Positions 1-64,000 of a stretch of DNA of 64,000 nt are shown here, one piece after another; within the stretch, counting starts at the first letter, position 1; each line of letters opens with the position of its first letter. The translations under genes were made by a program, and so were the position numbers. A model generated the notes under the pieces. That model made no database searches and was not told the DNA's origin. It worked only from the letters and a program-made list of their open reading frames with translations. Source of the stretch: Neolewinella aurantiaca (GTDB lineage Bacteria > Bacteroidota > Bacteroidia > Chitinophagales > Saprospiraceae); NCBI RefSeq assembly GCF_008014675.1, contig NZ_VOXD01000014.1:1-64000 (forward strand), written 5' to 3'.

Positions 1-127
1 GAGTATCAATTTACACGCTGATGGACCCAGTAAAGCTGGTGTTAAGCATAAACGAATGCGAGCGATGTGGTCCGATAAGGCCCGTGATAAAGTTTTTCTA
101 GATAGTATGCGTTAGCCCTGCCCCCGG

Positions 128-148
128 CCCCTCTCCTCGGGAGAGGGG
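128..148. repeat. GC-rich hairpin in the left-end intergenic region
   Basis: An inverted repeat with arms CCCCTCTCC and GGAGAGGGG around a 3-nt loop lies in the first 279 bases, where I see no convincing gene. It follows the run CCCCCGGCC and resembles the core of the palindromic element at 7593-7683 (CCCGGCCTCCCC ... GGGGAGG), so both may belong to one dispersed palindrome family. It has no T-run and is not an obvious terminator. Confidence 0.5.
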
Positions 149-279
149 AGACATTACAGGCGGCAAATTCGTGATAATAGTGCATTTGGTGATACACACC
201 GCATGATGTTGCACTTATCAGCGCCCGGCCATGGTTTTGTCCCTCTGCCGTGCAGCACCGTACCGTGCCGTTTGCATCG

Positions 280-750
280 CTACAGCTTCCGCACACCCGC
301 ACCGTATCTTTTCCATACGTTGAACAGCAGGCGAAAAGGCATGATTGCCGTAGCGATGATGGCCCAAATGCTGAAAAAGCGATACTCCGTTTTCAGGTAG
401 CGGTTCATGATAGTCCCCGTGTCTTTATCGAGGTGCTGGATCAGTACGTCGGGCCCCTTTTCGTCGAAGAACAGGATGAAACTATTGAGGTACTGCACCA
501 TCCAAAAAATAAGCGGCAGGAGCAAAATGCTTAACGCTCCTTGGATCAGTAAATGGTCGCGCAACCAGGAGATGTCCAGAAAGAACAGGTAGCGGGTAAA
601 TGTGACCGCCACCACGATGTAAACGAAATTCGGCACCAGGTGCTGAAATTCCGGCAACTGCGTGTACACAGGCAGCAGCACCAGGCCCGCAAGGACGAGG
701 GTGAAGGCCCACCAGATAAATTCGTAAAGAGCCGGAGTAGTTTTAGACAT
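280..750 (-). CDS. Hypothetical four-helix inner-membrane protein
   Basis: Encodes 156 residues starting MSKTTPALYEF. Four hydrophobic segments are visible, at about 12-30, 40-58, 68-92 and 125-145, separated by short polar loops, one of which is acidic (FFDEKGPDVLIQHLDKDTG). No catalytic motif or named family is recognised. The ATG is the first in frame and is followed at once by the hydrophobic N-terminus. It is divergent from the membrane-protein gene at 917, with about 165 nt between the starts. Predicted to be an integral membrane protein; function unknown. Confidence 0.7.
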   Translation of the reverse strand: MSKTTPALYEFIWWAFTLVLAGLVLLPVYTQLPEFQHLVPNFVYIVVAVTFTRYLFFLDISWLRDHLLIQGALSILLLPLIFWMVQYLNSFILFFDEKGPDVLIQHLDKDTGTIMNRYLKTEYRFFSIWAIIATAIMPFRLLFNVWKRYGAGVRKL

Positions 751-903
751 AAGTTTCTGGTCTGATGTTACAAACAGAGTGCAAAGGTGGGGCTGTTTTT
801 CTTAGGAATTGTCATATAGTTATAAATTAGAAACCAGAAGCACCTGTACCAGGCGCTGGCAGATGACACCCCACCAGTGTCTGATTCCTAATTACCTAAA
901 TTC

Positions 904-911
904 TATCTTTG
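904..911 (+). promoter_or_regulatory. -7 element TATCTTTG, leaderless-type
   Basis: TATCTTTG matches the Bacteroidota -7 consensus TAnnTTTG exactly. Only five bases (CCTTC) separate it from the ATG at 917. Since transcription in this phylum starts a few bases after the -7 box, the mRNA should begin at or next to the start codon. No clear TTTG -33 box is visible at the usual spacing. Confidence 0.6.
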
Positions 912-916
912 CCTTC

Positions 917-1420
917 ATGACTATCAACGATCTATTCCAGTACGCCCTGGACCACCCCGCTAATGTCCTCTTTTATTTTGCGCTCATCCCCTTTGCTGCC
1001 CTGTTGGCCGGCTGGATGGAGCGGGAAGAAGGCCACCTGCCACCATGGAACTACCTCTACTCCACGCTGGTTTATCTGGTCGCGGTACCGGCAATCTTAT
1101 CAGTGGCCTACACCATTTACAAGTGGATGTTTGAACGAGGCAGCGTGATGGACGCCAACATCATGCTTCAGGTTCTGCCCGTTGCGAGTATGCTCCTTAC
1201 GTTCTTCATCGTAAAACGACAGGTTCTCATCGAATCGCTCCCCGGCTTCAGTCGCCTCTCCGGCCTGGTGATCATGATTTCGGCGGCACTTGCCATTATG
1301 TGGTTCATGGACCGGGTCCGCATTTACACCTTCACTCACCTGCCCATCCAGTGGTTATTAGGTATTTTTGTTGGTCTGCTGATCATCATTCGTGTAGCCT
1401 GGCGACGGGTGGCCAAGTAG
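917..1420 (+). CDS. Hypothetical multi-pass membrane protein
   Basis: Encodes 167 residues from the ATG at 917 (MTINDLFQYAL). An in-frame ATG at 809 exists, but the stretch it adds is polar, lacks coding character and contains the promoter box at 904-911, so the inner start is preferred. Five hydrophobic segments are visible (about 14-32, 44-65, 78-96, 105-123 and 138-158), and the protein ends with a basic tail, RVAWRRVAK. No family is recognised. It is probably a monocistronic inner-membrane protein. Confidence 0.7.
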   Translation: MTINDLFQYALDHPANVLFYFALIPFAALLAGWMEREEGHLPPWNYLYSTLVYLVAVPAILSVAYTIYKWMFERGSVMDANIMLQVLPVASMLLTFFIVKRQVLIESLPGFSRLSGLVIMISAALAIMWFMDRVRIYTFTHLPIQWLLGIFVGLLIIIRVAWRRVAK

Positions 1421-1569
1421 CCAGGCAGGCTGGGTGGCATCAACATGCGGTGCACCGGTAATACCAGATGGTGTAAACCACCGATAAGTCGTCATAAATA
1501 CAAACAGGAAAGCACTACGGTATCACGCTCCTGCGTAATGGTTGTACTTTCCGCACACAAAACTGTTTC

Positions 1570-4509
1570 ATGCGCCCTGTTTCTACTTTATTCACACTTT
1601 TCTGCCTTGCCTTCCTACTGTCTGCCACCAGCCTTTCGGCCCAGCAACTCGACCATCGTCAGGGCGAACTGATCGTTCAGTTGGGCGCAGACGTAGATGC
1701 AAAGAACTGGTTGACGGCAGTGCCCGAACTGACATCGTTTGAGCCCCTGGGTCGCAGGCTGAACACCTGGCTGCTCACCTACGACTTCAATGTCTATTCC
1801 GAAGCCGAGCTCCGCCGCAAATACTGGCCCGATCCTGCCGTGGTCTACCTCCAACGAAATCATTTTATTGAGCGCCGGGCAACTCCTAACGATCTTCGGT
1901 ACGATGACCAGTGGCAACACGTCAATTCAGGTCAAATCAACGGACTTATTGGTGCAGACCACAACGTGGAATCTGCCTGGGACATCACTACCGGTGGCGT
2001 CACCATCAACGGAGACACCATCGTAGTCGCCGTGATAGACGACGGCGTCGATACCGACCACGAAGACATTGCCCCTAACCTCTGGATAAACCGGGACGAA
2101 ATCCCAGGAAACGGCATCGACGATGACAATAACGGTTACATCGACGATTACCACGGCTGGAACACCTCCGAAGACACCAGTAATATTGAAGCTGGTCAGT
2201 TTGACGATCACGGTACTTCCGTTGCAGGCCTTGTAGGCGCTAAAGGAAACAACGAGGTCGGAGTGGCCGGAATGAACTGGGACATAAAGTTGATGATCAT
2301 CAAGAACAACTTCATCAGCTTAGAAAGCGAGGTCATCGAAGCCTATAGCTACGCCCTCGAAAGCCGATTACTATACGATGAAACCAACGGCACCGAAGGC
2401 GCCTACGTTGTTGCCACCAACGCCAGCTGGGGTCGCGACTTTGGCAACCCCGATGATGCACCCATCTGGTGTGATCTCTACGATCGACTCGGCGAAGCGG
2501 GCATCCTCAACGCAGGTGCTACCGCTAACACAAACGTCGACGTAGACGAAGATGGCGACCTGCCAACGGCATGCCCTTCCGATTACCTGATTTCTGTGAC
2601 TAACCTCAATACCGACAATCAAAAAGTTAACAGTGCTGGTTTCGGGCTTACCTCGATTGACCTTGGAGCCTACGGCCGCGATGCTTTTACTACCGACGTT
2701 GGCAATAACTATGCCTATTTCGGAGGCACTTCCGCCTCTACTCCCTCCGTGGCCGGCGCCATCGCACTGCTCTACTCCGCTCCCTGCGCGAACTTCGGTG
2801 AACTGCTTGTCTCCGACCCCGCTGCTGCTGCCCGACGGGTAAGTGCTGCACTATTAAACAATGTGGCCCCTAACGAGAGTCTTGCCGGAATTACCGTCAC
2901 CGGCGGAGCACTAGACGTTGGCGCAGCAATGAGTGACCTGATGACAGCCTGCGATGCCTGCCTGGCCCCCACCAGTTTTGTTGCCGCTCCACCTCAGGGT
3001 ACCGCCGATCAGATCACCGTTAGCTGGCGCGCCGTCGCTTCGTTGGACGCAGTGGATCTCCGCTACCGCATCACGGGTACCAACGAATGGACTACCCTCT
3101 CCTCCCCCACCTCGCCTTACGAGCTCACCGGCCTGCCCGCATGCGTATCCTACGACTTCCAACTCGTCGGCAACTGCGGATCATCCGCCGTAGAGACTGA
3201 AATACAAACCGTTTCTACCGACGGTTGCTGCGTTATCCCCGAAGACCTTACCATCGAAGCCGAAGCGGGGCAAATTTTCGTCGCCAACTACTCCGAACTA
3301 CTGGCTGGCCGTTTCTACCGCGTTCGCTACCGCAAACTGGGCGAAGAGAACTGGCTCACCCGAACCTCCAACAACGGAACCATCGCCGTTGCCGGCAACA
3401 TCGAACCCTGCACCGAGTACGAATTTGAGTTCCAGACCGACTGCGATACTTTTCAGACTGATTTTGGCCAACGGATGACCATCCTCAGTTTCGGCTGTGG
3501 CTCCTGCGAAGAGGCCGATTACTGTACCCCCGACGAATTCGACAACGAAACAGAATGGATTGGTGCCGTCAACATTGGCGACATCATCGTCAATGAAAGC
3601 GGAGCCGAGGCTGGAGCCTACACGAGCTTTGGCAACCTGACCGACCGGGCTTTTGTGCGTGGCGGTGTATACCCCGTTACGCTCACTCCCGCTTCGGCAG
3701 AGGGAATTCTGGCCGAAGAAGACTTCCGTATTTACGTTGACTGGGACCAGAACGGCCGCTTCAGCTCCACCGAAATTGTGCTGGAAATGGAAAGCGTAGC
3801 CGGAGAGCCGGTCACCGGGCTTATCACCGTCCCCGAAGATGCCGACCTCCTGCTGACCCGGATGCGTATAATGATGCAGTACCGGGGTGTTCGGGGCGGG
3901 GCCTGCCCCGTCAGTACCGGATTTGGCGAAGTAGAAGATTACTGCATCAACATCGCTGAAGCCGATGGTTGCCCCGCGCCCCGCGCCCTAACCGCAAGCT
4001 ACGACAACGACGCCGGCCAGACGGTCTTCACCTGGCCCGCCAGTGCTGCCCCCGGCGGCAGCTACCGTCTGCGCTACCGCCCAACCGACTCGATGGATGA
4101 CTGGGCAGAAGTAGACACCGACACCACCTATGTTAGCGTAGATGGCGCCAACCTGTGTGGCACTAATGAGATCGAAATCGCCAGCGTTTGCGACAGCGTC
4201 GCGGGCGTTTTCCAGGCTTTCGTCTTCGACAACGTTTGTACGGACACTCCTGACGGCAGGCTGGAAGCTGCCGCCTGGTCGGTTTTCCCTAATCCGGCCG
4301 CAAACCTTGCAACCGTTCGCTGGTCTGATGGCCTTCAGCCACGGGAAGTTCAGTTGTTTGACCTCACCGGAAAAAAAATCAGTACCTCTGCTAACACCTC
4401 CGGCACTTCTGCTACGTTAGACCTCAGTGCCCTACCCGCCGGTGTTTACCTTGTGCGGGTAATTACCCAGGATGGTCTTGCCGGTACGCGCAGGCTTATT
4501 CGGCAGTAA
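1570..4509 (+). CDS. Secreted subtilisin-like (S8) protease with T9SS sorting domain
   Basis: Encodes 979 residues. An N-terminal signal peptide (about 1-25, ending LSAQQ) directs Sec export. The peptidase S8 domain spans about 105-450, with a complete triad: Asp157 in VAVIDDGVD, His214 in DDHGTSVAG and Ser388 in GGTSASTPS. Two or three fibronectin type III-like modules follow (about 455-640), each Cys-containing, then a GEVED-type module (GFGEVEDYC) and another Fn3-like segment. The last 75 or so residues, starting near FPNPAANLATV and ending LIRQ, form a T9SS type A C-terminal sorting domain. The product should be an extracellular or surface-anchored endoprotease. It is monocistronic; a weak -7-like TACTTT lies about 24 nt upstream. 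Confidence 0.93.
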   Translation: MRPVSTLFTLFCLAFLLSATSLSAQQLDHRQGELIVQLGADVDAKNWLTAVPELTSFEPLGRRLNTWLLTYDFNVYSEAELRRKYWPDPAVVYLQRNHFIERRATPNDLRYDDQWQHVNSGQINGLIGADHNVESAWDITTGGVTINGDTIVVAVIDDGVDTDHEDIAPNLWINRDEIPGNGIDDDNNGYIDDYHGWNTSEDTSNIEAGQFDDHGTSVAGLVGAKGNNEVGVAGMNWDIKLMIIKNNFISLESEVIEAYSYALESRLLYDETNGTEGAYVVATNASWGRDFGNPDDAPIWCDLYDRLGEAGILNAGATANTNVDVDEDGDLPTACPSDYLISVTNLNTDNQKVNSAGFGLTSIDLGAYGRDAFTTDVGNNYAYFGGTSASTPSVAGAIALLYSAPCANFGELLVSDPAAAARRVSAALLNNVAPNESLAGITVTGGALDVGAAMSDLMTACDACLAPTSFVAAPPQGTADQITVSWRAVASLDAVDLRYRITGTNEWTTLSSPTSPYELTGLPACVSYDFQLVGNCGSSAVETEIQTVSTDGCCVIPEDLTIEAEAGQIFVANYSELLAGRFYRVRYRKLGEENWLTRTSNNGTIAVAGNIEPCTEYEFEFQTDCDTFQTDFGQRMTILSFGCGSCEEADYCTPDEFDNETEWIGAVNIGDIIVNESGAEAGAYTSFGNLTDRAFVRGGVYPVTLTPASAEGILAEEDFRIYVDWDQNGRFSSTEIVLEMESVAGEPVTGLITVPEDADLLLTRMRIMMQYRGVRGGACPVSTGFGEVEDYCINIAEADGCPAPRALTASYDNDAGQTVFTWPASAAPGGSYRLRYRPTDSMDDWAEVDTDTTYVSVDGANLCGTNEIEIASVCDSVAGVFQAFVFDNVCTDTPDGRLEAAAWSVFPNPAANLATVRWSDGLQPREVQLFDLTGKKISTSANTSGTSATLDLSALPAGVYLVRVITQDGLAGTRRLIRQ

Positions 4510-4652
4510 TTACTGACCTTTTCGGTTCCGCAGGGCAGTGAGTTGCTTCGTTTCCGGAGGGAGGCGAACGCTCTTTGCTTTGTGTCTTGAGGACACATCA
4601 TTTCCCTGCCTTCAGCGTAAGCACCGAACCCGCCCACAAGACCTACCTAGCT

Positions 4653-5027
4653 ATGTACAGATTTTTCTACCTGCTGACCGTCATTCTCATCACCATTTTA
4701 TGCCTCTACATAGGTCTGGCCTGGTGGGCACACGGATTGGCGGCGTTAATTCTTGCCCTCCTCTTTCCGGTGTGGAAGCGCAGCGGGTTCTGGCTGGCCT
4801 TCATTGCCGGGGTGATGGTTTGGGGCATCTACACCAGTTTTCTGCACCTCGACTCGGAAGGACGGCTGACCGACCGGCTGGCGGTCACTTTTGGGGTGGG
4901 CAACGGTTGGGGACTGGTCCTGATTACCGCCCTGTGGGGTGGCATCACTGCGGGCCTTGGCGGGTGGTTCGGCACCAGTCTCAGAAAAACACTGAAACGT
5001 AGTCATTTAGCGGACGCTAAGAAATAA
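4653..5027 (+). CDS. Hypothetical membrane protein
   Basis: Encodes 124 residues from the ATG at 4653 (MYRFFYLLTVIL). A longer in-frame reading from 4575 adds 26 residues with no membrane or coding character, so the inner start is chosen. Three or four hydrophobic segments (about 4-22, 27-44, 48-64 and 85-108) surround a short polar loop (LHLDSEGRLTDR); the tail is basic. The glycine-rich last helix (ALWGGITAGLGGWFG) suggests a tightly packed membrane protein. No family is recognised. Confidence 0.6.
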   Translation: MYRFFYLLTVILITILCLYIGLAWWAHGLAALILALLFPVWKRSGFWLAFIAGVMVWGIYTSFLHLDSEGRLTDRLAVTFGVGNGWGLVLITALWGGITAGLGGWFGTSLRKTLKRSHLADAKK

Positions 5028-5102
5028 ATAACGCTTTACCCATCGTAGAAAAGCGACTGCTTAGACTAAATTTCGTTTCTTTAGCGCGACTAAAAACGGA
5101 TT

Positions 5103-6929
5103 ATGGATACAAGTTCATCTTCCCTTCCTAATGTGAAGGGCAATATTTTCGGGCAAAAACCCGCGCTTTTCGTTCTCTTCTTTACCGAGATGTGGGAACG
5201 TTTCAGTTACTACGGCATGCGGGTTTTGCTCGTTGTCTTCCTTGTAAAAGTTGCCTTTGGTGACTCTCCCTGGGATCGTGCGGACGCACTCGCTCTCTAT
5301 GGAATTTATACAGGTTTTGTCTATTTCACCCCGATGATTGGCGGAATAATTGCCGACAAATACATCGGTTACCGAAAAGCAGTACTGGCAGGTGCTTTGA
5401 TTATGACCCTGGGCCATGCCTCTATGGCGCTGGAAATCGACTGGGCTTTTTACCTCGGCCTTCTACTCCTGATTATTGGGAACGGACTTTTTAAACCTAA
5501 TATCTCCTCCATTGTAGGACAGCTTTACGACAAAGAACCTGAACTTAAGGATGGTGCTTATACCATCTTTTACATGGGTATCAATGCCGGTGCCTTCCTC
5601 GGCATCATGCTGTGTAGCTACTACGGTGAGAGCGCAGATTGGGGCTACAGTTACGGTTTCGGCCTTGCTGGTATTTTCATGCTGATCGGTCTGATCCAGT
5701 TCTTCTTTGCACAGGGTATTTTTGGTCGGATCGGCCTTGCCCCTAGCGAACTTCAGGCATACGACGATGGCGTGGCTGCAGCCAATGCGATCGAGCCCGA
5801 CGGAGCTATTCTGGACGGCAACCTCGCAAAAGGTCTCGCCACCGAAGAACTCCCTGAGGTCTCTCATGGCGACGGACAAGAAGGTCCGCGGGCAATCCGC
5901 TGGGCTATTATCGGCACTGCTATCGCTGCGGTGGTTTACTTCCTGATTGTTGCCTTCATGGAACCACAAGCTAATGCGCTGCAGACCTTCAGCCGCCAGT
6001 TCATGCCCCCCATCATTATCGGTGCTGTTATTGCTTTCGTTGGCTGGATTGTTTCAGACAAGTCGCTCCTCAAAGTTGAACGGGATCGGGTATGGTCTAT
6101 CATAGTTTTCAGTTTTTTCATCGTCTTCTTCTGGTGGGCCTTTGAACAAGCAGGAGGATCTATGACCATCTTCGCCCTGGACTACACCGACAGAACACTG
6201 GATGCAGGGAGCGCAGGTACTTTCCGTATTGCGAACACCCTGCTTACTGTAGTTCCCGTCATGGTCCTTACCTATGTGCTGCTCAAGTTGTTCAGCATCA
6301 CGTTCAAGCACTATTCCGTTGCCAACCTTGTGCTCGCCCTGGCTTTTGTCATTGTGTGGATATTGATTGGCATTATGCTGTACGAACAGTTCACCACCAC
6401 GGAGCCTGAAGTGCCTGCGGGTTGGTTCCAGATTTTCAACAGTCTGTTCATTATCTGCTTTGCACCGGCTTTTGCTAAGCTTTGGGAAAAGAAAATTTCC
6501 TGGCTCAAACGCGGGCCGGTTAAGTTCGCAATGGGCCTCATCCTGTTGGGTATCGGTTTTGCTATTCTTGCCGTAGGCGCTCTTAGCATTCCCGAAGGAG
6601 CCAAGACTGCTCAGGTGAGCATGTTCTGGCTAATTGCGGCCTACCTCTTCCACACCCTGGGCGAGCTCTGTATCTCTCCGGTAGGTCTCAGCTATGTTTC
6701 CAAACTGGCCCCTGTTCGTCTGATCGGCCTGATGTTTGGCGTTTTCTTTGTCGCCAACTTCATCGCCAACTTCGCAGCGGGCCTTACGGGCTCCTACATC
6801 GAACCAATTGCGGATGAAATCGGCCTTAGTGGATTCTTCCTCATTTTTGCGGCGGTACCAATTACCGCTGGCTTAGTCTTCATTGCCATCTCCGGGTGGA
6901 TGAAAAAAATGATGCATGGAATCGACTAA
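5103..6929 (+). CDS. POT/PTR family proton-coupled oligopeptide transporter
   Basis: Encodes 608 residues with about 14 hydrophobic segments. Family signatures are present: the helix-1 motif FFTEMWERFSYYGMR (ExxERFxYYG) and the PTR2 motif FYMGINAGAFLG near residue 160. The cytoplasmic linker around 205-260 is acidic and hydrophilic. Members of this family import di- and tripeptides with protons across the inner membrane; the larger, 600-residue form is common in Bacteroidota. Its stop overlaps the next gene by 14 nt, so the two are probably co-translated. The substrate cannot be read from the sequence. Confidence 0.92.
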   Translation: MDTSSSSLPNVKGNIFGQKPALFVLFFTEMWERFSYYGMRVLLVVFLVKVAFGDSPWDRADALALYGIYTGFVYFTPMIGGIIADKYIGYRKAVLAGALIMTLGHASMALEIDWAFYLGLLLLIIGNGLFKPNISSIVGQLYDKEPELKDGAYTIFYMGINAGAFLGIMLCSYYGESADWGYSYGFGLAGIFMLIGLIQFFFAQGIFGRIGLAPSELQAYDDGVAAANAIEPDGAILDGNLAKGLATEELPEVSHGDGQEGPRAIRWAIIGTAIAAVVYFLIVAFMEPQANALQTFSRQFMPPIIIGAVIAFVGWIVSDKSLLKVERDRVWSIIVFSFFIVFFWWAFEQAGGSMTIFALDYTDRTLDAGSAGTFRIANTLLTVVPVMVLTYVLLKLFSITFKHYSVANLVLALAFVIVWILIGIMLYEQFTTTEPEVPAGWFQIFNSLFIICFAPAFAKLWEKKISWLKRGPVKFAMGLILLGIGFAILAVGALSIPEGAKTAQVSMFWLIAAYLFHTLGELCISPVGLSYVSKLAPVRLIGLMFGVFFVANFIANFAAGLTGSYIEPIADEIGLSGFFLIFAAVPITAGLVFIAISGWMKKMMHGID

Positions 6930-7362
6930 CGACAGCGACCTCGGGCAGCTCACCATCATCGCCTACGCGCTTATGGCCGGGCTCGGCCTGTTCGCCGGGG
7001 TGGTTTACTACCTTCATACTTCTGGTTCGCAGGTTGGAAGCGGAGCAATTGTGAGCGAGACGACCGACCTGCTCATCGTTGGCGGTATCGGCCTGATGTG
7101 CCTGACGATGTCGCGCATCGTATCCACTAAGGTGCTTGCGGCTTTTCCGGAGGAAAAGCGGGCGGATAGCGACGCCGCGTTGAACGGTTACCGTTCGGCG
7201 GTCATTGTTCGTCTTGCGCTCCTGGAAGGAGCGGGTTTTGTAGCCTGTGTTTTCGCTTTGATCACCGGCAACCTCAACCTGCTTCTGATCTCCGGATTCA
7301 TGCTGGTAATGATGTGGACGAAGCGCCCGTCTGCAACCGAATTTGCCCAGTGGCGGGGTTAA
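6916..7362 (+). CDS. Hypothetical membrane protein translationally coupled to the POT transporter
   Basis: Encodes 148 residues beginning MESTNDSDLG. The ATG lies inside the last codons of the transporter gene (14-nt overlap, different frame), which implies translational coupling. Four hydrophobic segments are seen (about 10-28, 45-66, 92-112 and 113-132). The pattern resembles small uncharacterised Bacteroidota membrane proteins, but I cannot name the family. A strong terminator follows at 7386-7433. Confidence 0.65.
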   Translation: MESTNDSDLGQLTIIAYALMAGLGLFAGVVYYLHTSGSQVGSGAIVSETTDLLIVGGIGLMCLTMSRIVSTKVLAAFPEEKRADSDAALNGYRSAVIVRLALLEGAGFVACVFALITGNLNLLLISGFMLVMMWTKRPSATEFAQWRG

Positions 7363-7385
7363 TCACCCGCTGAATTTGCAACGTT

Positions 7386-7433
7386 AAAATGGCTGCTGTT
7401 CCGGAAACTCCCGGGATGGCAGCCATTTTTTTT
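7386..7433 (+). terminator. Rho-independent terminator after the POT transporter operon
   Basis: Arms AAAATGGCTGC (7386-7396) and GCAGCCATTTT (7419-7429) pair perfectly and run into eight T residues, 23 nt after the stop at 7362. The leading A-run would also allow termination in the opposite direction. Confidence 0.8.
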
Positions 7434-7512
7434 GGCGAGATCGCAGGATGCAATGAACGGTTTTTGAAAAGAGCCGGACCTGAGTAAAACCAACTTGACT
7501 GAAAACATTCCC

Positions 7513-7530
7513 TGCACCTGCGGCCGCGCA
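7513..7530 (+). repeat. Dispersed GC 19-mer, copy 1
   Basis: Copy TGCACCTGCGGCCGCGCAA of the repeat described in the findings; it contains the palindrome GCGGCCGC and is followed by an A-run. Intergenic, between 7362 and 7721. Confidence 0.8.
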
Positions 7531-7592
7531 AAAAAATCGGCCGCAACCAACGAACGGAGCTTAGGAGGTATCAATAAGCTGACAATATAAAA

Positions 7593-7683
7593 GGGTGCAA
7601 CCCAGATTGTCGCTCAACCCCCTCCCGGCCTCCCCACATCGCTGCGCTGGGGAGGAGCAATCGCGACAATCTAGTTTGCGCCC
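7593..7683. repeat. Nested inverted repeat (cruciform-like) upstream of the 7721 gene
   Basis: Imperfect 21-nt arms at 7593-7613 and 7663-7683 (17 of 21 paired, perfect over AGATTGTCGC/GCGACAATCT) enclose a second hairpin, CCTCCCC (7629-7635) with GGGGAGG (7649-7655). The element ends about 25 nt before the promoter box at 7709. It lacks coding sequence and looks like a REP-type palindrome. Confidence 0.65.
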
Positions 7684-7708
7684 ATATAAAAAGACCGGCA
7701 GCCCAACC

Positions 7709-7716
7709 TACCTTTG
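7709..7716 (+). promoter_or_regulatory. -7 element TACCTTTG, leaderless-type
   Basis: An exact TAnnTTTG box followed by only CACC before the ATG at 7721. It fixes the start choice for that gene, because the longer in-frame reading would have to cross this promoter and the palindromic element. Confidence 0.65.
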
Positions 7717-7720
7717 CACC

Positions 7721-8764
7721 ATGAACAAGAACCTGGCCAACGCTCTAAAATTCCTGCTCTTCATCGGAGTAGGCTTCGGCATCCTGTTTTTGATGTACCG
7801 CAGTCAGCAAACCGCTTACCTGGAACAGTGTAAACTTGATGGCACGCCCGCCGATCAGTGTAGTCTGCTCGACAAGCTGATCGCCGACTTCAAAAGCGCC
7901 AATCCCCTCTGGCTCTTGATGACACTGGTGGCCTTTTCTGTAAGCAACCTCAGCCGGAGCCTTCGCTGGAATATGATGCTGCGCACCTTCGGCAATACGC
8001 CCCGGCTCATCAACGCCTTTCTCACCATCAATCTTGGTTACTTCGCCAACCTTGGCTTTCCCCGCATCGGCGAAGTCGTACGCGCCGCGACAATGGCCCG
8101 TTACGAAAAAATCAGCCTCGAACGCGTAGTAGGCACCATCGTCGTTGGGCGCACTATCGACGTTGTGATGCTGCTGAGCATTACCGGCATTGCGCTGCTC
8201 CTCGGCCGCGAAAGGCTCTGGAATAAAGCCACTGAACTGGTAGACCTTGGCGACAAGGTGGAGACGCTGCAAACGCTCGTCATCTTCGGTGCAATCGCGG
8301 GCGTTTTGGTACTGGGCCTTGTCTGGTGGCAACGCGCCCGGATAATGGACAGTGCAATTGGCCAAAAGATCATCGGCGTTGTCAAAGGCTTTGGTGAAGG
8401 GATGCAGACTGCCCTGAAAGTAAAAAGTCCACTGCTGTTCTTCCTCCACAGCATCAACATCTGGATCATGTACGTCCTGATGACCTATTTCGTGATTCTT
8501 GCATTCTCACCTACGGCCGCCCTGAATTTCGAGGCAGCTCTGGTCACTTTTGTCTCTGGAGGTTGGGGTATCGTGATCCCCAGCCCCGGAGGGATGGGAA
8601 CCTACCACTTCCTGACCGGAGAAGCACTGCAACTCTACGGCATCTCTTCTCTGAATAGCTTCAGCTGGGCCAACATCAGTTTCTTCACCATCAATGTTGG
8701 TTGCAATGTACTGATCGGGCTGATTGCCCTACTCGCTTTGCCGCGCATCAATCGGGAAGCGTGA
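7721..8764 (+). CDS. MprF/AglD-type (UPF0104) flippase-like membrane protein
   Basis: Encodes 347 residues from the ATG at 7721 (MNKNLANALKF). A longer reading from 7595 is rejected because it is encoded by the palindromic element and promoter. About eight hydrophobic segments are present. The segments around SNLSRSLRWNMML, GYFANLGFPRIGEVVRA and the C-terminal GGWGIVIPSPGGMGTYH match the lysylphosphatidylglycerol synthase TM / UPF0104 family. The aminoacyl-transferase domain of true MprF is absent, so a lipid- or glycolipid-flipping role is plausible but inferred. It is convergent with the MscS gene at 8820-9647. Confidence 0.85.
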   Translation: MNKNLANALKFLLFIGVGFGILFLMYRSQQTAYLEQCKLDGTPADQCSLLDKLIADFKSANPLWLLMTLVAFSVSNLSRSLRWNMMLRTFGNTPRLINAFLTINLGYFANLGFPRIGEVVRAATMARYEKISLERVVGTIVVGRTIDVVMLLSITGIALLLGRERLWNKATELVDLGDKVETLQTLVIFGAIAGVLVLGLVWWQRARIMDSAIGQKIIGVVKGFGEGMQTALKVKSPLLFFLHSINIWIMYVLMTYFVILAFSPTAALNFEAALVTFVSGGWGIVIPSPGGMGTYHFLTGEALQLYGISSLNSFSWANISFFTINVGCNVLIGLIALLALPRINREA

Positions 8765-8819
8765 GTTTCTGAGTTGGCGAATCTCTGAGTTGCCGCTGTT
8801 ACCGCTCCTTTCGTTTCGC

Positions 8820-9647
8820 TTACTCGCCGATAGGGCCGAGGTCAACTCCTTCGGAATAAGCCATTTTGATTCCTGCCGCAGACAAAGCAGACTTGATGGC
8901 AGCATGAACCGCAAAGGTTCCTTCCCAGTAATCGTCTGGTGTTACAAACGGCCGGACTGCGACAACCACGTTGTGCGTATCGAATGATTCGATACCGACC
9001 TCCGGTGCAGGGTCCTGAAGGATTCCCTCTACCCCCCGAAGCGCTTCTTCGATAACCGATTTAATCTTAGGAAAGCTCTCTTCGTAACCAAGCAGAAGTG
9101 TCAGCTCCAGGCGGATGTGTCCTTTTTCGCTATAGTTCGTTACGACACCACTGATCACTTCACTGTTAGGAACGATAAGGGTTTTCTTACCCGGAGTAAT
9201 GAGGATAGTATTGAAAATCTGGATCTCTTCGACCTGGCCGAAAAACTCGTCGGGTACTTGTACCCAGTCACCTATTTTATAAGGCCGGAATAAAACGATG
9301 ATGATTCCCGCGGCAAAATTGCTGAGGCTTCCCTGAAGGGCCAGTCCGACGGCGAAGCCGGCTGCCGCCAGTATGCCCACAAAGGCGGCAACATCAAAAC
9401 CAAGGATAGTAACTACTGCGAAGACCAGCATCAGTTTGAGCCCGATTCCTACAATAGATCCCAGGAAAGGGGTTAGATCCGCACCGATGCCTCTCTCCGT
9501 CATGCTTCGGACAGAAACGCTGACGACCTTATTGATTACCCTGATACCAATCAGCAAGATCAATAATGCAACAATGACTTTAGGGGCGTAAGCAATAACG
9601 GCATCACTCGCCATCTCCAGATACTCTTCTATCTTTCCTGTTTCCAT
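8820..9647 (-). CDS. mscS: Small-conductance mechanosensitive channel (MscS family)
   Basis: Encodes 275 residues, close to the usual MscS length. Three N-terminal transmembrane segments (about 18-38, 60-80 and 85-115) are followed by the Gly/Ala-rich pore helix GFAVGLALQGSLSNFAAGI, the beta domain (FRPYKIGDWVQV, VPNSEVISG) and the alpha/beta C-terminal domain. The protein forms a heptameric inner-membrane channel that opens under membrane tension to release solutes during hypo-osmotic shock. A near-consensus -7 box (TATTTTCG, 9652-9659) ends four bases before the ATG. The symbol is given by family. Confidence 0.92.
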   Translation of the reverse strand: METGKIEEYLEMASDAVIAYAPKVIVALLILLIGIRVINKVVSVSVRSMTERGIGADLTPFLGSIVGIGLKLMLVFAVVTILGFDVAAFVGILAAAGFAVGLALQGSLSNFAAGIIIVLFRPYKIGDWVQVPDEFFGQVEEIQIFNTILITPGKKTLIVPNSEVISGVVTNYSEKGHIRLELTLLLGYEESFPKIKSVIEEALRGVEGILQDPAPEVGIESFDTHNVVVAVRPFVTPDDYWEGTFAVHAAIKSALSAAGIKMAYSEGVDLGPIGE

Positions 9648-9651
9648 AGTG

Positions 9652-9659
9652 CGAAAATA
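9652..9659 (-). promoter_or_regulatory. -7-like element TATTTTCG before mscS
   Basis: On the minus strand TATTTTCG (seven of eight to TAnnTTTG) lies four bases from the ATG at 9647, again implying a leaderless or nearly leaderless mRNA. Confidence 0.45.
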
Positions 9660-9796
9660 GTTAAATAGTTAGGCAGTTGAGCCAGGACTGATTGGCTTGC
9701 TATGCAGTATTGTGTACGTTCTCCATTGAAAGCGGAGATGCACGTAGTTAAACGAGATGGCTTCCAAAATCAGGGTTTCCGGACCGGACGTGGCTA

Positions 9797-11149
9797 TTAC
9801 TCACAGCCCATGTCTTCCAAACTCTGGGTGTCGCTGTTCGGGAAGCATACACCAGAAAGAACCTGTTCGGGCACGTAACGTGTAAGTTCTGCGTCGTAGA
9901 GCCCTTCGGCAAGGAAGTCGGTCAGCTCGTTCACTTCGGTCTCCGTCAGGTTGAGCGGATGAAAGAAGTCAGAGATATAGGCTGCACCCACACGCTCGTT
10001 CTCAGGAATGCCGATGTTGAAGTATTCTACTACCTCACGCAAATCAGTTTTGCTGCTTCCGTGGAAGTAAAAAGGCATATCCTTGGTGTTGTACACCTGA
10101 GGCACCTTAAACTTGTACATATCCTCCTCACGGCGGGTAAAGTCTCCACGACCAAAGTTCCGGTGGTCCTCAAAGCTGGTATTCTTAGCATCAGGATGGC
10201 TGACCAAATCCTTCACACCAATCGCATGGAAGGTATTTCCGTTCAGCATCGGGCCATTGTGGCAGCGGTAACAGCCAGCCTTACCGAAGAACAGTTTCGC
10301 TCCGTTCTTCTGGCTTTCGGTCATGGCATCCTTATTACCTCTCAGCCAATCCTGCCAAGGGGCTTTATTCGGGATGATGGTACGGATGTAAGCTGAAAGC
10401 GCGAAGCTCATAGCCACTCTGCCGTAACGGGCCTCGCCTTCAAAATCAGGAAAGGCCTGGTCGAACAAGCGGCGGTAGCCCAGCGTGTCTAGCAAATAAT
10501 CATCGGTGCTCATCCGGTGCGTAATCGTACCATCAATATTCTGAGTTTCCAGACCGTCTAGTCCGAGGTGGTTCAACTCTGTAGTTTCGTCGTAAACGCC
10601 CCAGATATTTTCGAACTCAGCGTTAGAGCCGCGTGAACCGAAACGTCCGGCCCACATAGAATTGGTTACATACGCAACGCCAAGCATAGAAAGGGGGCGT
10701 GCTCCCTGTGAGTCAATCTGGTCTTCTTCATAGTGGCTGTCGATGACACGACCTGAACCAAAAGTTCCGAAGCCAGAGCCACCGTCTGCGATACCCTGGG
10801 CGGAGCCAGGGGTGAAAGCTGCTTCCGGCACATGGCAGGTAGAACAACTGAAAGTTCGGACATTCCTGGGATGCACGGCATCCCGACCAAGAGCAGTCTC
10901 GTAAAAAAGGAGTTTACCGAGAGCGATTTTTTCTTCGGTCAGGGGGTTACCGATTCCGGCAGGAATACCAGCAAGGTTGCTTCCATCCGGCAGGATGTAA
11001 TCATCGAGTGTGTTATTCTCGCTAAGGCGGATAAGAGTACGCTCCAGCTCTGTGTCCAGGGGAGACACAGCTGTGTCGTTGACACAGCCAGAGACTGCGA
11101 TCATTGCAGGCAATAGCAGCAATGATAATTTGAGTAATGATTTACACAT
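9797..11149 (-). CDS. Di-haem cytochrome c peroxidase (MauG/CcpA family) lipoprotein
   Basis: Encodes 450 residues. The N-terminus is a lipoprotein signal ending at the lipobox AVSGC (Cys22). Two CxxCH haem c sites are visible: Cys102/Cys105/His106 in FSCSTCHVPEA and Cys293/Cys296/His297 in CYRCHNGPM. This is the layout of bacterial di-haem peroxidases, which reduce hydrogen peroxide in the periplasm using electrons from small c-type cytochromes; MauG-like oxidative roles are the alternative. Bacteroidota homologues often sit beside a partner lipoprotein, but none is seen here. It is divergent from dprA across a 336-nt region. Confidence 0.92.
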   Translation of the reverse strand: MCKSLLKLSLLLLPAMIAVSGCVNDTAVSPLDTELERTLIRLSENNTLDDYILPDGSNLAGIPAGIGNPLTEEKIALGKLLFYETALGRDAVHPRNVRTFSCSTCHVPEAAFTPGSAQGIADGGSGFGTFGSGRVIDSHYEEDQIDSQGARPLSMLGVAYVTNSMWAGRFGSRGSNAEFENIWGVYDETTELNHLGLDGLETQNIDGTITHRMSTDDYLLDTLGYRRLFDQAFPDFEGEARYGRVAMSFALSAYIRTIIPNKAPWQDWLRGNKDAMTESQKNGAKLFFGKAGCYRCHNGPMLNGNTFHAIGVKDLVSHPDAKNTSFEDHRNFGRGDFTRREEDMYKFKVPQVYNTKDMPFYFHGSSKTDLREVVEYFNIGIPENERVGAAYISDFFHPLNLTETEVNELTDFLAEGLYDAELTRYVPEQVLSGVCFPNSDTQSLEDMGCE

Positions 11150-11348
11150 GGGGAGATTACAATATGATGTATTAAAAGCAATTGTAGGCAGGTCGCCTTC
11201 ACTGAGTTATGCAAACTTCACTTTGAACGGATCGTTTTGAGACTCAGTCGGCTTATATGACGTAAAAACTAAGAAAAAGCTACTAGGATTGACTGCAAAT
11301 ATACAAAATTCCTTCGCCCGCCCCGTTAAGATTAACACCTGGTTAGAT

Positions 11349-11370
11349 GTTTTGCATGAAAATGCAAAAC
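11349..11370. promoter_or_regulatory. Perfect palindrome in the peroxidase/dprA divergent region
   Basis: Arms GTTTTGCAT (11349-11357) and ATGCAAAAC (11362-11370) are perfectly complementary around GAAA. It lies in the 336-nt gap 11150-11485 between two divergent genes, where nothing else but the dprA promoter is evident. Size and symmetry suit an operator for a dimeric regulator; no T-run follows. Confidence 0.4.
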
Positions 11371-11474
11371 AATTTGTTTGCCGTCATTATATTTGCAACG
11401 CTGCGCATTGTCAAACGCTCCTTTTTTTATCCCATCCCTCCTCCCCTTTCCCGCAGCGTTTCTCCCCTCCCATT

Positions 11475-11482
11475 TACTTTTA
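11475..11482 (+). promoter_or_regulatory. -7-like element TACTTTTA before dprA
   Basis: TACTTTTA matches TAnnTTTG in seven of eight positions and is followed by GCC and the ATG at 11486. It supports that start over an in-frame ATG at 11378 and suggests a leaderless dprA mRNA. Confidence 0.45.
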
Positions 11483-11485
11483 GCC

Positions 11486-12583
11486 ATGCATCCGGATACT
11501 TTTTCCCGGCTCGCTCTCAGTCGTATGCCCAACATAGGGCCAAAGCTTTTCCGAAACCTTATCCAACATTTCATCAGTGCAGAGGAAGTTTTCCGGGCGC
11601 GGACGCAGGAGCTCTGTGAGGTAGCCGGCATTGCCCAAAAAACGGCCGATTCCTTTGGCAATACAGACCGCGCCTTTCGCGAAGCCGAAACCATAATCCG
11701 TCATGCTGAACGCCATGACATTAGTGTGCTTTGCTGCCTGGACGACAACTTCCCCTCCCGAATGCAACCGCATACCGGTGCAGCGCCAATCCTTTATTAT
11801 TACGGTGAGGCAGACCTCAACAACCCACGGACTGTCGCCGTGGTTGGCACCAGGGAAATGAGCAGCAATGGTGCCCGGCAGATTGAGCGTATCCTTGATC
11901 CTCTGACCAACTTCAGCCCACTGATCGTGAGTGGCCTCGCTTACGGCGTAGACATTTACGCCCACCGCCGCTGTCTTCAGGCCGGCCTCCCTACCCTTGC
12001 GGTTATGGGCAGCGGGTTTGATCGTATTTACCCTCAGGCACACGCCAAAACAGCTCTTCGGATGGCCGAAAACGGAGGAGGGGTACTAACTGCTTATCCT
12101 TTCTGGTCTAAACCGGAAAAGGACCACTTCCCGGCCCGCAATCGCGTAGTTGCGATGCTCTCCGACCTTACTGTCGTTGTCGAATCTGCTGCCCGGGGAG
12201 GTTCAATGATCACCGCCAGGATGGCCCACGATCTGGGCAAAAAGGTGGGTGCATGCCCCGGTCGTGGAGGTGACCCCCTTACTGAAGGCTGCAACAACCT
12301 CATCAAAACCGGTAAAGCCCACCTCATCGAATCCGCCGATGACATAATCGGACTCCTGGGATGGAAAGGTCATGTCGCTGGCCGCCAGCAATGTCTCTTC
12401 AAGAACCTTGATCCTTCTGAGCAGGCACTGATCGACCAACTCCGTGATCGGGACGGCGTCGAGATCGATGAACTTCGTTTCACCCTTCAGCAACCTCCGG
12501 CACAGTTAGCAAGCTTACTCCTCATGCTGGAAATGAAAGGCATAATAGCAGCCCTGCCAGGGCATCGGTACCGGCTTTGTTAA
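11486..12583 (+). CDS. dprA: DNA-processing protein DprA (Smf)
   Basis: Encodes 365 residues from the ATG at 11486 (MHPDTFSRLAL). Domain order is a helical N-terminal region (about 1-85), a Rossmann-like DprA core (about 95-305) with VAVVGTREMSSNG, VSGLAYGVD, GSGFDRIYP, FPARNRVVA and ESAARGGSMITA, and a C-terminal winged-helix domain (about 310-365). DprA binds incoming single-stranded DNA and loads RecA during natural transformation. It is the one competence-linked gene here, relevant to the uptake-sequence hypothesis for the dispersed 19-mer, although dprA is also common in bacteria not known to be competent. Confidence 0.95.
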   Translation: MHPDTFSRLALSRMPNIGPKLFRNLIQHFISAEEVFRARTQELCEVAGIAQKTADSFGNTDRAFREAETIIRHAERHDISVLCCLDDNFPSRMQPHTGAAPILYYYGEADLNNPRTVAVVGTREMSSNGARQIERILDPLTNFSPLIVSGLAYGVDIYAHRRCLQAGLPTLAVMGSGFDRIYPQAHAKTALRMAENGGGVLTAYPFWSKPEKDHFPARNRVVAMLSDLTVVVESAARGGSMITARMAHDLGKKVGACPGRGGDPLTEGCNNLIKTGKAHLIESADDIIGLLGWKGHVAGRQQCLFKNLDPSEQALIDQLRDRDGVEIDELRFTLQQPPAQLASLLLMLEMKGIIAALPGHRYRLC

Positions 12584-12619
12584 CAGCTATTCTGTACGCC
12601 CGGACAATCACTAAACGGT

Positions 12620-13117
12620 TCATTGCCTTGCGAGCATAACATATGCATCGTGGGTAAAGCCCAGATATTCAGGTTGAATTATTAAGCCTTCAATCCCGTT
12701 AGCGCTGAGGGCCCACTCCACCCGCTCCAGGGAATCTGAATTCAACGTCAGCAGGCCTTCGACGTAACTAACCGACGAATACCGACCAGATAACTTACCG
12801 GCCTGCAGGCATTCGAACTCAAATGTCCCCTGATCAACCTTTGTACGCAGAACAGAATCGGTCTGACTATTTGTAATGGTGTACGCAAGGCTATACGACA
12901 GATCAGAGTTGAGTTCGAAGTTCATCGCGACGCATTCATCCTGATAGCAACTGGAAGCGCTGGATATGAACTTTGGGCTGCCCCAGGTGCCAGGCACCTG
13001 GCTGAAGGACTGAGCATCACAGCTCAAATCCTGCAGGTCATCATCAATACAACTGGCCGTGAGCATAAGCACAGAATACAGTACCAACGCTAATAGATGT
13101 CCAGCAGTAAACTTCAT
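12620..13117 (-). CDS. Putative lipoprotein, lipocalin-like, coupled to hemA
   Basis: Encodes 165 residues. The signal peptide ends in a lipobox-like MLTASC (Cys23). The mature part has four more Cys and alternating short strands, with phrases such as GTWGSPKFI and LSGRYSSVSY reminiscent of small lipocalin-like Bacteroidota lipoproteins, though no family can be named. The hemA stop and this start are separated by one base (TGATATG), so the gene is probably translated from the hemA message by reinitiation. A perfect palindrome, CCAGGTGCC/GGCACCTGG, lies inside the gene at 12983-13001. Confidence 0.65.
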   Translation of the reverse strand: MKFTAGHLLALVLYSVLMLTASCIDDDLQDLSCDAQSFSQVPGTWGSPKFISSASSCYQDECVAMNFELNSDLSYSLAYTITNSQTDSVLRTKVDQGTFEFECLQAGKLSGRYSSVSYVEGLLTLNSDSLERVEWALSANGIEGLIIQPEYLGFTHDAYVMLARQ

Positions 13118-13118
13118 A

Positions 13119-14336
13119 TCAGTTAAGAATGGCCTCCCTCGCAGCCTTCATCGGAATACCGATACACCGCTTCTCCATGTAGCTCATCATACGCAGCATA
13201 AGATCACGGGTGTCAGGATCAAGATCTTTGATTTCTTTAGCAAAAATCTGATTGACCGCGGTGTGCTTGATGGCTTTAATTTCCTGTGGCAGATGGCTCA
13301 TTGCGCGCTCCAGCAGGCGTTGGCGGTAGGCTGTTTCCAATTCGCCGAGGTGCTTATGCAACACCCCGTGAGCACGCTTGATTTCTTCGCGGCGGAATCC
13401 CATGTTTTCTTCGGCGAGCGCACGCAATTGCTCAATGCCAACGTACTCGAACTCATGGCCGGCAACGGTGCTTTCGGCTACATCGGCCGGAACCCCCAGA
13501 TCAATGACCACCTTATCCCTTGGATCATCCCCGGCCAGCAGCCAGTGGAACAATTCCGGAGTGACCGTTGGTTCTGCCGAACCAGTACAGACGATTAAGA
13601 CATCGAAACCTTCCTCGTAGCTACTGATTTCAGACAGCGCATATCCGGCTCCCTTCGGGAAAGCATTAGACAGGTTCTGGGCCCGCTCCTGGGTGCGGTT
13701 GAACACCGTAAGGTGCTGGTGCCCGGCTTTTTTCAGGAACTTCGTGACCAGAAGGTTCGTTTGCCCTGCGCCAATCATCAGGATCCGGGCATCTGCTCCG
13801 GGCTGAAGTTTTTGCAGTTGTTGCATAGAGAGAGAAACGACAGAAACTGATTTCTCCCCAATCCGGGTACTGCTGTACACGTCCTTAGCTGCCAGAACAA
13901 TCCGGTTGCAGACGATGCGGAGGTCATCTCCGATCAGTCCCCACTCCCGGCAACGCTCGTAAGCTTCCCGAAACTGTCCTAAAATTTGTCGTTCACCAAC
14001 TACAAGAGAATCGATCGATCCGGCCACCTCAAAGAGGTGGTAAACAGCTTTCATTCCGGAAAGGTGCTCCATCTCCGCCATTGCAGCGGGGATGTCAGAC
14101 GATGGCAGTAACGCCTCTCTGAATTTCTGGTCCACTTTCTTGTGCGTGGTAAACAGAAGGGTTATCCTGTTACACGTCGACAAGTAGAATATTTCGTCGA
14201 CTTTTCCGTCTTCCTTAAGTGAAGTCAATCGCTCACGCAATTTATCCTCCGCTTCAAAGGCGGCAACAATGGTCCCGATCGCCTTCAGCTTGGCGTGACG
14301 ATGAGTAAGGGTAAGAATGTGAACGTGCTGAAGCAT
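13119..14336 (-). CDS. hemA: Glutamyl-tRNA reductase
   Basis: Encodes 405 residues, normal for the family. HemA reduces glutamyl-tRNA(Glu) to glutamate-1-semialdehyde with NADPH, the first committed step of C5 tetrapyrrole synthesis. Seen in order: the catalytic domain with FYLSTCNR (nucleophile Cys55) and VVGERQILGQFREAY, the NADPH-binding segment ILMIGAGQTNLL, and the C-terminal dimerisation helices. A consensus -7 box lies 23 nt upstream. A small lipoprotein gene follows one base after the stop. No other haem genes are in the window. Confidence 0.96.
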   Translation of the reverse strand: MLQHVHILTLTHRHAKLKAIGTIVAAFEAEDKLRERLTSLKEDGKVDEIFYLSTCNRITLLFTTHKKVDQKFREALLPSSDIPAAMAEMEHLSGMKAVYHLFEVAGSIDSLVVGERQILGQFREAYERCREWGLIGDDLRIVCNRIVLAAKDVYSSTRIGEKSVSVVSLSMQQLQKLQPGADARILMIGAGQTNLLVTKFLKKAGHQHLTVFNRTQERAQNLSNAFPKGAGYALSEISSYEEGFDVLIVCTGSAEPTVTPELFHWLLAGDDPRDKVVIDLGVPADVAESTVAGHEFEYVGIEQLRALAEENMGFRREEIKRAHGVLHKHLGELETAYRQRLLERAMSHLPQEIKAIKHTAVNQIFAKEIKDLDPDTRDLMLRMMSYMEKRCIGIPMKAAREAILN

Positions 14337-14359
14337 AGATATAGTCCTGAGGCGGAATG

Positions 14360-14367
14360 CAAAGGTA
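14360..14367 (-). promoter_or_regulatory. -7 element TACCTTTG of hemA
   Basis: On the minus strand TACCTTTG is an exact TAnnTTTG match, ending 23 nt before the hemA ATG at 14336, giving a short but real 5' leader. Confidence 0.6.
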
Positions 14368-14436
14368 AAATGCAGCGGGCGCTCCTTCTGTCATGGGGAC
14401 GTATAAAGACAGCTGGAACGAATCTAAATAACAAGC

Positions 14437-15372
14437 TTATCCACCGCTGTTCTCAACGATCACACCAAAATACCACAGATAGAACAAAATCAGGACCAGA
14501 CCTTCCCAACGGGTGATCTTCCGGTTGTTACTCATCACGCCCAGCAGAATCGTCATTACCAACATCAGCGGAAGGTAAATAGAGATGATATCCTCGGGGA
14601 TAGACAGCTTGCCGAAGAACCGGGGAATAGACATCACGATGAAAGTATTGAAGATGTTCGACCCTAATGCATTACCAACAGCAATCGACGCTTTACCCTT
14701 TCTGGCGGCAGCGAGACTCACCGCAACCTCAGGGAGGCTCGTCCCGATAGCAACAGCAGAAAGAGCGATCACCGTAGGTGCAATGTTCAGAATCACACTA
14801 ATTTCAGTAATCGCCGAGATGACATAGCTCGCTGAAATACTCACGATGGCTCCTCCGGCAATCAAAAATGCGTAATCCTTCCAACTTGCAGACGGACGGT
14901 CCTTTTTGTCCGGACGGTCCTGCCCCTTCAGGCTGTAAGCCAGGAAAATTGCGATTCCACCCAGAAAAAGGAATGCTTCGTAGGTCGACAAATTGCCGTC
15001 CATAACCGCGAAGTAGAGCAAAAATGCACTTCCCCACAAAAACGGAATGTCGATGTGCCACAGGTTGTACTCAAGGTCAATATTCTTGACCACCACCGCC
15101 GTAAGCCCCAGCACGAGCGCAATATTGGTTATGTTGGAACCAACTACGTTACCGATTACGATTTCAGGCGTCCCGTCCAGTACCGCAACAATACTTGTAG
15201 CGAGCTCAGGCAAAGATGTACCAAAGGCAACAATGGTTACACCAATAATGAAGGGTGAGATCCCCAAAGACAAGCCGATATTTTCAGCCGCCTCCACAAA
15301 TTTATCGCTTGCCCATAATAACGCAGCGATGCTGACGATGAAGATGCCGGCTTGAAGTAAGAGTAGATCCAT
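14437..15372 (-). CDS. CaCA family Na+/Ca2+ exchanger (YrbG-like)
   Basis: Encodes 311 residues with about ten hydrophobic segments. Two inverted alpha repeats are clear: GTSLPELATSIVA...GNVVGSNITN (about 50-85) and GTSLPEVAVSLAA...GNALGSNIFN (about 208-245). These carry the conserved acidic and Asn residues that bind cations in the calcium/cation antiporter family. The protein probably exchanges calcium for sodium or protons at the inner membrane. A consensus -7 box ends eight bases before the ATG, so the leader is minimal. Confidence 0.92.
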   Translation of the reverse strand: MDLLLLQAGIFIVSIAALLWASDKFVEAAENIGLSLGISPFIIGVTIVAFGTSLPELATSIVAVLDGTPEIVIGNVVGSNITNIALVLGLTAVVVKNIDLEYNLWHIDIPFLWGSAFLLYFAVMDGNLSTYEAFLFLGGIAIFLAYSLKGQDRPDKKDRPSASWKDYAFLIAGGAIVSISASYVISAITEISVILNIAPTVIALSAVAIGTSLPEVAVSLAAARKGKASIAVGNALGSNIFNTFIVMSIPRFFGKLSIPEDIISIYLPLMLVMTILLGVMSNNRKITRWEGLVLILFYLWYFGVIVENSGG

Positions 15373-15380
15373 ATACGGCG

Positions 15381-15388
15381 CAAAGATA
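15381..15388 (-). promoter_or_regulatory. -7 element TATCTTTG before the cation exchanger
   Basis: On the minus strand TATCTTTG is an exact TAnnTTTG box; only eight bases separate it from the ATG at 15372. Confidence 0.6.
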
Positions 15389-15480
15389 GAAAGACAACAG
15401 CTGAATTAGTAAGTACCGGAGCCCTCGTCTTCTTCCAACAACAGTAATTCTACGGTTTCTGCCTTCCTGTTGACTGGGCA

Positions 15481-16344
15481 CTAATCAATATAAAAGCCCA
15501 TTTTACCCATTTTGTAATCCCGCATGGCTTCTAACACCTCCGTTTGAGAATTCATTACGAAAGGACCTTGCTGAACGATGGGTGCACCGATGGGTATGCC
15601 CCCCAGAAGGAGAATTCGGGTCATTTCAGCCTTTCCGGTCAAAGACACACCTTCACCATCTTTACGATAGTTCAGGAGCGTGCGCCCTTCGTAGTTGAAC
15701 CCGTTGCCCGATGTAATTTCTCCGTCGAGGAGGTATGCGGCAAAGTTATAACCCTCCGGAACAGGCAGCATTACATTGGCTCCGGCAGGCAGCTCAAGTT
15801 GCCAGGCAGTAACCGGACTGTACGTCTTAACGGGGCCTTTCACCCCCATGAATTCGCCGGCAACTATTTTCAACGAAGCTCCGTTGCCAAAGTCATGACG
15901 GGGAAAGTCTTCCGCTTTTACGTTCTGGTAGCGGGGCTGAACAAATTTATGCTCGGGAGCCAGGTTAACCCAGAGTTGAATCCCTTCGAGAGTTCCTCCC
16001 TGATCAAGAAACTCTTTACTGCCCCGTTCGCTGTGAATAATCCCCATTCCGGCGGTCATCCACTGCACGTCTCCGCCCTTAAGAATCCCGGTGTTATTAC
16101 GACTGTCGCGGTGGCGCAGGCCACCACTGTACAGGAATGTCACTGGTTCGAAACCACGGTGGGGGTGTGGCCCTAAATCCAGCGGGTCATACCCTGGCTC
16201 GACCTCCCACGGTCCAAAATGGTGAAGCAAAAGGAACGGATCAATCTGCTCTACACGTTGCGTTGGCAATGGCTGATGGACAGTGACTGGTCCCATTTTC
16301 AGCGCATGAGCAGGAAGGATATTGACGATTGAGCGGGGTTTCAT
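15481..16344 (-). CDS. Pirin family protein
   Basis: Encodes 287 residues from the ATG at 16344 (MKPRSIVNILP). A longer reading back to 16476 would begin inside a copy of the dispersed 19-mer and adds a Cys-rich stretch foreign to pirins, so the inner start is chosen. The cupin metal ligands are present: His60 and His62 in GPHPHRGFE, and His104 and Glu106 in GMGIIHSERGS. Pirins are bicupin proteins; some act as quercetin 2,3-dioxygenases or redox-sensing regulators, and the role here is not determined. Confidence 0.92.
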   Translation of the reverse strand: MKPRSIVNILPAHALKMGPVTVHQPLPTQRVEQIDPFLLLHHFGPWEVEPGYDPLDLGPHPHRGFEPVTFLYSGGLRHRDSRNNTGILKGGDVQWMTAGMGIIHSERGSKEFLDQGGTLEGIQLWVNLAPEHKFVQPRYQNVKAEDFPRHDFGNGASLKIVAGEFMGVKGPVKTYSPVTAWQLELPAGANVMLPVPEGYNFAAYLLDGEITSGNGFNYEGRTLLNYRKDGEGVSLTGKAEMTRILLLGGIPIGAPIVQQGPFVMNSQTEVLEAMRDYKMGKMGFYID

Positions 16345-16457
16345 TACTGGAACTTTGGTGTACCTACACGAAACAACATAGCACCATGAGTAGTTGCAGG
16401 CCGTTACAGCAACAGACTTCTCCTCCAGGTCGTCGTATCCATTCCTAAAGGACAAGC

Positions 16458-16475
16458 GGCGGGGACGCAGGTGCA
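16458..16475 (-). repeat. Dispersed GC 19-mer, copy 2
   Basis: Minus-strand copy TGCACCTGCGTCCCCGCC, with two changes from the consensus; intergenic between pirin and the M14 peptidase, followed on the plus strand by an A-run. Confidence 0.7.
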
Positions 16476-16638
16476 AAAAAAGTTAAGAAAAGCCCCTCCT
16501 TGCCTGGCATCATCGTTGTAATCGTGGTTCAACCCCTACCCTACCGGGTTATAATCCTGTCATATCCGGTGTTGCGAAATAGCGACTTAGCCGATCTATT
16601 CCTTAGCTTTAGCCCCTCAATCAAAAACACAAGAACAC

Positions 16639-19167
16639 ATGCGCGGCTTACTTCTTACTATTGCCCTGGTCTTATCCTTTGGCCTTTGTGCTCAGATTGT
16701 TACCCCCAGCGAATTTCTGCCTCACAATCTGGGGGAAACCTTCACGCCCCATCACATGCTGGTGAGCTACTATCAGCAGATTGCCGAATCAAGTCCTAAG
16801 GTTAAACTCGAACAGTACGGTCGCACCAACGAAGCCCGCCCGCTGCTGATGGCTTTCGTCAGTACCCCCGAGAACATCGCTAACCTCGAAGCCATCCGGG
16901 AGAACAACCTGCGTAACGCAGGTCTGCTGCCCGGAGACCCGGACCCAACCCTGAACGACATTGCTATTGTTTGGCTCTCCTACAGCGTACACGGCAACGA
17001 AGCCGGAGGTTCCGAAGCCAGTATGGGCGTACTCTATGATCTGGTGAAGCCAGACTCGCGCGCCAGCGCATGGCTGAAAAACACAGTTGTCATCCTCGAC
17101 CCCAGTCTGAACCCGGACGGATACAACCGCTACTCCAACTGGTACCGCCAAAACGCCACCCTGGGCTTAGACCCCAACCCTTCCGTCCGTGAGCACCAGG
17201 AGCCCTGGCCCGGAGGACGGGTAAACCACTACCTCTTCGACCTCAACCGCGACTGGGCCTGGCAGACCCAGGTTGAAAGCCGGCAACGAATGGTGAAGTA
17301 CAAAGAATGGATGCCCCATATACACGCAGATCTCCACGAACAGGGCCATACCAGTCCGTATTACTTTGCACCTGCGGCCGCGCCCTACCACGAATACATC
17401 ACTGAATGGCAAGGCAACTTCCAGACCGAAATTGGTAAAAATCACGCCCGGTACTTTGATCGCGAGGGCTGGCTTTACTTCACCCGCGAACGCTTCGACC
17501 TCCTCTACCCCAGCTATGGTGACACCTGGCCTACCTTCAACGGTGCCATCGGGATGACTTACGAGCAAGCAGGTCACGGCCGCTCCGGGCGGGCCATCGA
17601 CCTGCCAAACGGCGACACCCTCACCCTGGCCGATCGCGTTGCTCACCACCGAACCACCTCGCTGAGTACTATTGAAATTGCCAGCCGGGAAAGTGATCGG
17701 CTCACACAAAATTTCCGTGATTACTTCGAGGAAGCAGAAAAGGACCCACAGGGAAAATACCTGACTTACGTAATCAGTGCCGAAACACCACGCGGCAAAA
17801 TGCGGCACCTCGTAGAATTGTTACAGCGCAACGGCATCGAATACGGATTTGCGACTAAGGGCTATTCGGGCAACATGTACAGCTATAAAGCCGGCAAAAA
17901 TGAAACCGGTGGCATCAACGTTGGCGATCTCGTCATCAGCGCCCACCAGCCACGGTCGGTTCTCACCCAGACACTTTTTGACCCCGATGCTTTTGTAGAA
18001 GATTCCGTCACTTACGACATCACGGGCTGGTCTGTTCCCTTTGCCTTCGGACTGGACGCTTACGCCAGTACCCAGCGCATTGAATTGAACACTGTCGCCA
18101 GCAGCAAGGATGATTTCACGGCTTACGAAGACCCATTTGCGGGTAAAGACCTCGCGTCGGCATACGCTTACGTGATTCCGTGGGAAGATGTCACAAGCGC
18201 CGCTTTTCTCGGCGAGCTGTTGTCTTCCGGTGTGAACGCCCGCACGGCCACCGGCGAGTTCCGCTTCGGTGAGCAAACCTTTGGGCCCGGCTCCATCGTA
18301 ATCAACAAAGGAGATAACCGAAAAACGAAAGACTTCACTTCTACCGTCCGCCGCCTGGTAAACAAGCATAAGGTAGACATGAAGATCCTGACGACTGGTT
18401 TCAGTACCTCTGGCGGCGACCTGGGCAGCAGCGTTTACACCCTGCAGCTCGCGCCACGCATCGCCGTTCTCGCCGGAGAGGACGTCAACCCAAATCAGTT
18501 CGGGCAGGTATGGTACTACTTTGAGCAAGACCTCAAATACCCCGTCAGTGTTTTCGACACAGACGACATCGGCGCCATCGCCGCCGGCGATTACGATGTG
18601 CTCATCATGCCCAGCGGTCGCTATAATCTGGGCGGCGCAGCCGACGAACTGAAAGACTGGGTCCGCAGCGGCGGAAAGCTTATCGCGATCGAAGGAGCCA
18701 ACCGCTCCCTGAGCGGTCTGGATGGCTTCAATCTGAAGCGCAAAGACTCCGATAAAGAGGACGAAGAGGATGCTAAAAACCTCCCTGATCCCCGCCTGCT
18801 GCCGCACGCCGGCTCCGAGCGTCGCTTCATCGCCGGCTTCAACCCCGGAGCTATTTTTGGTGTGGAAATGGACGAAACGTATCCGCTCAGCTTCGGCATC
18901 GGGAAAAGTTACTACAGCCTGAAAACCGGTTCCGCTACCTTCGATTACCTGAAAGGCGGCGTCAACGCCGGTCGCATCCGGGCAACCCCCTTCATCTCAG
19001 GTTTTGTGGGCTCGAAAGCACAGAAGGAGATCGAAGAAACCCTCGTCTTCGGCGTTCAGGGTATGGGCCGTGGACAGGTAATCTACCTCGTCGACAACCC
19101 GCTGTACCGCGGGTTTTGGGAGCAGGGCAAGTTGCTGTTCGCTAATGCGGTTTTTCAGGTGGATTAG
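16639..19167 (+). CDS. Secreted M14 family zinc carboxypeptidase-like metallopeptidase
   Basis: Encodes 842 residues. A signal peptide (about 1-18, LSFGLCAQ) precedes an M14 domain at about 40-350. Zinc ligands are visible as His118 and Glu121 in SVHGNEAGG, plus a third His in HADLHEQG (His229 or His233). NPDGYNRYSNW and FDLNRDWAW are typical of the family. The C-terminal half (about 370-842) has the glutamine-amidotransferase-like fold often attached to these Bacteroidota proteins (VLIMPSGRYN). It probably trims peptides in the periplasm or outside. There is no T9SS sorting domain. Residues 244-249 (APAAAP) are encoded by a copy of the dispersed 19-mer. Confidence 0.9.
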   Translation: MRGLLLTIALVLSFGLCAQIVTPSEFLPHNLGETFTPHHMLVSYYQQIAESSPKVKLEQYGRTNEARPLLMAFVSTPENIANLEAIRENNLRNAGLLPGDPDPTLNDIAIVWLSYSVHGNEAGGSEASMGVLYDLVKPDSRASAWLKNTVVILDPSLNPDGYNRYSNWYRQNATLGLDPNPSVREHQEPWPGGRVNHYLFDLNRDWAWQTQVESRQRMVKYKEWMPHIHADLHEQGHTSPYYFAPAAAPYHEYITEWQGNFQTEIGKNHARYFDREGWLYFTRERFDLLYPSYGDTWPTFNGAIGMTYEQAGHGRSGRAIDLPNGDTLTLADRVAHHRTTSLSTIEIASRESDRLTQNFRDYFEEAEKDPQGKYLTYVISAETPRGKMRHLVELLQRNGIEYGFATKGYSGNMYSYKAGKNETGGINVGDLVISAHQPRSVLTQTLFDPDAFVEDSVTYDITGWSVPFAFGLDAYASTQRIELNTVASSKDDFTAYEDPFAGKDLASAYAYVIPWEDVTSAAFLGELLSSGVNARTATGEFRFGEQTFGPGSIVINKGDNRKTKDFTSTVRRLVNKHKVDMKILTTGFSTSGGDLGSSVYTLQLAPRIAVLAGEDVNPNQFGQVWYYFEQDLKYPVSVFDTDDIGAIAAGDYDVLIMPSGRYNLGGAADELKDWVRSGGKLIAIEGANRSLSGLDGFNLKRKDSDKEDEEDAKNLPDPRLLPHAGSERRFIAGFNPGAIFGVEMDETYPLSFGIGKSYYSLKTGSATFDYLKGGVNAGRIRATPFISGFVGSKAQKEIEETLVFGVQGMGRGQVIYLVDNPLYRGFWEQGKLLFANAVFQVD
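17367..17385 (+). repeat. Dispersed GC 19-mer, copy 3 (inside the M14 gene)
   Basis: Perfect copy TGCACCTGCGGCCGCGCCC, read in frame as APAAAP. The protein aligns without an insertion around it (PYYFAPAAAPYHEY is ordinary for the family), so it arose by substitution rather than insertion. Confidence 0.85.
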
Positions 19168-19175
19168 GAGTACAT

Positions 19176-19586
19176 TTAACCATACACCGTAGCCACCATC
19201 CGCCGTCCGGACGCCCGATTCCGAAACTCACACAAATAAATCCCCTGCCAGGTGCCCAGGTTCAACCTGCCACCGGTAATGGGGATGGTGACGGAATGCC
19301 CAATCATAGCCGCTTTGATGTGCGCGGGCATGTCGTCCGGGCCTTCCATGGTGTGGACGAGGAAGGGCAGGTTCTCCGGGACGATGTGGTTGAAGACGGA
19401 CTCGAAATCGACCAGCACGTCCGGATCGGCCGCTTCGTTGATCGTGATGGCGGCGGAGGTATGCTGGATGAAAAGGTGCAGCAGGCCGACATCGGGAAGG
19501 TCAGGTAGGTTCTCCGCTACTTCGCGGGTGATGATGTGGTAGCCCCGGCGGCGGGCCTTGAGGGTGAATTGGGACTGGGTTGCCAT
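19176..19586 (-). CDS. YjbQ family protein (UPF0047; secondary thiamine-phosphate synthase-like)
   Basis: Encodes 136 residues, the usual size. The signature HLFIQHTSAAITINEAADP and the C-terminal GRLNLGTWQGIYLCEFR are diagnostic of UPF0047/YjbQ. Some members show weak thiamine phosphate synthase activity; the physiological role is not settled. It is convergent with the M14 peptidase gene, with eight bases between their stops. Its start is 12 bases from a cluster of palindromes. Confidence 0.92.
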   Translation of the reverse strand: MATQSQFTLKARRRGYHIITREVAENLPDLPDVGLLHLFIQHTSAAITINEAADPDVLVDFESVFNHIVPENLPFLVHTMEGPDDMPAHIKAAMIGHSVTIPITGGRLNLGTWQGIYLCEFRNRASGRRMVATVYG

Positions 19587-19597
19587 GGTTGGTTGCC

Positions 19598-19701
19598 CGG
19601 CCTTCAGGCCGTGTTGGTGTATCGGCCTTCAGGCCGATGTGAGGAAATGTTTATGCGCGGGACAGCCTGAAGGCTGTGGAACCTGCACGGCCTGAAGGCC
19701 G
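19598..19701. repeat. Cluster of four REP-like palindromes
   Basis: Four short palindromes lie within 104 nt: CGGCCTTCAGGCCG (19598-19611), ATCGGCCTTCAGGCCGAT (19621-19638), ACAGCCTGAAGGCTGT (19662-19677) and CGGCCTGAAGGCCG (19688-19701). All share GCCTTCAGGC or its complement GCCTGAAGGC; the first two are in one orientation and the last two in the other. The cluster lies upstream of the yjbQ-type gene and downstream of the PorG-like gene, both on the minus strand. Confidence 0.8.
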
Positions 19702-19732
19702 ATGAACAGTGTTCTAAACGTTCTTGATTGAA

Positions 19733-20599
19733 CTACCTCCGGCGACGGCGGCTCTTTTTGTGTCCGTAATCAGGGCAGCGCACGTCCCCGAAGTAGTAAT
19801 TAAAACCAATACCGGCGAAAATGTATTTGTCCAGTAGAGAATCATCACCCCGCTGCTCTCCCTGCCGGTCGATGCGGTCTCCTTCGGAGTCGAGGATGAG
19901 GCTACGGTCGGAGAGATCGTAGGCGAGTTGGCCCCGCTGACGGATGAGGTCCGACTGATCGGGGTAAATTGTGCTCACATCATCGAGATAGTCGGTACGG
20001 GCATTACGTACGCCGATGTTTACGTCCATGCTGATTTCGTAACTCAGGTCCCATTTGAAACCAAGGCCGTAGGTGAGTGCTCCGCTGATGGTGAGGTATT
20101 CATCGCCGCGCATCTGGCCTTCGGTGCCGAAATCACGGAGGTCTACGAGTTGTCCGTCGTCGGTTCTTGTCTTGGGGCTGTGGGTAAACACAGAGACGCC
20201 AGCAAACGCATAAGGCGTAAAGTAATACTCCTTGTGTCCGTGGAAGTAGGGCAGGAAGTTGAATTCGAACTGGGCGGTACCGTCGAAGATATCGTTCTGG
20301 AAGCTCAGGTTCCGGTTCTGCTCAAACGGGTTAGAGCTGTCTGAATCATAGGCCTCAATACGTCCATAGTTGAAACTCAACCGGGCAGCAAGCCGATGGT
20401 TGAAATTGTACCGGGCGGCGAAGCCGCCGGCAACATTGGCCCGGTTGAGGCTGAAGTCAGTGTTCAGGTCACCCAGGTAAACAGAGGCACCAGCCCAGGG
20501 GCCAATCTCTAAGCCCCTCATCTCCAGCTGGGCAGCAGCCTGGGAAGGAAGGAACAGCACGATGACAACAAAAGCGAAAACAGAACGGAAAATAGACAT
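19733..20599 (-). CDS. Outer-membrane beta-barrel, DUF6089/PorG-like
   Basis: Encodes 288 residues. A signal peptide (about 1-23, ending QAAAQ) is followed by a beta-barrel with GPWAGASVYLGDLN at the mature N-terminus and alternating aromatic strands throughout (YNFNHRLAARLSFNYGR, FEFNFLPYF, TPYAFAGVSVF). This pattern matches DUF6089, which includes the T9SS outer-membrane protein PorG. The C-terminus is very basic (HKKSRRRRR), which is odd for a barrel. A PorG role is inferred; other DUF6089 paralogues exist in these genomes. A -7-like TATCTTTT lies just upstream. Confidence 0.75.
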   Translation of the reverse strand: MSIFRSVFAFVVIVLFLPSQAAAQLEMRGLEIGPWAGASVYLGDLNTDFSLNRANVAGGFAARYNFNHRLAARLSFNYGRIEAYDSDSSNPFEQNRNLSFQNDIFDGTAQFEFNFLPYFHGHKEYYFTPYAFAGVSVFTHSPKTRTDDGQLVDLRDFGTEGQMRGDEYLTISGALTYGLGFKWDLSYEISMDVNIGVRNARTDYLDDVSTIYPDQSDLIRQRGQLAYDLSDRSLILDSEGDRIDRQGEQRGDDSLLDKYIFAGIGFNYYFGDVRCPDYGHKKSRRRRR

Positions 20600-20727
20600 A
20601 GAGCAAAAAGATAGCGCGACGATTACTGTTAATCGTCGCGCCGGTTAAGACTTGGAAATTAAACGCAGGTCACGGGCTTGTAGTATGTGACGGGTAGAAA
20701 GTAGTACTAAGAGCTTTCAACCTTCGT

Positions 20728-20746
20728 TGCACCTGCGGCCGCGCCC
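20728..20746 (+). repeat. Dispersed GC 19-mer, copy 4
   Basis: Perfect copy TGCACCTGCGGCCGCGCCC in the 330-nt intergenic stretch 20600-20929, between the divergent starts/ends of two minus-strand genes. I see no gene in that stretch. Confidence 0.85.
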
Positions 20747-20929
20747 GCCAAAATCGAGAAATGCCAACGGCCTGCCAAACCTGAACATGGTAGTAATCTG
20801 CGGCATCTTTTCGGTTTGAGCGCCTGGTCAGCCCCGTAATTCTACCAGCACTTTACAACCAATTCAAATGTTGACAGACCGCTGGTGCTCTGTCAACAAA
20901 CGATCACACGAACTAAAAGACCAAATGGT

Positions 20930-23545
20930 CTATCCCCCAAACTGCTGGTAGAAACGCTGCAGATTAGGGTCGGTCTCAACAGCTTTAATCGCGGAGATCA
21001 TGGTACCCAGCTTGGTCACGACGTCGGTTGTTCCTGCGGCTTTGGCTTCCTCGCGCATATCGTTAAGTGCTTTCGTTGCTGCGAGGCGGCGGAAGAGGCT
21101 TTGGTTCTGATCTTTAGCCATGGCAACCATCTTTTCCAGCCCGGCCGTCATCTGAGCGGGCGTTCCTTTAGCGAGCAGTGTCCGGTAACCATCCATCACG
21201 TCGAGGGCACCGTAGCCATCGGCAACCTTCATTTGCTTCTCGAAAAACGGGAGCTTAGCCGGATCCCCCGCTTCCGCGTAAAGGCTGGCCAGGGCACTGT
21301 TTACCGAAGGGTTATCCAGCGCCTCCAGCTTGGTGGCGGCTGCGGTGGCCGCAGTCGGATCGGCAACAACAAGCCCCTGCAATCCTGCAGAAACAACGGG
21401 ATAAGGCTTAGCGTCGAGCGCCATTTCGGAGATGGCCTTCAGTTCGCTGTCTTCGTTCGCAGCCAGCACCTGAATGGCCGTTGCTCGTACGCTGGAGTGC
21501 GGATCAGACTTCGCCAAACTGCGAACAACCTTCAGTTGGTTTTCATCCGCAGATTCAACGATCATGCCCAGTGCTGCTTCCCGAACGCCGTGGAACGGGT
21601 CGTTAAGCGCCATGGAAACCACCTCAGTTTTCAGGGCAGAATCTTCTTTATTACCCAAACGCTGCAGCACCAGCATCCGATCGACAAGGCTTGGTGCTCC
21701 TTTGAACTGAGCGGCCAACTCCTCGGTGGTCTTCGTGTAGTTGAACTGAGCGAGCAAAGTATGCATCGGGTCAAGCACTACTACATCGGGCTTCACACTG
21801 GAGGGGAAAGTAAACGTCTGCTTGCGTTCATCGATCACGATGTCCATCATTTCGGGAGTGGTGGATCCGTTGGTAAAGATGGCGACTTTGGTGGGAAGGC
21901 GGAATACGCCCGGTACGTTTTCGTCTGTATCCTGGGTTTGCTCCACGGTCAGCATTACTTTTCCGTCGGCGTAGCCTGTTTCTACTTTCAGGGCGGGGTG
22001 TCCGGCGCTGAGGAACCACTGATCGAAGAACCAATTGAGGTCTTCTCCGGTCAGGTCTTCGAACGCCATGCGGAGTTCGTCTACTTCTACGGCGGAGAAT
22101 TTGTTATCGTTGAGGTACTTGGTCAGGCCGGCGAAGAAGGCCTCGTCGCCCAGGTAGTCGCGCAACATGTGGAGCACGGCACCGCCCTTATTGTAGCTGT
22201 GAGCGTCGAACATCTGTTCTTTGTCCTCAAAGTCGTACCAGATCAGTTCGTGGATACCGCGCTGGGCAGAACCGAAGTACCCGGAGCGTTCGCTCATCAT
22301 ATGAAAATCGGCAGCATCGCGGCCGTGCTTTTTTTCCATCCAGAGGTACTCGCTGTAGTTGGCGAAGCCTTCGTTCAGGGTCAGGTTGCTCCAACTCTCG
22401 GTGGTGACGTAGTCGCCAAACCAGTGGTGGAACATTTCGTGCGCGACGATTTTCTCGTTGGTTTCTACGTCGATCAGTTCGCGGTCGGTACCGTGCATGA
22501 ACTCGCCGAAAATGACGGCGGTGGTGTTTTCCATTGCGCCGGAGACGTAGTCGCGTACCGCCACCTGGCTGTACTTGGCCCAAGGGTACTGTACACCGGT
22601 CACATCGCTGAAGAACGTCAGCATTTCGCGGGTGTAGGGGTAGATATCTTTGGCGTAATCCTTGAAGCCGTCTTCCATGTAGTAGTTCACGGGGATGCCG
22701 TTCCAGGGCTCGTCTTCTACGATATCGAATTCACCGACGATGAGCGCGAAGAGATAAGGGGCGTGGGGCAACTCCATATTCCAGTAGTCGGTACGGGTGC
22801 CGTCAGGATTCTTGGTAGAGTTTTCCAGTACCCCGTTGCCAAGGGTTTTGAACTTGTCCTGAACGGTTACGTACATTTCCTGGGTGCAGCGCTCGTTGGG
22901 CTTATCGATGGTCGGGAACCACCGGCTGTTGTTTTCGGTTTCGCCCTGCGTCCAGATCTGCATTGGCTTGTCTTCCGTTCCGTCGGGGTTGATGAAGAAC
23001 AGGCCTTTGTCGGAGGTAATCGCCGCAGAGCCTCCGCTTTGGGCGGGCACGGCCGTGTAGTCGAGCACGATGGTATACTCCTGGTCGCGGGTGTATTCGC
23101 GGCCAAGGTCGATGCTCACGGTTTGCTTATCGCCTTCGTAGGTGTAGTCGAGTGCTTTACCGTTCATGGTGATGCTCTTGAAATCGAAGTTTTTGGCGTC
23201 GAGCACGAGCGTTCGGCTGGCCTTGAAGATGGGCTTCAGCTTCAGGGTGGCTTTACCGATCACCATTTCCTTGGCCCAGTCGAAGCTCAGGTCCAGTCGG
23301 GTGTGCAGCAGGTCGTGGGTGCGGTTGTAGGCGGCGTTGTAGACCGGGCGCTCGTTGGGGATGACCTTCTCTGTGGGCATCACTATTTCCTCGGTTTCAA
23401 TCACGCCGTTGGCTGCTGGAGTTACGGTCATGGTGTCCAGGTTCCGGGTTTCCATTTCCGGGGCGGCCACAGTGTAGGTTTTAGGAGAACAGCCAAAAGC
23501 CAGCAAGGTGGCTAGCAGGCCGATCAAAGGCAGGGTATTACGCAT
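20930..23545 (-). CDS. M1 family zinc aminopeptidase, lipoprotein
   Basis: Encodes 871 residues. A lipobox (LLAFGC, Cys19) indicates a lipoprotein. The M1 catalytic region has the exopeptidase motif GAMENTT and the zinc site HEMFH (His369, Glu370, His373) with Glu392 in NEGFANYSEYLW. The C-terminal third (about 560-871) is built of helical HEAT-like repeats (ALNDPFHGVREAALGM, SDPHSSVRATAIQVL). It should remove N-terminal residues from peptides at the cell envelope, fitting the peptide transporter and the other proteases nearby. Several long antisense reading frames cross this gene but look like codon-bias artefacts. Confidence 0.93.
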   Translation of the reverse strand: MRNTLPLIGLLATLLAFGCSPKTYTVAAPEMETRNLDTMTVTPAANGVIETEEIVMPTEKVIPNERPVYNAAYNRTHDLLHTRLDLSFDWAKEMVIGKATLKLKPIFKASRTLVLDAKNFDFKSITMNGKALDYTYEGDKQTVSIDLGREYTRDQEYTIVLDYTAVPAQSGGSAAITSDKGLFFINPDGTEDKPMQIWTQGETENNSRWFPTIDKPNERCTQEMYVTVQDKFKTLGNGVLENSTKNPDGTRTDYWNMELPHAPYLFALIVGEFDIVEDEPWNGIPVNYYMEDGFKDYAKDIYPYTREMLTFFSDVTGVQYPWAKYSQVAVRDYVSGAMENTTAVIFGEFMHGTDRELIDVETNEKIVAHEMFHHWFGDYVTTESWSNLTLNEGFANYSEYLWMEKKHGRDAADFHMMSERSGYFGSAQRGIHELIWYDFEDKEQMFDAHSYNKGGAVLHMLRDYLGDEAFFAGLTKYLNDNKFSAVEVDELRMAFEDLTGEDLNWFFDQWFLSAGHPALKVETGYADGKVMLTVEQTQDTDENVPGVFRLPTKVAIFTNGSTTPEMMDIVIDERKQTFTFPSSVKPDVVVLDPMHTLLAQFNYTKTTEELAAQFKGAPSLVDRMLVLQRLGNKEDSALKTEVVSMALNDPFHGVREAALGMIVESADENQLKVVRSLAKSDPHSSVRATAIQVLAANEDSELKAISEMALDAKPYPVVSAGLQGLVVADPTAATAAATKLEALDNPSVNSALASLYAEAGDPAKLPFFEKQMKVADGYGALDVMDGYRTLLAKGTPAQMTAGLEKMVAMAKDQNQSLFRRLAATKALNDMREEAKAAGTTDVVTKLGTMISAIKAVETDPNLQRFYQQFGG

Positions 23546-23607
23546 TACTTGGTTTTAAGAAAGATTGTTAAGGTATAATGACGCTTTTTGGGGGTGGTTT
23601 GTTGTAT

Positions 23608-23626
23608 GGGCGCGGCCGCAGGTGCA
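23608..23626 (-). repeat. Dispersed GC 19-mer, copy 5
   Basis: Perfect minus-strand copy TGCACCTGCGGCCGCGCCC, in the 343-nt intergenic region 23546-23888 upstream of the M1 aminopeptidase. The rest of that region holds no convincing gene. Confidence 0.85.
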
Positions 23627-23888
23627 GGGCAAAACACCCTGCGGAGTAACAAGGCGAGTAGTGGTTTGTACGGCGTGCTCTGGCGGTACTACAAGTGTTC
23701 CTCCCGGAGGCAGATAAAACAGCACTAATGTGTTTGGGTCGTCCAGATCGACACCAGAACTTGGGGAAGTTTGGGGAAACTATGTTTTCTACAGGCCTAT
23801 CGTTGCTGACGACAATAGGCTCCACCATGCCTATTTTATGGTGACCTCTTATCTGATGAGGAGCCATTAGATATACCCCCCCTGATTC

Positions 23889-24137
23889 ATGAAAGCTTTG
23901 ATTCTTAAGTCTTCATTTTTATTGGCCTTGTTTTTCCTTTCTATTCCAAGTATACCAAGCATTGGTTTTACTGGACAAGGAAGTGAAATGTTTGCACAGG
24001 GAGGCCCCTTCCTTCCTGCCCGTAGGGCATCTTATGCTTATTGCCCCGACGGGAAAAGAGTGAAACGCTGTGACTTTGGACAAGGAAGTTGTTACTGGTA
24101 TCAGCAGCCCCCATGCGATTCAACGCCTGAATATTGA
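23889..24137 (+). CDS. Small exported Cys-rich peptide, possibly NVEALA-like
   Basis: Encodes 82 residues. Residues 1-27 form a clear hydrophobic signal (SSFLLALFFLSIPSI), followed by a Gly-containing segment (GQGSEMFAQGG) and a C-terminal part with four Cys (YCPDGKRVKRC, GSCYWYQQPPC). Small exported peptides of the NVEALA type commonly precede BF3164-type six-bladed beta-propeller lipoproteins in Bacteroidota, and such a gene follows 139 nt downstream. The canonical NVEALA string is not seen, so membership is uncertain. Local composition is AT-richer than the surroundings. Confidence 0.6.
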   Translation: MKALILKSSFLLALFFLSIPSIPSIGFTGQGSEMFAQGGPFLPARRASYAYCPDGKRVKRCDFGQGSCYWYQQPPCDSTPEY

Positions 24138-24276
24138 TTATTTTGGTTGCTGACAATGTAAACGGCTTCTACTAAGGTTGTCGTATCGCTTTCTGAACAA
24201 TCAGCCCATCTTTATGCTGCTGGTAGTCAAGTGCTTTTCATACTTGGCTACCAGCACTTTTTTAATTCATAAGAAC

Positions 24277-25476
24277 ATGAGAAGAGTTATTACACTAGCA
24301 ATACTTGCCCTCCTGGTTAATAGTTCATGCCATACAGATTTGGCTAAAGAACCGATCGTCATCCAAACAGGCGACCACACATATGGTCTGCCAGACACAT
24401 GGTATGAAGATATCGAATACATCCCCCTGTCGTCAAAAGGAAGCGAAAATTACCTCTTCGGCGCACAACGGGCTTTGCTTCTTCAAAATCACGCCTTTGT
24501 CCTTCAAGACATCAATACGGAAAGGAGTATTTTTAAGTTTGACCGTACGGGTCGTCTATTAAAGAGCTTGAAAGGGTCGAGTAATTTCCAGAAAGCGTTC
24601 TACTCAGTTAGTGATTTTGACCTCTTCGGTGATAAAGTTGTACTGACAGATACTTACCTGAACGAAATATTATTTTTCAACCAAGAACTAGAGTTCATCA
24701 ACAGCGTCTCCATCCCTGAAAGCGAAGCGGGGGTTCAAAACATTGCTTTCATGAACAAAAACACCCTGTTGATCAGACCTGACCTAGAGACCAATCCACC
24801 GTCTTCCGTGCTAAAAAGTAGCTGGAAAACTGGATTACAGCCAGAGCAAATTGATGGTTTTCTCGGTGTCAAGGACACGCCTGCCAAAAACATGAGGTTC
24901 TCTTTTTATGAAACGTTTCACCATGCGCACAACTCCGAGAAAATACTTTATACCGATTGGTTTGATAGCCACATCTACGAAGTTGGGATCAACGAGGTAA
25001 CTAAAAAGTACCACGTGCAACTTGAAGATGAATTATGGGTCACGGAAAACGAATTGCTCAAAATGAGCACAATGGACACAGAAGAACAATTTGATTTTTT
25101 AGTTAAGGCAGACAAGTCTGGACTGATAAACGCTGTGCATGAAAGTGAAAAGAATCTGATGTTCTCCTTCATGCGTCCAGGTAAGAGATATTTGGTATTC
25201 TTCAATAGAAAGACGCGCGAGAAAGAAACAGTCTTGCTCGATTTTAGCAGAAATGGCCCAGAGGGTCCGGACGGAAGTCCACCGTTAAAATATTTCTTAG
25301 GTTTTACGGATACTGGCGGTTTGGTCTTCTACCATTTGGCCGAAGAATTCAGCCAATACGCCGAGTCACTAAAGACCATGGAACCGAAAAGCTACAGTAC
25401 GGGGCAAAAAAAGTTCCTCGCCGCAGCAGATAAGACAGACGAGTATTGTAACATCGTGCTATCAATTATGAAATAG
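24277..25476 (+). CDS. Six-bladed beta-propeller lipoprotein (BF3164-like)
   Basis: Encodes 399 residues from the ATG at 24277 (MRRVITLAIL); an in-frame ATG at 24178 would bury the lipoprotein signal. The lipobox is VNSSC (Cys18). The mature protein shows repeated blade-like segments: YIPLSSKGSENYLFG, SIFKFDRTGRLLKSL, VSDFDLFGDKVVLTD and LFFNQELEFINSV. These resemble the BF3164/6-bladed propeller family. The ligand is unknown. The AT-rich composition and codon use differ from neighbouring genes, suggesting acquisition together with the small exported peptide upstream. Confidence 0.75.
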   Translation: MRRVITLAILALLVNSSCHTDLAKEPIVIQTGDHTYGLPDTWYEDIEYIPLSSKGSENYLFGAQRALLLQNHAFVLQDINTERSIFKFDRTGRLLKSLKGSSNFQKAFYSVSDFDLFGDKVVLTDTYLNEILFFNQELEFINSVSIPESEAGVQNIAFMNKNTLLIRPDLETNPPSSVLKSSWKTGLQPEQIDGFLGVKDTPAKNMRFSFYETFHHAHNSEKILYTDWFDSHIYEVGINEVTKKYHVQLEDELWVTENELLKMSTMDTEEQFDFLVKADKSGLINAVHESEKNLMFSFMRPGKRYLVFFNRKTREKETVLLDFSRNGPEGPDGSPPLKYFLGFTDTGGLVFYHLAEEFSQYAESLKTMEPKSYSTGQKKFLAAADKTDEYCNIVLSIMK

Positions 25477-25580
25477 TGTGCTGTAGAAGAGAGGAAAGGA
25501 GTACTTTCTGTACTTCTTTTTCGTATTCGCTTCTTGTTTCATTGGACTGAAAATTACAAAAAATTTCTGTCCGGTATTTC

Positions 25581-25745
25581 AGGACCTTCTCATTTAGCCC
25601 CGTAACGGTATTGCTGTACATCCTACTGGGTGGCATTCTCTGGCAATGGGTAGTGCGGCCTGTGAAAGAGCAGAACATGGTGAAGTGTTTTGGAGATACC
25701 TGCTTGGCATATCGCCAGCGGGTGCGCTTTTGGTGGCCCCGATGA
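25581..25745 (+). pseudogene. 5'-truncated remnant of an isoprenylcysteine methyltransferase-like gene
   Basis: An open frame with no usable start ends at TGA 25743-25745. It encodes a hydrophobic segment (VTVLLYILLGGILWQWVV) followed by RPVKEQNMVKCFGDTCLAYR and QRVRFWWPR. This is the layout of the C-terminus of ICMT/phospholipid methyltransferase family proteins, where a membrane helix is followed by a motif like E(E/Q)xxLxxxFGxxYxxYRxRVPxxxP. The N-terminal part is missing; the AT-rich propeller gene lies directly upstream. It is called a remnant by sequence reading alone. Confidence 0.5.
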
Positions 25746-25748
25746 ACC

Positions 25749-25756
25749 TATCTTTG
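25749..25756 (+). promoter_or_regulatory. -7 element TATCTTTG of the HAD gene
   Basis: An exact TAnnTTTG box 24 nt before the ATG at 25781, directly after the stop of the methyltransferase remnant. A TTTG at 25729-25732 is closer than the usual -33 spacing. Confidence 0.5.
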
Positions 25757-25780
25757 GCTTCTCAAAAACAATACGGCAGT

Positions 25781-26461
25781 ATGAACATCCCCACCCAAGC
25801 CATCCTCTTCGACCTCGATGGTACCCTGGTCGACAACATGATGGTTCACCACCGTGCCTGGCAGAAAAGCCTCAAAGAACTCGGATTGGATTATAGCCTC
25901 GAACGCGTCAAAGCGGAAATCCACGGCGTTAACCTGGAAATACTGCAAAACCTTTTCGGAGATAAGTACACCCTCGAAGAATACAATCAAATCGCTTGGG
26001 ACAAAGAAGCCGCCTACCGTGACATCTTCGCCGCCGACTTTGCGGCCAACATCGTGCCCGGGGCGTTGGACTTTATCCGGCAGGCCCACGCCGTCGGCAT
26101 CCCGATGGCCATCGGTACGGCCGGGCCGAAGGAGAACGCCGAGTTCGTGGTAGAAAACCTCGGCATCGGAGATTTAATGGGCCACCTCGTTCACTCCGGT
26201 ATGGTGAGCAGGGGCAAGCCCGATCCGGAGGTCTTCCAGCAAGCGGCGGGCGCGCTAGGTGTCGACCTCAAGGACTGTGTCATCTTTGAAGACTCCGTCA
26301 CCGGGGCCAAGGCTGCCAACAACGCCGGCTGCCCGGTGATGGTGCTGACGACCACCCACACCCCGCCGGAGTTTGCGGCGCTGGACGTTGCGAGTTTTCG
26401 GCCCGACTTCCGGGGGCTGCGGGTGGAGCAGACGAACGACGGATTTATGCTGGTGGGTTGA
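25781..26461 (+). CDS. HAD superfamily hydrolase, beta-phosphoglucomutase-like
   Basis: Encodes 226 residues from the ATG at 25781 (MNIPTQAILFDLDGT). A longer frame back to 25646 overlaps the remnant gene and promoter and is rejected. HAD motif I is LFDLDGTLVD (Asp11, Asp13), motif II is in AIGTAGPKEN, motif III Lys is in SRGKPDPE, and motif IV is IFEDSVTGAKAA. A helical cap sits between motifs I and II. This is the beta-PGM/YcjU-like subgroup of phosphosugar phosphatases or mutases; the substrate is not determinable. Confidence 0.9.
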   Translation: MNIPTQAILFDLDGTLVDNMMVHHRAWQKSLKELGLDYSLERVKAEIHGVNLEILQNLFGDKYTLEEYNQIAWDKEAAYRDIFAADFAANIVPGALDFIRQAHAVGIPMAIGTAGPKENAEFVVENLGIGDLMGHLVHSGMVSRGKPDPEVFQQAAGALGVDLKDCVIFEDSVTGAKAANNAGCPVMVLTTTHTPPEFAALDVASFRPDFRGLRVEQTNDGFMLVG

Positions 26462-26604
26462 GGGAGAGTTTTCCTTTAAGGCTTAAGGCCTGTTGGGTTC
26501 CTGTGGTGAGAAAAGCCGGTAGTATGCAATAGCCATAATTCAGCGCTACCCGTACAACGGAAATAATATCCGATTCTCCAACCATGCTCCCTCTACCTCC
26601 ACCC

Positions 26605-26623
26605 TGCACCTGCGACCGCGCCC
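26605..26623 (+). repeat. Dispersed GC 19-mer, copy 6
   Basis: Copy TGCACCTGCGACCGCGCCC, ending 23 nt before the xerD start codon and just upstream of its TACCTTGC promoter-like box. Confidence 0.8.
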
Positions 26624-26646
26624 ACAAAACCCGTACCTTGCCGATC

Positions 26647-27558
26647 ATGCAAGCCGTCTGGAAAAACAACCTCAATGCCTTTGCCGCTTACCTGAAACTG
26701 AACCGGGGCTATAGCGACCATACCTTGTCTGCTTACCGCTCAGACGTGGAAAAACTGCCCGCCTACCTGGAGCTGCGGGAATGGGAGCTTACCCCTTCGG
26801 CCATCGAGCGCTTTCACCTGGATGCCTTCATCCAGTACTTAGCGGAACTCGGTCTGGCCACCCGCTCCCAGGCCCGGTTGATCTCGGCCCTGAAGACCTT
26901 TTTCGGCTTTCTGCTCGACGAAAAACTGATCGTACACGACCCAACAGAACTGGTGAAAGCCCCCAAAATGAGTCGTAAGATCCCGGAAGTACTCACTTAT
27001 CACGAAATCCGTGAACTGCTCGGTCAAATTGACCTCAGCCTGGACCACGGTCTACGCGACCGTGCTTTACTGGAAACCCTTTATGCCTGCGGCTTACGGG
27101 TAAGCGAAGCGACCTCGCTCAGACTGACCAACCTCTATTTCAACGAAGGCTTCATCCGCGTAACGGGTAAGGGGAACAAAGAGCGCATCGTCCCGATCGG
27201 GGGCGAAGCAATCCGCCATATGGAGATTTACCTGGAATACGTGCGGCCCGTAATGCCCATCAAGCCGGAAGCCGAAAACGTTGTGTTTCTGAACCGGCGC
27301 GGCGGAGCATTGAGCCGCATTAGCGTATTTACCGCCGTAAAAAAATATGCCGCTGAGGCAGGTATTGAAAAAAATGTGAGCCCACATACGTTTCGTCACT
27401 CATTTGCGACCCACCTGATTGAAGGTGGCGCAGACCTCCGCGCCGTGCAGGAAATGCTCGGACACGAATCCATCCTTACCACTGAGATTTACACCCACCT
27501 CGATACAGACTTTCTGCGGGAGACCATCATGAGTTTCCACCCGGCCAACAAGCGATAA
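26647..27558 (+). CDS. xerD: Site-specific tyrosine recombinase XerD/XerC
   Basis: Encodes 303 residues from the ATG at 26647 (MQAVWKNNLNAF). It has a SAM-like core-binding domain (about 1-95) and a catalytic domain (about 112-295). All catalytic residues are present: Arg151 (CGLRVSEA), Lys175, His247 and Arg250 (HTFRHSFATH), His273 (LGHESI) and nucleophile Tyr282 (EIYTHLD). Length and motifs fit the housekeeping Xer recombinases that resolve chromosome dimers at dif with FtsK. XerC cannot be excluded. No mobile-element genes adjoin it. A dispersed 19-mer copy lies 23 nt upstream. Confidence 0.93.
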   Translation: MQAVWKNNLNAFAAYLKLNRGYSDHTLSAYRSDVEKLPAYLELREWELTPSAIERFHLDAFIQYLAELGLATRSQARLISALKTFFGFLLDEKLIVHDPTELVKAPKMSRKIPEVLTYHEIRELLGQIDLSLDHGLRDRALLETLYACGLRVSEATSLRLTNLYFNEGFIRVTGKGNKERIVPIGGEAIRHMEIYLEYVRPVMPIKPEAENVVFLNRRGGALSRISVFTAVKKYAAEAGIEKNVSPHTFRHSFATHLIEGGADLRAVQEMLGHESILTTEIYTHLDTDFLRETIMSFHPANKR

Positions 27559-27629
27559 ATAATAGTATCGGCTACCGCAGAGGGCTACACTCCGAGCATT
27601 TCTGAACAGACGGGTAGAGTCAACCTGCC

Positions 27630-27731
27630 CTAAATCAGCGCACTTAGCTGAGGCAGAAAAAACAGGCTGACGTACAGTAGCATCAGAAATGTGATAAAAC
27701 CGAGTCGGCCTATGTTCTTACGGATTTCCAT
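27630..27731 (-). CDS. Possible 33-residue membrane peptide
   Basis: A short frame on the minus strand runs from ATG at 27731 to TAG. It encodes MEIRKNIGRLGF followed by a strongly hydrophobic stretch (ITFLMLLYVSLFFL) and PQLSALI. A positively charged N-terminus followed by one membrane helix is typical of real small membrane proteins. It sits in the otherwise empty 388-nt stretch between xerD and the DUF4412 gene. No ribosome-binding signal is expected in this phylum, so support is only compositional. Confidence 0.4.
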   Translation of the reverse strand: MEIRKNIGRLGFITFLMLLYVSLFFLPQLSALI

Positions 27732-27946
27732 CGGGCTTTTTATTGATTATGCTGAGGGCAGCAGCAGCCCTGGGGTATAAAGGCTTTGCTGCCTTTAAAA
27801 CGTACGCAATATTGAGACGGTTCGGTTTTTTTCGCTCAAGGTGTAACACTTAATACTGAGGACACATAAAGAGACGAATTACCGCCCGGGGAGGATAATC
27901 TACCACCTTTCCGGGGCTCTCCATAAACACACAAAAGTTTACTATC

Positions 27947-28900
27947 ATGAATCCTCGTCCAATTCTTATAGCCTTCGCCCTGCTTCTTTCCTTTACGGCT
28001 ACCGCTCAGTCTGTTCCTGATCGTGCGGCAAAACGCGCCAAGCAGCGCGCTGAATACAAAGCCCAAAACAAAGTAGACCGTAGTGTCGACGAGGCTGTCG
28101 ACGACGCTTTTAATTCTATCGGCAATCTCTTCAAGAAAAAGAAAAAGAAAGCCGAGCCAGCTCCGGACACCAATTCTGATGCACAGTCTTCGGAAAGCAG
28201 TCCTGCCGCCAACCCTTACGGTGGTATGATCGGCAACGAAGACGCCGCTCCTTACGAACCATTCACCAACGAATACTCAGTGAGCCTGGACATGGAGATC
28301 ACCGAAATCAAAAAGAACGGAAAAACAGAGACGAACACAATGAGCATGGCCGTCACCACCGATCAGTACGCCGTATTAGTCAAAGATCAGAATGGCACCG
28401 AAATTAGCCGGATGATCTTCAACACTCAGGATGGTAAAACAACCATGATAACAACCGACAAAAAAGGGAAGAAGACGGGCTTCAGGATGAAAATGCCGGG
28501 AGTAAGAAAACTTGCCGCAGACGCCGCCGAAGAAACTGCCGACCGGTTTGAATTCGTCCAAACCGGAGAGCGGAAAACAATTGACGGTTACGGCTGCGAA
28601 AAGATCATCGTAACCGACAAGAAAGAAGGCACCATTACCACTTCGTGGGTGACTCAGGACTTATCGATAAATTCCAAAGATGTATTTGCCGAAATGATGG
28701 GCGCTCTGGGTAATAAGGTAAAAACCGGCCCTAACAGCGTGATGGAACGGGGTTTCGATGGCTTCCCTATCCTATCAATCACCGAAGACAAGGGCAAAAC
28801 CTACGAGACTCACTTCAGCAACATCAAAGTAGGAGAAGAGAACATTGACCGGTCCTTACTCGATGTTAGTGGTATTGAAATTCAGAGTATCGGCTTCTAA
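27947..28900 (+). CDS. DUF4412 domain secreted protein
   Basis: Encodes 317 residues. The signal peptide (about 1-20, TATAQ) is followed by a charged helical linker with a run of lysines (NLFKKKKKKAEP), a low-complexity Ser/Pro/Asp stretch (about 67-88), and a C-terminal beta-rich domain (about 100-317). GYGCEKIIVTDKKEGTITTS and the flanking strands match DUF4412, a periplasmic or outer-membrane-associated family of unknown function. A strong terminator lies 30 nt past the stop. Confidence 0.8.
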   Translation: MNPRPILIAFALLLSFTATAQSVPDRAAKRAKQRAEYKAQNKVDRSVDEAVDDAFNSIGNLFKKKKKKAEPAPDTNSDAQSSESSPAANPYGGMIGNEDAAPYEPFTNEYSVSLDMEITEIKKNGKTETNTMSMAVTTDQYAVLVKDQNGTEISRMIFNTQDGKTTMITTDKKGKKTGFRMKMPGVRKLAADAAEETADRFEFVQTGERKTIDGYGCEKIIVTDKKEGTITTSWVTQDLSINSKDVFAEMMGALGNKVKTGPNSVMERGFDGFPILSITEDKGKTYETHFSNIKVGEENIDRSLLDVSGIEIQSIGF

Positions 28901-28930
28901 AGATTGAATAACCCTTAATCCCATAAATGA

Positions 28931-28971
28931 GCAAACCCGCCTGGTCCTTTCGGACCACGGCGGGTTTGTCT
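28931..28971. terminator. Bidirectional terminator between the DUF4412 gene and the tRNA gene
   Basis: Arms at 28933-28947 (AAACCCGCCTGGTCC) and 28952-28967 pair with one bulge around a TTTC loop. Plus-strand transcripts end in GTTTGTCTCTTT, and minus-strand transcripts leaving the tRNA reach the same hairpin 11 nt past its 3' end. Confidence 0.8.
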
Positions 28972-28981
28972 CTTTAAGCGG

Positions 28982-29054
28982 TGGGCCCACCAGGATTTGA
29001 ACCTGGGACCGACGGATTATGAGTCCGGCGCTCTAACCGCTGAGCTATAGGCCC
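28982..29054 (-). tRNA. tRNA with CAU anticodon, probably tRNA-Ile2
   Basis: A 73-nt cloverleaf reads on the minus strand: acceptor GGGCCTA pairing with TGGGCCC, D arm GCTCAGCGGTTAGAGC, anticodon loop CTCATAA (anticodon CAU), and T arm with GGTTCAAATCC. The GGGCC...GGCCC acceptor stem and GCTCAG.GGTTAGAGC D arm resemble bacterial tRNA-Ile2, whose C34 is converted to lysidine by TilS to read AUA. Elongator tRNA-Met is the alternative. The 3' CCA is not fully encoded (the genome reads CCG), so it must be added after transcription. Confidence 0.9.
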
Positions 29055-29176
29055 GAGAGTAAGTCTGTTGGACGGGTTATTCAGTTTGAATTACCACGAG
29101 ACTTCCTTTCGAAGTGCAAAGGTAAGTGGTGGCGTTAAAAGTTTCACCCAGAGACTAAAAAAATTAAGTTCAGGTA

Positions 29177-29908
29177 TTATCCGTAGAGTTCCTCTATGAT
29201 TTGTTCTTTGGGGTACCCGAGCTTCAGGAGTCGTTCTTTAGCTTCGTCCACCATAACAGCCCAACCGCACAGGTAGAAGCGAATGTTACTATGTAGCTCC
29301 GCATACTTTTCTTCGTAGATCGGGTGTACATAACCTTTTGTCACTTCTATGCTGGCGGAGCCTTCGGTTTCTTCTCTGCTCAGGGCCACCGAATAGGTGA
29401 AATTGGGATGAGCGCGCGCCATTTCTTCGAATTCCTCGCGGTAGAGAATATCCTGGGCGGTACGACAGCCGAAAATGAGGTGAAAGTTGACGGTTTCTTT
29501 ACCCAGCCGATCCTGCAGCATTGCCCGAAAAGGGGCCACGCCCGTGCCCGTACAAATCATCACGATATCGTTTTCTAAAGGCCCCTCCGGAAGGGTAAAT
29601 ACTCCGGCCGGCTCTTTAGTCATTACTTCGCTACCGATGTCGGCACCTTCAAAGAGGTAGCCGGTTCCTTTTCCTTCGGGCAGGCGAACGATGCAGAGTT
29701 CCGCCTGATTAGAGCCGTCCGGAGCGGCGGCGATGGAATAGCTGCGCCAGCCATCACGACGGGTTTCGCCAATGGGTAGGTCGAGGGTGAGAAACTGACC
29801 CGGACGAAAATCGAGAACGTCACGGTCTGGCAGTTCCAGCCAAAAGCTGCGGACGGAAGGAGAGCGCTGCTCTATTCTTGTAATTCTTGCTGGTTTCCAT
29901 TTCGGCAT
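29177..29908 (-). CDS. Ferredoxin/flavodoxin-NADP+ reductase-like FAD oxidoreductase
   Basis: Encodes 243 residues from the ATG at 29908 (MPKWKPARITR). A longer frame to 30067 would overlap the upstream kinase gene and is unlikely. The FAD-binding barrel contains RSYSIAAAP (RxYS motif) and GKGTGYLFEG. The NAD(P)-binding half has MICTGTGVAPFRAML, FGCRTAQDILYREE and the C-terminal CGWAVMVDEAKERL. It probably transfers electrons between NAD(P)H and a small iron-sulfur or flavin carrier. It is the last of three same-strand genes after the CHAT protein and GHMP kinase. Confidence 0.88.
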   Translation of the reverse strand: MPKWKPARITRIEQRSPSVRSFWLELPDRDVLDFRPGQFLTLDLPIGETRRDGWRSYSIAAAPDGSNQAELCIVRLPEGKGTGYLFEGADIGSEVMTKEPAGVFTLPEGPLENDIVMICTGTGVAPFRAMLQDRLGKETVNFHLIFGCRTAQDILYREEFEEMARAHPNFTYSVALSREETEGSASIEVTKGYVHPIYEEKYAELHSNIRFYLCGWAVMVDEAKERLLKLGYPKEQIIEELYG

Positions 29909-29987
29909 TGGGGGGAGGGTTGAGGGGGGGAGAAGGAGTGGTCTGAATATAAACATGTTTATATGCAAAAGAGCACAACATAAAAAT

Positions 29988-30935
29988 TCAAACCACCATG
30001 CTATCATAGCCAATAACCACCTCATATCCCCGCTCGTTGAAGTATTTCCGAATTTTTTCCGGTTCATCCTCGCTCAGCGCCCAGACAAAATCGCCGCCCC
30101 AGGCGCCGAGGCTCTTGATCGCCCCTGGGAAGCCCGGAAACAGCTTCTGCTGTACGGGTATAAGGCCGAGTGTATTCCCTACGATTTCCTCATGCTCAAG
30201 CAGCAGGCGGGCGGCGGCGCGCAGGTGCAATGAACCGGTTAAAAGAGCAGTGGTGATACGGCGGATTTCCGTCTTCGCGTGTTCTGAAACCGTGGCGGAC
30301 CGGTACGCCCGGATCCCCTCTCTACTGTTCTGTTTCTGATTGAGGTAAACAAAACAGGTTTGTTGCAACCAATCGGGTTCCCAGCTGACCGGAGTCACCT
30401 TCGGGCTGGTGCCATTGCGTTCGTAAAGGATCGGCCCTTCGGCAAAGGCGCAGGCCAGGTCGTAGCCGCTGCCACCAAAAGTTTGCTCCAACAGTGCGTA
30501 AGGGTTCACCCCCAGCCACTTTGCTACCGCTGCGATCAGGGTGGAACTGCTGCCCAACCCCCACTTACGGTCGAATTGCAGGTGAGTACTCACTTCCACT
30601 CCCCGCAGTTGACGGGTGCAACCCGGGTTGAGGGTTTCGGCAGCGTATAATATCTGCAAAATCCTTGCTCTTGGATCCTCGCTTTGCACCTGCGCTCGCG
30701 CCCACTCTTCTTTATCGTAAGCGTGATTGAACCACTCCCAGCCCTCCACATCATACGCCTTCCAGTACACGTCGTGGTCCGAGGAGTCTGAAAGGTGAAC
30801 GGCCTCGAACGATTGCCCCCGACGCGTAGGTACAGCCAGGGCCGGCACACCATCCAGCACAAAATATTCGCCGGTCAGTAATAATTTACCGTGAGGTGCC
30901 AGTTGAATTGAGGGTGAGTCTGATACGTGATCCAT
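29988..30935 (-). CDS. GYDIA family GHMP kinase (mevalonate pathway-like)
   Basis: Encodes 315 residues. The N-terminus APHGKLLLTGEYFVLDG and the ATP-binding loop KWGLGSSSTLIAAVA are GHMP-kinase hallmarks, and GGSGYDLACAFAEG matches the motif that names the GYDIA family. Bacteroidota make isoprenoids by the mevalonate pathway in some lineages, and this family is placed there by homology; substrate specificity is unproven. The start is 3 nt after the CHAT gene stop. Two dispersed 19-mer copies lie in the gene, encoding ARAQVQ and LHLRAAA. Confidence 0.88.
   Translation of the reverse strand: MDHVSDSPSIQLAPHGKLLLTGEYFVLDGVPALAVPTRRGQSFEAVHLSDSSDHDVYWKAYDVEGWEWFNHAYDKEEWARAQVQSEDPRARILQILYAAETLNPGCTRQLRGVEVSTHLQFDRKWGLGSSSTLIAAVAKWLGVNPYALLEQTFGGSGYDLACAFAEGPILYERNGTSPKVTPVSWEPDWLQQTCFVYLNQKQNSREGIRAYRSATVSEHAKTEIRRITTALLTGSLHLRAAARLLLEHEEIVGNTLGLIPVQQKLFPGFPGAIKSLGAWGGDFVWALSEDEPEKIRKYFNERGYEVVIGYDSMVV
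30211..30229 (-). repeat. Dispersed GC 19-mer, copy 7 (weak, inside the GHMP kinase gene)
   Basis: TGCACCTGCGCGCCGCCGC shares the left half GCACCTGCGC but diverges on the right. Read in sense as LHLRAAA. Confidence 0.45.
30685..30703 (+). repeat. Dispersed GC 19-mer, copy 8 (inside the GHMP kinase gene)
   Basis: TGCACCTGCGCTCGCGCCC, antisense to the gene, which reads it as ARAQVQ. It forms an inverted pair with the weak copy 456 nt away. Confidence 0.8.
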
Positions 30936-30938
30936 CGG

Positions 30939-33512
30939 TTAAGCAGCTTTCTTTCTGGTCCGGAAATAGAGGAGCCCGCCCACCAGCATTACTGCCACAC
31001 TGCCAAAACCAAGTACTGACTTCAGGCTACCGCTGCGGTCCCAGGCTACCGCTTGCATACCTCCGTAGGCCTCGAAGGCAGCCCATTTGTACGGAGGAGC
31101 TTCGGGGTACTTGCTCAGGTAGGCTTTGCGGCTAAGCCGCAGCGCCTGATGGGGCGGTTTTCCTTCCTGGATGTAGTGATAAAACTTATCCATCAGGGTT
31201 GCAGTAGCAAAATCGTCTACTGCCCAGTTAGAAGAAACTACCGAGCGGGCTCCGGCAGCAAGGTAAGCTTTCGTCAGGCTGATCCTCCCCTCGGTGGCGT
31301 GTCGGCCCCCATTGCTCGTCTCGCAGGCACTCAGTACCACCAGATCGGCGTTCAGCGTCCGGTCGCCGATGTCTGATGCGAAAAGCTCCGAGGGCATGTC
31401 CTCGTTACCCGCCAGATAAATTCTGCTGCGCAAACCATCTATTTCACTGGATATTGCGTGGGTTGCAAGGTGTATGATACTATGATCGGTTACGTTGCGC
31501 TGGTAATTGGACAGCGTTGCTTCTTCTCCGTAAAAATAATCTCCCGGACCGCGAGCTTCCAGTGCTTCGAGTTCGTCTGTGTTGTAGAATAAGGGAGGGA
31601 GCACAAAGCCCGCCTGATGTAAATCCGCTGCCTGCAGGGATTCATTGGCAAAAACAGGGGCAAGTCCCAGAGGAGATGCCTTACGCGCAGCTATTTCCTG
31701 GTCCCGGAGCACACGCATGCTGCCAATTGACATCTGCCGGCTGATGGCCACTTCGGTCCCTAAGTAACGGGCGGTTTCCCCTTCTGCATCCCGCCTTAAA
31801 GCCGGGAATGGAACATTTTCAAGTTCTCCCGTAGCGATCAGGTGTACATTGGGCGTCAACAGAGAATCTATCCCCGTAAAAAGCAGACGATACAACTCCC
31901 GGCTTGCTTCGGCATAATCACCTTTTTTCGTTCTCGGGTTAGAGAGAGACTGTAATTCGGAGGTCAGTGCTAATGCTCTTGTTCTGGAGTCGTAAAGGTC
32001 TGCCATCTCTATAGTATCCGGCGTTACCAATAACCTGTAAAGAGCATCGTCGGAAGAATAAAAACACAGAATTGCAGAAGTGTCTTTGGCCAGCCCTTCG
32101 GATACTAGTGACAGGTCAATCTTGCTGTTCTCTTCCAGAAGGTCAGGTAGCTCCGGATACACCAAAGTCATTTCGTGCTGCCTCTCGTTCACTTTCACGA
32201 TTCTGTCATAAATGTCTTTCAAACTCATGTCAGGAAGAGGTTGCAAGAGTTGGTCTAACTCCCTTTGGGCGTCAAGAAACTTATTTCCCTTCATTTCATC
32301 CTGTCTTGCCAGACCTCTGATATTTGCCCAGTAAAAATTACCTGAGCCCGTCCATCGGTCTAACACTTGTATGCTCCGATTTAAATACGATATATCTTTC
32401 GTTTCGTTATATAAATAAAATCCTACAATTAAGGCATTTATTGCTGGTGATGGCAAATGGTTTCGCTTCTCAAGAACTAGGTTATTAATCAGATTCAAAC
32501 TGCTACGATGCTTTTGTAAAAAATTAAGTTCATAAATATTAAAAGCATCAATTACAGGAGGAAGTCCTTTACCTAGTCTTGTTTGAAACAGCATTGTTAA
32601 GGCATGCAAATTCAAAGTAGAATAAAGACTGGGAGAATACGGGGGAGGAGATGATAGAATGTCATCTATTGAACCATAATTATCAAGAACTCGCTCAATC
32701 ATTTTCTCACTGCACTCTAACGCCTCACTATACAGACCTAATCGGTTTAAAATTCTTGCTTTAGTGGTTAAGTGGTTCGTAGTAAACTTAGGATTACCTA
32801 TTTTTTGATAAAGAGCATCTGCTTTATTAAAAATATCACTATAACCCTTCTCTCTTTTGTGAGAATAAAACCTACTCTTTTTTAGGAGATAAAAGTATTT
32901 TAACTGTTCATCGGAGATGGCTGATGAAAAATCAGAAAATGACAAAATCATAGAAGCAGCGTCTTCTGAAAGCACATACTCACTTAATTTAAGAAGAATA
33001 ACAGCTTGATCATTTATGGAATATTCTTTCTCATGCAAATCTGAAAGTAGTTTTGACTTCCAAAGATCGAAACCCTCAATGGAGTTTCTAATTCCAAGAA
33101 TTGCGGTATTAGACAGGGTTGCTAAGGTAGATTTTGGGTTTACATTTTGATAAACATATGAATAATAAAGATTCGCTTTTGAGCTCTCCCCATTAGCTTC
33201 TAACAAGCTGGCGTAGAGGTATACAATTCTCAGACTGACTTTGTCCCCTTTAGGAAATTCATTCATCACCTCTGCTGCCTGACGGAAAAGATCACCTGCT
33301 GCACCAATATCATTCTCATCAAAAGCCCTGATCATCCTGGCGGCATAAAGAAATCGCAGGTCACAGTCGCCAGACTCGTTATACTTCTCCAGTAATTCCG
33401 CGGATGGTACGTTATTGAGAATTGGGAGGTACTTGATTTCGAACTTAAAACAATTCCCCCGAACGCTCGTCAACGTCAGCAAGAGAGATAGGAGTAGCAT
33501 TATTTTTTTCAT
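30939..33512 (-). CDS. TPR-CHAT caspase-like protein with a C-terminal membrane anchor
   Basis: Encodes 857 residues from the ATG at 33512 (MKKIMLLLSLLL). A signal peptide (about 1-19) is followed by a long helical TPR-like region (about 25-430). The C-terminal CHAT peptidase domain (about 510-820) has His685 in HLATHAIS and Cys730 in LSACETSNGG, the expected dyad. A transmembrane helix and RTRKKAA tail end the protein. The signal and C-terminal anchor place TPR and CHAT domains in the periplasm. The TPR-coding part (about 32300-33200) is much AT-richer than the CHAT part. Targets are unknown; the next gene starts 3 nt downstream. Confidence 0.88.
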   Translation of the reverse strand: MKKIMLLLSLLLTLTSVRGNCFKFEIKYLPILNNVPSAELLEKYNESGDCDLRFLYAARMIRAFDENDIGAAGDLFRQAAEVMNEFPKGDKVSLRIVYLYASLLEANGESSKANLYYSYVYQNVNPKSTLATLSNTAILGIRNSIEGFDLWKSKLLSDLHEKEYSINDQAVILLKLSEYVLSEDAASMILSFSDFSSAISDEQLKYFYLLKKSRFYSHKREKGYSDIFNKADALYQKIGNPKFTTNHLTTKARILNRLGLYSEALECSEKMIERVLDNYGSIDDILSSPPPYSPSLYSTLNLHALTMLFQTRLGKGLPPVIDAFNIYELNFLQKHRSSLNLINNLVLEKRNHLPSPAINALIVGFYLYNETKDISYLNRSIQVLDRWTGSGNFYWANIRGLARQDEMKGNKFLDAQRELDQLLQPLPDMSLKDIYDRIVKVNERQHEMTLVYPELPDLLEENSKIDLSLVSEGLAKDTSAILCFYSSDDALYRLLVTPDTIEMADLYDSRTRALALTSELQSLSNPRTKKGDYAEASRELYRLLFTGIDSLLTPNVHLIATGELENVPFPALRRDAEGETARYLGTEVAISRQMSIGSMRVLRDQEIAARKASPLGLAPVFANESLQAADLHQAGFVLPPLFYNTDELEALEARGPGDYFYGEEATLSNYQRNVTDHSIIHLATHAISSEIDGLRSRIYLAGNEDMPSELFASDIGDRTLNADLVVLSACETSNGGRHATEGRISLTKAYLAAGARSVVSSNWAVDDFATATLMDKFYHYIQEGKPPHQALRLSRKAYLSKYPEAPPYKWAAFEAYGGMQAVAWDRSGSLKSVLGFGSVAVMLVGGLLYFRTRKKAA

Positions 33513-33583
33513 AAGACTAGCATAGCGGGGAACAGGACAAGTGTTGGTTTTCAAGATTCAGCAGTTCAGGAGGTACGGACAAA

Positions 33584-33623
33584 ACAGAAAGGCCATCCGC
33601 TCAGAGTTGAACGAATGGCCTTA
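33584..33623 (-). terminator. Likely terminator of rpsA
   Basis: On the minus strand AAGGCCATTCG pairs with GCGGATGGCCTT, followed by TCTGTTTT. It begins about 25 nt after the rpsA stop. The T-run is interrupted, so strength is uncertain. Confidence 0.55.
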
Positions 33624-33646
33624 AAGTTAATCAGAAAAGAAGATTT

Positions 33647-35785
33647 CTACTTCTCGTCGTCGTTGTTGCTTAGCTGCTCGCGGAGCTGCTCGAAAGCAGA
33701 AAGGTCGCCAAGCGTAGAACGCTCGATGCTTGCGGAGGTCTTCTTGAGGACCTTGCGCGTGTTGTCACGCTCTTCAGCCTGCTCTTTGTAAACCTGGTCT
33801 TTTGCTTCCTTGCGGATGTCGTTGACGTAGCGGCTGTGGCTTACCGTGAGGCGCTTGCTGTCGCGGTCGAACTCAATCACCTTAACGGTAAGTGTTTCGT
33901 CTACATCAGCAATTGTGCCGTCTTCCTTACGCATGAGTTTGATCGGGGCGTACGCTTCGAGGCCGTATGGCATCTGAACGATGGCGCCGCGGTCGTCCTT
34001 GCGGAGAACGGTTGCTTCGTGGTAGCTTCCTTCGGGGAAAACATTCTCGAAAGTCTCCCATGGGTTCTCTTCGAGTTGCTTGTGGCCGAGAGACATCTTA
34101 CGGTTCTCTTCGTCAACTTCAAGTACCATCACCTGGATGTCGGCGCCCACTTTCGTGAACTCAGACGGGTGACCGAAACGCTTGGTCCAGCTAAGGTCGC
34201 TGATGTGGATCATACCGCCAATGCCTTCGTCGAGTTCGACGAATACACCGTAGGGGGTGAGGTTCTTGACCTTACCTGTGTGTACAGACTCTAGGTCAAA
34301 GTTCTCACGAATACGCTCCCAAGGATCGGTAGCGAGTTGCTTGATAGAGAGGGACATCTTCCGGTCTTCGCGGTCGATGGTTACTACTTTGGCGCTCTTG
34401 GTCTCACCGACGGTGAAGTACTCGCGGGCGTTGATTGGCTGGTTGCTCCAGCTTACTTCGCTTACGTGAACGAGTCCTTCAACACCTGGCTGAATTTCGA
34501 GGAATGCACCGTAGTCTTCGATGTTGACCACTTTGCCTTCCACGGTGCTGCCTTCTCCGATGGTTTCGTCGAGGACTTCCCATGGGTGCTTCTGGAGCTG
34601 CTTGAGACCGAGGCTGATACGCTTCTTGTTCTCGTCGAAGTCCAGTACGGCAACATTGACCTTCTGGTTGAGTTCGAGCACATCGCTTGGGTGGTTGATA
34701 CGACCCCAGCTGATGTCTGTGATGTAAAGAAGACCGTCTACGCCACCAAGGTCGAGGAACGCACCGAAGTCGGTGATGTTCTTAACGATACCTTCGAGTA
34801 CCTGACCACGCTCGAGGGAAGCGATGATCGCTTCACGCTGCTCTGCGAGGTCACTCTCGATAAGAGCTTTGTGAGAAACAACGGCGTTCTTGATGGTTTC
34901 GTTGATCTTAACGACCTTGAATTCCATCGTCTTGCCAACGTATGCATCATAGTCAACGATCGGCTTGATGTCGATCTGTGAACCAGGAAGGAAGGTTTCC
35001 AGACCACCACAGTCAGCGATAAGGCCACCTTTGGTTTTGCTGATAACCTTACCGTTGATAACGGTACCGTTAGCGTAGGAATCGCGGATGCGGTCCCATG
35101 CACGGAGGAGCTTGGCCTTACGGCGGCTCAGTACGAGTTGTCCTTTTTCGTCTTCCTGCTGCTCAACGTAAACTTCTACGGTATCACCTACCTGAAGTTC
35201 AGCCTGATCGCGGAATTCTGAAAGAGGAAGAAGACCGTCAGACTTGTAGTTGAGATCAAGGATCACATCACCGTCGATGATGCTGGACACCTTGGCACTC
35301 ATGATCTCCGACTCGGAGATGTTAGTCATAGAGTCTTCGTACTGCTTTTCCATTGCGGTACGCTCCTCAGCAGAGTAGCGGCTGGCAGCGGAGCGGGCAG
35401 TCATGTTCCAGTTGAAGTCGTCGTGTGCTTCACCGGTGGCGCCGCTCTGGTCGGCTTCATCGATTTCAACACCCTCTTCCTTTACCTCTTCGGTAAGGAC
35501 GACAGCTACTTTAGTGGACTCCTTACGGATCACTTTAGCGGTTGATTTCACGTCTTCGTCGGTGCCAATTACGATGCTGCCTTCTTCAGCAGCAGTATCT
35601 TCGGCGGGAGCAGCAGCATCAGCAGCGGCGGCTTCAGCAGTCTCCTTTACTTCTTCGGGGTCTTTTGCCTCGATCTCAGTAGAGGGTGCTTCTTGTGTTT
35701 CGGGAATCTCCGGCGTCGCGTCGGTCGCGGGAGTGTTGTCGGTTCCTGCGTCTACTGCAGGATCCTTATCATCATCCATCATCAT
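33647..35785 (-). CDS. rpsA: 30S ribosomal protein S1 with a long acidic N-terminal extension
   Basis: Encodes 712 residues, longer than the roughly 560-residue enterobacterial protein. Six S1 repeats fill about residues 165-660, for example GLLPLSEF, GGLIADCGGLETFLPGSQ, ITDFGAFLDLGGVDGLLYI, IEDYGAFLEIQPGVEGLVHV and LTPYGVFVELDEGIGGMIHI. The first 130 or so residues are low-complexity and rich in Asp, Glu, Ala, Pro and Thr. S1 binds mRNA on the 30S platform. In Bacteroidota, where Shine-Dalgarno pairing is little used, it may weigh more in initiation (inference). The start reads MMMDDDKDP, so the exact ATG is ambiguous by two codons. Confidence 0.95.
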   Translation of the reverse strand: MMMDDDKDPAVDAGTDNTPATDATPEIPETQEAPSTEIEAKDPEEVKETAEAAAADAAAPAEDTAAEEGSIVIGTDEDVKSTAKVIRKESTKVAVVLTEEVKEEGVEIDEADQSGATGEAHDDFNWNMTARSAASRYSAEERTAMEKQYEDSMTNISESEIMSAKVSSIIDGDVILDLNYKSDGLLPLSEFRDQAELQVGDTVEVYVEQQEDEKGQLVLSRRKAKLLRAWDRIRDSYANGTVINGKVISKTKGGLIADCGGLETFLPGSQIDIKPIVDYDAYVGKTMEFKVVKINETIKNAVVSHKALIESDLAEQREAIIASLERGQVLEGIVKNITDFGAFLDLGGVDGLLYITDISWGRINHPSDVLELNQKVNVAVLDFDENKKRISLGLKQLQKHPWEVLDETIGEGSTVEGKVVNIEDYGAFLEIQPGVEGLVHVSEVSWSNQPINAREYFTVGETKSAKVVTIDREDRKMSLSIKQLATDPWERIRENFDLESVHTGKVKNLTPYGVFVELDEGIGGMIHISDLSWTKRFGHPSEFTKVGADIQVMVLEVDEENRKMSLGHKQLEENPWETFENVFPEGSYHEATVLRKDDRGAIVQMPYGLEAYAPIKLMRKEDGTIADVDETLTVKVIEFDRDSKRLTVSHSRYVNDIRKEAKDQVYKEQAEERDNTRKVLKKTSASIERSTLGDLSAFEQLREQLSNNDDEK

Positions 35786-36047
35786 AGGGATGTGAAAATT
35801 TTAAAGGTTATAATAACAAGACACTTCGGGGGCATCCTTTCCCCACTTCTTCCAGGAGGCCTGGCTAAAGCCGCGCAAAGGTACGGGCTTTTTCAATACT
35901 AAGCAAGAGCTGGTTAGAATCTTATTTCACCTGTGGCTCCCGGGCGCAATCGCAGATACAAAGTTCGCTTTCAGGAGAAATGCTCCGTGAGTTCCCGCGC
36001 CCAACGTCCTTCGAGGCCACGATCATTTACTTTGCCTGTCCCCTGCC

Positions 36048-36623
36048 CTATTTATACATCCCGCTTATTTCCAATTCCCGCGCCACGGCATCGGGAACGA
36101 GGTACCTGATACTGAGGCCATCTCTGATAGAAGCCCGAATGTAAGTTGCAGAAAGGTGCATCAAAGGTGCATCGTGCAGGGTTACCCGGGGGTGACTGGC
36201 CAATTCCCCGGTATCATAACCTGGCCTGTTATAAACATGGATGTCGTAATCCCTTAACAGTATATCCGAATTTTTCCACTTTGGCAACGTTGGCAGGTTG
36301 TCTCCTCCCATAATGAGACTAAAGGCCCGGTCGGGGTACTTATCCCTGAGAACAGCCAGGGTGTCAATAGTGTACGATGGCTTCGGCATGTCGAACTCAA
36401 TGTTACTTCCCCTCAGCCCGGGAGTATCGCCAATAGCCAGTTCCACCAGATTCAAACGGTCGTGATCGCGTGCTAGGCTACCGGCTTTTTTAAACGGGTT
36501 CTGCGGACTCACTACCAGCCAGACTTCGTCTAAGTCCGTTCTCGTAAGCATGTAATTAGCAATGATCATATGCCCCACGTGAACGGGGTTGAACGAACCA
36601 AAAAAAAGACCTGTTTTACGCAT
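36048..36623 (-). CDS. nadD: Nicotinate-nucleotide adenylyltransferase
   Basis: Encodes 191 residues, normal for NadD. It adenylates nicotinate mononucleotide with ATP to give deamido-NAD+, a step of NAD synthesis in the cytoplasm. The nucleotidyltransferase motif GSFNPVHVGH (His15, His18) and the C-terminal SATYIRASI (ISSTxIR equivalent) are present, as are VVSPQNPFK and MGGDNL. It lies 58 nt downstream of the aspartoacylase-like gene on the same strand, and the two may be co-transcribed. Confidence 0.95.
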   Translation of the reverse strand: MRKTGLFFGSFNPVHVGHMIIANYMLTRTDLDEVWLVVSPQNPFKKAGSLARDHDRLNLVELAIGDTPGLRGSNIEFDMPKPSYTIDTLAVLRDKYPDRAFSLIMGGDNLPTLPKWKNSDILLRDYDIHVYNRPGYDTGELASHPRVTLHDAPLMHLSATYIRASIRDGLSIRYLVPDAVARELEISGMYK

Positions 36624-36681
36624 ATTATCGGTGGTTACAAAAGCTGATGTTCTCCCAAAGGATTATTCCCGAACTGCAGGC

Positions 36682-37641
36682 TTAGTACGCCAGGGGAAAC
36701 TTATAGTTCCTGACGATGAAAAAACCTTCGTCTCCCTGTTTCTGGTACAAAGGCATTAACAAATAACCGTCGGTAGGCGCTGTGATGCTTCCACTCTTGT
36801 CGGTTGCCAGCAGTTCGCCCTTCAGAACAGGTTGAAAATTTTTATAACCCGGCTTCATCTGAAAGCCATCACCTCCGTGATGATCGATCTTATGAACGTA
36901 AGTCAATTCTGTCAACCGGGGCAGATTTGCAGCCCGTTCGCGCAGGAGTTGATCATGAAAACTGTTCACATCTTCGTCTTTCACGCACCCAAGTGCCCGC
37001 AACAGATTGATGGTAGCAGCCAGGGCCAGGTCAACCGATAGTGGGTCCTCGTGATTACCCGCCTCAAAAGAAATAGCACGCACCGGGAGATTGGTTGCAA
37101 AATGGTTGCCCCGGAAATAATGCAATGTCGTTCCCTGCAAGCCACTCAGCATTCCTTTGATTACGGGCACCGACATTTCAGCCGCCAGACTCAGACTCGG
37201 AGCGTCATCGCCGGTGATGGCGAAAATCCCGCCTTGTGCGGTTGTAGTGTGAATATCCAGTAGTATGAGTTCGCTAAGCGGAGCTTCTTCTACCGCAGTT
37301 TCGATGGCTGCGAGCAATTCGTGGAGTTCGTGATCCTCCGAGGTAGAAGATTGATCCGGCCGCCCCTCGAGAGGACGCCAGATACGATTGAGATCAACGT
37401 CGATAAAGCGTTTGCCCAGCGCTAATGCTTCAAGGTTACCCCGCAGCGCCAGAAATTCACCCTTAAAACTAAAACCCGGATTCAGACGGGGCTCGTCCGC
37501 CAGCATCTCAAACAGTCGTTCCAGAGCCAGCACTCCCGCAGGTTCGTTCCCATGAATTCCACCAATAGCCACAACCAAAGGGCCATTTTCTGCTCCCCGG
37601 TAATGACCGATGATTCGTTCTGATTCGGCTATTTTCCCCAT
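36682..37641 (-). CDS. Succinylglutamate desuccinylase/aspartoacylase family metallohydrolase
   Basis: Encodes 319 residues from the ATG at 37641; a GTG two codons upstream is an alternative. The zinc site is visible as GGIHGNEPAG (His and Glu at about 30 and 33) and DIHTTTAQGG, with the Arg/Asn motif DVDLNRIW between them, as in the AstE/AspA branch of M14 enzymes. Family members remove acyl groups from amino acids or hydrolyse amides; the substrate is open. A -7-like TATCTTTA (37677-37684) lies about 35 nt upstream. nadD follows. Confidence 0.87.
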   Translation of the reverse strand: MGKIAESERIIGHYRGAENGPLVVAIGGIHGNEPAGVLALERLFEMLADEPRLNPGFSFKGEFLALRGNLEALALGKRFIDVDLNRIWRPLEGRPDQSSTSEDHELHELLAAIETAVEEAPLSELILLDIHTTTAQGGIFAITGDDAPSLSLAAEMSVPVIKGMLSGLQGTTLHYFRGNHFATNLPVRAISFEAGNHEDPLSVDLALAATINLLRALGCVKDEDVNSFHDQLLRERAANLPRLTELTYVHKIDHHGGDGFQMKPGYKNFQPVLKGELLATDKSGSITAPTDGYLLMPLYQKQGDEGFFIVRNYKFPLAY

Positions 37642-37698
37642 AGACACCTTTGGCTCACGACTGCTTTTGATTTTTGTAAAGATAGGAGTTCTTCCACG

Positions 37699-38388
37699 CT
37701 AAAAGTAAAACTTCAATGCTACCAGCTGGGCCAGAAACCCAACGAGATACCCCGAATAGACCTGAACTTTATCGTGCGCGCGCAACGCGAGCCGTGCGGT
37801 ACCAACAAGCCCCGCAAGTAAAACACCAGCGATAAGCAAAACACCCAAACCGATCGTGTAATCCCCAATTACAACCCCGTTCGCACCAAACAACCCCATG
37901 GTAATCATCAACATCCCTACGAGCCCCCCCATGCCTACGGCATGCAGGCTTATTTTGTCCAGTACGTTTATTACAAAGGCAAGTGCAAGTGCAATCACCA
38001 CACCTAAAAGGAAGGTTGAGAAAATAGTTGGTACATCGTTGCTGTTGCTCAGGTTATAGTACACCCAGAAATACAGGACCATCACCAACAGTAACGGGCC
38101 AATTCGCTCGGTTTTCTCCTCCATCATAACGCTGCCCACCATATTGAGGGCAACCATCAACAGCACCGAAACCATAGGAATTACTGCGGTATAGAGCACC
38201 ATCATCAGCAACGTCAACAGCGCCCGTGACTCTCCGAAACCGTTTGCTCCAAACAGAAAAGGGTTTACTACCATCAGCAGTACATACATATAGGTAGGAA
38301 CCAACAGCGGGTGAAAAAGACCGCTCACGGCAAGAGCCCACCAATTCTTAGCTTCTTGTTCAGGAGTTTCTGTAGTAACAATATCCAT
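37699..38388 (-). CDS. Membrane protein, possibly a degenerate PAP2-like protein
   Basis: Encodes 229 residues with about six hydrophobic segments. The phrases KISLHAVGMGGLVG and RLALRAHDKVQVYSGYLVGF resemble the C-terminal motifs of PAP2-type membrane phosphatases (SxH and RxxxxxHxxxD), but the usual acid at the end is replaced, so activity is uncertain. The leaderless-type promoter directly before the ATG fixes the start. No operon partners are apparent. Confidence 0.65.
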   Translation of the reverse strand: MDIVTTETPEQEAKNWWALAVSGLFHPLLVPTYMYVLLMVVNPFLFGANGFGESRALLTLLMMVLYTAVIPMVSVLLMVALNMVGSVMMEEKTERIGPLLLVMVLYFWVYYNLSNSNDVPTIFSTFLLGVVIALALAFVINVLDKISLHAVGMGGLVGMLMITMGLFGANGVVIGDYTIGLGVLLIAGVLLAGLVGTARLALRAHDKVQVYSGYLVGFLAQLVALKFYF

Positions 38389-38392
38389 CTTG

Positions 38393-38400
38393 CAAAGATA
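38393..38400 (-). promoter_or_regulatory. -7 element TATCTTTG, leaderless-type
   Basis: On the minus strand TATCTTTG, exact to TAnnTTTG, is followed by CAAG and the ATG at 38388. Four bases leave no room for a leader. Confidence 0.65.
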
Positions 38401-38509
38401 TACCCATCCGTAACTCTACAGAACATTTTTTGGTCACGAGCTCATGCACCGCTCCTGGGATCGGTCAAAATCATCAGACAGCTTTTCAGTCTACAGATCA
38501 TAAAAATAC

Positions 38510-38528
38510 GGGCGCGGGCGCAGGTGCC
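38510..38528 (-). repeat. Dispersed GC 19-mer, copy 9
   Basis: GGCACCTGCGCCCGCGCCC on the minus strand; first base differs from consensus. Intergenic, between 38400 and 38587. A partial look-alike (CCTGCGCACGC) follows at 38550-38560. Confidence 0.75.
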
Positions 38529-38586
38529 ATGTCCGTTCTCAACATAGAACCTGCGCACGCACAAGCAGTAAATAGCCTCCCCTTGG

Positions 38587-40560
38587 CTACCGAACCAGTT
38601 TAAATGTAGTCCTGCGGTTACGGGCCCGCCCCTCTTCCGTCTCATTACCCGCTACTGGCTTAGCCTCTCCTTCTCCCCGCGTTGAAATACGAGCTTCCTC
38701 AACGCCCTGTTCGATCAGGTAATCTTTTACTGCTGCTGCTCGCTCCTGACTAAGTCGGAGGTTCGTCGTTTCATCTCCAACATCATCTGTATGACCTACG
38801 ATTTCAACCGTAAAGTCCGGAGCCTCTTTCAGCAGCGCTGCTAACCGGTCCAATTCATCGCCCGAGACCGCTAACAGTTTTGCACTGCCACTGGAGAAGA
38901 GAACATTCCGAAAAGCAATTGCACCGTCAGGTTCCGCCCGGTCACTTACCGGAACGGCATCTTTCTTGATCGGCTGCAGAGCAATGTCAAGCAGGTAGGG
39001 TTCTATTTGCGCACGCTCGCCTGCCAAAGAAAAACGATCAGCATAAAACATATAGCCCTCGAGGTCTACCGTAAAGGCATAATCCTTCCCTACGGGAAGT
39101 ACCGCAAGAAAGCTTCCCGACGTTCCTGTCTGTCTGCTGCTGGGAGGAGCTGTCTGAGTCAAATCCCTAAGGCGCACGGTTGCCGCCAGCGGGCGCCCCG
39201 TGACCGCGTCCGTCACCCTGGCTTTTACGTAAGTAACCGGAGCCGGACGTAACGTTTCGGGCAACTCAAACTGGTAGATATCCACATCCATTTTTCCGGT
39301 TTCTACACTAAGGCTCCCTTTACTGAAGTAGGCGGTCTTACCGTCGGGCGCGATGAAAAGATTGGTTTCCTCACCCGCAGTATTGATGGGATAGCCCAGG
39401 TTTACCGGCTCCATCCATTTGTTATCAGCACTTAGTCCAGAACGAAAGATGTCCGCTCCGCCAAGGCCGGGATGACCATCGCTGGTGAAGTACAAAGTGG
39501 TACCGTCTGGCGACCAAAATGGATACAGTTCATCACCAGCGGTATTTACCGTTGGACCGAGGTTCACCGGACGAGACCATTTACCCGAAGGAAGTCGCCC
39601 GCACAAATAAAGGTCTGCTCCGCCAAAACCTCCCGGTCTGCGACTGGCAAAAAAGAGTAAGGTACCATCGGCCGATATGCTGGGTTGTGCTTCGTAATCT
39701 CTGGTATTGATTTCCGGCCCTATATTTTTAGCAGCAGACCAGTTGCCCTGATCGTTTCTCTCTGAATAATAAAGATCGCAACTCCCCGCTCCGTCTAATC
39801 GGTCACATGCCGTAAAAACCAGATAATTACCGTCTGCCGTGATGCTTTGTGCTCCTTCATTAAACTCAGTATTTACTCCATCAAGAGGTTCGGCTTCCGA
39901 CCATGTTCCGTCTTCCTGCTTTGTGCTGATGAAAAAATCTTCCTGTTGTCCTTCCACCCGGCGGGTAAAAACCATGTTTTGCCCGTCAATGCTAAGGCTC
40001 GGAAAGTATTCCATCTCATCCTGGGTATTCACGCCTCCGGCCACAGGAACGGGGTTGAAAGGAACCGGTTTTGCAGCCAGACTTCTGGCTGTTTGAGCTT
40101 TTTTCAACAACACTTCCGCCTTCTCCCTTCTGTCTTCTCTCGCAGTCGCATAACGGGATGAAGCATACAGCTCGAATGCTCCCACGGCTTCCTCAAACTG
40201 TCCGTTCTTACTATACAACTCCCCTAATTCACGGTAGACAACTCCGCCTACTTCCGCCTGAGCGGCCATCCCCCTTCTGACGTCTTCGATGGCAGATGGG
40301 AAATCCCCCATTTCCTTGAAGCTAATCGAACGCAGATAATACAATTGGCTCTGATCGGGGTTCCCGCTGATCAGGCCATCAAACTTCTCCTTTGCTTTCG
40401 TAAAATTACCGAGGTCCAGTTCCGAGCGCGCTTCCGCTAACAGTCGCTGATCTTTCTTCTTCAGCGATGAGATGTCTTTTCCCCCTCCCGGTTGCGCGGT
40501 TGCGCAGGCAGCAAAAGAGAATAAAGAAAGGATAAGGAGCAGAATACGAAGTAGGCCCAA
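38587..40560 (-). CDS. TPR/PD40/OmpA envelope protein, PorE-like
   Basis: Encodes 657 residues. A signal peptide (about 1-22) is followed by TPR helices (about 35-150), a WD40/PD40-type beta-propeller (about 165-430; SADGTLLFFASRRPGG, SPDGTTLYFTSDGHPG), a carboxypeptidase-regulatory-like domain (about 445-520, VKARVTDAVTGRPLAA) and an OmpA peptidoglycan-binding domain (about 545-657; VGHTDDVGD, NRRTTFKL). This order is that of PorE, a T9SS component tied to peptidoglycan. Bacteroidota carry several paralogues of this architecture, so PorE itself is not proven. Confidence 0.88.
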   Translation of the reverse strand: MGLLRILLLILSLFSFAACATAQPGGGKDISSLKKKDQRLLAEARSELDLGNFTKAKEKFDGLISGNPDQSQLYYLRSISFKEMGDFPSAIEDVRRGMAAQAEVGGVVYRELGELYSKNGQFEEAVGAFELYASSRYATAREDRREKAEVLLKKAQTARSLAAKPVPFNPVPVAGGVNTQDEMEYFPSLSIDGQNMVFTRRVEGQQEDFFISTKQEDGTWSEAEPLDGVNTEFNEGAQSITADGNYLVFTACDRLDGAGSCDLYYSERNDQGNWSAAKNIGPEINTRDYEAQPSISADGTLLFFASRRPGGFGGADLYLCGRLPSGKWSRPVNLGPTVNTAGDELYPFWSPDGTTLYFTSDGHPGLGGADIFRSGLSADNKWMEPVNLGYPINTAGEETNLFIAPDGKTAYFSKGSLSVETGKMDVDIYQFELPETLRPAPVTYVKARVTDAVTGRPLAATVRLRDLTQTAPPSSRQTGTSGSFLAVLPVGKDYAFTVDLEGYMFYADRFSLAGERAQIEPYLLDIALQPIKKDAVPVSDRAEPDGAIAFRNVLFSSGSAKLLAVSGDELDRLAALLKEAPDFTVEIVGHTDDVGDETTNLRLSQERAAAVKDYLIEQGVEEARISTRGEGEAKPVAGNETEEGRARNRRTTFKLVR

Positions 40561-40623
40561 GGGAAAGTAATTGATTATACCACCCTTAACGTATGGCCGA
40601 TGGCCGATGTTATCTTAAGTAAT

Positions 40624-41649
40624 CTAAGCGCCTACGCTGGATTTCTTTAGTGCATCTTTGGCCGCAGGGAAATCGCCAGCCTTTTTCCAGTGTTCAATCG
40701 CTTTAGGTATTTTGCCATTTGCTTCGTAGGCTCTTCCGATTTCGTAATTCACTTCGTCGGTAGAGGGCGCCTTGGGGTCATCTGCACCATTGAGGGAACG
40801 CTCAAATGCGAAAATAGCATCGCCTGCACGGCCAGCGGTGACCAAAAGCTTACCGAAGGTATTATTGACTCTCCGGTCATAGCGATCCAGACTCGCGATG
40901 CGCTGCTTACGCTTAGAAAACATGTTGTATACCCGAAGCGCTTCTGCAGGCTGATTAAGCTTGAGGAAAGTATCTCCGAGTGCAACCTGGGCCATCCAAT
41001 AGATTGCCTGGTGAGGGATGCTGTTTTTCGTCACAGCCTCAAAGTCAGCTGCGGCTTCCTCCCACATTTCTTTTCTGCTGTAGGCGATCCCCCGGCCGTA
41101 GTGGCTCTCGGGCATCGACGGGTTGATCTTCAGGCTTTTATTGTAATCATAGATCGCATCGTCGATGTTACGCAATCTTAAGTTTACAAAACCACGGCGC
41201 TCATATGCCTGGGCATGACGTTCGAAACGACCAACTACTTTGGTCATCATCGCCAGTGCCTCCTGCTCTTTATCTTCCTGGTTTACAAGTTGCCGCCCCT
41301 TATTGAAAAGCTGGACGGTCGTACGATCACTGTGCGGTTCGAGAACATGATGGTCGAGAATAGTCCCGGCACTAAGCCTCCAAAGATTGAGACTACCGGC
41401 CATACTGAAGGATACGACACGTTCTAATAAATTCAGGGTGTTCAACCAGTGGCGCTCGGAGCCCACAACAACCGTCCGTGGCACATCCAGCGTCAACTCT
41501 TCCGGTTTAAAAAATTCTTCCGGTTTGAGCAGAATGTCATTCTTATAGTAGTGTTCCATCCGGTGCGTGTACTGTTCCACGACCTGATTGAAGACGCGCT
41601 CCGACCCGAATTCAAGTTGGCCCGCAATGATTATCCTGTACTCTGACAT
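40624..41649 (-). CDS. TPR repeat protein
   Basis: Encodes 341 residues without a signal peptide, so probably cytoplasmic. The N-terminal part (about 1-110) is not recognised. Residues about 125-335 contain tetratricopeptide repeats, for example QAYERRGFVNLRLRNIDDAIYDYN, ESHYGRGIAYSRKEMWEEAAADF and YEIGRAYEANGKIPKAIEHW. TPRs mediate protein-protein contacts; the partner is unknown. Confidence 0.75.
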   Translation of the reverse strand: MSEYRIIIAGQLEFGSERVFNQVVEQYTHRMEHYYKNDILLKPEEFFKPEELTLDVPRTVVVGSERHWLNTLNLLERVVSFSMAGSLNLWRLSAGTILDHHVLEPHSDRTTVQLFNKGRQLVNQEDKEQEALAMMTKVVGRFERHAQAYERRGFVNLRLRNIDDAIYDYNKSLKINPSMPESHYGRGIAYSRKEMWEEAAADFEAVTKNSIPHQAIYWMAQVALGDTFLKLNQPAEALRVYNMFSKRKQRIASLDRYDRRVNNTFGKLLVTAGRAGDAIFAFERSLNGADDPKAPSTDEVNYEIGRAYEANGKIPKAIEHWKKAGDFPAAKDALKKSSVGA

Positions 41650-42218
41650 ACCCTAAAGTGCTTTACTCCCTGACGATAAAATTCAATAGCACACACAATA
41701 AAAAACCCGGCCGATCAAAGTTCACATCTGGAATGTGACATGGCCGAAGGAAGACCTATATCCGGATGAACGAATGCTGGCCTTGAAAACCGGTAAAAAT
41801 TATGTGGTATCGACGTAAACCCTGCAACCTCAGCGACTTAACACTAGTGCAGGAATACAAAAGTGCAGTTTTCCGGGATATTTTCAAAGGAAAAAGCCGA
41901 ATAATTTTTGCTCTGGGTTGATTTTGTCCACAATTGCTCTCCTGAACCTTCATTTCTGTTGAAAACAACTCTTCCGCTCAGAAAAAAGCGAGAAAATCCG
42001 GATCAAACCCTACTGCAGTTTTTTGTACAGCAACTATGCCACTTGCCCCCCTTCGATTCAATGACACATTCCGCTCCCACATGGTTCGTTGCTGATCCAA
42101 ATTCAATTCCATTGTAAACAGACCAGGTAACAAGTAAACAAAACACATTCCCCCCAAAAAAAAGGCTGCTTCTCCGACAATTGGAGAAGCAGCCTTCTTT
42201 AAGATTATATGACCTGGC
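41650..42218. other. 569-nt stretch without a recognised gene
   Basis: Apart from the OmpA terminator at 42162-42200, I see no convincing coding sequence. An imperfect hairpin (CGGCC ... TTCACAT/ATGTGAC ... GGCCG, about 41709-41750) lies upstream of the TPR gene. The remainder is AT-richer and repeat-free. Confidence 0.5.
42162..42200 (-). terminator. Rho-independent terminator of the TSP3-OmpA gene
   Basis: A perfect 14-bp stem, AAGGCTGCTTCTCC (42162-42175) with its complement at 42183-42196, followed on the minus strand by a run of eight T. It starts 23 nt past the stop at 42219. Confidence 0.9.
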
Positions 42219-43871
42219 TTAGTTAACCTTGATCATACGGGTTGGCTCGGATGCCACTGGGATCACAACACGGTTCTCGCGGAGCGTTTCGCCTACTGGC
42301 TTGTTCTCGCCGAAACCGATAGTGCTAAGCTTAGACATGCTGGCGCCTTTGTCTACGCTGTACTTCTCAGCAGAGTTTGCACGACGCTCAGAGAGTGCCT
42401 GGTTGTACTCGTCAGAAGCACGGCGGTCAGCGTGTCCTTCGTAACGGATGCTGAATTCAGATGCGCCCGGAAGAGCGAGGAAAGTATCGATTTCCTCGAT
42501 GATCAGACGGTCAGGGCGGTTCAGGCTGCTGATGTCAGTTGGGAAATAGATACGGTCAATGTCGATAGTACCACGGAGGCTATCAACACGGATGTATTTG
42601 AAGTTAGACATTCCGTCGTTGTCGGTATCGAGCAGGCCACTGTAGCGGGTAACACGCTCTTCGAGCGTCTCAGCACGATCTTTCGGAAGTGGGCAACCGT
42701 TGCGCTCGCGAACACCTGCTTCGTCAGGACATTCATCTTCTTTGTCGATGATACCGTCACCATCGCGGTCAGGACAGCCATTGTTGGCTTTAGTACCAGC
42801 TTCAGCAGGACAAGCGTCATCGCCGTCAGCGATGCCGTCACCGTCACCGTCGGGGCAACCCATGAGGGAAGCAATACCCGCTTCGGTCGGACACTTATCG
42901 TCTTTGTCGGCAACACCGTCACCGTCACCGTCAGGACAACCCATGAGGGCTTTCACACCTGCTTCAGTTGGGCAGGCATCATCGATGTCACGAACACCGT
43001 CACCGTCGCCATCGGGGCAACCGCCCATGTTAGCGAGACCGGCAACTTCAGGACAGTCATCGTCTTTGTCAGCGATACCATCGCTGTCAGTATCAGGACA
43101 TCCCATAGTGCTGGCGGGGCCAGCTTCGGTAGGACAAGCATCTTCTTCGTCGTAGATGCCATCTTTGTCGGTGTCTTTCTTACCGAAACCAGTAGAGAAG
43201 GTCAGGGCAGAGAAAATGTAAGAGTCGTCTTTAGCAGGGTTGCCAGACTGGCTGAAACCGTCGATGAGGTCAGCCCCGGTCATGCGGTAGCTAACGTCAA
43301 GGCCCAAAGAGGACTTAGGAGAGAGGTAGTACTTAAGACCACCACCAAGAGGGAACACAACACCACCATTGTCGTCTGCTTCAGCAGCAGCATCGGCAAC
43401 TGCACCGGCAGAACCAGCAGCAGAACCGTAGTTGGTGTCTACATCTCCCCAGATGCCGTAGGCAACACCACCAGAGATGTAAGGAGATAGGGTCTTCTTG
43501 AATACGCCGTTATCGAAACGCTTAGCAGCAAATGGTTCGAATTCAAGAACGAGGCCTGGCTCAATTACAGAAGCCTCAGATTTGGCGCCACGTGCGCGGC
43601 GAACAGCATCATCAGCTTCAGCATCATCACTATTCAAACCACCGTACATAAGATGTGCACGCAGAGCGAGCATACCACCAAGGCGGCGGCGTACCATGAC
43701 TCCAGCGTGGAAGCTAGGCTGAGTAAAAATAGTAATATCGTTCTCGATGAGGTCACCCTGCATGGAAGACACACCGACCTGAAGGCCGAATTCCCACGGA
43801 AACTGTGTTTTTTGACTGTAGAGGGAGATGCAGGTAAACATCGCCACGACTAAGAGTAAGTGCTTTAGCAT
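42219..43871 (-). CDS. OmpA family outer-membrane protein with thrombospondin type 3 repeats
   Basis: Encodes 550 residues. Signal peptide about 1-19 (ISLYSQ), then an eight-stranded-type barrel region (about 22-225), five to six TSP3 calcium-binding repeats (about 235-395, consensus GCPDGDGDGxxDxDDxCPxEAG), and a C-terminal OmpA domain (about 420-550; RYEGHADRRASDEYN, ENRVVIP). The repeats form a rigid, calcium-loaded rod linking the barrel to the peptidoglycan-binding domain. DNA from about 42690 to 43165 is correspondingly repetitive. Likely abundant and structural. The 219-nt upstream region holds a hairpin at 43966-43993. Confidence 0.93.
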   Translation of the reverse strand: MLKHLLLVVAMFTCISLYSQKTQFPWEFGLQVGVSSMQGDLIENDITIFTQPSFHAGVMVRRRLGGMLALRAHLMYGGLNSDDAEADDAVRRARGAKSEASVIEPGLVLEFEPFAAKRFDNGVFKKTLSPYISGGVAYGIWGDVDTNYGSAAGSAGAVADAAAEADDNGGVVFPLGGGLKYYLSPKSSLGLDVSYRMTGADLIDGFSQSGNPAKDDSYIFSALTFSTGFGKKDTDKDGIYDEEDACPTEAGPASTMGCPDTDSDGIADKDDDCPEVAGLANMGGCPDGDGDGVRDIDDACPTEAGVKALMGCPDGDGDGVADKDDKCPTEAGIASLMGCPDGDGDGIADGDDACPAEAGTKANNGCPDRDGDGIIDKEDECPDEAGVRERNGCPLPKDRAETLEERVTRYSGLLDTDNDGMSNFKYIRVDSLRGTIDIDRIYFPTDISSLNRPDRLIIEEIDTFLALPGASEFSIRYEGHADRRASDEYNQALSERRANSAEKYSVDKGASMSKLSTIGFGENKPVGETLRENRVVIPVASEPTRMIKVN

Positions 43872-43965
43872 TTGTGCTGAATTTGACGTAAGTTGAATTT
43901 AGATTGATTGAGTGACCCCGGATAGAAGTATGGGTTCGTGTACAAATACTCTATCGCGTTTCTGC

Positions 43966-43993
43966 TTAGTTTGTTCGGTAAACAAGCTAAGAG
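43966..43993. promoter_or_regulatory. Hairpin in the OmpA upstream region
   Basis: CTTAG-TTTGTT and AACAAG-CTAAG pair around CGGTA about 95 nt upstream of the TSP3-OmpA start. It may be an operator or part of a structured leader; there is no direct evidence for either. Confidence 0.3.
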
Positions 43994-44090
43994 AATACAA
44001 TTTTAGGGGTTTGTATTGGAAAAGTGACAATATCAGAGGGGAACAATTCAATTTTACCCGTTTTTTCTGACAATTTGGTCAGATAGCTGC

Positions 44091-44588
44091 TTATTTGAGC
44101 CTGTGAAAGCGGATCAAATGATCTTCGCAGGCCTCGTTGTACAGTTCAACCACAAGTGCCCCCCTCTGCCCTGCGGGTACGGGAAAAAGAATTTTGACCG
44201 GGTTGTGTACGTAGCCATTGTCACCAAACAACGACAGTTGATGGCGTAGCTTGGGGGGTAAGCGGAAAAGGCATAGTTCATCGACATCCTTCGGGAAGGG
44301 TAAATCTCCGTACCCCTCTTCCTTCAGAAAGGCGAGGACCATCTCGTATGATCGGGCAAGGCGGCCAGCAGCAAAAGTGATGCGAAAACAATAGCCGTCA
44401 GATAAGCCTGCCGCTGCCGGCTCATCCGCAGAAGGGAAGTTGTACCTTATGCCCTTCCGCTGCTTTGGCTTCCCGACCGCCTCTTCCGCCTCAGGAGCCT
44501 CGGTTTTCGAAGCCAAAGGAATTACCGATGCAAAATCTGCGATGAAAACCGGACGCCGGACAGGCAATAGTGAAGACTTAATTGCCAT
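44091..44588 (-). CDS. Hypothetical protein, unknown family
   Basis: Encodes 165 residues beginning MAIKSSLLPVRRP. There is no signal peptide or membrane segment. Residues about 30-50 are charged low-complexity (EAPEAEEAVGKPKQRKG); the rest is mixed alpha/beta (VLAFLKEEGYGDLPFPKDVDEL, NPVKILFPVP). It is not recognised. It diverges from the acyl-ACP thioesterase gene, with only 36 nt between starts, and is read from an exact TAnnTTTG promoter. Confidence 0.6.
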   Translation of the reverse strand: MAIKSSLLPVRRPVFIADFASVIPLASKTEAPEAEEAVGKPKQRKGIRYNFPSADEPAAAGLSDGYCFRITFAAGRLARSYEMVLAFLKEEGYGDLPFPKDVDELCLFRLPPKLRHQLSLFGDNGYVHNPVKILFPVPAGQRGALVVELYNEACEDHLIRFHRLK

Positions 44589-44606
44589 TTTTAGTTATTT
44601 TATTTA

Positions 44607-44614
44607 CAAAAATA
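44607..44614 (-). promoter_or_regulatory. -7 element TATTTTTG in the 36-nt divergent region
   Basis: On the minus strand TATTTTTG is an exact TAnnTTTG box, 18 nt before the ATG at 44588. The compact divergent region must also hold the thioesterase promoter. Confidence 0.5.
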
Positions 44615-44624
44615 CAACATTTTT

Positions 44625-45398
44625 TTGAACAATCCGCTCACCCAGTCTCCACTTCACGACACGATTATTTTTCAGGTTCCCGCTTTTGCAGTTGGGCCCC
44701 ATGGCTACCTGTCTCTACCACACCTGATCCGGATTCTGCAGGAAGCAGCAATGCAGAACTCCGTCCGGTTAAAAATTTCCAGTCCGGAAATGATTGAGGC
44801 CTACGGTTGCTCGTGGGTGGTTCGCAGACAACGCGTAGAGATAAGCAGATGGCCCGTGCTGGGGGAAGAAATCGTCGTAACGACTGCGCCTTCGGGCTTC
44901 GCAAGAAAACTACAGACCTTTCGTGACTTCCACCTCGTTGACGAAACGGGCCAAACGATCATAACCGCAGCTACACAGTGGTTGATGATGGATATTTCCT
45001 CCCGTCGGTTAAAGACGATCCCTCCGGCCGTTACCGCACTTGAAGCAGACCTTGCACCTGCGACCGCGCACCTAAAGCGCCCCGACAATAAAATCCCCGC
45101 TCCTGCTCAATCTCACCTGAGTACTAAGTCCCGGGTTACCTTCAGTCAGCTGGACTTCAACGACCATCTTACCAACCCTGTTTTCCCCGAACTTATGCTG
45201 GAGCCCCTCGGACACGACTTCCTGCGTCAGCACCTTCCGTCTTCCGCAGACATCATGTTTCATAAAGAGGCGCGCTACGGCGACACGCTCGAAGCTGTCG
45301 CCGGCTTCTCTGACGGCCCCCTGCGCTACGACCATGCGTTATTGCGTGACGGAGAAACCCTCGCGACCATGCACACTTCCTGGAAAAAACCTGCTTGA
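44625..45398 (+). CDS. Acyl-[acyl-carrier-protein] thioesterase
   Basis: Encodes 257 residues, a typical bacterial FatA/FatB-like double hot-dog enzyme. It hydrolyses acyl-ACP to release free fatty acids in the cytoplasm. The first hot-dog (about 10-135) has HLIRILQEAAMQNS and CSWVVRRQRVEISRWP; the second (about 155-257) has VTFSQLDFNDHLTNPVF, in which Asp/Asn/His lie as in the family's active site. The start read here is TTG (MNNPLTQS), as no earlier ATG is in frame. The segment LAPATAH is encoded by a dispersed 19-mer copy. Confidence 0.87.
   Translation: MNNPLTQSPLHDTIIFQVPAFAVGPHGYLSLPHLIRILQEAAMQNSVRLKISSPEMIEAYGCSWVVRRQRVEISRWPVLGEEIVVTTAPSGFARKLQTFRDFHLVDETGQTIITAATQWLMMDISSRRLKTIPPAVTALEADLAPATAHLKRPDNKIPAPAQSHLSTKSRVTFSQLDFNDHLTNPVFPELMLEPLGHDFLRQHLPSSADIMFHKEARYGDTLEAVAGFSDGPLRYDHALLRDGETLATMHTSWKKPA
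45053..45071 (+). repeat. Dispersed GC 19-mer, copy 10 (inside the thioesterase gene)
   Basis: TGCACCTGCGACCGCGCAC, read in frame as APATAH, in the linker between the two hot-dog domains. Confidence 0.75.
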
Positions 45399-45417
45399 GC
45401 ACCGCCTAAAACGAGCA

Positions 45418-45486
45418 AAGCGTTTAGTTTTCAGCCTCCGGGAGAATCCCGAAATAAGACTGAACACTAAACGCTTCACAAAAAAC
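45418..45486. terminator. Bidirectional terminator between convergent genes
   Basis: AAGCGTTTAGT (45418-45428) pairs with ACTAAACGCTT (45466-45476), with a second inner stem TTCAG/CTGAA. An A-run follows at 45479-45486, giving the T-run for the minus-strand zinc peptidase gene ending at 45497. Confidence 0.65.
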
Positions 45487-45496
45487 CTAAGGCTTC

Positions 45497-46381
45497 CTAC
45501 AGTTCTGCTGCAGAGAAGAAATAGTCGAGGGTTTCCTTCTTTGCATCGCCACTTTGGTAGCCTGCATTGAAGTACTTCACCCGCTGTTCCGAGGTACCGT
45601 GCGTAAAACTATCCGGAACCACATAGCCCTGGCTCTGCTTTTGAATCGCGTCATCGCCGATCGCAGACGCCGCAACGAGTGCTTCGCGAATGTCTCCATC
45701 TTCCAGAAGTTTAGACGCCGAATCCGCATAATGCGCCCACACTCCGGCCAGGTAATCCGCTTGTAGTTCGAGCCGTACCGACATCGCATTAGCCTGTTTC
45801 TCGCTGCTCCGGCGGCGAGCCTGACTGACCTGCTGGCTGTACCCAAGCAGGTTCTGGATGTGGTGCCCGACTTCATGCGCGACAACGTAGGCAAGGGCGA
45901 AATCACCGGGAGCACGGAAGCGCTGCCGCATCAGATCAGCGAACTGGAGATCAATGTATACCTTTTGATCGGCCGGGCAGTAAAATGGCCCGGTTGCCGC
46001 ACTGGCAAAACCACAGGCAGAACGGTCCTCTCCCTCAAAGACAACCAAGACGGGCTCTTTGAATTCCCGGCCGTAAAGCTGGGGGAAAATCTGACCCCAT
46101 ATTTTCTCGTTCTCTCTCAGCGTAACGGAGACAATACGGAAGTTCGGGTCATCATTCTCGAGGCTAGGAGCCGGAGAGGTACGGGGTTGAGGAGTGGAAA
46201 CTCCGCTGTTGGCAGCGCCAAGGTATTCGGACGGATCTCCGCCCATCAACATAATTATGATGGCGATTATGAGGCCACCAAGACCGATGCCTCCGGCTGT
46301 TTTTGTTCCTCCGCTCAGGCCGCCACGGCGGCCACGGCGATCGTCTACATTTTTACTGCCTTCTCTTCCTTCAAGTCTCAT
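45497..46381 (-). CDS. Neutral zinc metallopeptidase, YpfJ family
   Basis: Encodes 294 residues. A basic, Gly-rich N-terminus (about 1-28) leads into one transmembrane segment (GGLIIAIIIMLMGG), then the metallopeptidase domain with YVVAHEVGHHIQNLLG (HExxH). Other family phrases are CGFASAATGPFYCPADQKVY and RLELQADYLAGVWAHYA, which contains the downstream ligand Glu/Asp. This is the putative neutral zinc metallopeptidase family (PF04228), anchored at the inner membrane with its catalytic domain probably outside. Its physiological substrate is unknown. Confidence 0.92.
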   Translation of the reverse strand: MRLEGREGSKNVDDRRGRRGGLSGGTKTAGGIGLGGLIIAIIIMLMGGDPSEYLGAANSGVSTPQPRTSPAPSLENDDPNFRIVSVTLRENEKIWGQIFPQLYGREFKEPVLVVFEGEDRSACGFASAATGPFYCPADQKVYIDLQFADLMRQRFRAPGDFALAYVVAHEVGHHIQNLLGYSQQVSQARRRSSEKQANAMSVRLELQADYLAGVWAHYADSASKLLEDGDIREALVAASAIGDDAIQKQSQGYVVPDSFTHGTSEQRVKYFNAGYQSGDAKKETLDYFFSAAEL

Positions 46382-46457
46382 TTTAGTCGTTTTAATCTGT
46401 TTCGGATAGCAAGCCGGATGGCTGGTTTATTGTCCTAACCAACTACCGGGGATTAGT

Positions 46458-47183
46458 TTACTTGTCACCGTCTTGCAGAGCAAATACCTTGCGCAAAAGT
46501 TCTGACGTACGCGCGCTGATGTTGTCACGGATGTCTTCCTCTTTAAGTGCAACTTTAGTAAAAAGGCCTTCGAGTGCTTTTTCGGTTACGTAATCAGCAA
46601 GGTTGGTGTTCACTGGCTGGCGGGTGAGGGGGAAGTTGTTGTAAGCGTTGGCGGCATCCTGCCAGATTTTCTGTGCTTCGAACTTGTCCAGTGAATTTGC
46701 AATCACGGGATTGAACTCGTTGTAAAGGCTCTGCGAAGTAGAGCTCTGGAGGTAAGAAGTTGCCGCATTACGGTCGCCCTTCAGGATGCCAAGTGCGTCC
46801 TGAATCGTCATTTGTTTGATCGCTGCGACGAAGATCGGTGCTGCTTTTGAGGCTGCGTCTTCGGCCCCCTGATTGATTTTCTTGAGGATTATTTCTTCGA
46901 GGTTGGAGAAACCGGGGATGCCCTGAAGGCGATCAGTGACCGTGCGTACTTCTTCGGGCAGCAGGATGCGGTAGGCTACATCGTTGAAGTAGCCGCCGGG
47001 TGCAGACAATTCATTGGCTCCGGCTTCGGCTCCGATACGGAGGGCTTCTTTGAGGCCGTTTCCAATCTGATCCGAAGAGAGGCCACTGGTGCCACCAAGG
47101 ACCGTGTTGAGGGTATCGTTGACCTGTTGGGCCGTACAACCGAAAAACAGGAAGGGGAGTAAAATCAAGGTTAGTTTACGCAT
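46458..47183 (-). CDS. DUF4197 family lipoprotein
   Basis: Encodes 241 residues from the ATG at 47183 (MRKLTLILLPFLF), preferred over an ATG 33 nt upstream because it starts directly with the signal. The lipobox is FLFFGC (Cys15). The mature protein is mainly helical, with GLKEALRIGAEAGANEL, LPEEVRTVTDRL, FVAAIKQMTIQDALGIL and LEGLFTKVALKEEDIR, all characteristic of DUF4197. Function is unknown. It follows the folB-like gene with 48 nt between them. Confidence 0.87.
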   Translation of the reverse strand: MRKLTLILLPFLFFGCTAQQVNDTLNTVLGGTSGLSSDQIGNGLKEALRIGAEAGANELSAPGGYFNDVAYRILLPEEVRTVTDRLQGIPGFSNLEEIILKKINQGAEDAASKAAPIFVAAIKQMTIQDALGILKGDRNAATSYLQSSTSQSLYNEFNPVIANSLDKFEAQKIWQDAANAYNNFPLTRQPVNTNLADYVTEKALEGLFTKVALKEEDIRDNISARTSELLRKVFALQDGDK

Positions 47184-47231
47184 AAAAGGGGGATGTTGGT
47201 TTGTGCTGTAACACACGTACAGCCGAAATGC

Positions 47232-48008
47232 TTATTTGAAATCGTTAATATCGAAATCGCCCAGGTCCAGATCGCCCAGGTCGAGGTCTCCGAAGTCCAT
47301 ATCGTCATCGAAGTCCATGTCGTCGAAATCGTCGTCACTGAAGTCTTCGAATCCGTCCTCGTCATCATCGATTTCTCCTGCGTCCGGAATATCAAACTCC
47401 GGCTCGTCGTCATCAAATTCTTCGTCGTCGTCCCAGTCTTCTTCATCATCCATGTCGGAGAAGGCCGCTTCATCGAATACGGGCATTGTGGGGGGAGGTT
47501 TCTGGATGAAACCAGATATTCCGCCGCCGGAGAAGCCGCCGCCAAAGCCGCCACCGGCGGGGCTGCCAAAGTCGTCGTCATCGAAACCACCCGGGTCTTC
47601 GTAGGTGTCCTGCCGGGCGGAGCTACCTCCGCCAAACCCTCCGGCGGAGGAAGCTCCGAGGCTTACTTCCACGACGGCTGCTCCGACCTTCCCCCCCAGG
47701 GGCGGATTGAGTTTGCGCAAACGAAGTTTGACGGAACTGACCGTATCGAACTGGTTCAGGATTCGGTTCCCCATCCGGTAGGCGAGGGCCTCCAGCAACT
47801 GCGTAGGCTTTTTCATCTCCGCCTGGATGAGGTAATATATAGTAGCGTAGTTGACCGTACCACCCAGGTCATCGTTCTGAGCAGCACCAGCGATACTGGC
47901 CTCGACTTCAACGTCGATGCTAAATTCGTTGCCCATGAGGTGTTCCTCCTCGAAGAAGCCGTGGGGGGCGTGGATGCGTACGTCTTCCAATCCGATCTTG
48001 GCAGTCAT
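47232..48008 (-). CDS. folB: Dihydroneopterin aldolase with an unusual Gly-rich and acidic C-terminal tail
   Basis: Encodes 258 residues, about twice the usual 120. Residues 1-118 are a standard FolB: GLEDVRIHAPHGFFEEE with the putative catalytic Glu22, VNYATIYYLI with Tyr54 and RLRKLNPP with Lys99. FolB cleaves dihydroneopterin to 6-hydroxymethyl-dihydropterin in folate synthesis. The tail first has a Gly/Ser-rich part (about 120-170) and then about 80 residues dominated by Asp and Glu with repeats such as DLDLGDLDLGD and DDMDFDDDMDFGD. No stop or frameshift separates the parts. A promoter-like TATCTTGC lies just upstream. Confidence 0.88.
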   Translation of the reverse strand: MTAKIGLEDVRIHAPHGFFEEEHLMGNEFSIDVEVEASIAGAAQNDDLGGTVNYATIYYLIQAEMKKPTQLLEALAYRMGNRILNQFDTVSSVKLRLRKLNPPLGGKVGAAVVEVSLGASSAGGFGGGSSARQDTYEDPGGFDDDDFGSPAGGGFGGGFSGGGISGFIQKPPPTMPVFDEAAFSDMDDEEDWDDDEEFDDDEPEFDIPDAGEIDDDEDGFEDFSDDDFDDMDFDDDMDFGDLDLGDLDLGDFDINDFK

Positions 48009-48180
48009 TAGGGCGCAAGATAGGTCCTTAAGCGGTTAAATTGTTAGTCTTTGGGGCCGTCGATCTGTGCAAATTGACTTCCGGAGGGTGCAATGCCGAC
48101 CGTCGTTACCCGTATGTTCTCCTATCATCTCAGGGCCAACTCCCGGGGGCTTTGGGCGATCAACTCAATCTCTGGACCTC

Positions 48181-48975
48181 TCACATTTTGGTCAGGAGTG
48201 CTTTTGCTTCGTCCTGCATAGGGTGGCCATCCGTATCACTTATTTCAACCAGCGCATTTCGCGCTTCGTCGGCAGCTCCGGTTCCTAACCTGGCCAGTGC
48301 ATTGTAATAGGCGGCCTCCTGAGCGAGGGGGAAATCGGGATCACCCATTACGGAACTGAAAACGGCCTGAGCCTCGGCATACTTCTGCTGTGCCAAAAGA
48401 CTTTGCCCCAGATAGAAATCATACTTTGCAGAAGCAGGCAGTGCTGATAATTGCTCCGCAGCGGCGACATAGTTACCTGCATCGTATTCAGCAAAGGCAG
48501 CGGCCTCGGCCGAGCTATCATTATCTCCCCGGACAGTACCGGTGACGATGTTTTGGTAGGGTGTGAAGCTGTCCATTGCCAGTTGTTGTGCATCGAAGCC
48601 GGCGGGCTGAGCAATTGCCCACCAACCAGCTGCAAGCAGCAACAAAAGAGCGGCGGCGTAAGCCACGAGGCGTAACCAACCTTTGCGGCGGTTCATCCCT
48701 ATAACTTTAGCTTCCGGCTTCGGGGTGGAAACCCCGGAAACTTCAGTGTTCGGGGCCCCTTCGTGCGCGAGCCGCGCTTCCAGGTCCTGAAGCCTGGATT
48801 TCAGGGCCCGGTCCTCGGCAAGTTCCAGAGCAGCTACGGCCAGTTTGGTATCATCCAGCTCGCGGCTGAGGTCCTCGTCGCGCGAGATTTCTTCTTCGAA
48901 TTCACGACGTGCCTCCGGAGATCCCTTTCCTGAGAGGTACCCGTCGATCCGATCTTGTAATTTATCCTTATCCAT
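48181..48975 (-). CDS. Membrane-anchored TPR protein, likely the partner of the downstream sigma factor
   Basis: Encodes 264 residues from the ATG at 48975 (MDKDKLQDRID); upstream in-frame ATG adds a hydrophobic stretch with no role and is disfavoured. The cytoplasmic N-terminal part (about 1-90) is charged and helical (REFEEEISRDEDLSRELDD), like the sigma-binding region of anti-sigma factors. One transmembrane helix follows (about 103-121), then periplasmic TPR-like helices (about 155-260). It lies 162 nt downstream of a sigma-70 gene on the same strand. An anti-sigma role is inferred from arrangement. Confidence 0.7.
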   Translation of the reverse strand: MDKDKLQDRIDGYLSGKGSPEARREFEEEISRDEDLSRELDDTKLAVAALELAEDRALKSRLQDLEARLAHEGAPNTEVSGVSTPKPEAKVIGMNRRKGWLRLVAYAAALLLLLAAGWWAIAQPAGFDAQQLAMDSFTPYQNIVTGTVRGDNDSSAEAAAFAEYDAGNYVAAAEQLSALPASAKYDFYLGQSLLAQQKYAEAQAVFSSVMGDPDFPLAQEAAYYNALARLGTGAADEARNALVEISDTDGHPMQDEAKALLTKM

Positions 48976-49136
48976 TGGTGAAATCAATATAATCAGAGAG
49001 AAGTAAGGGGGAAGGATGCGTGCCCGTATCATACCTGAAGGCAGCGCAACTATTCAGTTTCCCGAAGTTGACAAATCAGAAATATTGCCGCTGCCGACAA
49101 GTTTATCAGATTCAACTCCTGCTTCATAACTTCTGT

Positions 49137-49721
49137 CTACTGGGGGTTTAACATTTTTTTGAGCTTGTCGAGACACCGCATTTTTTTGATGCGAGTGGCT
49201 CCGGGAGAGCTAAGACCAAGGGAATCCTGAATACTTTCAATAGGGTAATTATGATAATAAAACAGTGTGAGCAATTCCTGGCAGGTGCCGCCCAGTTTCC
49301 CGAGGGCACTTGCCATTAGTGCTTTGCGGTGGTCGTCTTCGAACCGGTTGAGCAGGCTCAGGTCGAGTTCGTTGGCCGGGTCGTTTCCCAGTCCGACCCC
49401 GGCATTGGGATCGGAAGGAACTTCGCGGTGGCGCTTTTCATTTTTGCGATACACAAGGCGCTTACCAACGGCAAAAAGGTAAGTGCGGATGCTACAGGTA
49501 AGTTCTGTCAGACGTCCGGAAACGATGTTTTTATAGAACGCAATAACCGCGTCCTGAAAACAATCGACGGCATCGTCTTCCGTTGCGTAAAGTTGCCTTT
49601 GCGCATAAATTAAGAAGGCAGCACGGTGCTGAACGTACAGTTCGTCCAGCAGTTCGTGCCGGCCAGCCCGAATGGCGGCAAACAGTTCGGCGTCTTCTTG
49701 CGGCTTTTTCTTTACTTCCAC
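49137..49721 (-). CDS. ECF-type RNA polymerase sigma factor
   Basis: Encodes 194 residues with a GTG start (MEVKKKPQ). Region 2 contains AEDDAVDCFQDAVIAFYKNI-like residues near 50-70 and RTYLFAVGKRLVY; region 4 (about 140-190) has LTLFYYHNYPIESIQDSLGL and a helix-turn-helix ending RIKKMRCLDKLKKM. It should direct polymerase to a small regulon, with the membrane protein at 48181-48975 as the probable regulator. An exact -7 box TACTTTTG lies at 49747-49754, 25 nt upstream. Confidence 0.87.
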   Translation of the reverse strand: MEVKKKPQEDAELFAAIRAGRHELLDELYVQHRAAFLIYAQRQLYATEDDAVDCFQDAVIAFYKNIVSGRLTELTCSIRTYLFAVGKRLVYRKNEKRHREVPSDPNAGVGLGNDPANELDLSLLNRFEDDHRKALMASALGKLGGTCQELLTLFYYHNYPIESIQDSLGLSSPGATRIKKMRCLDKLKKMLNPQ

Positions 49722-49746
49722 GGGTATATAAAATTATACGTATACC

Positions 49747-49754
49747 CAAAAGTA
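49747..49754 (-). promoter_or_regulatory. -7 element TACTTTTG of the sigma factor gene
   Basis: On the minus strand, an exact TAnnTTTG box 25 nt before the GTG start at 49721. Confidence 0.5.
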
Positions 49755-49923
49755 GCGTTTTTTCACGCGGAGTCTTCTTATTCCTGATATCCCGCCGTTG
49801 TGGGTTACACTTCTTTATACTCCGGATGTGGGTTTCGTTACGGTTCTATTAATTTTTTACGCAACTGTACTTATCACCAATAAATTTTGGTGGCAATCCA
49901 TCTTCCCCTCACCAACAATCAGG

Positions 49924-49942
49924 AGGCGCGCACGCAGGTGCA
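49924..49942 (-). repeat. Dispersed GC 19-mer, copy 11
   Basis: TGCACCTGCGTGCGCGCCT on the minus strand, about 20 nt before the -33 box of the phenylalanine hydroxylase gene. Paired in inverted orientation with copy 12. Confidence 0.75.
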
Positions 49943-49962
49943 GGGGAAGGTTAAAAAATAAA

Positions 49963-49995
49963 TTTGTCAAGACAACATTTGCTACACTATCTTTA
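49963..49995 (+). promoter_or_regulatory. Bacteroidota promoter of the phenylalanine hydroxylase gene
   Basis: TTTG (49963-49966), 21 nt, then TATCTTTA (49988-49995), close to the consensus TTTG-N19-21-TAnnTTTG. The ATG at 50018 is 22 nt downstream. Confidence 0.65.
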
Positions 49996-50017
49996 TTCTA
50001 ATTAAAAAGCAAAACTC

Positions 50018-50749
50018 ATGTCCGCAACCATCACCGACCGTCAAGACTATTCCGCATACACCCCTGCGGATTACAACGTATGGCAGAAACTGGCCGAACG
50101 CCAGATCTCTGCCCTGGAGGCAGTAGCCTGCCGGGAGTACCTCGAGTGCCTCACTGCGCTTCATCCCGTCATTGCACCTGCGGCCCCGCCCAAATTCACC
50201 GAATTGAACAAGAAATTACGAGCCGCTCACGGCTGGTCGATCAAGGTGGTTCCCGGCTTTCTGCCCGTAGATGAGTTTTTCAGCCTGCTGGCCGGTCGTC
50301 GCTTTTGCTCCAGTACCTGGCTGCGTGGCATCGACCAGCTCGACTACCTGGAAGAGCCCGATATGTTTCACGACATCTTCGGTCACATCCCACTGTACCT
50401 CAATAAAGATTACGCAACCTTCGCCGAACGCCTCGGCAAGCTGGGCGTGAAATATGCCCACGACGAAGAGAAAGTCACCCAGCTCCAACGCCTTTACTGG
50501 TTCACGATCGAGTTTGGCGTAATGCGCCGCAATGATGAAGTCAAAGTTTACGGAGCCGGAATATGCAGCAGCTTCTCCGAAACCTGCCACATCTTTGACG
50601 ACCCGAACGTCGAGGTTGTACCCTTCGTTCTCGACGAGGTCCTCGCCCAGGACTTCGTTATCACGGAAGTACAAATGAAGTACTTCGCCATCAAGGATTT
50701 TTCCGAACTCTGGGCCGTCGTTGACCTGCTGGAAGAACGCTGGGCGTAA
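50018..50749 (+). CDS. phhA: Phenylalanine 4-monooxygenase
   Basis: Encodes 243 residues, the catalytic domain only, as in other bacterial enzymes. It hydroxylates phenylalanine to tyrosine with tetrahydropterin and oxygen. The iron ligands His118 and His123 (DMFHDIFGHIPLY) and Glu165 (WFTIEFG) are visible. A clear promoter precedes it and a terminator follows. Residues around VIAPAAPPKF are encoded by a dispersed 19-mer copy. A pterin recycling partner is not adjacent. Confidence 0.94.
   Translation: MSATITDRQDYSAYTPADYNVWQKLAERQISALEAVACREYLECLTALHPVIAPAAPPKFTELNKKLRAAHGWSIKVVPGFLPVDEFFSLLAGRRFCSSTWLRGIDQLDYLEEPDMFHDIFGHIPLYLNKDYATFAERLGKLGVKYAHDEEKVTQLQRLYWFTIEFGVMRRNDEVKVYGAGICSSFSETCHIFDDPNVEVVPFVLDEVLAQDFVITEVQMKYFAIKDFSELWAVVDLLEERWA
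50173..50191 (+). repeat. Dispersed GC 19-mer, copy 12 (inside phhA)
   Basis: TGCACCTGCGGCCCCGCCC, one change from the commonest form, read as APAAPP. Confidence 0.8.
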
Positions 50750-50784
50750 ACAATCTTACCTCTACAACGTACAATCGCACCCGC

Positions 50785-50822
50785 AAGCCCGGAACTCTTC
50801 ATCAGGAGTTTCGGGCTTTTTC
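50785..50822 (+). terminator. Rho-independent terminator after phhA
   Basis: AAGCCCGGAACTC (50785-50797) pairs with GAGTTTCGGGCTT (50806-50818) with one mismatch, followed by TTTTTC. Confidence 0.8.
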
Positions 50823-50854
50823 GTTGGTCCCGGGCGGGAAATAAGCAGGCAAAA

Positions 50855-50885
50855 TTTGCAGGAGTAAATCATAGCATTACCTTTA
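50855..50885 (+). promoter_or_regulatory. Promoter of the TetR-hydrolase operon
   Basis: TTTG (50855-50858), 19 nt, TACCTTTA (50878-50885), the Bacteroidota arrangement. The ATG at 50908 is 22 nt downstream. Confidence 0.65.
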
Positions 50886-50907
50886 CCAACCAACCAGTCG
50901 GTAAAAT

Positions 50908-51474
50908 ATGCCAACAATCAAGACTACACCCGAGGCCATCCTTCGATCTTCGTGGAGTTTATTCCACGAACGCGGATATAAAAACACTTCTCTGCAACAG
51001 CTGGCCGATGCTGCGGGCCTTGGCAAGGCTGGCCTGCTTCATCATTTTGGCAGCAAAGCGGGTTTGATGCACGCGGTAATCGAGTACGGGATTGAATGGT
51101 ACCGCACCCGCGTGCTGAGCATCGCACGGGGAGAAGGAACCATCGCTGAGCGGCTGACCGCCATACTGGAACGGCAGTTTCAACTCGTGCAGCTGAACGA
51201 CGGGGGTGGGTGCTTTTTTGCCAATATGATTCTGGAAACCGGAGATGGTGCCTTTGCTGAAGGGCTTGTGCATTTCTACAAAGAATGGAATACCACCGTT
51301 ACTACCCTGCTGGCCGAAAAATTTCCCGCTGAAGAAGCGAAAGAACGTGCTTACCGGATTTTTGTCGACTACGAAGGCAGCGTGATGCTGTTCAAACTCT
51401 ACAAAGACACCTCCCATCTAACCCGTTTCGTTTCCCGTACAATTGCCGGGCTCGAGACCCCTCTAAACTTCTAG
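50908..51474 (+). CDS. TetR/AcrR family transcriptional regulator
   Basis: Encodes 188 residues. The N-terminal helix-turn-helix is classic: ILRSSWSLFHERGYKNTSLQQLADAAGL-type sequence with GKAGLLHHFGSKAGLM at about 33-48. The ligand-binding half is helical. Its stop is followed four bases later by the hydrolase start, so both are in one operon. It probably represses its own operon; the inducer is unknown. Confidence 0.92.
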   Translation: MPTIKTTPEAILRSSWSLFHERGYKNTSLQQLADAAGLGKAGLLHHFGSKAGLMHAVIEYGIEWYRTRVLSIARGEGTIAERLTAILERQFQLVQLNDGGGCFFANMILETGDGAFAEGLVHFYKEWNTTVTTLLAEKFPAEEAKERAYRIFVDYEGSVMLFKLYKDTSHLTRFVSRTIAGLETPLNF

Positions 51475-51478
51475 CGAG

Positions 51479-52435
51479 ATGACTAGCAGACAACTTTTGT
51501 TCCGTACCGTTGGCGCGGGCATTAACGCCGTTTCTTACGTGAGCCCAAAAATTGCGGGTCGGCTGGCTTTTCATCTCTTCAGTAAGCCTCCGGCCCCCAA
51601 CATCCGCCCCAAGGAGCGGGCCTTTCTGGACACCGCCACCCGTTTAGACATCTCTTGGGAGGGGATGAATATCCCTGTCTACAGCTGGGGCCCGCCCGCC
51701 GGTAAAGTCGTGTTCTGCGCTTACGGATGGGGTTACAACGCCGGCCGCTGGCGGCACTACGTGCCGGCGCTTACCGAAGCCGGCTACCGGGTGATAGCCT
51801 TTGACCCTCCCGGCCACGGACTGGCGCCTTCCAGCAACACGGACTACCCTAAGATGGTCGAGATCGAAAGCACCATTCTGCGTCACATCGGCGGTTGCGA
51901 ACTGGTCCTTTGCCACTCTTTCGGTGGCGGCTGCCTCATCGAAGCGCTGGCGGGCTTACCTCCGGCACTTCACCCGAAACGTGCCGTAGTGATGGCTGTT
52001 TTCTCGGAAGTGAAATGGATTTTTCAGGTATTCACCATCAGCCTTGGGTTACGACCTATCATCTTTGAAGAGATGCAGCGCTATATTCAGAACCGGAGCG
52101 GGCGTAAGCTGGAGGAATTCGATGTAGCGCTGAACGCTCACCATTTATCCGACGTAAAAGCGCTGCTTATCCACGACCCGGAAGACAAGGTAACCGCCTT
52201 TCGTAACTCACAGCGCAATCACAGCCACTGGGTCAACAGTGCTCTCTACGCGCCCAGCGGTACGGGGCACCACCTTGGTACAGCCGGTGTTACCAGGGTC
52301 GTCCTTACTTTCCTGAAGGAAGGAACACTTCCCGAAAGCGCGCGCATCAACCACGGTGAATTGGAGCCCCTGCCCGCCATGATTACTGCAGAAGACCTGG
52401 CTTCGAGCGGCGGGGTAAGTGACTACTATACTTAA
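51479..52435 (+). CDS. Alpha/beta hydrolase
   Basis: Encodes 318 residues. The nucleophile elbow reads CHSFGGG (about 139-145), a GxSxG-type site in which the first Gly is replaced by Cys; the oxyanion region GWGYNAGRW and the acid in LLIHDPEDKVTAF and the His in GTGHHLG complete the triad. No signal peptide is obvious, so it is likely cytoplasmic or peripheral. Co-transcribed with the TetR regulator; the substrate (ester, lactone or similar) is not determinable. Confidence 0.87.
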   Translation: MTSRQLLFRTVGAGINAVSYVSPKIAGRLAFHLFSKPPAPNIRPKERAFLDTATRLDISWEGMNIPVYSWGPPAGKVVFCAYGWGYNAGRWRHYVPALTEAGYRVIAFDPPGHGLAPSSNTDYPKMVEIESTILRHIGGCELVLCHSFGGGCLIEALAGLPPALHPKRAVVMAVFSEVKWIFQVFTISLGLRPIIFEEMQRYIQNRSGRKLEEFDVALNAHHLSDVKALLIHDPEDKVTAFRNSQRNHSHWVNSALYAPSGTGHHLGTAGVTRVVLTFLKEGTLPESARINHGELEPLPAMITAEDLASSGGVSDYYT

Positions 52436-52510
52436 GAACCTGGTGAAGGATGAGGCGTTCTGGGGACTGCCGATTCATTCCTGCCAACGGTCTTCCGGCA
52501 GTCTACGTCT

Positions 52511-53011
52511 CTAATGATCACCGCGTAATTCCGGATAAAGAATTGCTGTATCGATAGTGTAAATTTCCCTACTCAGGTTCCCCGCAGCATCAAGTTGGTA
52601 AACCGTATCAAAACGATAAACAGGGCCCTTGATGTTATTTATAACGGGGGTAGTGTCGATATTAGAGGAGGGGTTCTCAGCCCGAGAATCCGCACCTTTT
52701 GAAAAGTGAATACTTTCGCCTTTGACTTCATTCGTCGCCTTTTCCACCTCATACTTCCTCAAGCCGAGCCCTATCCCTCCTAGCAAAAACAGGAACAGTA
52801 GACTATGGGGCCAGTACTTTAAAATCCTGCGGGTAGACGATTCGGGGAGTTTTGGTAGGTTCGGATCGACAATTGCTTCTACGGGTTCGTTTGCCTGAGT
52901 TTCAAGGAGGTGTTTCATTCCGGACCAGTCCTCGGCAGTAGGAATGCTTTGGTGTTCGGCAAGAGTTTCCCGCCACCGGTTTTCCCAGTCTGTATGTTTG
53001 GTGCTTTTCAT
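52511..53011 (-). CDS. Putative anti-sigma factor-like membrane protein
   Basis: Encodes 166 residues starting MKSTKHTDWENRW. A helical cytoplasmic region (about 1-65) precedes one transmembrane helix (SLLFLFLLGGIGLGL, about 70-85) and a polar periplasmic tail. The ATG overlaps the stop of the ECF sigma factor upstream (ATGA-type, four bases), the normal layout of sigma/anti-sigma pairs. No classical zinc-binding HxxxCxxC motif is present. Confidence 0.75.
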   Translation of the reverse strand: MKSTKHTDWENRWRETLAEHQSIPTAEDWSGMKHLLETQANEPVEAIVDPNLPKLPESSTRRILKYWPHSLLFLFLLGGIGLGLRKYEVEKATNEVKGESIHFSKGADSRAENPSSNIDTTPVINNIKGPVYRFDTVYQLDAAGNLSREIYTIDTAILYPELRGDH

Positions 53012-53556
53012 AACGGCGATTCGTTGATGGAGTTAACGACATGGTAGTGAGTGCGCAGTAGTTCCCGTGCTCTGGCAAGGCGCCAGCGGCTGGCGGCTAC
53101 GGTGATTTTTAGTTCGTGGGCAATTTCCGCGTGGGAAAGCCCATCAAATACGGAGAGGCTGAAGACGATTCGGAGGTAATCTGGTAAGGCGTGGAGTAAT
53201 TTGAGGATATCCTCGGCATTCAGGTTAGCGAGGGCTGAGCTCGGTACAGAGACTGGAGGCACAAAGCCTTCCGGCTGGAAGCGACGGTTTGCCCGGTCTT
53301 TGTCACGGATTACGTTAAGTGCCGTCCGCCGGATGACAGTAGCGAGCCAGGCTTCTGGTTTTCCGTCTTCCTGATACTCCCGCAACGACTGAAAGACCCG
53401 GAGCATCGCCTGGTTGAGGACAGCGACAGCTTCCGACCGATCGGCAAAATGCCGCTGCACGATGGGCAACAACTTCGGGAAATGCATACGATAAAAAGCC
53501 TCTTGGGCACGGTGATTACCTTTTATGCACGCGGAGATTAGTAGTTCGGTGGTCAT
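53008..53556 (-). CDS. ECF RNA polymerase sigma factor
   Basis: Encodes 182 residues. Region 2 is at about 20-85 (AQEAFYRMHFPKLLPIVQRH, AWLATVIRRTALNVIRD) and region 4 at about 115-170, with LPDYLRIVFSLSVFDGLSH and a helix-turn-helix AEIAHELKITVAASRWRL. The anti-sigma-like gene overlaps its end by four bases. The stress or signal sensed is unknown. This is the second sigma/membrane-partner pair within 4 kb. Confidence 0.92.
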   Translation of the reverse strand: MTTELLISACIKGNHRAQEAFYRMHFPKLLPIVQRHFADRSEAVAVLNQAMLRVFQSLREYQEDGKPEAWLATVIRRTALNVIRDKDRANRRFQPEGFVPPVSVPSSALANLNAEDILKLLHALPDYLRIVFSLSVFDGLSHAEIAHELKITVAASRWRLARARELLRTHYHVVNSINESPL

Positions 53557-53629
53557 GTGGTTTGGTCGTTCACTTCTATTAGCACCGTATTGGGACGGTG
53601 CGTTAGTGGACGAGGCGTTTTTTCACCAA

Positions 53630-53878
53630 ACTCGACAGGCGAACTTTTTCGCGTCGCAAGGATGCTGAGAATTCACTAGGGTTACGCTTTTACCTTAGAC
53701 ACAGTCGATACCATGGCGTATTGGCGAAAAAGAATTCGACTGGCGAGTTTACCTCCGCTCGCCAGTCGAATTCTTTTTTGTCGCTCTAGGGTAAAGAAAA
53801 CCTTCATCAGGGCAGATAACATCCGTCTGCAAGCAAAGACATCTCTAGTTGTCCAACAAAAGAGTTCGCCTGTCGAGT
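53630..53878. mobile_element. MITE-like nested inverted-repeat element
   Basis: A 249-nt non-coding segment bounded by perfect 16-bp terminal inverted repeats, ACTCGACAGGCGAACT at 53630-53645 and its complement at 53863-53878. Inside is a perfect 21-bp hairpin (53727-53747 with 53758-53778, 10-nt loop). The inner arm motif ATTCGACTGGCGAGTT matches the outer repeat in 12 of 16 positions and in the same orientation, so the element holds four related sites. No transposase and no clear target duplication are seen. The inner hairpin ends in T/A runs and could also terminate transcription. Confidence 0.55.
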
Positions 53879-53947
53879 GCGGAGAAATCATTGTCCTATA
53901 ACTTGACCGTGCAACGCTCCCCCTACCCAGCTCCCTCAACCTCCGCT

Positions 53948-53966
53948 GCACCTGCGTCCGCGCCCT
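53948..53966 (+). repeat. Dispersed GC 19-mer, copy 13
   Basis: TGCACCTGCGTCCGCGCCC, intergenic, about 70 nt past the MITE-like element and upstream of the Prc gene. Confidence 0.8.
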
Positions 53967-54222
53967 TAAAATGTCGTTAAAAACGCATCATCCCAAAAAT
54001 GCGGTAAACCCTTAGGTCCTGCCAAACCTTTACCTTACAAATGTAGTTCTCAGCCTACGATCCTTGCTTGCTTAGCCTTTGATGACAGCTTAAATTTGTC
54101 GATGGCATCAGGTACAGGATAATGCGCGGTTGTATTTCCACGTTAATGAACAGCGGTTCTTCCCTTCCGCCACCCAAAAAAAACCCCATACTGTCCTACT
54201 CCGGTATGGTAAACACAAGCTT

Positions 54223-56379
54223 ATGAAATCTCGCGGCACACTTCTTCTATCCGCTATTTTCGTTCTGGCTGCATTCGTTGCTGCCGTTCTGCCGGAAACC
54301 GCCCCACCCGGCGACAAAGAATCCGTAATCATCCAGACGATGATGCGTAACCTCGAGCGTTTCCACTACCAACCTATGGACATCGATGATGAGTTCAGTG
54401 AGCGTGCGTACGATTATTACCTCAACGACATCGACGGTGCCCGCCTTTTCTTCACCGCCGAAGACCTGGCCGCATTCGCTCCCAACAAACTCGCCATCGA
54501 TGATCAAATCGCCGCCGGCAGCTACGAGTTTTTCGATCTGGCTCAGGAACGCTGGATGGCTTCGCTCGACAAAACCGAAAAGTGGTACAAAGAAATCCTC
54601 GCCAAACCCTTTAACGTAGACAAAGGCGGCGAGATTAAAATGAGGGACGATGACTCCGGTTGGAGCAAAAACGATAAGGAACTCCGCCAGTACTGGGAGG
54701 ACTACATGAAGCGGGACATCATCAACCAAATCGTGAACAAGCAGGAAGAATACGAAACTGCTGTCGAGAACCGCGCGAAGATGACAGACGCCGAAAAGAC
54801 AACCGCTGACGAGGAGGACCCGCTTGTGGAGCAATCTGTTGCGGAACTGGAGCAGGAAGCCCGCGAAAAACTTCTCGAACGCTACGACGACTGGTTCGAG
54901 CGGATGCGTAAAGCTAAACTGAGCGCAAGGAGAAGCCAGTACCTCAACGCCCTCACGTCGATGTTCGATCCGCACACGACCTACTACCGGCCGAAGGACA
55001 AAGAGAGCTTCGATATTCGCTTCAGCGGCCGCCTCGAAGGCATCGGGGCAACACTCCAGAACAAAGATCAGTACACCAAAATCTCTACCCTGGTAGTAGG
55101 TGGCCCGGCCTGGAAAAGCAAAGAACTCGAAGTGGACGATCTCATCCTTTCCGTTCGTCAGAAAGGAGAAGAGGAAGCGATCGACATCAAAGACATGCTC
55201 GTTGAAGACGTTGTCGGGTTCATCCGCGGCAAGAAAGGGACGACTGTTTTCCTGAAAATCAAGAAGCCGGACGGAACCATCAAAGAAGTCAGTATTGTCC
55301 GCGACATCATCGTGATTGACGACAACTACGCCAAGTCGCTGATCATCGACGGCGTTGACGAAGACCAAAAAGTCGGGTACATCAACCTGCCCAGTTTCTA
55401 CGCTGATTTCCAGAACGAAGACGGACGCTTCTCGGCCAAAGACATCAAGGCTGAACTCATCAAGCTGAAAGACCGCGACGTTGACGGTGTGATCCTTGAC
55501 CTCCGCAACAACGGCGGTGGCTCACTGCGCGACGTAATCGACATGAGCGGCTTCTTCATCCCTGAAGGCCCGATCGTACAGGTTGCCGGCCGTGGCGGCC
55601 GCAAGGAAATCCTGGCCGACAAAGACCCCTCGGTTGTGTGGGACGGCCCGCTGATTGTCCTCGTAAACCAGTATTCCGCCTCCGCCAGTGAAATCCTCGC
55701 CGCGGCTCTGCAGGATTACAACCGGGCCGTAATCGTGGGTAGTACCCAAACCTTCGGTAAAGGCACCGTTCAGCGTTTCATCGATATGGACCGTACCATC
55801 CCCGGCCGTTCCGACATCAAGCCACTTGGCACCGTGAAACTGACGATGCAGAAATTCTACCGTGTCAACGGCGGAGCGACTCAGCTCCGCGGAGTTGTGC
55901 CGGACATCATCCTGCCCGACAGCCGCGCCCTGCTCGAAACCGGTGAGCGCCAGCAAACCGGCCCACTGCCATGGACAGAAATCGCAGCCGTAGAATACGA
56001 TCAGGACGTTTACAGGATTCCGTTTATGGAAACGCTCCGTGAACGCTCCGGCAACCGTGTGGCTCAGGACCCTGTGTTCCTGAAAATCCTTGAAAACGCT
56101 AAGCGTTTCAAGCGCCAGCGCGACCAGGACACTTACCCCCTCAACCTTCCCGCTTACTATAAGATGATCGACGCGAACAAAAAGGAAGCGAAGCAATTCG
56201 AAGACCTCTTTGAGAGCGACGTAAACTTCAATGTTACCAACATCGAGGTCGACCTTGAAGAGATCAAAGATGATGAGAGCAAGGTTGCCCGCAACGAAGA
56301 ATTCAAAAAAGGAGTTGCCAAGGATGTATACATTCATGAAGCACTCAACATCCTTAAGGACATGAGAGAGCTGGAATAG
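54223..56379 (+). CDS. prc: C-terminal processing peptidase (tail-specific protease, S41 family)
   Basis: Encodes 718 residues from the ATG at 54223 (MKSRGTLLLSAIF), chosen because it starts the signal peptide (about 1-26); a reading from 54130 lacks one. The N-terminal helical domain (about 30-250) is followed by a PDZ domain (about 255-345) and the S41 protease domain with the Ser/Lys dyad Ser487 in YSASASE and Lys513 in TFGKGTVQ, and a DUF3340-type C-terminal region. Prc degrades or trims periplasmic proteins with exposed C-termini. A strong terminator follows. Confidence 0.94.
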   Translation: MKSRGTLLLSAIFVLAAFVAAVLPETAPPGDKESVIIQTMMRNLERFHYQPMDIDDEFSERAYDYYLNDIDGARLFFTAEDLAAFAPNKLAIDDQIAAGSYEFFDLAQERWMASLDKTEKWYKEILAKPFNVDKGGEIKMRDDDSGWSKNDKELRQYWEDYMKRDIINQIVNKQEEYETAVENRAKMTDAEKTTADEEDPLVEQSVAELEQEAREKLLERYDDWFERMRKAKLSARRSQYLNALTSMFDPHTTYYRPKDKESFDIRFSGRLEGIGATLQNKDQYTKISTLVVGGPAWKSKELEVDDLILSVRQKGEEEAIDIKDMLVEDVVGFIRGKKGTTVFLKIKKPDGTIKEVSIVRDIIVIDDNYAKSLIIDGVDEDQKVGYINLPSFYADFQNEDGRFSAKDIKAELIKLKDRDVDGVILDLRNNGGGSLRDVIDMSGFFIPEGPIVQVAGRGGRKEILADKDPSVVWDGPLIVLVNQYSASASEILAAALQDYNRAVIVGSTQTFGKGTVQRFIDMDRTIPGRSDIKPLGTVKLTMQKFYRVNGGATQLRGVVPDIILPDSRALLETGERQQTGPLPWTEIAAVEYDQDVYRIPFMETLRERSGNRVAQDPVFLKILENAKRFKRQRDQDTYPLNLPAYYKMIDANKKEAKQFEDLFESDVNFNVTNIEVDLEEIKDDESKVARNEEFKKGVAKDVYIHEALNILKDMRELE

Positions 56380-56406
56380 GAACATCCGAACAATCCGGAC
56401 AAAATG

Positions 56407-56443
56407 AACGGGCTGTTGCACTACGTGCGGCAGCCCGTTTTTT
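56407..56443 (+). terminator. Rho-independent terminator of prc
   Basis: AACGGGCTG (56407-56415) pairs with CAGCCCGTT (56431-56439) and runs into six T residues. It overlaps the end of the convergent DinB gene. Confidence 0.85.
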
Positions 56444-57002
56444 ATTTGGCGGCCAGTGCTCTCTGCGCTTGTTCTATGTGTCGCCAGTTGTGGTAAATTA
56501 CTACCCGCAGAGTATCGCCCAGCCGCAGCCGGATGAGTTCCGTAAGGCTGGTTCCGGTTTTAGTGCGGGTCAGGTCTACCTTTTCTGCCAGCTTCAGTAA
56601 CTCAAGGGTTTCCTCCTGGCACCTAATGAAGCGGGGCAATTCGTCCTCTCCCACAGGGTGCGGGAAATTACCGGGGTTGGCACTTTTGGGTGTACTGATT
56701 TTCCTCATCTTTTCGCCGGGTTTCATCCCCGCTGCAAATTTGTTCCCCAACCACGAGGAGGTGAAGGTCGGTTGAGCACCTTTGTATTTTGAAGCCGCAA
56801 TTTGTTTCCTGATTTCGGGCAGGTAGTATGCGCTGTAAAAATTCAGATGGCCCAGGCATTCGAGCGCATTCCATGCGTCCGGGCGCGGCCGCAGGTGCAA
56901 TTTTTGGTTAGGATAAGCAAGGAATCCCTGAGCGATGCGGAGGTTTTTTTCGGTACGCTCCGTTAATGCTGCGAGGAGTTCTGTTGTGCTGCGGGCTTTC
57001 AT
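56442..57002 (-). CDS. DinB family metal-binding protein
   Basis: Encodes 186 residues of a four-helix bundle. Putative metal ligands are His in ECLGHLNFY (about 52) and two His in YHNWRHIEQAQRAL (about 170 and 174), the DinB/YfiT pattern. Such proteins include bacillithiol or other thiol transferases, but specificity here is unknown. The segment LHLRPRP near residue 35 is encoded by a perfect dispersed 19-mer copy and replaces a variable part of the family. Confidence 0.87.
   Translation of the reverse strand: MKARSTTELLAALTERTEKNLRIAQGFLAYPNQKLHLRPRPDAWNALECLGHLNFYSAYYLPEIRKQIAASKYKGAQPTFTSSWLGNKFAAGMKPGEKMRKISTPKSANPGNFPHPVGEDELPRFIRCQEETLELLKLAEKVDLTRTKTGTSLTELIRLRLGDTLRVVIYHNWRHIEQAQRALAAK
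56881..56899 (-). repeat. Dispersed GC 19-mer, copy 14 (inside the DinB gene)
   Basis: Perfect copy TGCACCTGCGGCCGCGCCC, sense to the gene and read as LHLRPRP. Confidence 0.85.
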
Positions 57003-57069
57003 GCGCTATTTTTGGGTTGACGCAAAGGTCGGTGACCATTTGTCCCTGAAACTTGATTTGACGCAAGAA

Positions 57070-57609
57070 TTATCTCGCCTTCAACCGGGACAGGGTTTCT
57101 GCCGTCATCCGCAAATAGTTGGCGATGTATTTGGCGGGTACTTCCTGAAACAACCGCGGGCTGCGTTCGGCTACCCGCCGGAAACGTTCGGCCGGGTCGT
57201 TGGTGAGCAGATCGATTTCGCGCTCCAGTTGCCCCACCACCATCCAGGAGAGAATCTGCTGCCAGATTTTATTCAGTTCCGGGTCATTAACGATGGCTGC
57301 ATTGTACTTCGATTTCCTGATTACACGGACGGTTGTTTTACGCAGTGCACTTGCATAAAGCATTGTGGGGCCGCCGGTAAAAAAGCTGTCCATCGCCACC
57401 AAAAAATCGCCCTGATAGGCAAAGCGGATAATTTGCTCGTCGTCGTTCACCAGTACGTAAGCGCGCAGTAGCCCGGAATCGACATAATAGACGTTATCGT
57501 CCCGGTCGCCGGCCAGGTGGAGGTGGTCGCCGCGTTTGAGTTCAATGGTTTTGTGCCAGAGGTCGTTTTCCTCAAAGTAAGTATGGAGCGTTGATATCGG
57601 GGAAGGCAT
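57070..57609 (-). CDS. Crp/Fnr family transcriptional regulator, short
   Basis: Encodes 179 residues. The cyclic-nucleotide-binding-like beta roll spans about 20-110 (LKRGDHLHLAGDRDDNVYYVDSG-type, GLLRAYVL, QGDFLVAMDSFF). The C-terminal helix-turn-helix is short (FQEVPAKYIANYLRMTAETLSRLKA), ending where family members typically stop, so this looks like the small Bacteroidota version rather than a truncation. The ligand is unknown. The residues that contact cAMP phosphate in Crp are not evident. Confidence 0.87.
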   Translation of the reverse strand: MPSPISTLHTYFEENDLWHKTIELKRGDHLHLAGDRDDNVYYVDSGLLRAYVLVNDDEQIIRFAYQGDFLVAMDSFFTGGPTMLYASALRKTTVRVIRKSKYNAAIVNDPELNKIWQQILSWMVVGQLEREIDLLTNDPAERFRRVAERSPRLFQEVPAKYIANYLRMTAETLSRLKAR

Positions 57610-57653
57610 TCAGAGGAGCTAAACATGATTATAAGCCGAATATACGCAGGCGG

Positions 57654-58106
57654 TCAGCTGCTTCCGCAAAGCTCCAGCAATCTTCGGTAAAGACCGTCAG
57701 GCTTGCTGGCATGCCGGGTCATTTCGCCTTCAGCGTTGCGCAGCAGGAAAGAGCCTAAGCACATACCAGTATGATCGTTGCCGATCCGGTCCGCAACGGC
57801 AAAAATGATCCACTCCTCACCGGTCTCGATCCCAAGTCCGCAGGAGCTGTTACGATAGTCCTCGTAAAACCACCCGACGGGATCACCTCCGAAGTGATCC
57901 TGCATTTGGTAAGTTATTACCGTTTTATTCTCCCAGGCATCCTTACCCTCCCAGGGGCCTGCCGGCTCAAACCTTCCCGTAATCAGGACACGCGCGGTGA
58001 AACTGAAGTATTCCAGAAGCGGCTTATCCATGCGCAACGGAGCGCAGTCACAGGCTGACACTGTCGAGAGCATAAAGAGAAAAAACAGTGTCGGGCAAGA
58101 GCGCAT
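57654..58106 (-). CDS. Small Cys-rich secreted protein, possibly NTR/TIMP-like
   Basis: Encodes 150 residues from the ATG at 58106 (MRSCPTLFFLFML). The signal ends near TVSAC, with DCAPL next, giving a Cys-x-Cys at the mature N-terminus as in netrin/TIMP-like (NTR) domains. The rest has further Cys and strand-rich phrases (ARVLITGRFEP, TVITYQMQDHFGG, SCGLGIETGEEWIIFAV). An NTR-like fold is inferred only. It may be a lipoprotein through the first Cys. Confidence 0.6.
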   Translation of the reverse strand: MRSCPTLFFLFMLSTVSACDCAPLRMDKPLLEYFSFTARVLITGRFEPAGPWEGKDAWENKTVITYQMQDHFGGDPVGWFYEDYRNSSCGLGIETGEEWIIFAVADRIGNDHTGMCLGSFLLRNAEGEMTRHASKPDGLYRRLLELCGSS

Positions 58107-58220
58107 AACTGCAAGATGCCTGATCACCTGAAACTGGCGGGGGGCGCAGGGCTAACGCATAGAATTCGATTTTAAGCTTTTAGCTTGAGATCATAGTCAC
58201 CACCTAACAGCTTGCAACCC

Positions 58221-58295
58221 AAAACGCTTAGCGTTTTCAGAAGCCCATCCCCCGTGGGACCGCCGAAGGCAGCAGCGAAGCTCACGGGTTGGGCT
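58221..58295. repeat. Palindromes in the 307-nt intergenic stretch before the giant surface protein
   Basis: AAAACGCTTAGCGTTTT (58221-58237) is followed by an imperfect inverted repeat, AGCCCATCCCCCGTG (58242-58256) with CACGGGTTGGGCT (58283-58295). No gene is seen in 58107-58413; these elements look REP-like or structured. Confidence 0.55.
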
Positions 58296-58413
58296 GGGGG
58301 TCCAACACGGCTTAACTAGCCTATGCATTAGACCCGGCGGAGGGCGGGGAAAGTTTTCAGGTACTTATGGAATCCTTCCTTGCCCGTCGTCCCTAGGAAA
58401 AAACCAACGGACT

Positions 58414-61400
58414 ATGCGCTATTTTTTCCTCTTGCTTCTTGTAACCTTTCTTTGCACCTGCGGCCGCGCCCAGGTCACCGTTACCGCATCCATTGCCCTG
58501 GCTGACGACCAGTGCAACCCGGTCATCAACGACCCCAATACGGATTGCATCAGCGTGCCGGCCGGCAACGATATGCTGAGCTACCTGCCCGGGCAGGACG
58601 GCGACATCATCATTACTTACCGGCTCACCAACAACACGGCGGGAACGATCACCCAGGCATCCGTTACGGACAGCGACCGCGGCTCTATCGTTCCCGTTTC
58701 AGTCGTCAACATCCCTCCCGGCACGACCGTAACCGCCAACCGTATCTACCCCGCCGAGACCACCCCCCGCACAGTGACGCCAACGGTAACCGCTAACGTC
58801 GAAAATTCCGCCGGAGCCAGCCTGAGCGTGACCAATGACTATACCCTTGATGTTGTCGCTCCCGAAGTCTCCGTTGAATTCGGTGTTGCCCGCCAGGCCG
58901 ATGTATGCGACAACGAGCCAACTGCCCCCAACTGCCCTGTCCCCTACGGAGCGCTGAACGGACAAACCGTAACCATCGGTGCCCTCGATACCTTCACCAC
59001 CCGCTTCGCATGGACCAATTCCGGGCTCAGTACTTTCGACATGGAGAACCTTGTCGATCAGGATGATTTTCAGATCGCCAATACCGGTTTCGATCAGGAA
59101 CCTGGCCAAACGCTCATCTCCTCCCGCCACTGGGAGGCACCCGCCGCCCCCGGCACTTACAACTACAGCCAAACCCTCACCGTAACCGACATGGGAGGAA
59201 ACGTAGTAACCGAAACCGTAACCTTCATCGTGATCGTTGAAGCACCCATGGTAGAAGTTGAATTCGGCGTCGCCCGCCAGGCCGATGTTTGCGACAACGA
59301 GCCAACTGCCCCCAACTGTCCTGTCCCCTACGGAGCGCTGAACGGACAAACCGTAACCGTCGGTGCCCTCGACACCTTCACCACCCGCTTCGCATGGACC
59401 AATTCCGGGCTCGGTGCTTTCGACATGGAGAACCTTGTCGATCAGGACGGCTTCGAAGTCGCAAGTACCGGTTTCGATCAGGAACCTGGCCAAACCCTCA
59501 TTTCCTCCCGTCACTGGGAGGCACCCGCCGCCCCCGGCACCTACAACTACAGCCAAACCCTCACTGCAACCGACATGGGAGGAAACGTAGTAACCGAAAC
59601 CGTAACCTTCATCGTGATCGTTGAAGCACCCATGGTAGAAGTAGAATTCGGCGTCGCCCGCCAGGCCGATGTTTGCGACAACGAGCCAACTGCCCCCAAC
59701 TGTCCTGTCCCCTACGGCGCGCTGACCGGACAGACCGTAACCGTCGGTGCCCTAGATACCTTCACCACCCGCTTCGCATGGACCAATTCCGGGCTCGGTA
59801 CTTTCGACATGGAGAACCTTGTCGATCAGGACGGCTTCGAAGTCGCAAGTACCGGCTTTAATCAGGAACCTGGGCAGACCCTCATTTCCTCCCGCCACTG
59901 GGAGGCACCCGCCGCCCCCGGCATTTACAACTACAGCCAAACCCTCACCGCAACCGACATGGGGGGCAACGTAGTAACCGAAACCGTAACCTTCATCGTG
60001 ATCGTTGAAGCACCCATGGTAGAAGTAGAATTCGGCGTCGCCCGCCAGGCCGATGTATGCGACAACGAGCCCCTCGCCCCCGTCTGCCCCGTATCCTACG
60101 GAGCGCTGAACGGACAGACCGTAACCGTCGGGGCCCTCGACACCTTCACCACCCGCTTCGCATGGACCAATTCCGGGCTCGGTACTTTCGATATGGAGAA
60201 CCTTGTCGATCAGGATGGCTTCGAAGTCGCAAGTACCGGCTTTAATCAGGAACCTGGCCAAACCCTCATTTCCTCCCGCCACTGGGAGGCACCCGCCGCC
60301 CCCGGCACTTACAACTACAGCCAAACCCTAACCGCAACCGACATGGGAGGAAACGTAGTAACCGAAGCCGTAACCTTCATCGTGATCGTTGAAGCACCCA
60401 TGGTCGAGGTGGAGTTTGGCGTTGCGAACCAAAACGATGTATGCCCGGATGAACCCGTTGCTCCTAATTGCCCGGTCCCGTATGGCCCGCTAAACGGCCA
60501 GATGGTGACCGTAGGGGCAGGAGACACCCTGACCACCCGCTATGCCTGGACAAACACCGGACTCGGCGAATACGATCTCATCAATATAGTTGATCAGGAT
60601 AATTTCCAGGTCGCCAACACCGGGTTCGATCAGCAGCCCGGTCAGACCCTCATCTCTTCACGCCATTGGCCCGCTCCGGCGGAGCCGGGCATTTATGATT
60701 GGAGCCAGACCCTGACCATCACGGATAAGGGAGGAAACACACTGGTCAGAACGGTTACATTTAAAGTACAAGTAGATTGCAACCTGTCAGACATCGCCCC
60801 CCCTACCGCACTTTGCCGCGACCGTAGTTTCACCGTATTAGAGGGAACGACATTGAACATCAACCCAAGTGACCTGAACGACGGCAGCTTCGATGGTTGT
60901 GGTCCCATTGCCGGGGGCAGCATCGACATCAGCAGCTTCACTTGTGCTGACGAAGGCATTAATGTAGTGACGCTAACCGTCGGCGACAGCAACGGGAACC
61001 TGGCAAGCTGCACCTCCGATGTAACCATCAACGTGGAGGGAATCATCTACGAGGGGATCAACAATGACTGTGAGTCTTCGACTTCTCCGGTAACGGGAGG
61101 GCAAGCCTGGCAGGACATCTTGTCGCAGGACGGTCAGGTAATCGCGCAGGTGATCATCGGCAGCAACACCAATATCGCTGCGGTGAGAGCAACCGTTTAT
61201 AAATCTGCAGAAATGACCGAATTAGTAAGAGGACAGGCATACCTCAGCAAACGCATCAACCTGGAAATGCTTGATGCAGGAGACAATGTGGTACAGCCCA
61301 ATACCGACCCTATTTACGTTCGCCTCTACTATACCGAAGCTGAAATTGCGGCCCTGACGGCTGCGTCTCCGGGTAGCAGCCCGGCAACATTTACTGTCTT

Positions 61401-62070
61401 TAAAACCAGCGACACTGACTGCGGAGCCGGCTATTCGGGCGCCAACGCTTTAGGGATGAACACTTCTTTCCACAGCACCGGCTGCACCGGAGAGGATGCC
61501 TACCTCGAATTCTTTACCGGTCAGTTTTCCACCTTCTACCTTTTCGCAACTGAAGCCATCCTTCCGGTAGAGATGACCAGCTTCGAAGCCCATGCTGACG
61601 ATAAGCAACGCGCAGTTCTCAACTGGTCTACTGCTACGGAATCAGGCAGTAGCCGCTTCGACGTTGAGCACAGTTCCGATGGGCGCACTTTCCGTTATGT
61701 GGGCGCGGTCGCAGGTGCAGGGGAAAGTTATGAAGAGCGACGTTACGAATACCTCCACCCCTCCCCGGTTTCTGGCATCAACTACTACCGCCTTCGCCAG
61801 GTAGACCTGGACGGTACCGAAACCCTGAGCGATGTTCGGGAGGTTACCATTACCGGCCCCGTTAAACTCGTCGCGTACCCCAACCCGGCTACGGACATAC
61901 TTTCGCTCAGAGGCTTTACCGGAGGCTCCGTCTCCGTGGTCGATATGCAGGGGCGTACGGTTCTCCGCACCACCTTGTCTGAATTCGGCTCATTGAACGT
62001 AGCGGAATTGGCCACAGGAGTTTATCTGTTGCGTACCGGGGAAGAGAGCATCCGCTGGATCAAACAGTAA
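58414..62070 (+). CDS. Giant secreted repeat protein with T9SS sorting domain
   Basis: Encodes 1218 residues. The signal peptide (about 1-19) ends CTCGRAQ, encoded by a dispersed 19-mer copy. After about 130 residues of DUF11-like sequence come five repeats of exactly 128 residues (384 bp) at 58873-60792; repeats 1-4 are nearly identical in DNA and repeat 5 has diverged. Each carries VEFGVARQADVCDNEP-like and GQTLISSRHWEAPAAPG phrases. A HYR-like domain (about 795-880), a Cys-containing region and a type A T9SS sorting domain (about 1140-1218; LVAYPNPATDILSL, ATGVYLLRT) follow. It is probably a surface adhesin; the ligand is unknown. Confidence 0.9.
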   Translation: MRYFFLLLLVTFLCTCGRAQVTVTASIALADDQCNPVINDPNTDCISVPAGNDMLSYLPGQDGDIIITYRLTNNTAGTITQASVTDSDRGSIVPVSVVNIPPGTTVTANRIYPAETTPRTVTPTVTANVENSAGASLSVTNDYTLDVVAPEVSVEFGVARQADVCDNEPTAPNCPVPYGALNGQTVTIGALDTFTTRFAWTNSGLSTFDMENLVDQDDFQIANTGFDQEPGQTLISSRHWEAPAAPGTYNYSQTLTVTDMGGNVVTETVTFIVIVEAPMVEVEFGVARQADVCDNEPTAPNCPVPYGALNGQTVTVGALDTFTTRFAWTNSGLGAFDMENLVDQDGFEVASTGFDQEPGQTLISSRHWEAPAAPGTYNYSQTLTATDMGGNVVTETVTFIVIVEAPMVEVEFGVARQADVCDNEPTAPNCPVPYGALTGQTVTVGALDTFTTRFAWTNSGLGTFDMENLVDQDGFEVASTGFNQEPGQTLISSRHWEAPAAPGIYNYSQTLTATDMGGNVVTETVTFIVIVEAPMVEVEFGVARQADVCDNEPLAPVCPVSYGALNGQTVTVGALDTFTTRFAWTNSGLGTFDMENLVDQDGFEVASTGFNQEPGQTLISSRHWEAPAAPGTYNYSQTLTATDMGGNVVTEAVTFIVIVEAPMVEVEFGVANQNDVCPDEPVAPNCPVPYGPLNGQMVTVGAGDTLTTRYAWTNTGLGEYDLINIVDQDNFQVANTGFDQQPGQTLISSRHWPAPAEPGIYDWSQTLTITDKGGNTLVRTVTFKVQVDCNLSDIAPPTALCRDRSFTVLEGTTLNINPSDLNDGSFDGCGPIAGGSIDISSFTCADEGINVVTLTVGDSNGNLASCTSDVTINVEGIIYEGINNDCESSTSPVTGGQAWQDILSQDGQVIAQVIIGSNTNIAAVRATVYKSAEMTELVRGQAYLSKRINLEMLDAGDNVVQPNTDPIYVRLYYTEAEIAALTAASPGSSPATFTVFKTSDTDCGAGYSGANALGMNTSFHSTGCTGEDAYLEFFTGQFSTFYLFATEAILPVEMTSFEAHADDKQRAVLNWSTATESGSSRFDVEHSSDGRTFRYVGAVAGAGESYEERRYEYLHPSPVSGINYYRLRQVDLDGTETLSDVREVTITGPVKLVAYPNPATDILSLRGFTGGSVSVVDMQGRTVLRTTLSEFGSLNVAELATGVYLLRTGEESIRWIKQ
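58453..58471 (+). repeat. Dispersed GC 19-mer, copy 15 (in a signal peptide)
   Basis: Perfect copy TGCACCTGCGGCCGCGCCC, read as CTCGRA in a frame different from the other plus-strand genes; it encodes the signal-peptidase region of the giant surface protein. Confidence 0.85.
58873..60792 (+). repeat. Five tandem 384-bp repeats
   Basis: Units start at 58873, 59257, 59641, 60025 and 60409, each exactly 384 bp. Long identical stretches link units 1-4; unit 5 is clearly diverged, and the boundary after unit 5 is less exact. They encode the 128-residue repeats of the surface protein. Confidence 0.92.
61701..61719 (-). repeat. Dispersed GC 19-mer, copy 16 (inside the giant surface protein gene)
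   Basis: TGCACCTGCGACCGCGCCC on the minus strand, antisense to the gene, which reads it as GAVAGA. Confidence 0.8.
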
Positions 62071-62140
62071 TGGCTGCGCAGCATAAATGCTGCTGCACCA
62101 GAAAGACGCACATAGTTTCCGGATGGCTTACATTCGGTTA

Positions 62141-62172
62141 CCCCATCGGGCCTGGGCCCGGTGGGGTTTTTA
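62141..62172 (+). terminator. Rho-independent terminator of the giant surface protein gene
   Basis: ACCCCATCGGGCC pairs with GGCCCGGTGGGGT with one G-T pair and runs into TTTTT, about 70 nt after the stop at 62070. Confidence 0.85.
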
Positions 62173-62245
62173 CTTGGGTTTGTCGATAAAAAATCACCGT
62201 TCCGGGCTGGGCTGTTAGCTTGGCAGCAACAACTGAATATTTATC

Positions 62246-62494
62246 ATGGGAGCTAATGGTGCACAAAAGAGCATATCCGGAAACCGGGCACTTCGCAGAG
62301 GGAGGAACAACCTTTTTGAGCGGAAAGGACCGACAAATACTTTCCGGCACGATGGCAAGAAAATCCAGACTCCGGCTCACATCAGGGAAAAGTACCGTAA
62401 TAAACTTATACAAGAACAAGCTGCCGACCGCAGGAGGTCACTTTACGGTTTTATTGCCGGAGTGGTCTTCTGTCTGATCGTGTGGATGTGCTGA
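62246..62494 (+). CDS. Small protein with a C-terminal membrane anchor
   Basis: Encodes 82 residues beginning MGANGAQKSISG. A basic, helical region (about 12-65, with HIREKYRNKLIQEQAADRRR) ends in one hydrophobic segment (LYGFIAGVVFCLIVWMC), as in tail-anchored small proteins. An AT-rich TATTTATC lies just upstream of the ATG. No family is recognised. An overlapping frame from 62220 is less protein-like. Confidence 0.5.
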   Translation: MGANGAQKSISGNRALRRGRNNLFERKGPTNTFRHDGKKIQTPAHIREKYRNKLIQEQAADRRRSLYGFIAGVVFCLIVWMC

Positions 62495-62597
62495 AAACAA
62501 GGCGTACCCTTTCTGAACCCTTAAACATCGAGGTTACGACCTTCAGTACTTTGCTACCTGCAAACAAGGCAAATAGGTACATCCGAATGCAACCTGT

Positions 62598-63311
62598 CTA
62601 AAAAAGCCGATAGCCTGCCATCAGTTTATAGCGTGAATAATTGTATCCGTAAGAGATGATGAAAGGGATGGGGGCATCCAACGAGGCTATCAGCTGAAGC
62701 CGACGGTTCAATTGGCAGTAAACATTGGCCTGGAGGCCTCCTTCTCTATCCTCTCCAACGTAATACCAGTCGGACCTCGGTTCCCATTCTACTGCTTCCA
62801 CCAGGGTGGATTCACCGTCTACCCAGCGGTAACTTTCACCCCTGTAAGTTGTAAATGATCCAGACTCTCTTAAAAGCCCCTCGGTACGAATCCCCAGTGA
62901 AAGACCCCAGCGGTGATCGATGGTATACCGGTAGGCTAAAACTCCCTGCCAGTAAATTCGCTCCTGTTCAAGGTTTCCGAAATACTTCGCAGAATAAGTA
63001 GTGTCTCTTCTTTGTACCCAGTAGTAATCAACGCTTCTTTTCACGTGCCCCTGAATGGTGTAACGATCCAGGGCTAGACTGCCACTCAGTTGTAAAGAGG
63101 ATTTGGGAGAGAGGCGTAGCCTGAGGTTCAGACCTATTCCAGCTCCCGGCTTTACGACCGTACCGCTGTGCTTATTCTCTCCTTTATAGCTGACGGTTTG
63201 AACGCTTACACCACCAATTACCGAAGCTCCCCATTTTCGGTGCATTTCCTGTCCGGAAAGAAAGGGGTTAAAGAGACCAACAAGAAAAAGAGTAAGGATC
63301 AGGTGTTTCAT
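62598..63311 (-). CDS. Outer-membrane beta-barrel protein
   Basis: Encodes 237 residues from the ATG at 63311 (MKHLILTLFLVGLF). After the signal peptide (about 1-21, FLSGQ), alternating strands rich in aromatic residues continue to the end (GIGLNLRLRLSPKSSLQLSGSLAL, YRYTIDHRWGLSLGIRT, ANVYCQLNRRLQLIASL, YKLMAGYRLF), with a C-terminal aromatic residue. It is a barrel of the PF13568-like type; substrate or partner unknown. The upstream gene on the same strand is the pentapeptide-repeat gene, 23 nt away. Confidence 0.75.
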   Translation of the reverse strand: MKHLILTLFLVGLFNPFLSGQEMHRKWGASVIGGVSVQTVSYKGENKHSGTVVKPGAGIGLNLRLRLSPKSSLQLSGSLALDRYTIQGHVKRSVDYYWVQRRDTTYSAKYFGNLEQERIYWQGVLAYRYTIDHRWGLSLGIRTEGLLRESGSFTTYRGESYRWVDGESTLVEAVEWEPRSDWYYVGEDREGGLQANVYCQLNRRLQLIASLDAPIPFIISYGYNYSRYKLMAGYRLF

Positions 63312-63333
63312 AAAAGGTGCTTTCAATAAAAAT

Positions 63334-63894
63334 TCAGACGATTATTCCGTATTCAGCCAGCAGCCCAGGCAGGCCTTCCACCGAGAACCGTGTCCCTTTG
63401 ATCCTGTTTTCCTCCGGAGAGAAGCGGTAGTTCCGGGCCGAACGGAAATCGGCCTTTCGCAGATCAGTACGTTCGAAGATGGCCCGTTCCAGATCGCAGT
63501 CATCAAAGGAGGCCTCCTGAAGGTCGGCTCCGGTAAAATCCGTTTCCCGCAGTACGCAATCTTTGAATTCCGTCCCCTTGAGTTTCCATTCGCGGAAGGT
63601 CACAAACTCCAGGTTACAGCGTGAGAAATTCACTTTGAAGAGAAAATCCCGACAATCGTCGAAGTGGACTCCTAACAGTTTACAGCCCTCGAAGCTGACT
63701 GTTTTCATCGCTGATTCATGAAGTCTGGCGTTGGTCAGGTCGCAATCCCTGAAGGTGCAATCCGTAAAGAGGCGTTCCCTCAGGTCTCCTCCCGCCAGCT
63801 GGCAATTGACGAAAGTGCAGTTGTCGTAGTCGCCTGGCAAAATCTCAGATGCTTTGTCGAAAACCTTATCTTCAAAAATGGGAAGCTTGCTCAT
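63334..63894 (-). CDS. Pentapeptide-repeat protein (Qnr/McbG-like fold)
   Basis: Encodes 186 residues in which pentapeptides of the form A(D/N)LxX recur from about 25 to 160: NCTFVNCQLAGGDLRERLF, CTFRDCDLTNARLHESAM, CDLERAIFERTDLRKADF. This gives a right-handed quadrilateral beta helix. Some family members protect DNA gyrase from quinolones or toxins, but homology alone does not show that here. No signal peptide. It probably shares a transcript with the beta-barrel gene. Confidence 0.87.
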   Translation of the reverse strand: MSKLPIFEDKVFDKASEILPGDYDNCTFVNCQLAGGDLRERLFTDCTFRDCDLTNARLHESAMKTVSFEGCKLLGVHFDDCRDFLFKVNFSRCNLEFVTFREWKLKGTEFKDCVLRETDFTGADLQEASFDDCDLERAIFERTDLRKADFRSARNYRFSPEENRIKGTRFSVEGLPGLLAEYGIIV

Positions 63895-64000
63895 AATTTC
63901 CTGAAATTATTGTTCTGTAGACGTATTCAATCATCAGGCATTGCCGCTTCTTGAGGCGCGAGGCCAGTAGTTCTAAAACCGAAGCGAGACCTTTTCTTTC

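Follow-up and report, generated by a model that had tools for sequence, protein, structure and literature searches.

Why does a GC-rich 19-base motif recur every few kilobases, on both strands, along a 64-kb stretch of the Neolewinella aurantiaca genome (the window, meaning the whole stretch of DNA analysed)? The first-pass annotation had reported 16 copies sharing the 9-mer GCACCTGCG, with less than one chance occurrence expected in 64 kb. Both statements hold: the 9-mer occurs 17 times in the window, whereas 100 shuffles give 0.52 on average and never more than 3, and it lies at all 16 reported positions to within one base, six of the copies containing GCGGCCGC, as counted. The seventeenth occurrence, at 2511 on the minus strand, lacks the rest of the motif. 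With up to three mismatches allowed, the 19-mer is found 18 times (0.19 expected). Altogether the window holds 19 sites, including three new ones at 1683, 11595 and 35942 (all minus strand, 18.7-21.7 bits), and is typical of its own genome, with a genome rate of about 20 per 64 kb. The sites, and the gene dprA, are listed below (G000 is the host genome, the other G numbers in the list are relatives).

1683..1701, minus strand: weak copy TGCATCTACGTCTGCGCCC inside the ORF at 1570-4509 (18.7 bits).
7513..7531, plus strand: motif copy with two mismatches (36.3 bits).
11378..12583, plus strand: dprA (DNA processing protein A), with a PF02481 match at G000:C11:11708-12325.
11595..11613, minus strand: degenerate copy within dprA (21.7 bits); 16 of 17 positions agree in the G008 alignment.
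16457..16475, minus strand: motif copy with two mismatches at the extreme start of the minus-strand ORF at 15481-16476 (31.7 bits).
17367..17385, plus strand: exact copy within an M14-peptidase gene, frame APAAAP; exact in G003, G005 and G002, one mismatch in G008 and G018.
20728..20746, plus strand: exact copy outside called genes; G008, G003 and G002 not alignable.
23608..23626, minus strand: exact copy outside called genes.
26605..26623, plus strand: exact copy at the 5' end of the tyrosine-recombinase ORF at 26584-27558; one mismatch in G008, absent in G005.
30211..30229, minus strand: variant copy TGCACCTGCGCGCCGCCGC inside the ORF at 29988-30935, weak as first described (16.3 bits); letters identical in G008 and G003.
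30685..30703, plus strand: exact copy inside the minus-strand ORF at 29988-30935; one mismatch in G008, absent in G003.
35942..35960, minus strand: weak copy TGTATCTGCGATTGCGCCC (20.4 bits).
38510..38528, minus strand: copy with one mismatch.
45053..45071, plus strand: copy with one mismatch within the acyl-ACP thioesterase gene at 44625-45398.
49924..49942, minus strand: copy with one mismatch, forming a close divergent pair with the 50173 site.
50173..50191, plus strand: copy with one mismatch within an aromatic amino acid hydroxylase gene; identical in G008.
53947..53965, plus strand: exact copy upstream of an S41 protease; also in G003, with another upstream flank.
56881..56899, minus strand: exact copy within the DinB_2 gene at 56442-57002; kept in G003 and G010, two mismatches in G005.
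58453..58471, plus strand: exact copy in the signal-peptide-like start (CTCGRAQ) of the ORF at 58414-62070; kept in G002, one mismatch in G003 and G005.
61701..61719, minus strand: exact copy inside the ORF at 58414-62070; exact in G002, one mismatch in G005, two in G003.

The exact 19-mer has 301 copies in the 6.0-Mb host genome (139 on one strand, 162 on the other), and a reversed 19-mer used as a control has none. Scanning 464 kb of this genome with a weight matrix yields 149 sites, which extrapolates to about 1,900 in total and gives a mean spacing of 3.1 kb, close to the 4 kb first estimated. A control with an order-1 Markov model, run on no more than the first five stretches, gave chance counts of 0-1 per sample; the matrices were seeded by hand and then trained and scanned on identical samples. 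Copy number is thus far above the expectation for shuffled sequence. The motif does not stop at the 19-mer: upstream it continues with letters rich in pyrimidines and downstream with letters rich in A, spanning 19-35 letters across the genus. The two central bases described as free are so in the host genome but fixed in some relatives. The matrices of genus members hold 17.9-30.7 bits of information, which lies around the 23.5 bits or so that by our own arithmetic suffice for uniqueness in 6 Mb.

The motif is present in close relatives, so that neither of the annotation's two grounds for refutation applies, and, among the genomes searched, it is restricted to the genus. All 14 other members scanned by matrix carry it, each species in its own spelling, with densities of 15.3-37.2 sites per 100 kb and 434 sites in 1.82 Mb together; G003, G006, G008, G010 and G018 were covered by exact-pattern counts. 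A degenerate pattern matches 528 times in the host genome and 292 times in G017, and in 393 genomes of the phylum outside the genus it matches once in 6 and not at all in 387. Two members of the same family, G021 (100 kb) and G022 (80 kb), yielded no comparable word; a repeated word in G021, GTAATTGCG, owed most of its count to overlapping loci that had been counted double, and was discarded. Sites shared between species carried differing letters in all five site groups examined. As a separate observation, a host's commonest letters are not always present at shared sites: in G009 two such sites read CACCGGCG where its matrix favours CACCCGCG.

The arrangement of the sites is orientation-specific and even. 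Neighbours alternate in orientation in 110 of 144 cases in the host genome and 263 of 353 in the 14 others, in which same-orientation pairs closer than 3 kb number 44 against 150 expected, and the two kinds of opposite-orientation pair 79 and 83 against 74.8 expected each. These alternation and pair counts exclude overlapping stretches in G004 and G011 (7.8 and 10.5 kb); with the overlaps included, alternation is 277/367 and same-orientation pairs within 3 kb are 46 against 158 expected. The pair statistics do not include G002 (45 kb). Each strand bears its own even array, at about one site per 6 kb, and the two strands are nearly independent. Across the 464 kb of the host genome the largest gap is at most 9.2 kb; long stretches came from this genome and G005, and in samples built from 20-kb pieces per-strand gap variation is biased low because long gaps are invisible. 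On the strand bias that the annotation had suggested examining, the host genome shows a strand excess between -2 and +2 per 20 kb and no significant correlation with local GC skew (Spearman 0.27, p 0.22, 23 stretches of 20 kb). By comparison, Haemophilus-type USS in viral contigs, a yardstick that represents viral contigs rather than chromosomes and in which the density cut retained 36 of 76 non-redundant loci, show no same-orientation exclusion and alternate as at random (93/184).

The best class of explanation is still a site that a DNA-binding protein recognises, perhaps as a DNA uptake sequence. The dimeric form proposed with it, two half-sites about a free centre, finds no support and was rejected: the GCG..CGC dyad is lost in the spellings of relatives, for example GCACCTGCGGCCCCGCCC, and the spacing indicates an oriented, asymmetric signal. 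From sequence comparison, the motif could quite plausibly be a genus-wide putative self-DNA tag, comparable in its working to the uptake sequences known from Neisseria and Haemophilus. A surface or periplasmic reader would bind it on free DNA and give conspecific DNA an advantage in uptake or processing, and preferential import would in turn spread and keep the sites. Unlike its counterparts in those two systems, such a reader would act one way from the site; because it seems one-directional, each strand would need its own evenly spaced array.

To our knowledge, genome-wide uptake sequences have so far been reported from just two families, each of which has type IV pili. With them the Neolewinella motif shares strong genome-wide over-representation on both strands, spellings that vary by species while copy density holds, change by point substitution, presence in genes with an excess outside them, and the company of comEC and dprA. 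It differs in that a PF00437 search revealed no type IV pilus uptake machine and in that its distribution is not orientation-free, as judged against the USS of viral contigs. The DUS of Neisseriaceae are likewise abundant on the two strands, within genes as well as between them, with high-copy species dialects (PMC3630211), but they have 10-12 bases rather than 19-35, are roughly 3 to 8 times denser by our own arithmetic, and are bound by ComP, a type IV minor pilin (PMC12061091), whereas in Neolewinella no convincing pilus ATPase was found. The USS of Pasteurellaceae, reported to comprise a core with extended flanks, two dialects and an excess outside genes (PMC1939737, PMC12616744), resemble the motif in these respects but differ in the alternation given above; uptake in H. 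influenzae is reported to be orientation-independent (PMC1939737).

dprA belongs to the usual transformation toolkit; it was found in 15 of the 16 genus genomes searched, the one without it being 55% complete, and ComEC in all 16. For the pilus ATPase (PF00437), the genus gave short partial matches only, of at most 25.5 bits: eight of 16 genomes barely exceeded the 24.9 cut-off, in frames mostly near 950 aa (G029 scored 409.7 bits), and we take these to be other ATPases. The known receptor class is therefore probably missing, and without a convincing type IV pilus ATPase the motif is not placed among the known DUS/USS systems. Two candidates for the reader were discarded for the genus as a whole. 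For the 1326-aa secreted protein beside comEC, 10 of 21 genus genomes gave matches, all of them weak (best E 5e-11 or weaker). DUF5689, known as a domain from a Riemerella gene for transformation, was found in one of 21. Riemerella, also of the Bacteroidota, is described as transformable with ComEC, DprA, ComF, RecA and four proteins without homology to well-known machinery (PMC8459023). Among papers retrieved on Lewinella competence and Neolewinella repeats none, judged by title and the opening of its abstract, concerns such a motif or transformation, uptake or binding in this genus.

The main rival explanation, which we consider unlikely, is a Chi-like oriented site, at which a helicase-nuclease of the AddAB/RecBCD type, moving along broken or incoming DNA, switches from degradation to recombination. 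Since the enzyme reads one orientation only, each strand again needs its own even array, and the same-orientation exclusion and near-independence of the strands in 14 genomes, the density of sites per strand, the lack of a firm relation to gene direction and the restriction to one genus all agree with this. Chi sites are oriented, used per strand and several kilobases apart; in the motif the orientation specificity observed is one of spacing rather than of action. However, the Chi sites described are short, 5-8 bases, and usually biased with the direction of replication, whereas the motif is long, as its matrices show, balanced between strands and without significant relation to GC skew. It is also difficult to see how species of one genus could differ in spelling at shared sites unless some force acts on many of them.

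Distinctly less probable is a chromosome-organising protein or polar barrier (a loop anchor or translocase roadblock) with sites along both strands. It would account for the even spacing and short maximum gap, and for the host-genome pairs closer than 1.5 kb, of which 38 are divergent and only 7 convergent (17.1 expected each). In the 14 other genomes, however, opposite-orientation pairs within 3 kb are nearly independent, unlike loop anchors, and the spelling varies strongly among species.

The position of sites relative to genes makes a regulatory or terminator element very improbable. Of the 149 sites in the host genome, 82 are outside called genes, where 23 would be expected, and divergent-gene spacers, with 28% of the spacer bases, hold 29 of 80 sites, a slight preference such as a gene-linked element might predict. 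Yet 67 sites lie within genes, on either strand and in some cases in ordinary, conserved ones, convergent-gene spacers, with 21% of the spacer bases, show no enrichment at 10 of 80 sites, and orientation has no fixed relation to neighbouring genes. A signal-peptide or protein repeat, suggested by copies that encode CTCGRAQ, was rejected: five of the six strand-and-frame classes hold 11 to 17 of the in-gene copies each and the sixth holds 1, and the majority outside genes also speaks against it.

Finally, in alignable DNA the sites change by substitution and are conserved above their flanks. Among 19 aligned orthologous pairs, drawn from 8 sites in the window and one 20-kb stretch (L253) compared with seven closer-group relatives (six giving pairs) and limited to DNA that aligns, 18 are ungapped, and identity is 293/306 letters (96%) within the motif against 1002/1358 (74%) in the flanks. 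A short self-inserting mobile repeat of the REP/MITE kind, which would likewise be dispersed in many copies with a conserved core and sometimes in close inverted pairs, and which could explain why some sites are motif-free or unalignable in relatives, is hardly credible given the ungapped pairs, the unrelated-looking DNA between the close pairs inspected, the sites in conserved genes and, by eye, no evident hairpin in the various spellings; for alignable sites, we reject an insertion element.

In its fuller form, which we put forward more tentatively than the self-DNA tag in general, the uptake reading would make this the third, independently evolved uptake self-recognition sequence and the first in Bacteroidota, with a pilus-free, one-directional reader, two per-strand arrays and a spelling that drifts with each species' reader. 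The nearly independent arrays on the two strands offer a quantitative sign of a directional reader. Were the sites Chi-like instead, their length would far exceed that of the Chi sites known to us, and Chi dialects would be possible within one genus. As an uptake motif that forms dialects and occurs in members of the Bacteroidota apparently lacking a pilus ATPase, the sequence would be an independent case and as such would inform the debate between biased uptake and selection for recombination with kin.

The dispersed GC-rich word that the first-pass annotation had described as over-represented is indeed so: the window contains 17 copies of its 9-mer core (0.52 expected) and 18 of the 19-mer when up to three mismatches are allowed (0.19 expected). 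Throughout the Neolewinella aurantiaca genome (G000; 5,995,659 bases in 104 contigs), 301 exact 19-mer copies were counted (139 forward, 162 reverse), and none of the reversed 19-mer used as a control. Aligned copies extend the motif upstream (c....AAcC.t.C.tTGCACCTGCG) and downstream, where it is A-rich. A matrix scan of 464 kb (7.7% of the genome; the window and sampled stretches L242-L261) with a 15-bit cut found 149 sites, 19 of them in the window. Site scores fall into a distinct class (median 32 bits, 5th percentile 19), and the 149 sites extrapolate to about 1,900 genome-wide, assuming that the remainder resembles the sample.

The exact spelling occurs in 19 of 40 genomes (G000 counted), with 3 to 360 copies each, and all 19 belong to the genus, which NCBI places in Lewinellaceae, Saprospirales, Bacteroidota. 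It is missing from two of the 21 genus members (G001, G011), in each of which the top word by word counts resembles the motif in shape. Matrices give the spellings listed here, with site densities of 15.3-37.2 per 100 kb across 14 other members.

Genomes and motif spellings (matrix, where given)
G000, N. aurantiaca: TTGCACCTGCGnCCGCGCCC
G001, Lewinella sp. IMCC34191: TTTTACCTGCGCTCCGCCGCC
G002, N. agarilytica
G004, Lewinella sp. JB7: GCTCCCGCGnnCCCGCCC
G005, N. persica
G006, N. lacunae
G007, N. xylanilytica: TTGCtCCtGCGCnCCGgCGCC
G009, N. maritima
G011, Lewinellaceae SD302, most distant member: CATTGCTACTTTGn(t)AGCCAAAA
G012: TTGCACCTGCGGCCCCGCCC
G013, N. litorea
G014: GCACCCGCGGCAGCGCCC
G016, N. 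marina
G017, N. aquimaris
G019, N. antarctica: GCACCCGCGACCGCGCCC
G020: GCACCCGCGCGCCGCCGCC

The motif word ranks within the top ten, not first, in G007, G016, G017 and G020; it is confirmed in the whole G017 genome by 292 matches to a degenerate pattern and 0 to its reverse. Across 395 phylum genomes this pattern has 528 matches in G000, 292 in G017, one in each of six others and none in 387, including four other genomes of the family. Within that family, samples of G021 (100 kb) and G022 (80 kb) contain no comparable word. Other words are also over-represented: a second repeat family in G000, the 11-mer GAGTCGGGAGT (28 versus 0.2 expected in the 464-kb sample), which is missing from the top word lists of sampled relatives; ACATCGGATGT in G007 (L272-L281) and G020 (L417-L420); GATAGCTATCG in G007 (L272-L281); and GAGTGTGTATG in G005 (L282-L291).

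Neighbouring sites with at most two mismatches alternate in orientation in 87 of 115 cases in G000, a value reached by none of 20,000 shuffles. With matrix sites, alternation amounts to 110/144 in G000 and 263/353 in the other 14 genomes, exceeding half in all 15 (from 8/14 in G016 to 21/23 in G001). Same-orientation pairs closer than 3 kb number 16 versus 69 expected in G000 and 44 versus 150 in the other 14, where opposite-orientation pairs lie near expectation (79 (-,+) and 83 (+,-) versus 74.8 each). Sites are thus sparse near others of the same orientation and almost indifferent to those of the opposite one; according to this pair statistic, that is why neighbours alternate. On a single strand the mean gap is 6.2 kb in G000 and 6.4 kb in G005 (coefficients of variation 0.52 and 0.51, compared with about 1 for random spacing); the other samples give 0.38-0.61, values biased low by their 20-kb pieces. 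Below 1.5 kb, G000 shows an excess of divergent (38) and a deficit of convergent (7) pairs versus 17.1 expected each, a lean shared by G005 and G019; the other 12 genomes show no such lean (33 and 30 versus 26.3 expected each). By contrast, the Haemophilus-type 9-base sequence in 36 viral loci, a sample of prophage-related DNA, not chromosomes, alternates in 93 of 184 cases and is mildly avoided below 1 kb regardless of orientation (same 39 versus 49, opposite 42 versus 53 expected); the Neisseria sample, with 37 sites from 5 loci, is too small to serve as a yardstick.

An ad hoc gene caller built on hexamers (337 genes, coding fraction 84.5%; inspected for six window ORFs) places 82 of the 149 G000 sites outside genes, versus 23 expected. 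The 67 intragenic sites occur on either strand, and 18 of them lie no more than 75 bases from a start. Ordinary genes carry sites, for example those for a DinB-like protein, an acyl-ACP thioesterase and an aromatic amino acid hydroxylase. Spacers of divergent genes in the G000 sample are slightly enriched in sites and those of convergent genes are not. Other window features are as follows.

11378-12583: dprA, a key transformation gene
11595-11613 (-): degenerate motif copy inside dprA
20885-23515 (+) and 20930-23545 (-): opposite-strand ORFs of 876 and 871 aa, overlapping almost totally
~53625-53885: stretch related to a repeat spread over many contigs of the relative G003
~58140-58350: ~190-base repeat just upstream of motif 58453, with at least 13 further G000 copies at 78-93% identity

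Orthologous sites were compared 19 times (8 sites; G000 versus G008, G003, G005, G018, G010 and G002) in alignable DNA only, a good part of which is coding. Eighteen comparisons show no gap across the site, and identity is 293/306 for motif letters and 1002/1358 for flanking letters; at alignable sites the motif evolves through substitution. Conservation is incomplete: in three relatives the DNA at site 20728 cannot be aligned, G005 lacks 26605, and G003 lacks both 30685 and L253:8575 (in another sampled stretch). Near the window's S41 protease, whose protein has its best matches in Neolewinella and Lewinella records, five groups of shared sites carry letters that differ between species. G012 shows its own spelling, CACCTGCG, at all three of its shared sites; the G009 counterparts are CACCGGCG in two cases and CACCCGCG in one, and those of G004 and G017 are CACCCGCG. 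Likewise G015 reads CACCTGCG where G016 and G013 read CACCCGCG. Since CACCGGCG is not the commonest spelling of G009, letters at shared sites track the host partly, not strictly.

Among 16 genus genomes searched, ComEC was found in all and DprA in 15, the sole miss being a 55% complete genome. The secretion/pilus ATPase domain PF00437 gave only short partial matches (up to 25.5 bits, just above the 24.9 cut-off in 8 of the 16), which we take to be other ATPases; one order-level relative scores 409.7. Riemerella anatipestifer, also of Bacteroidota, is transformable; besides ComEC, DprA, ComF and RecA it requires four proteins that show no homology to well-known machinery (PMC8459023), so an unusual transformation route exists within the phylum. 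Of its special genes, the search covered DUF5689, which was found in 1 of 21 genus genomes. Immediately after comEC in G000 lies the gene of a 1326-aa protein (L432:7213-11193) that combines a CarboxypepD_reg domain with a weak T9SS sorting tail; this protein has strong, often multiple, matches in 11 of 21 genus genomes.

The motif resembles uptake sequences, as the literature describes them, in that its spelling varies by species while density is maintained, it is in excess outside genes, its information content is high and it is confined to a single genus (PMC3630211, PMC1939737, PMC12616744, PMC7811141, PMC2346458), and differs from them in its orientation-specific spacing and the apparent absence of the pilus ATPase. 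Titles and abstract openings listed from the open-licence literature on uptake sequences in Bacteroidetes/Bacteroidota (for over-represented ones in Bacteroidota, 12 of 401 matches) and in Saprospir- taxa, on self-DNA uptake in Bacteroidetes, on Lewinella competence and on Neolewinella repeats give no account of it, and it may be reported elsewhere. Even spacing within one orientation would be expected if each site acted only on the DNA to one side of it, whether through directional import or a Chi-like mechanism; a Chi-like recombination site is the main rival. We prefer a role in uptake, an inference from the shared-site spellings: their differences would need a force that bears on numerous sites simultaneously, such as biased import would provide.
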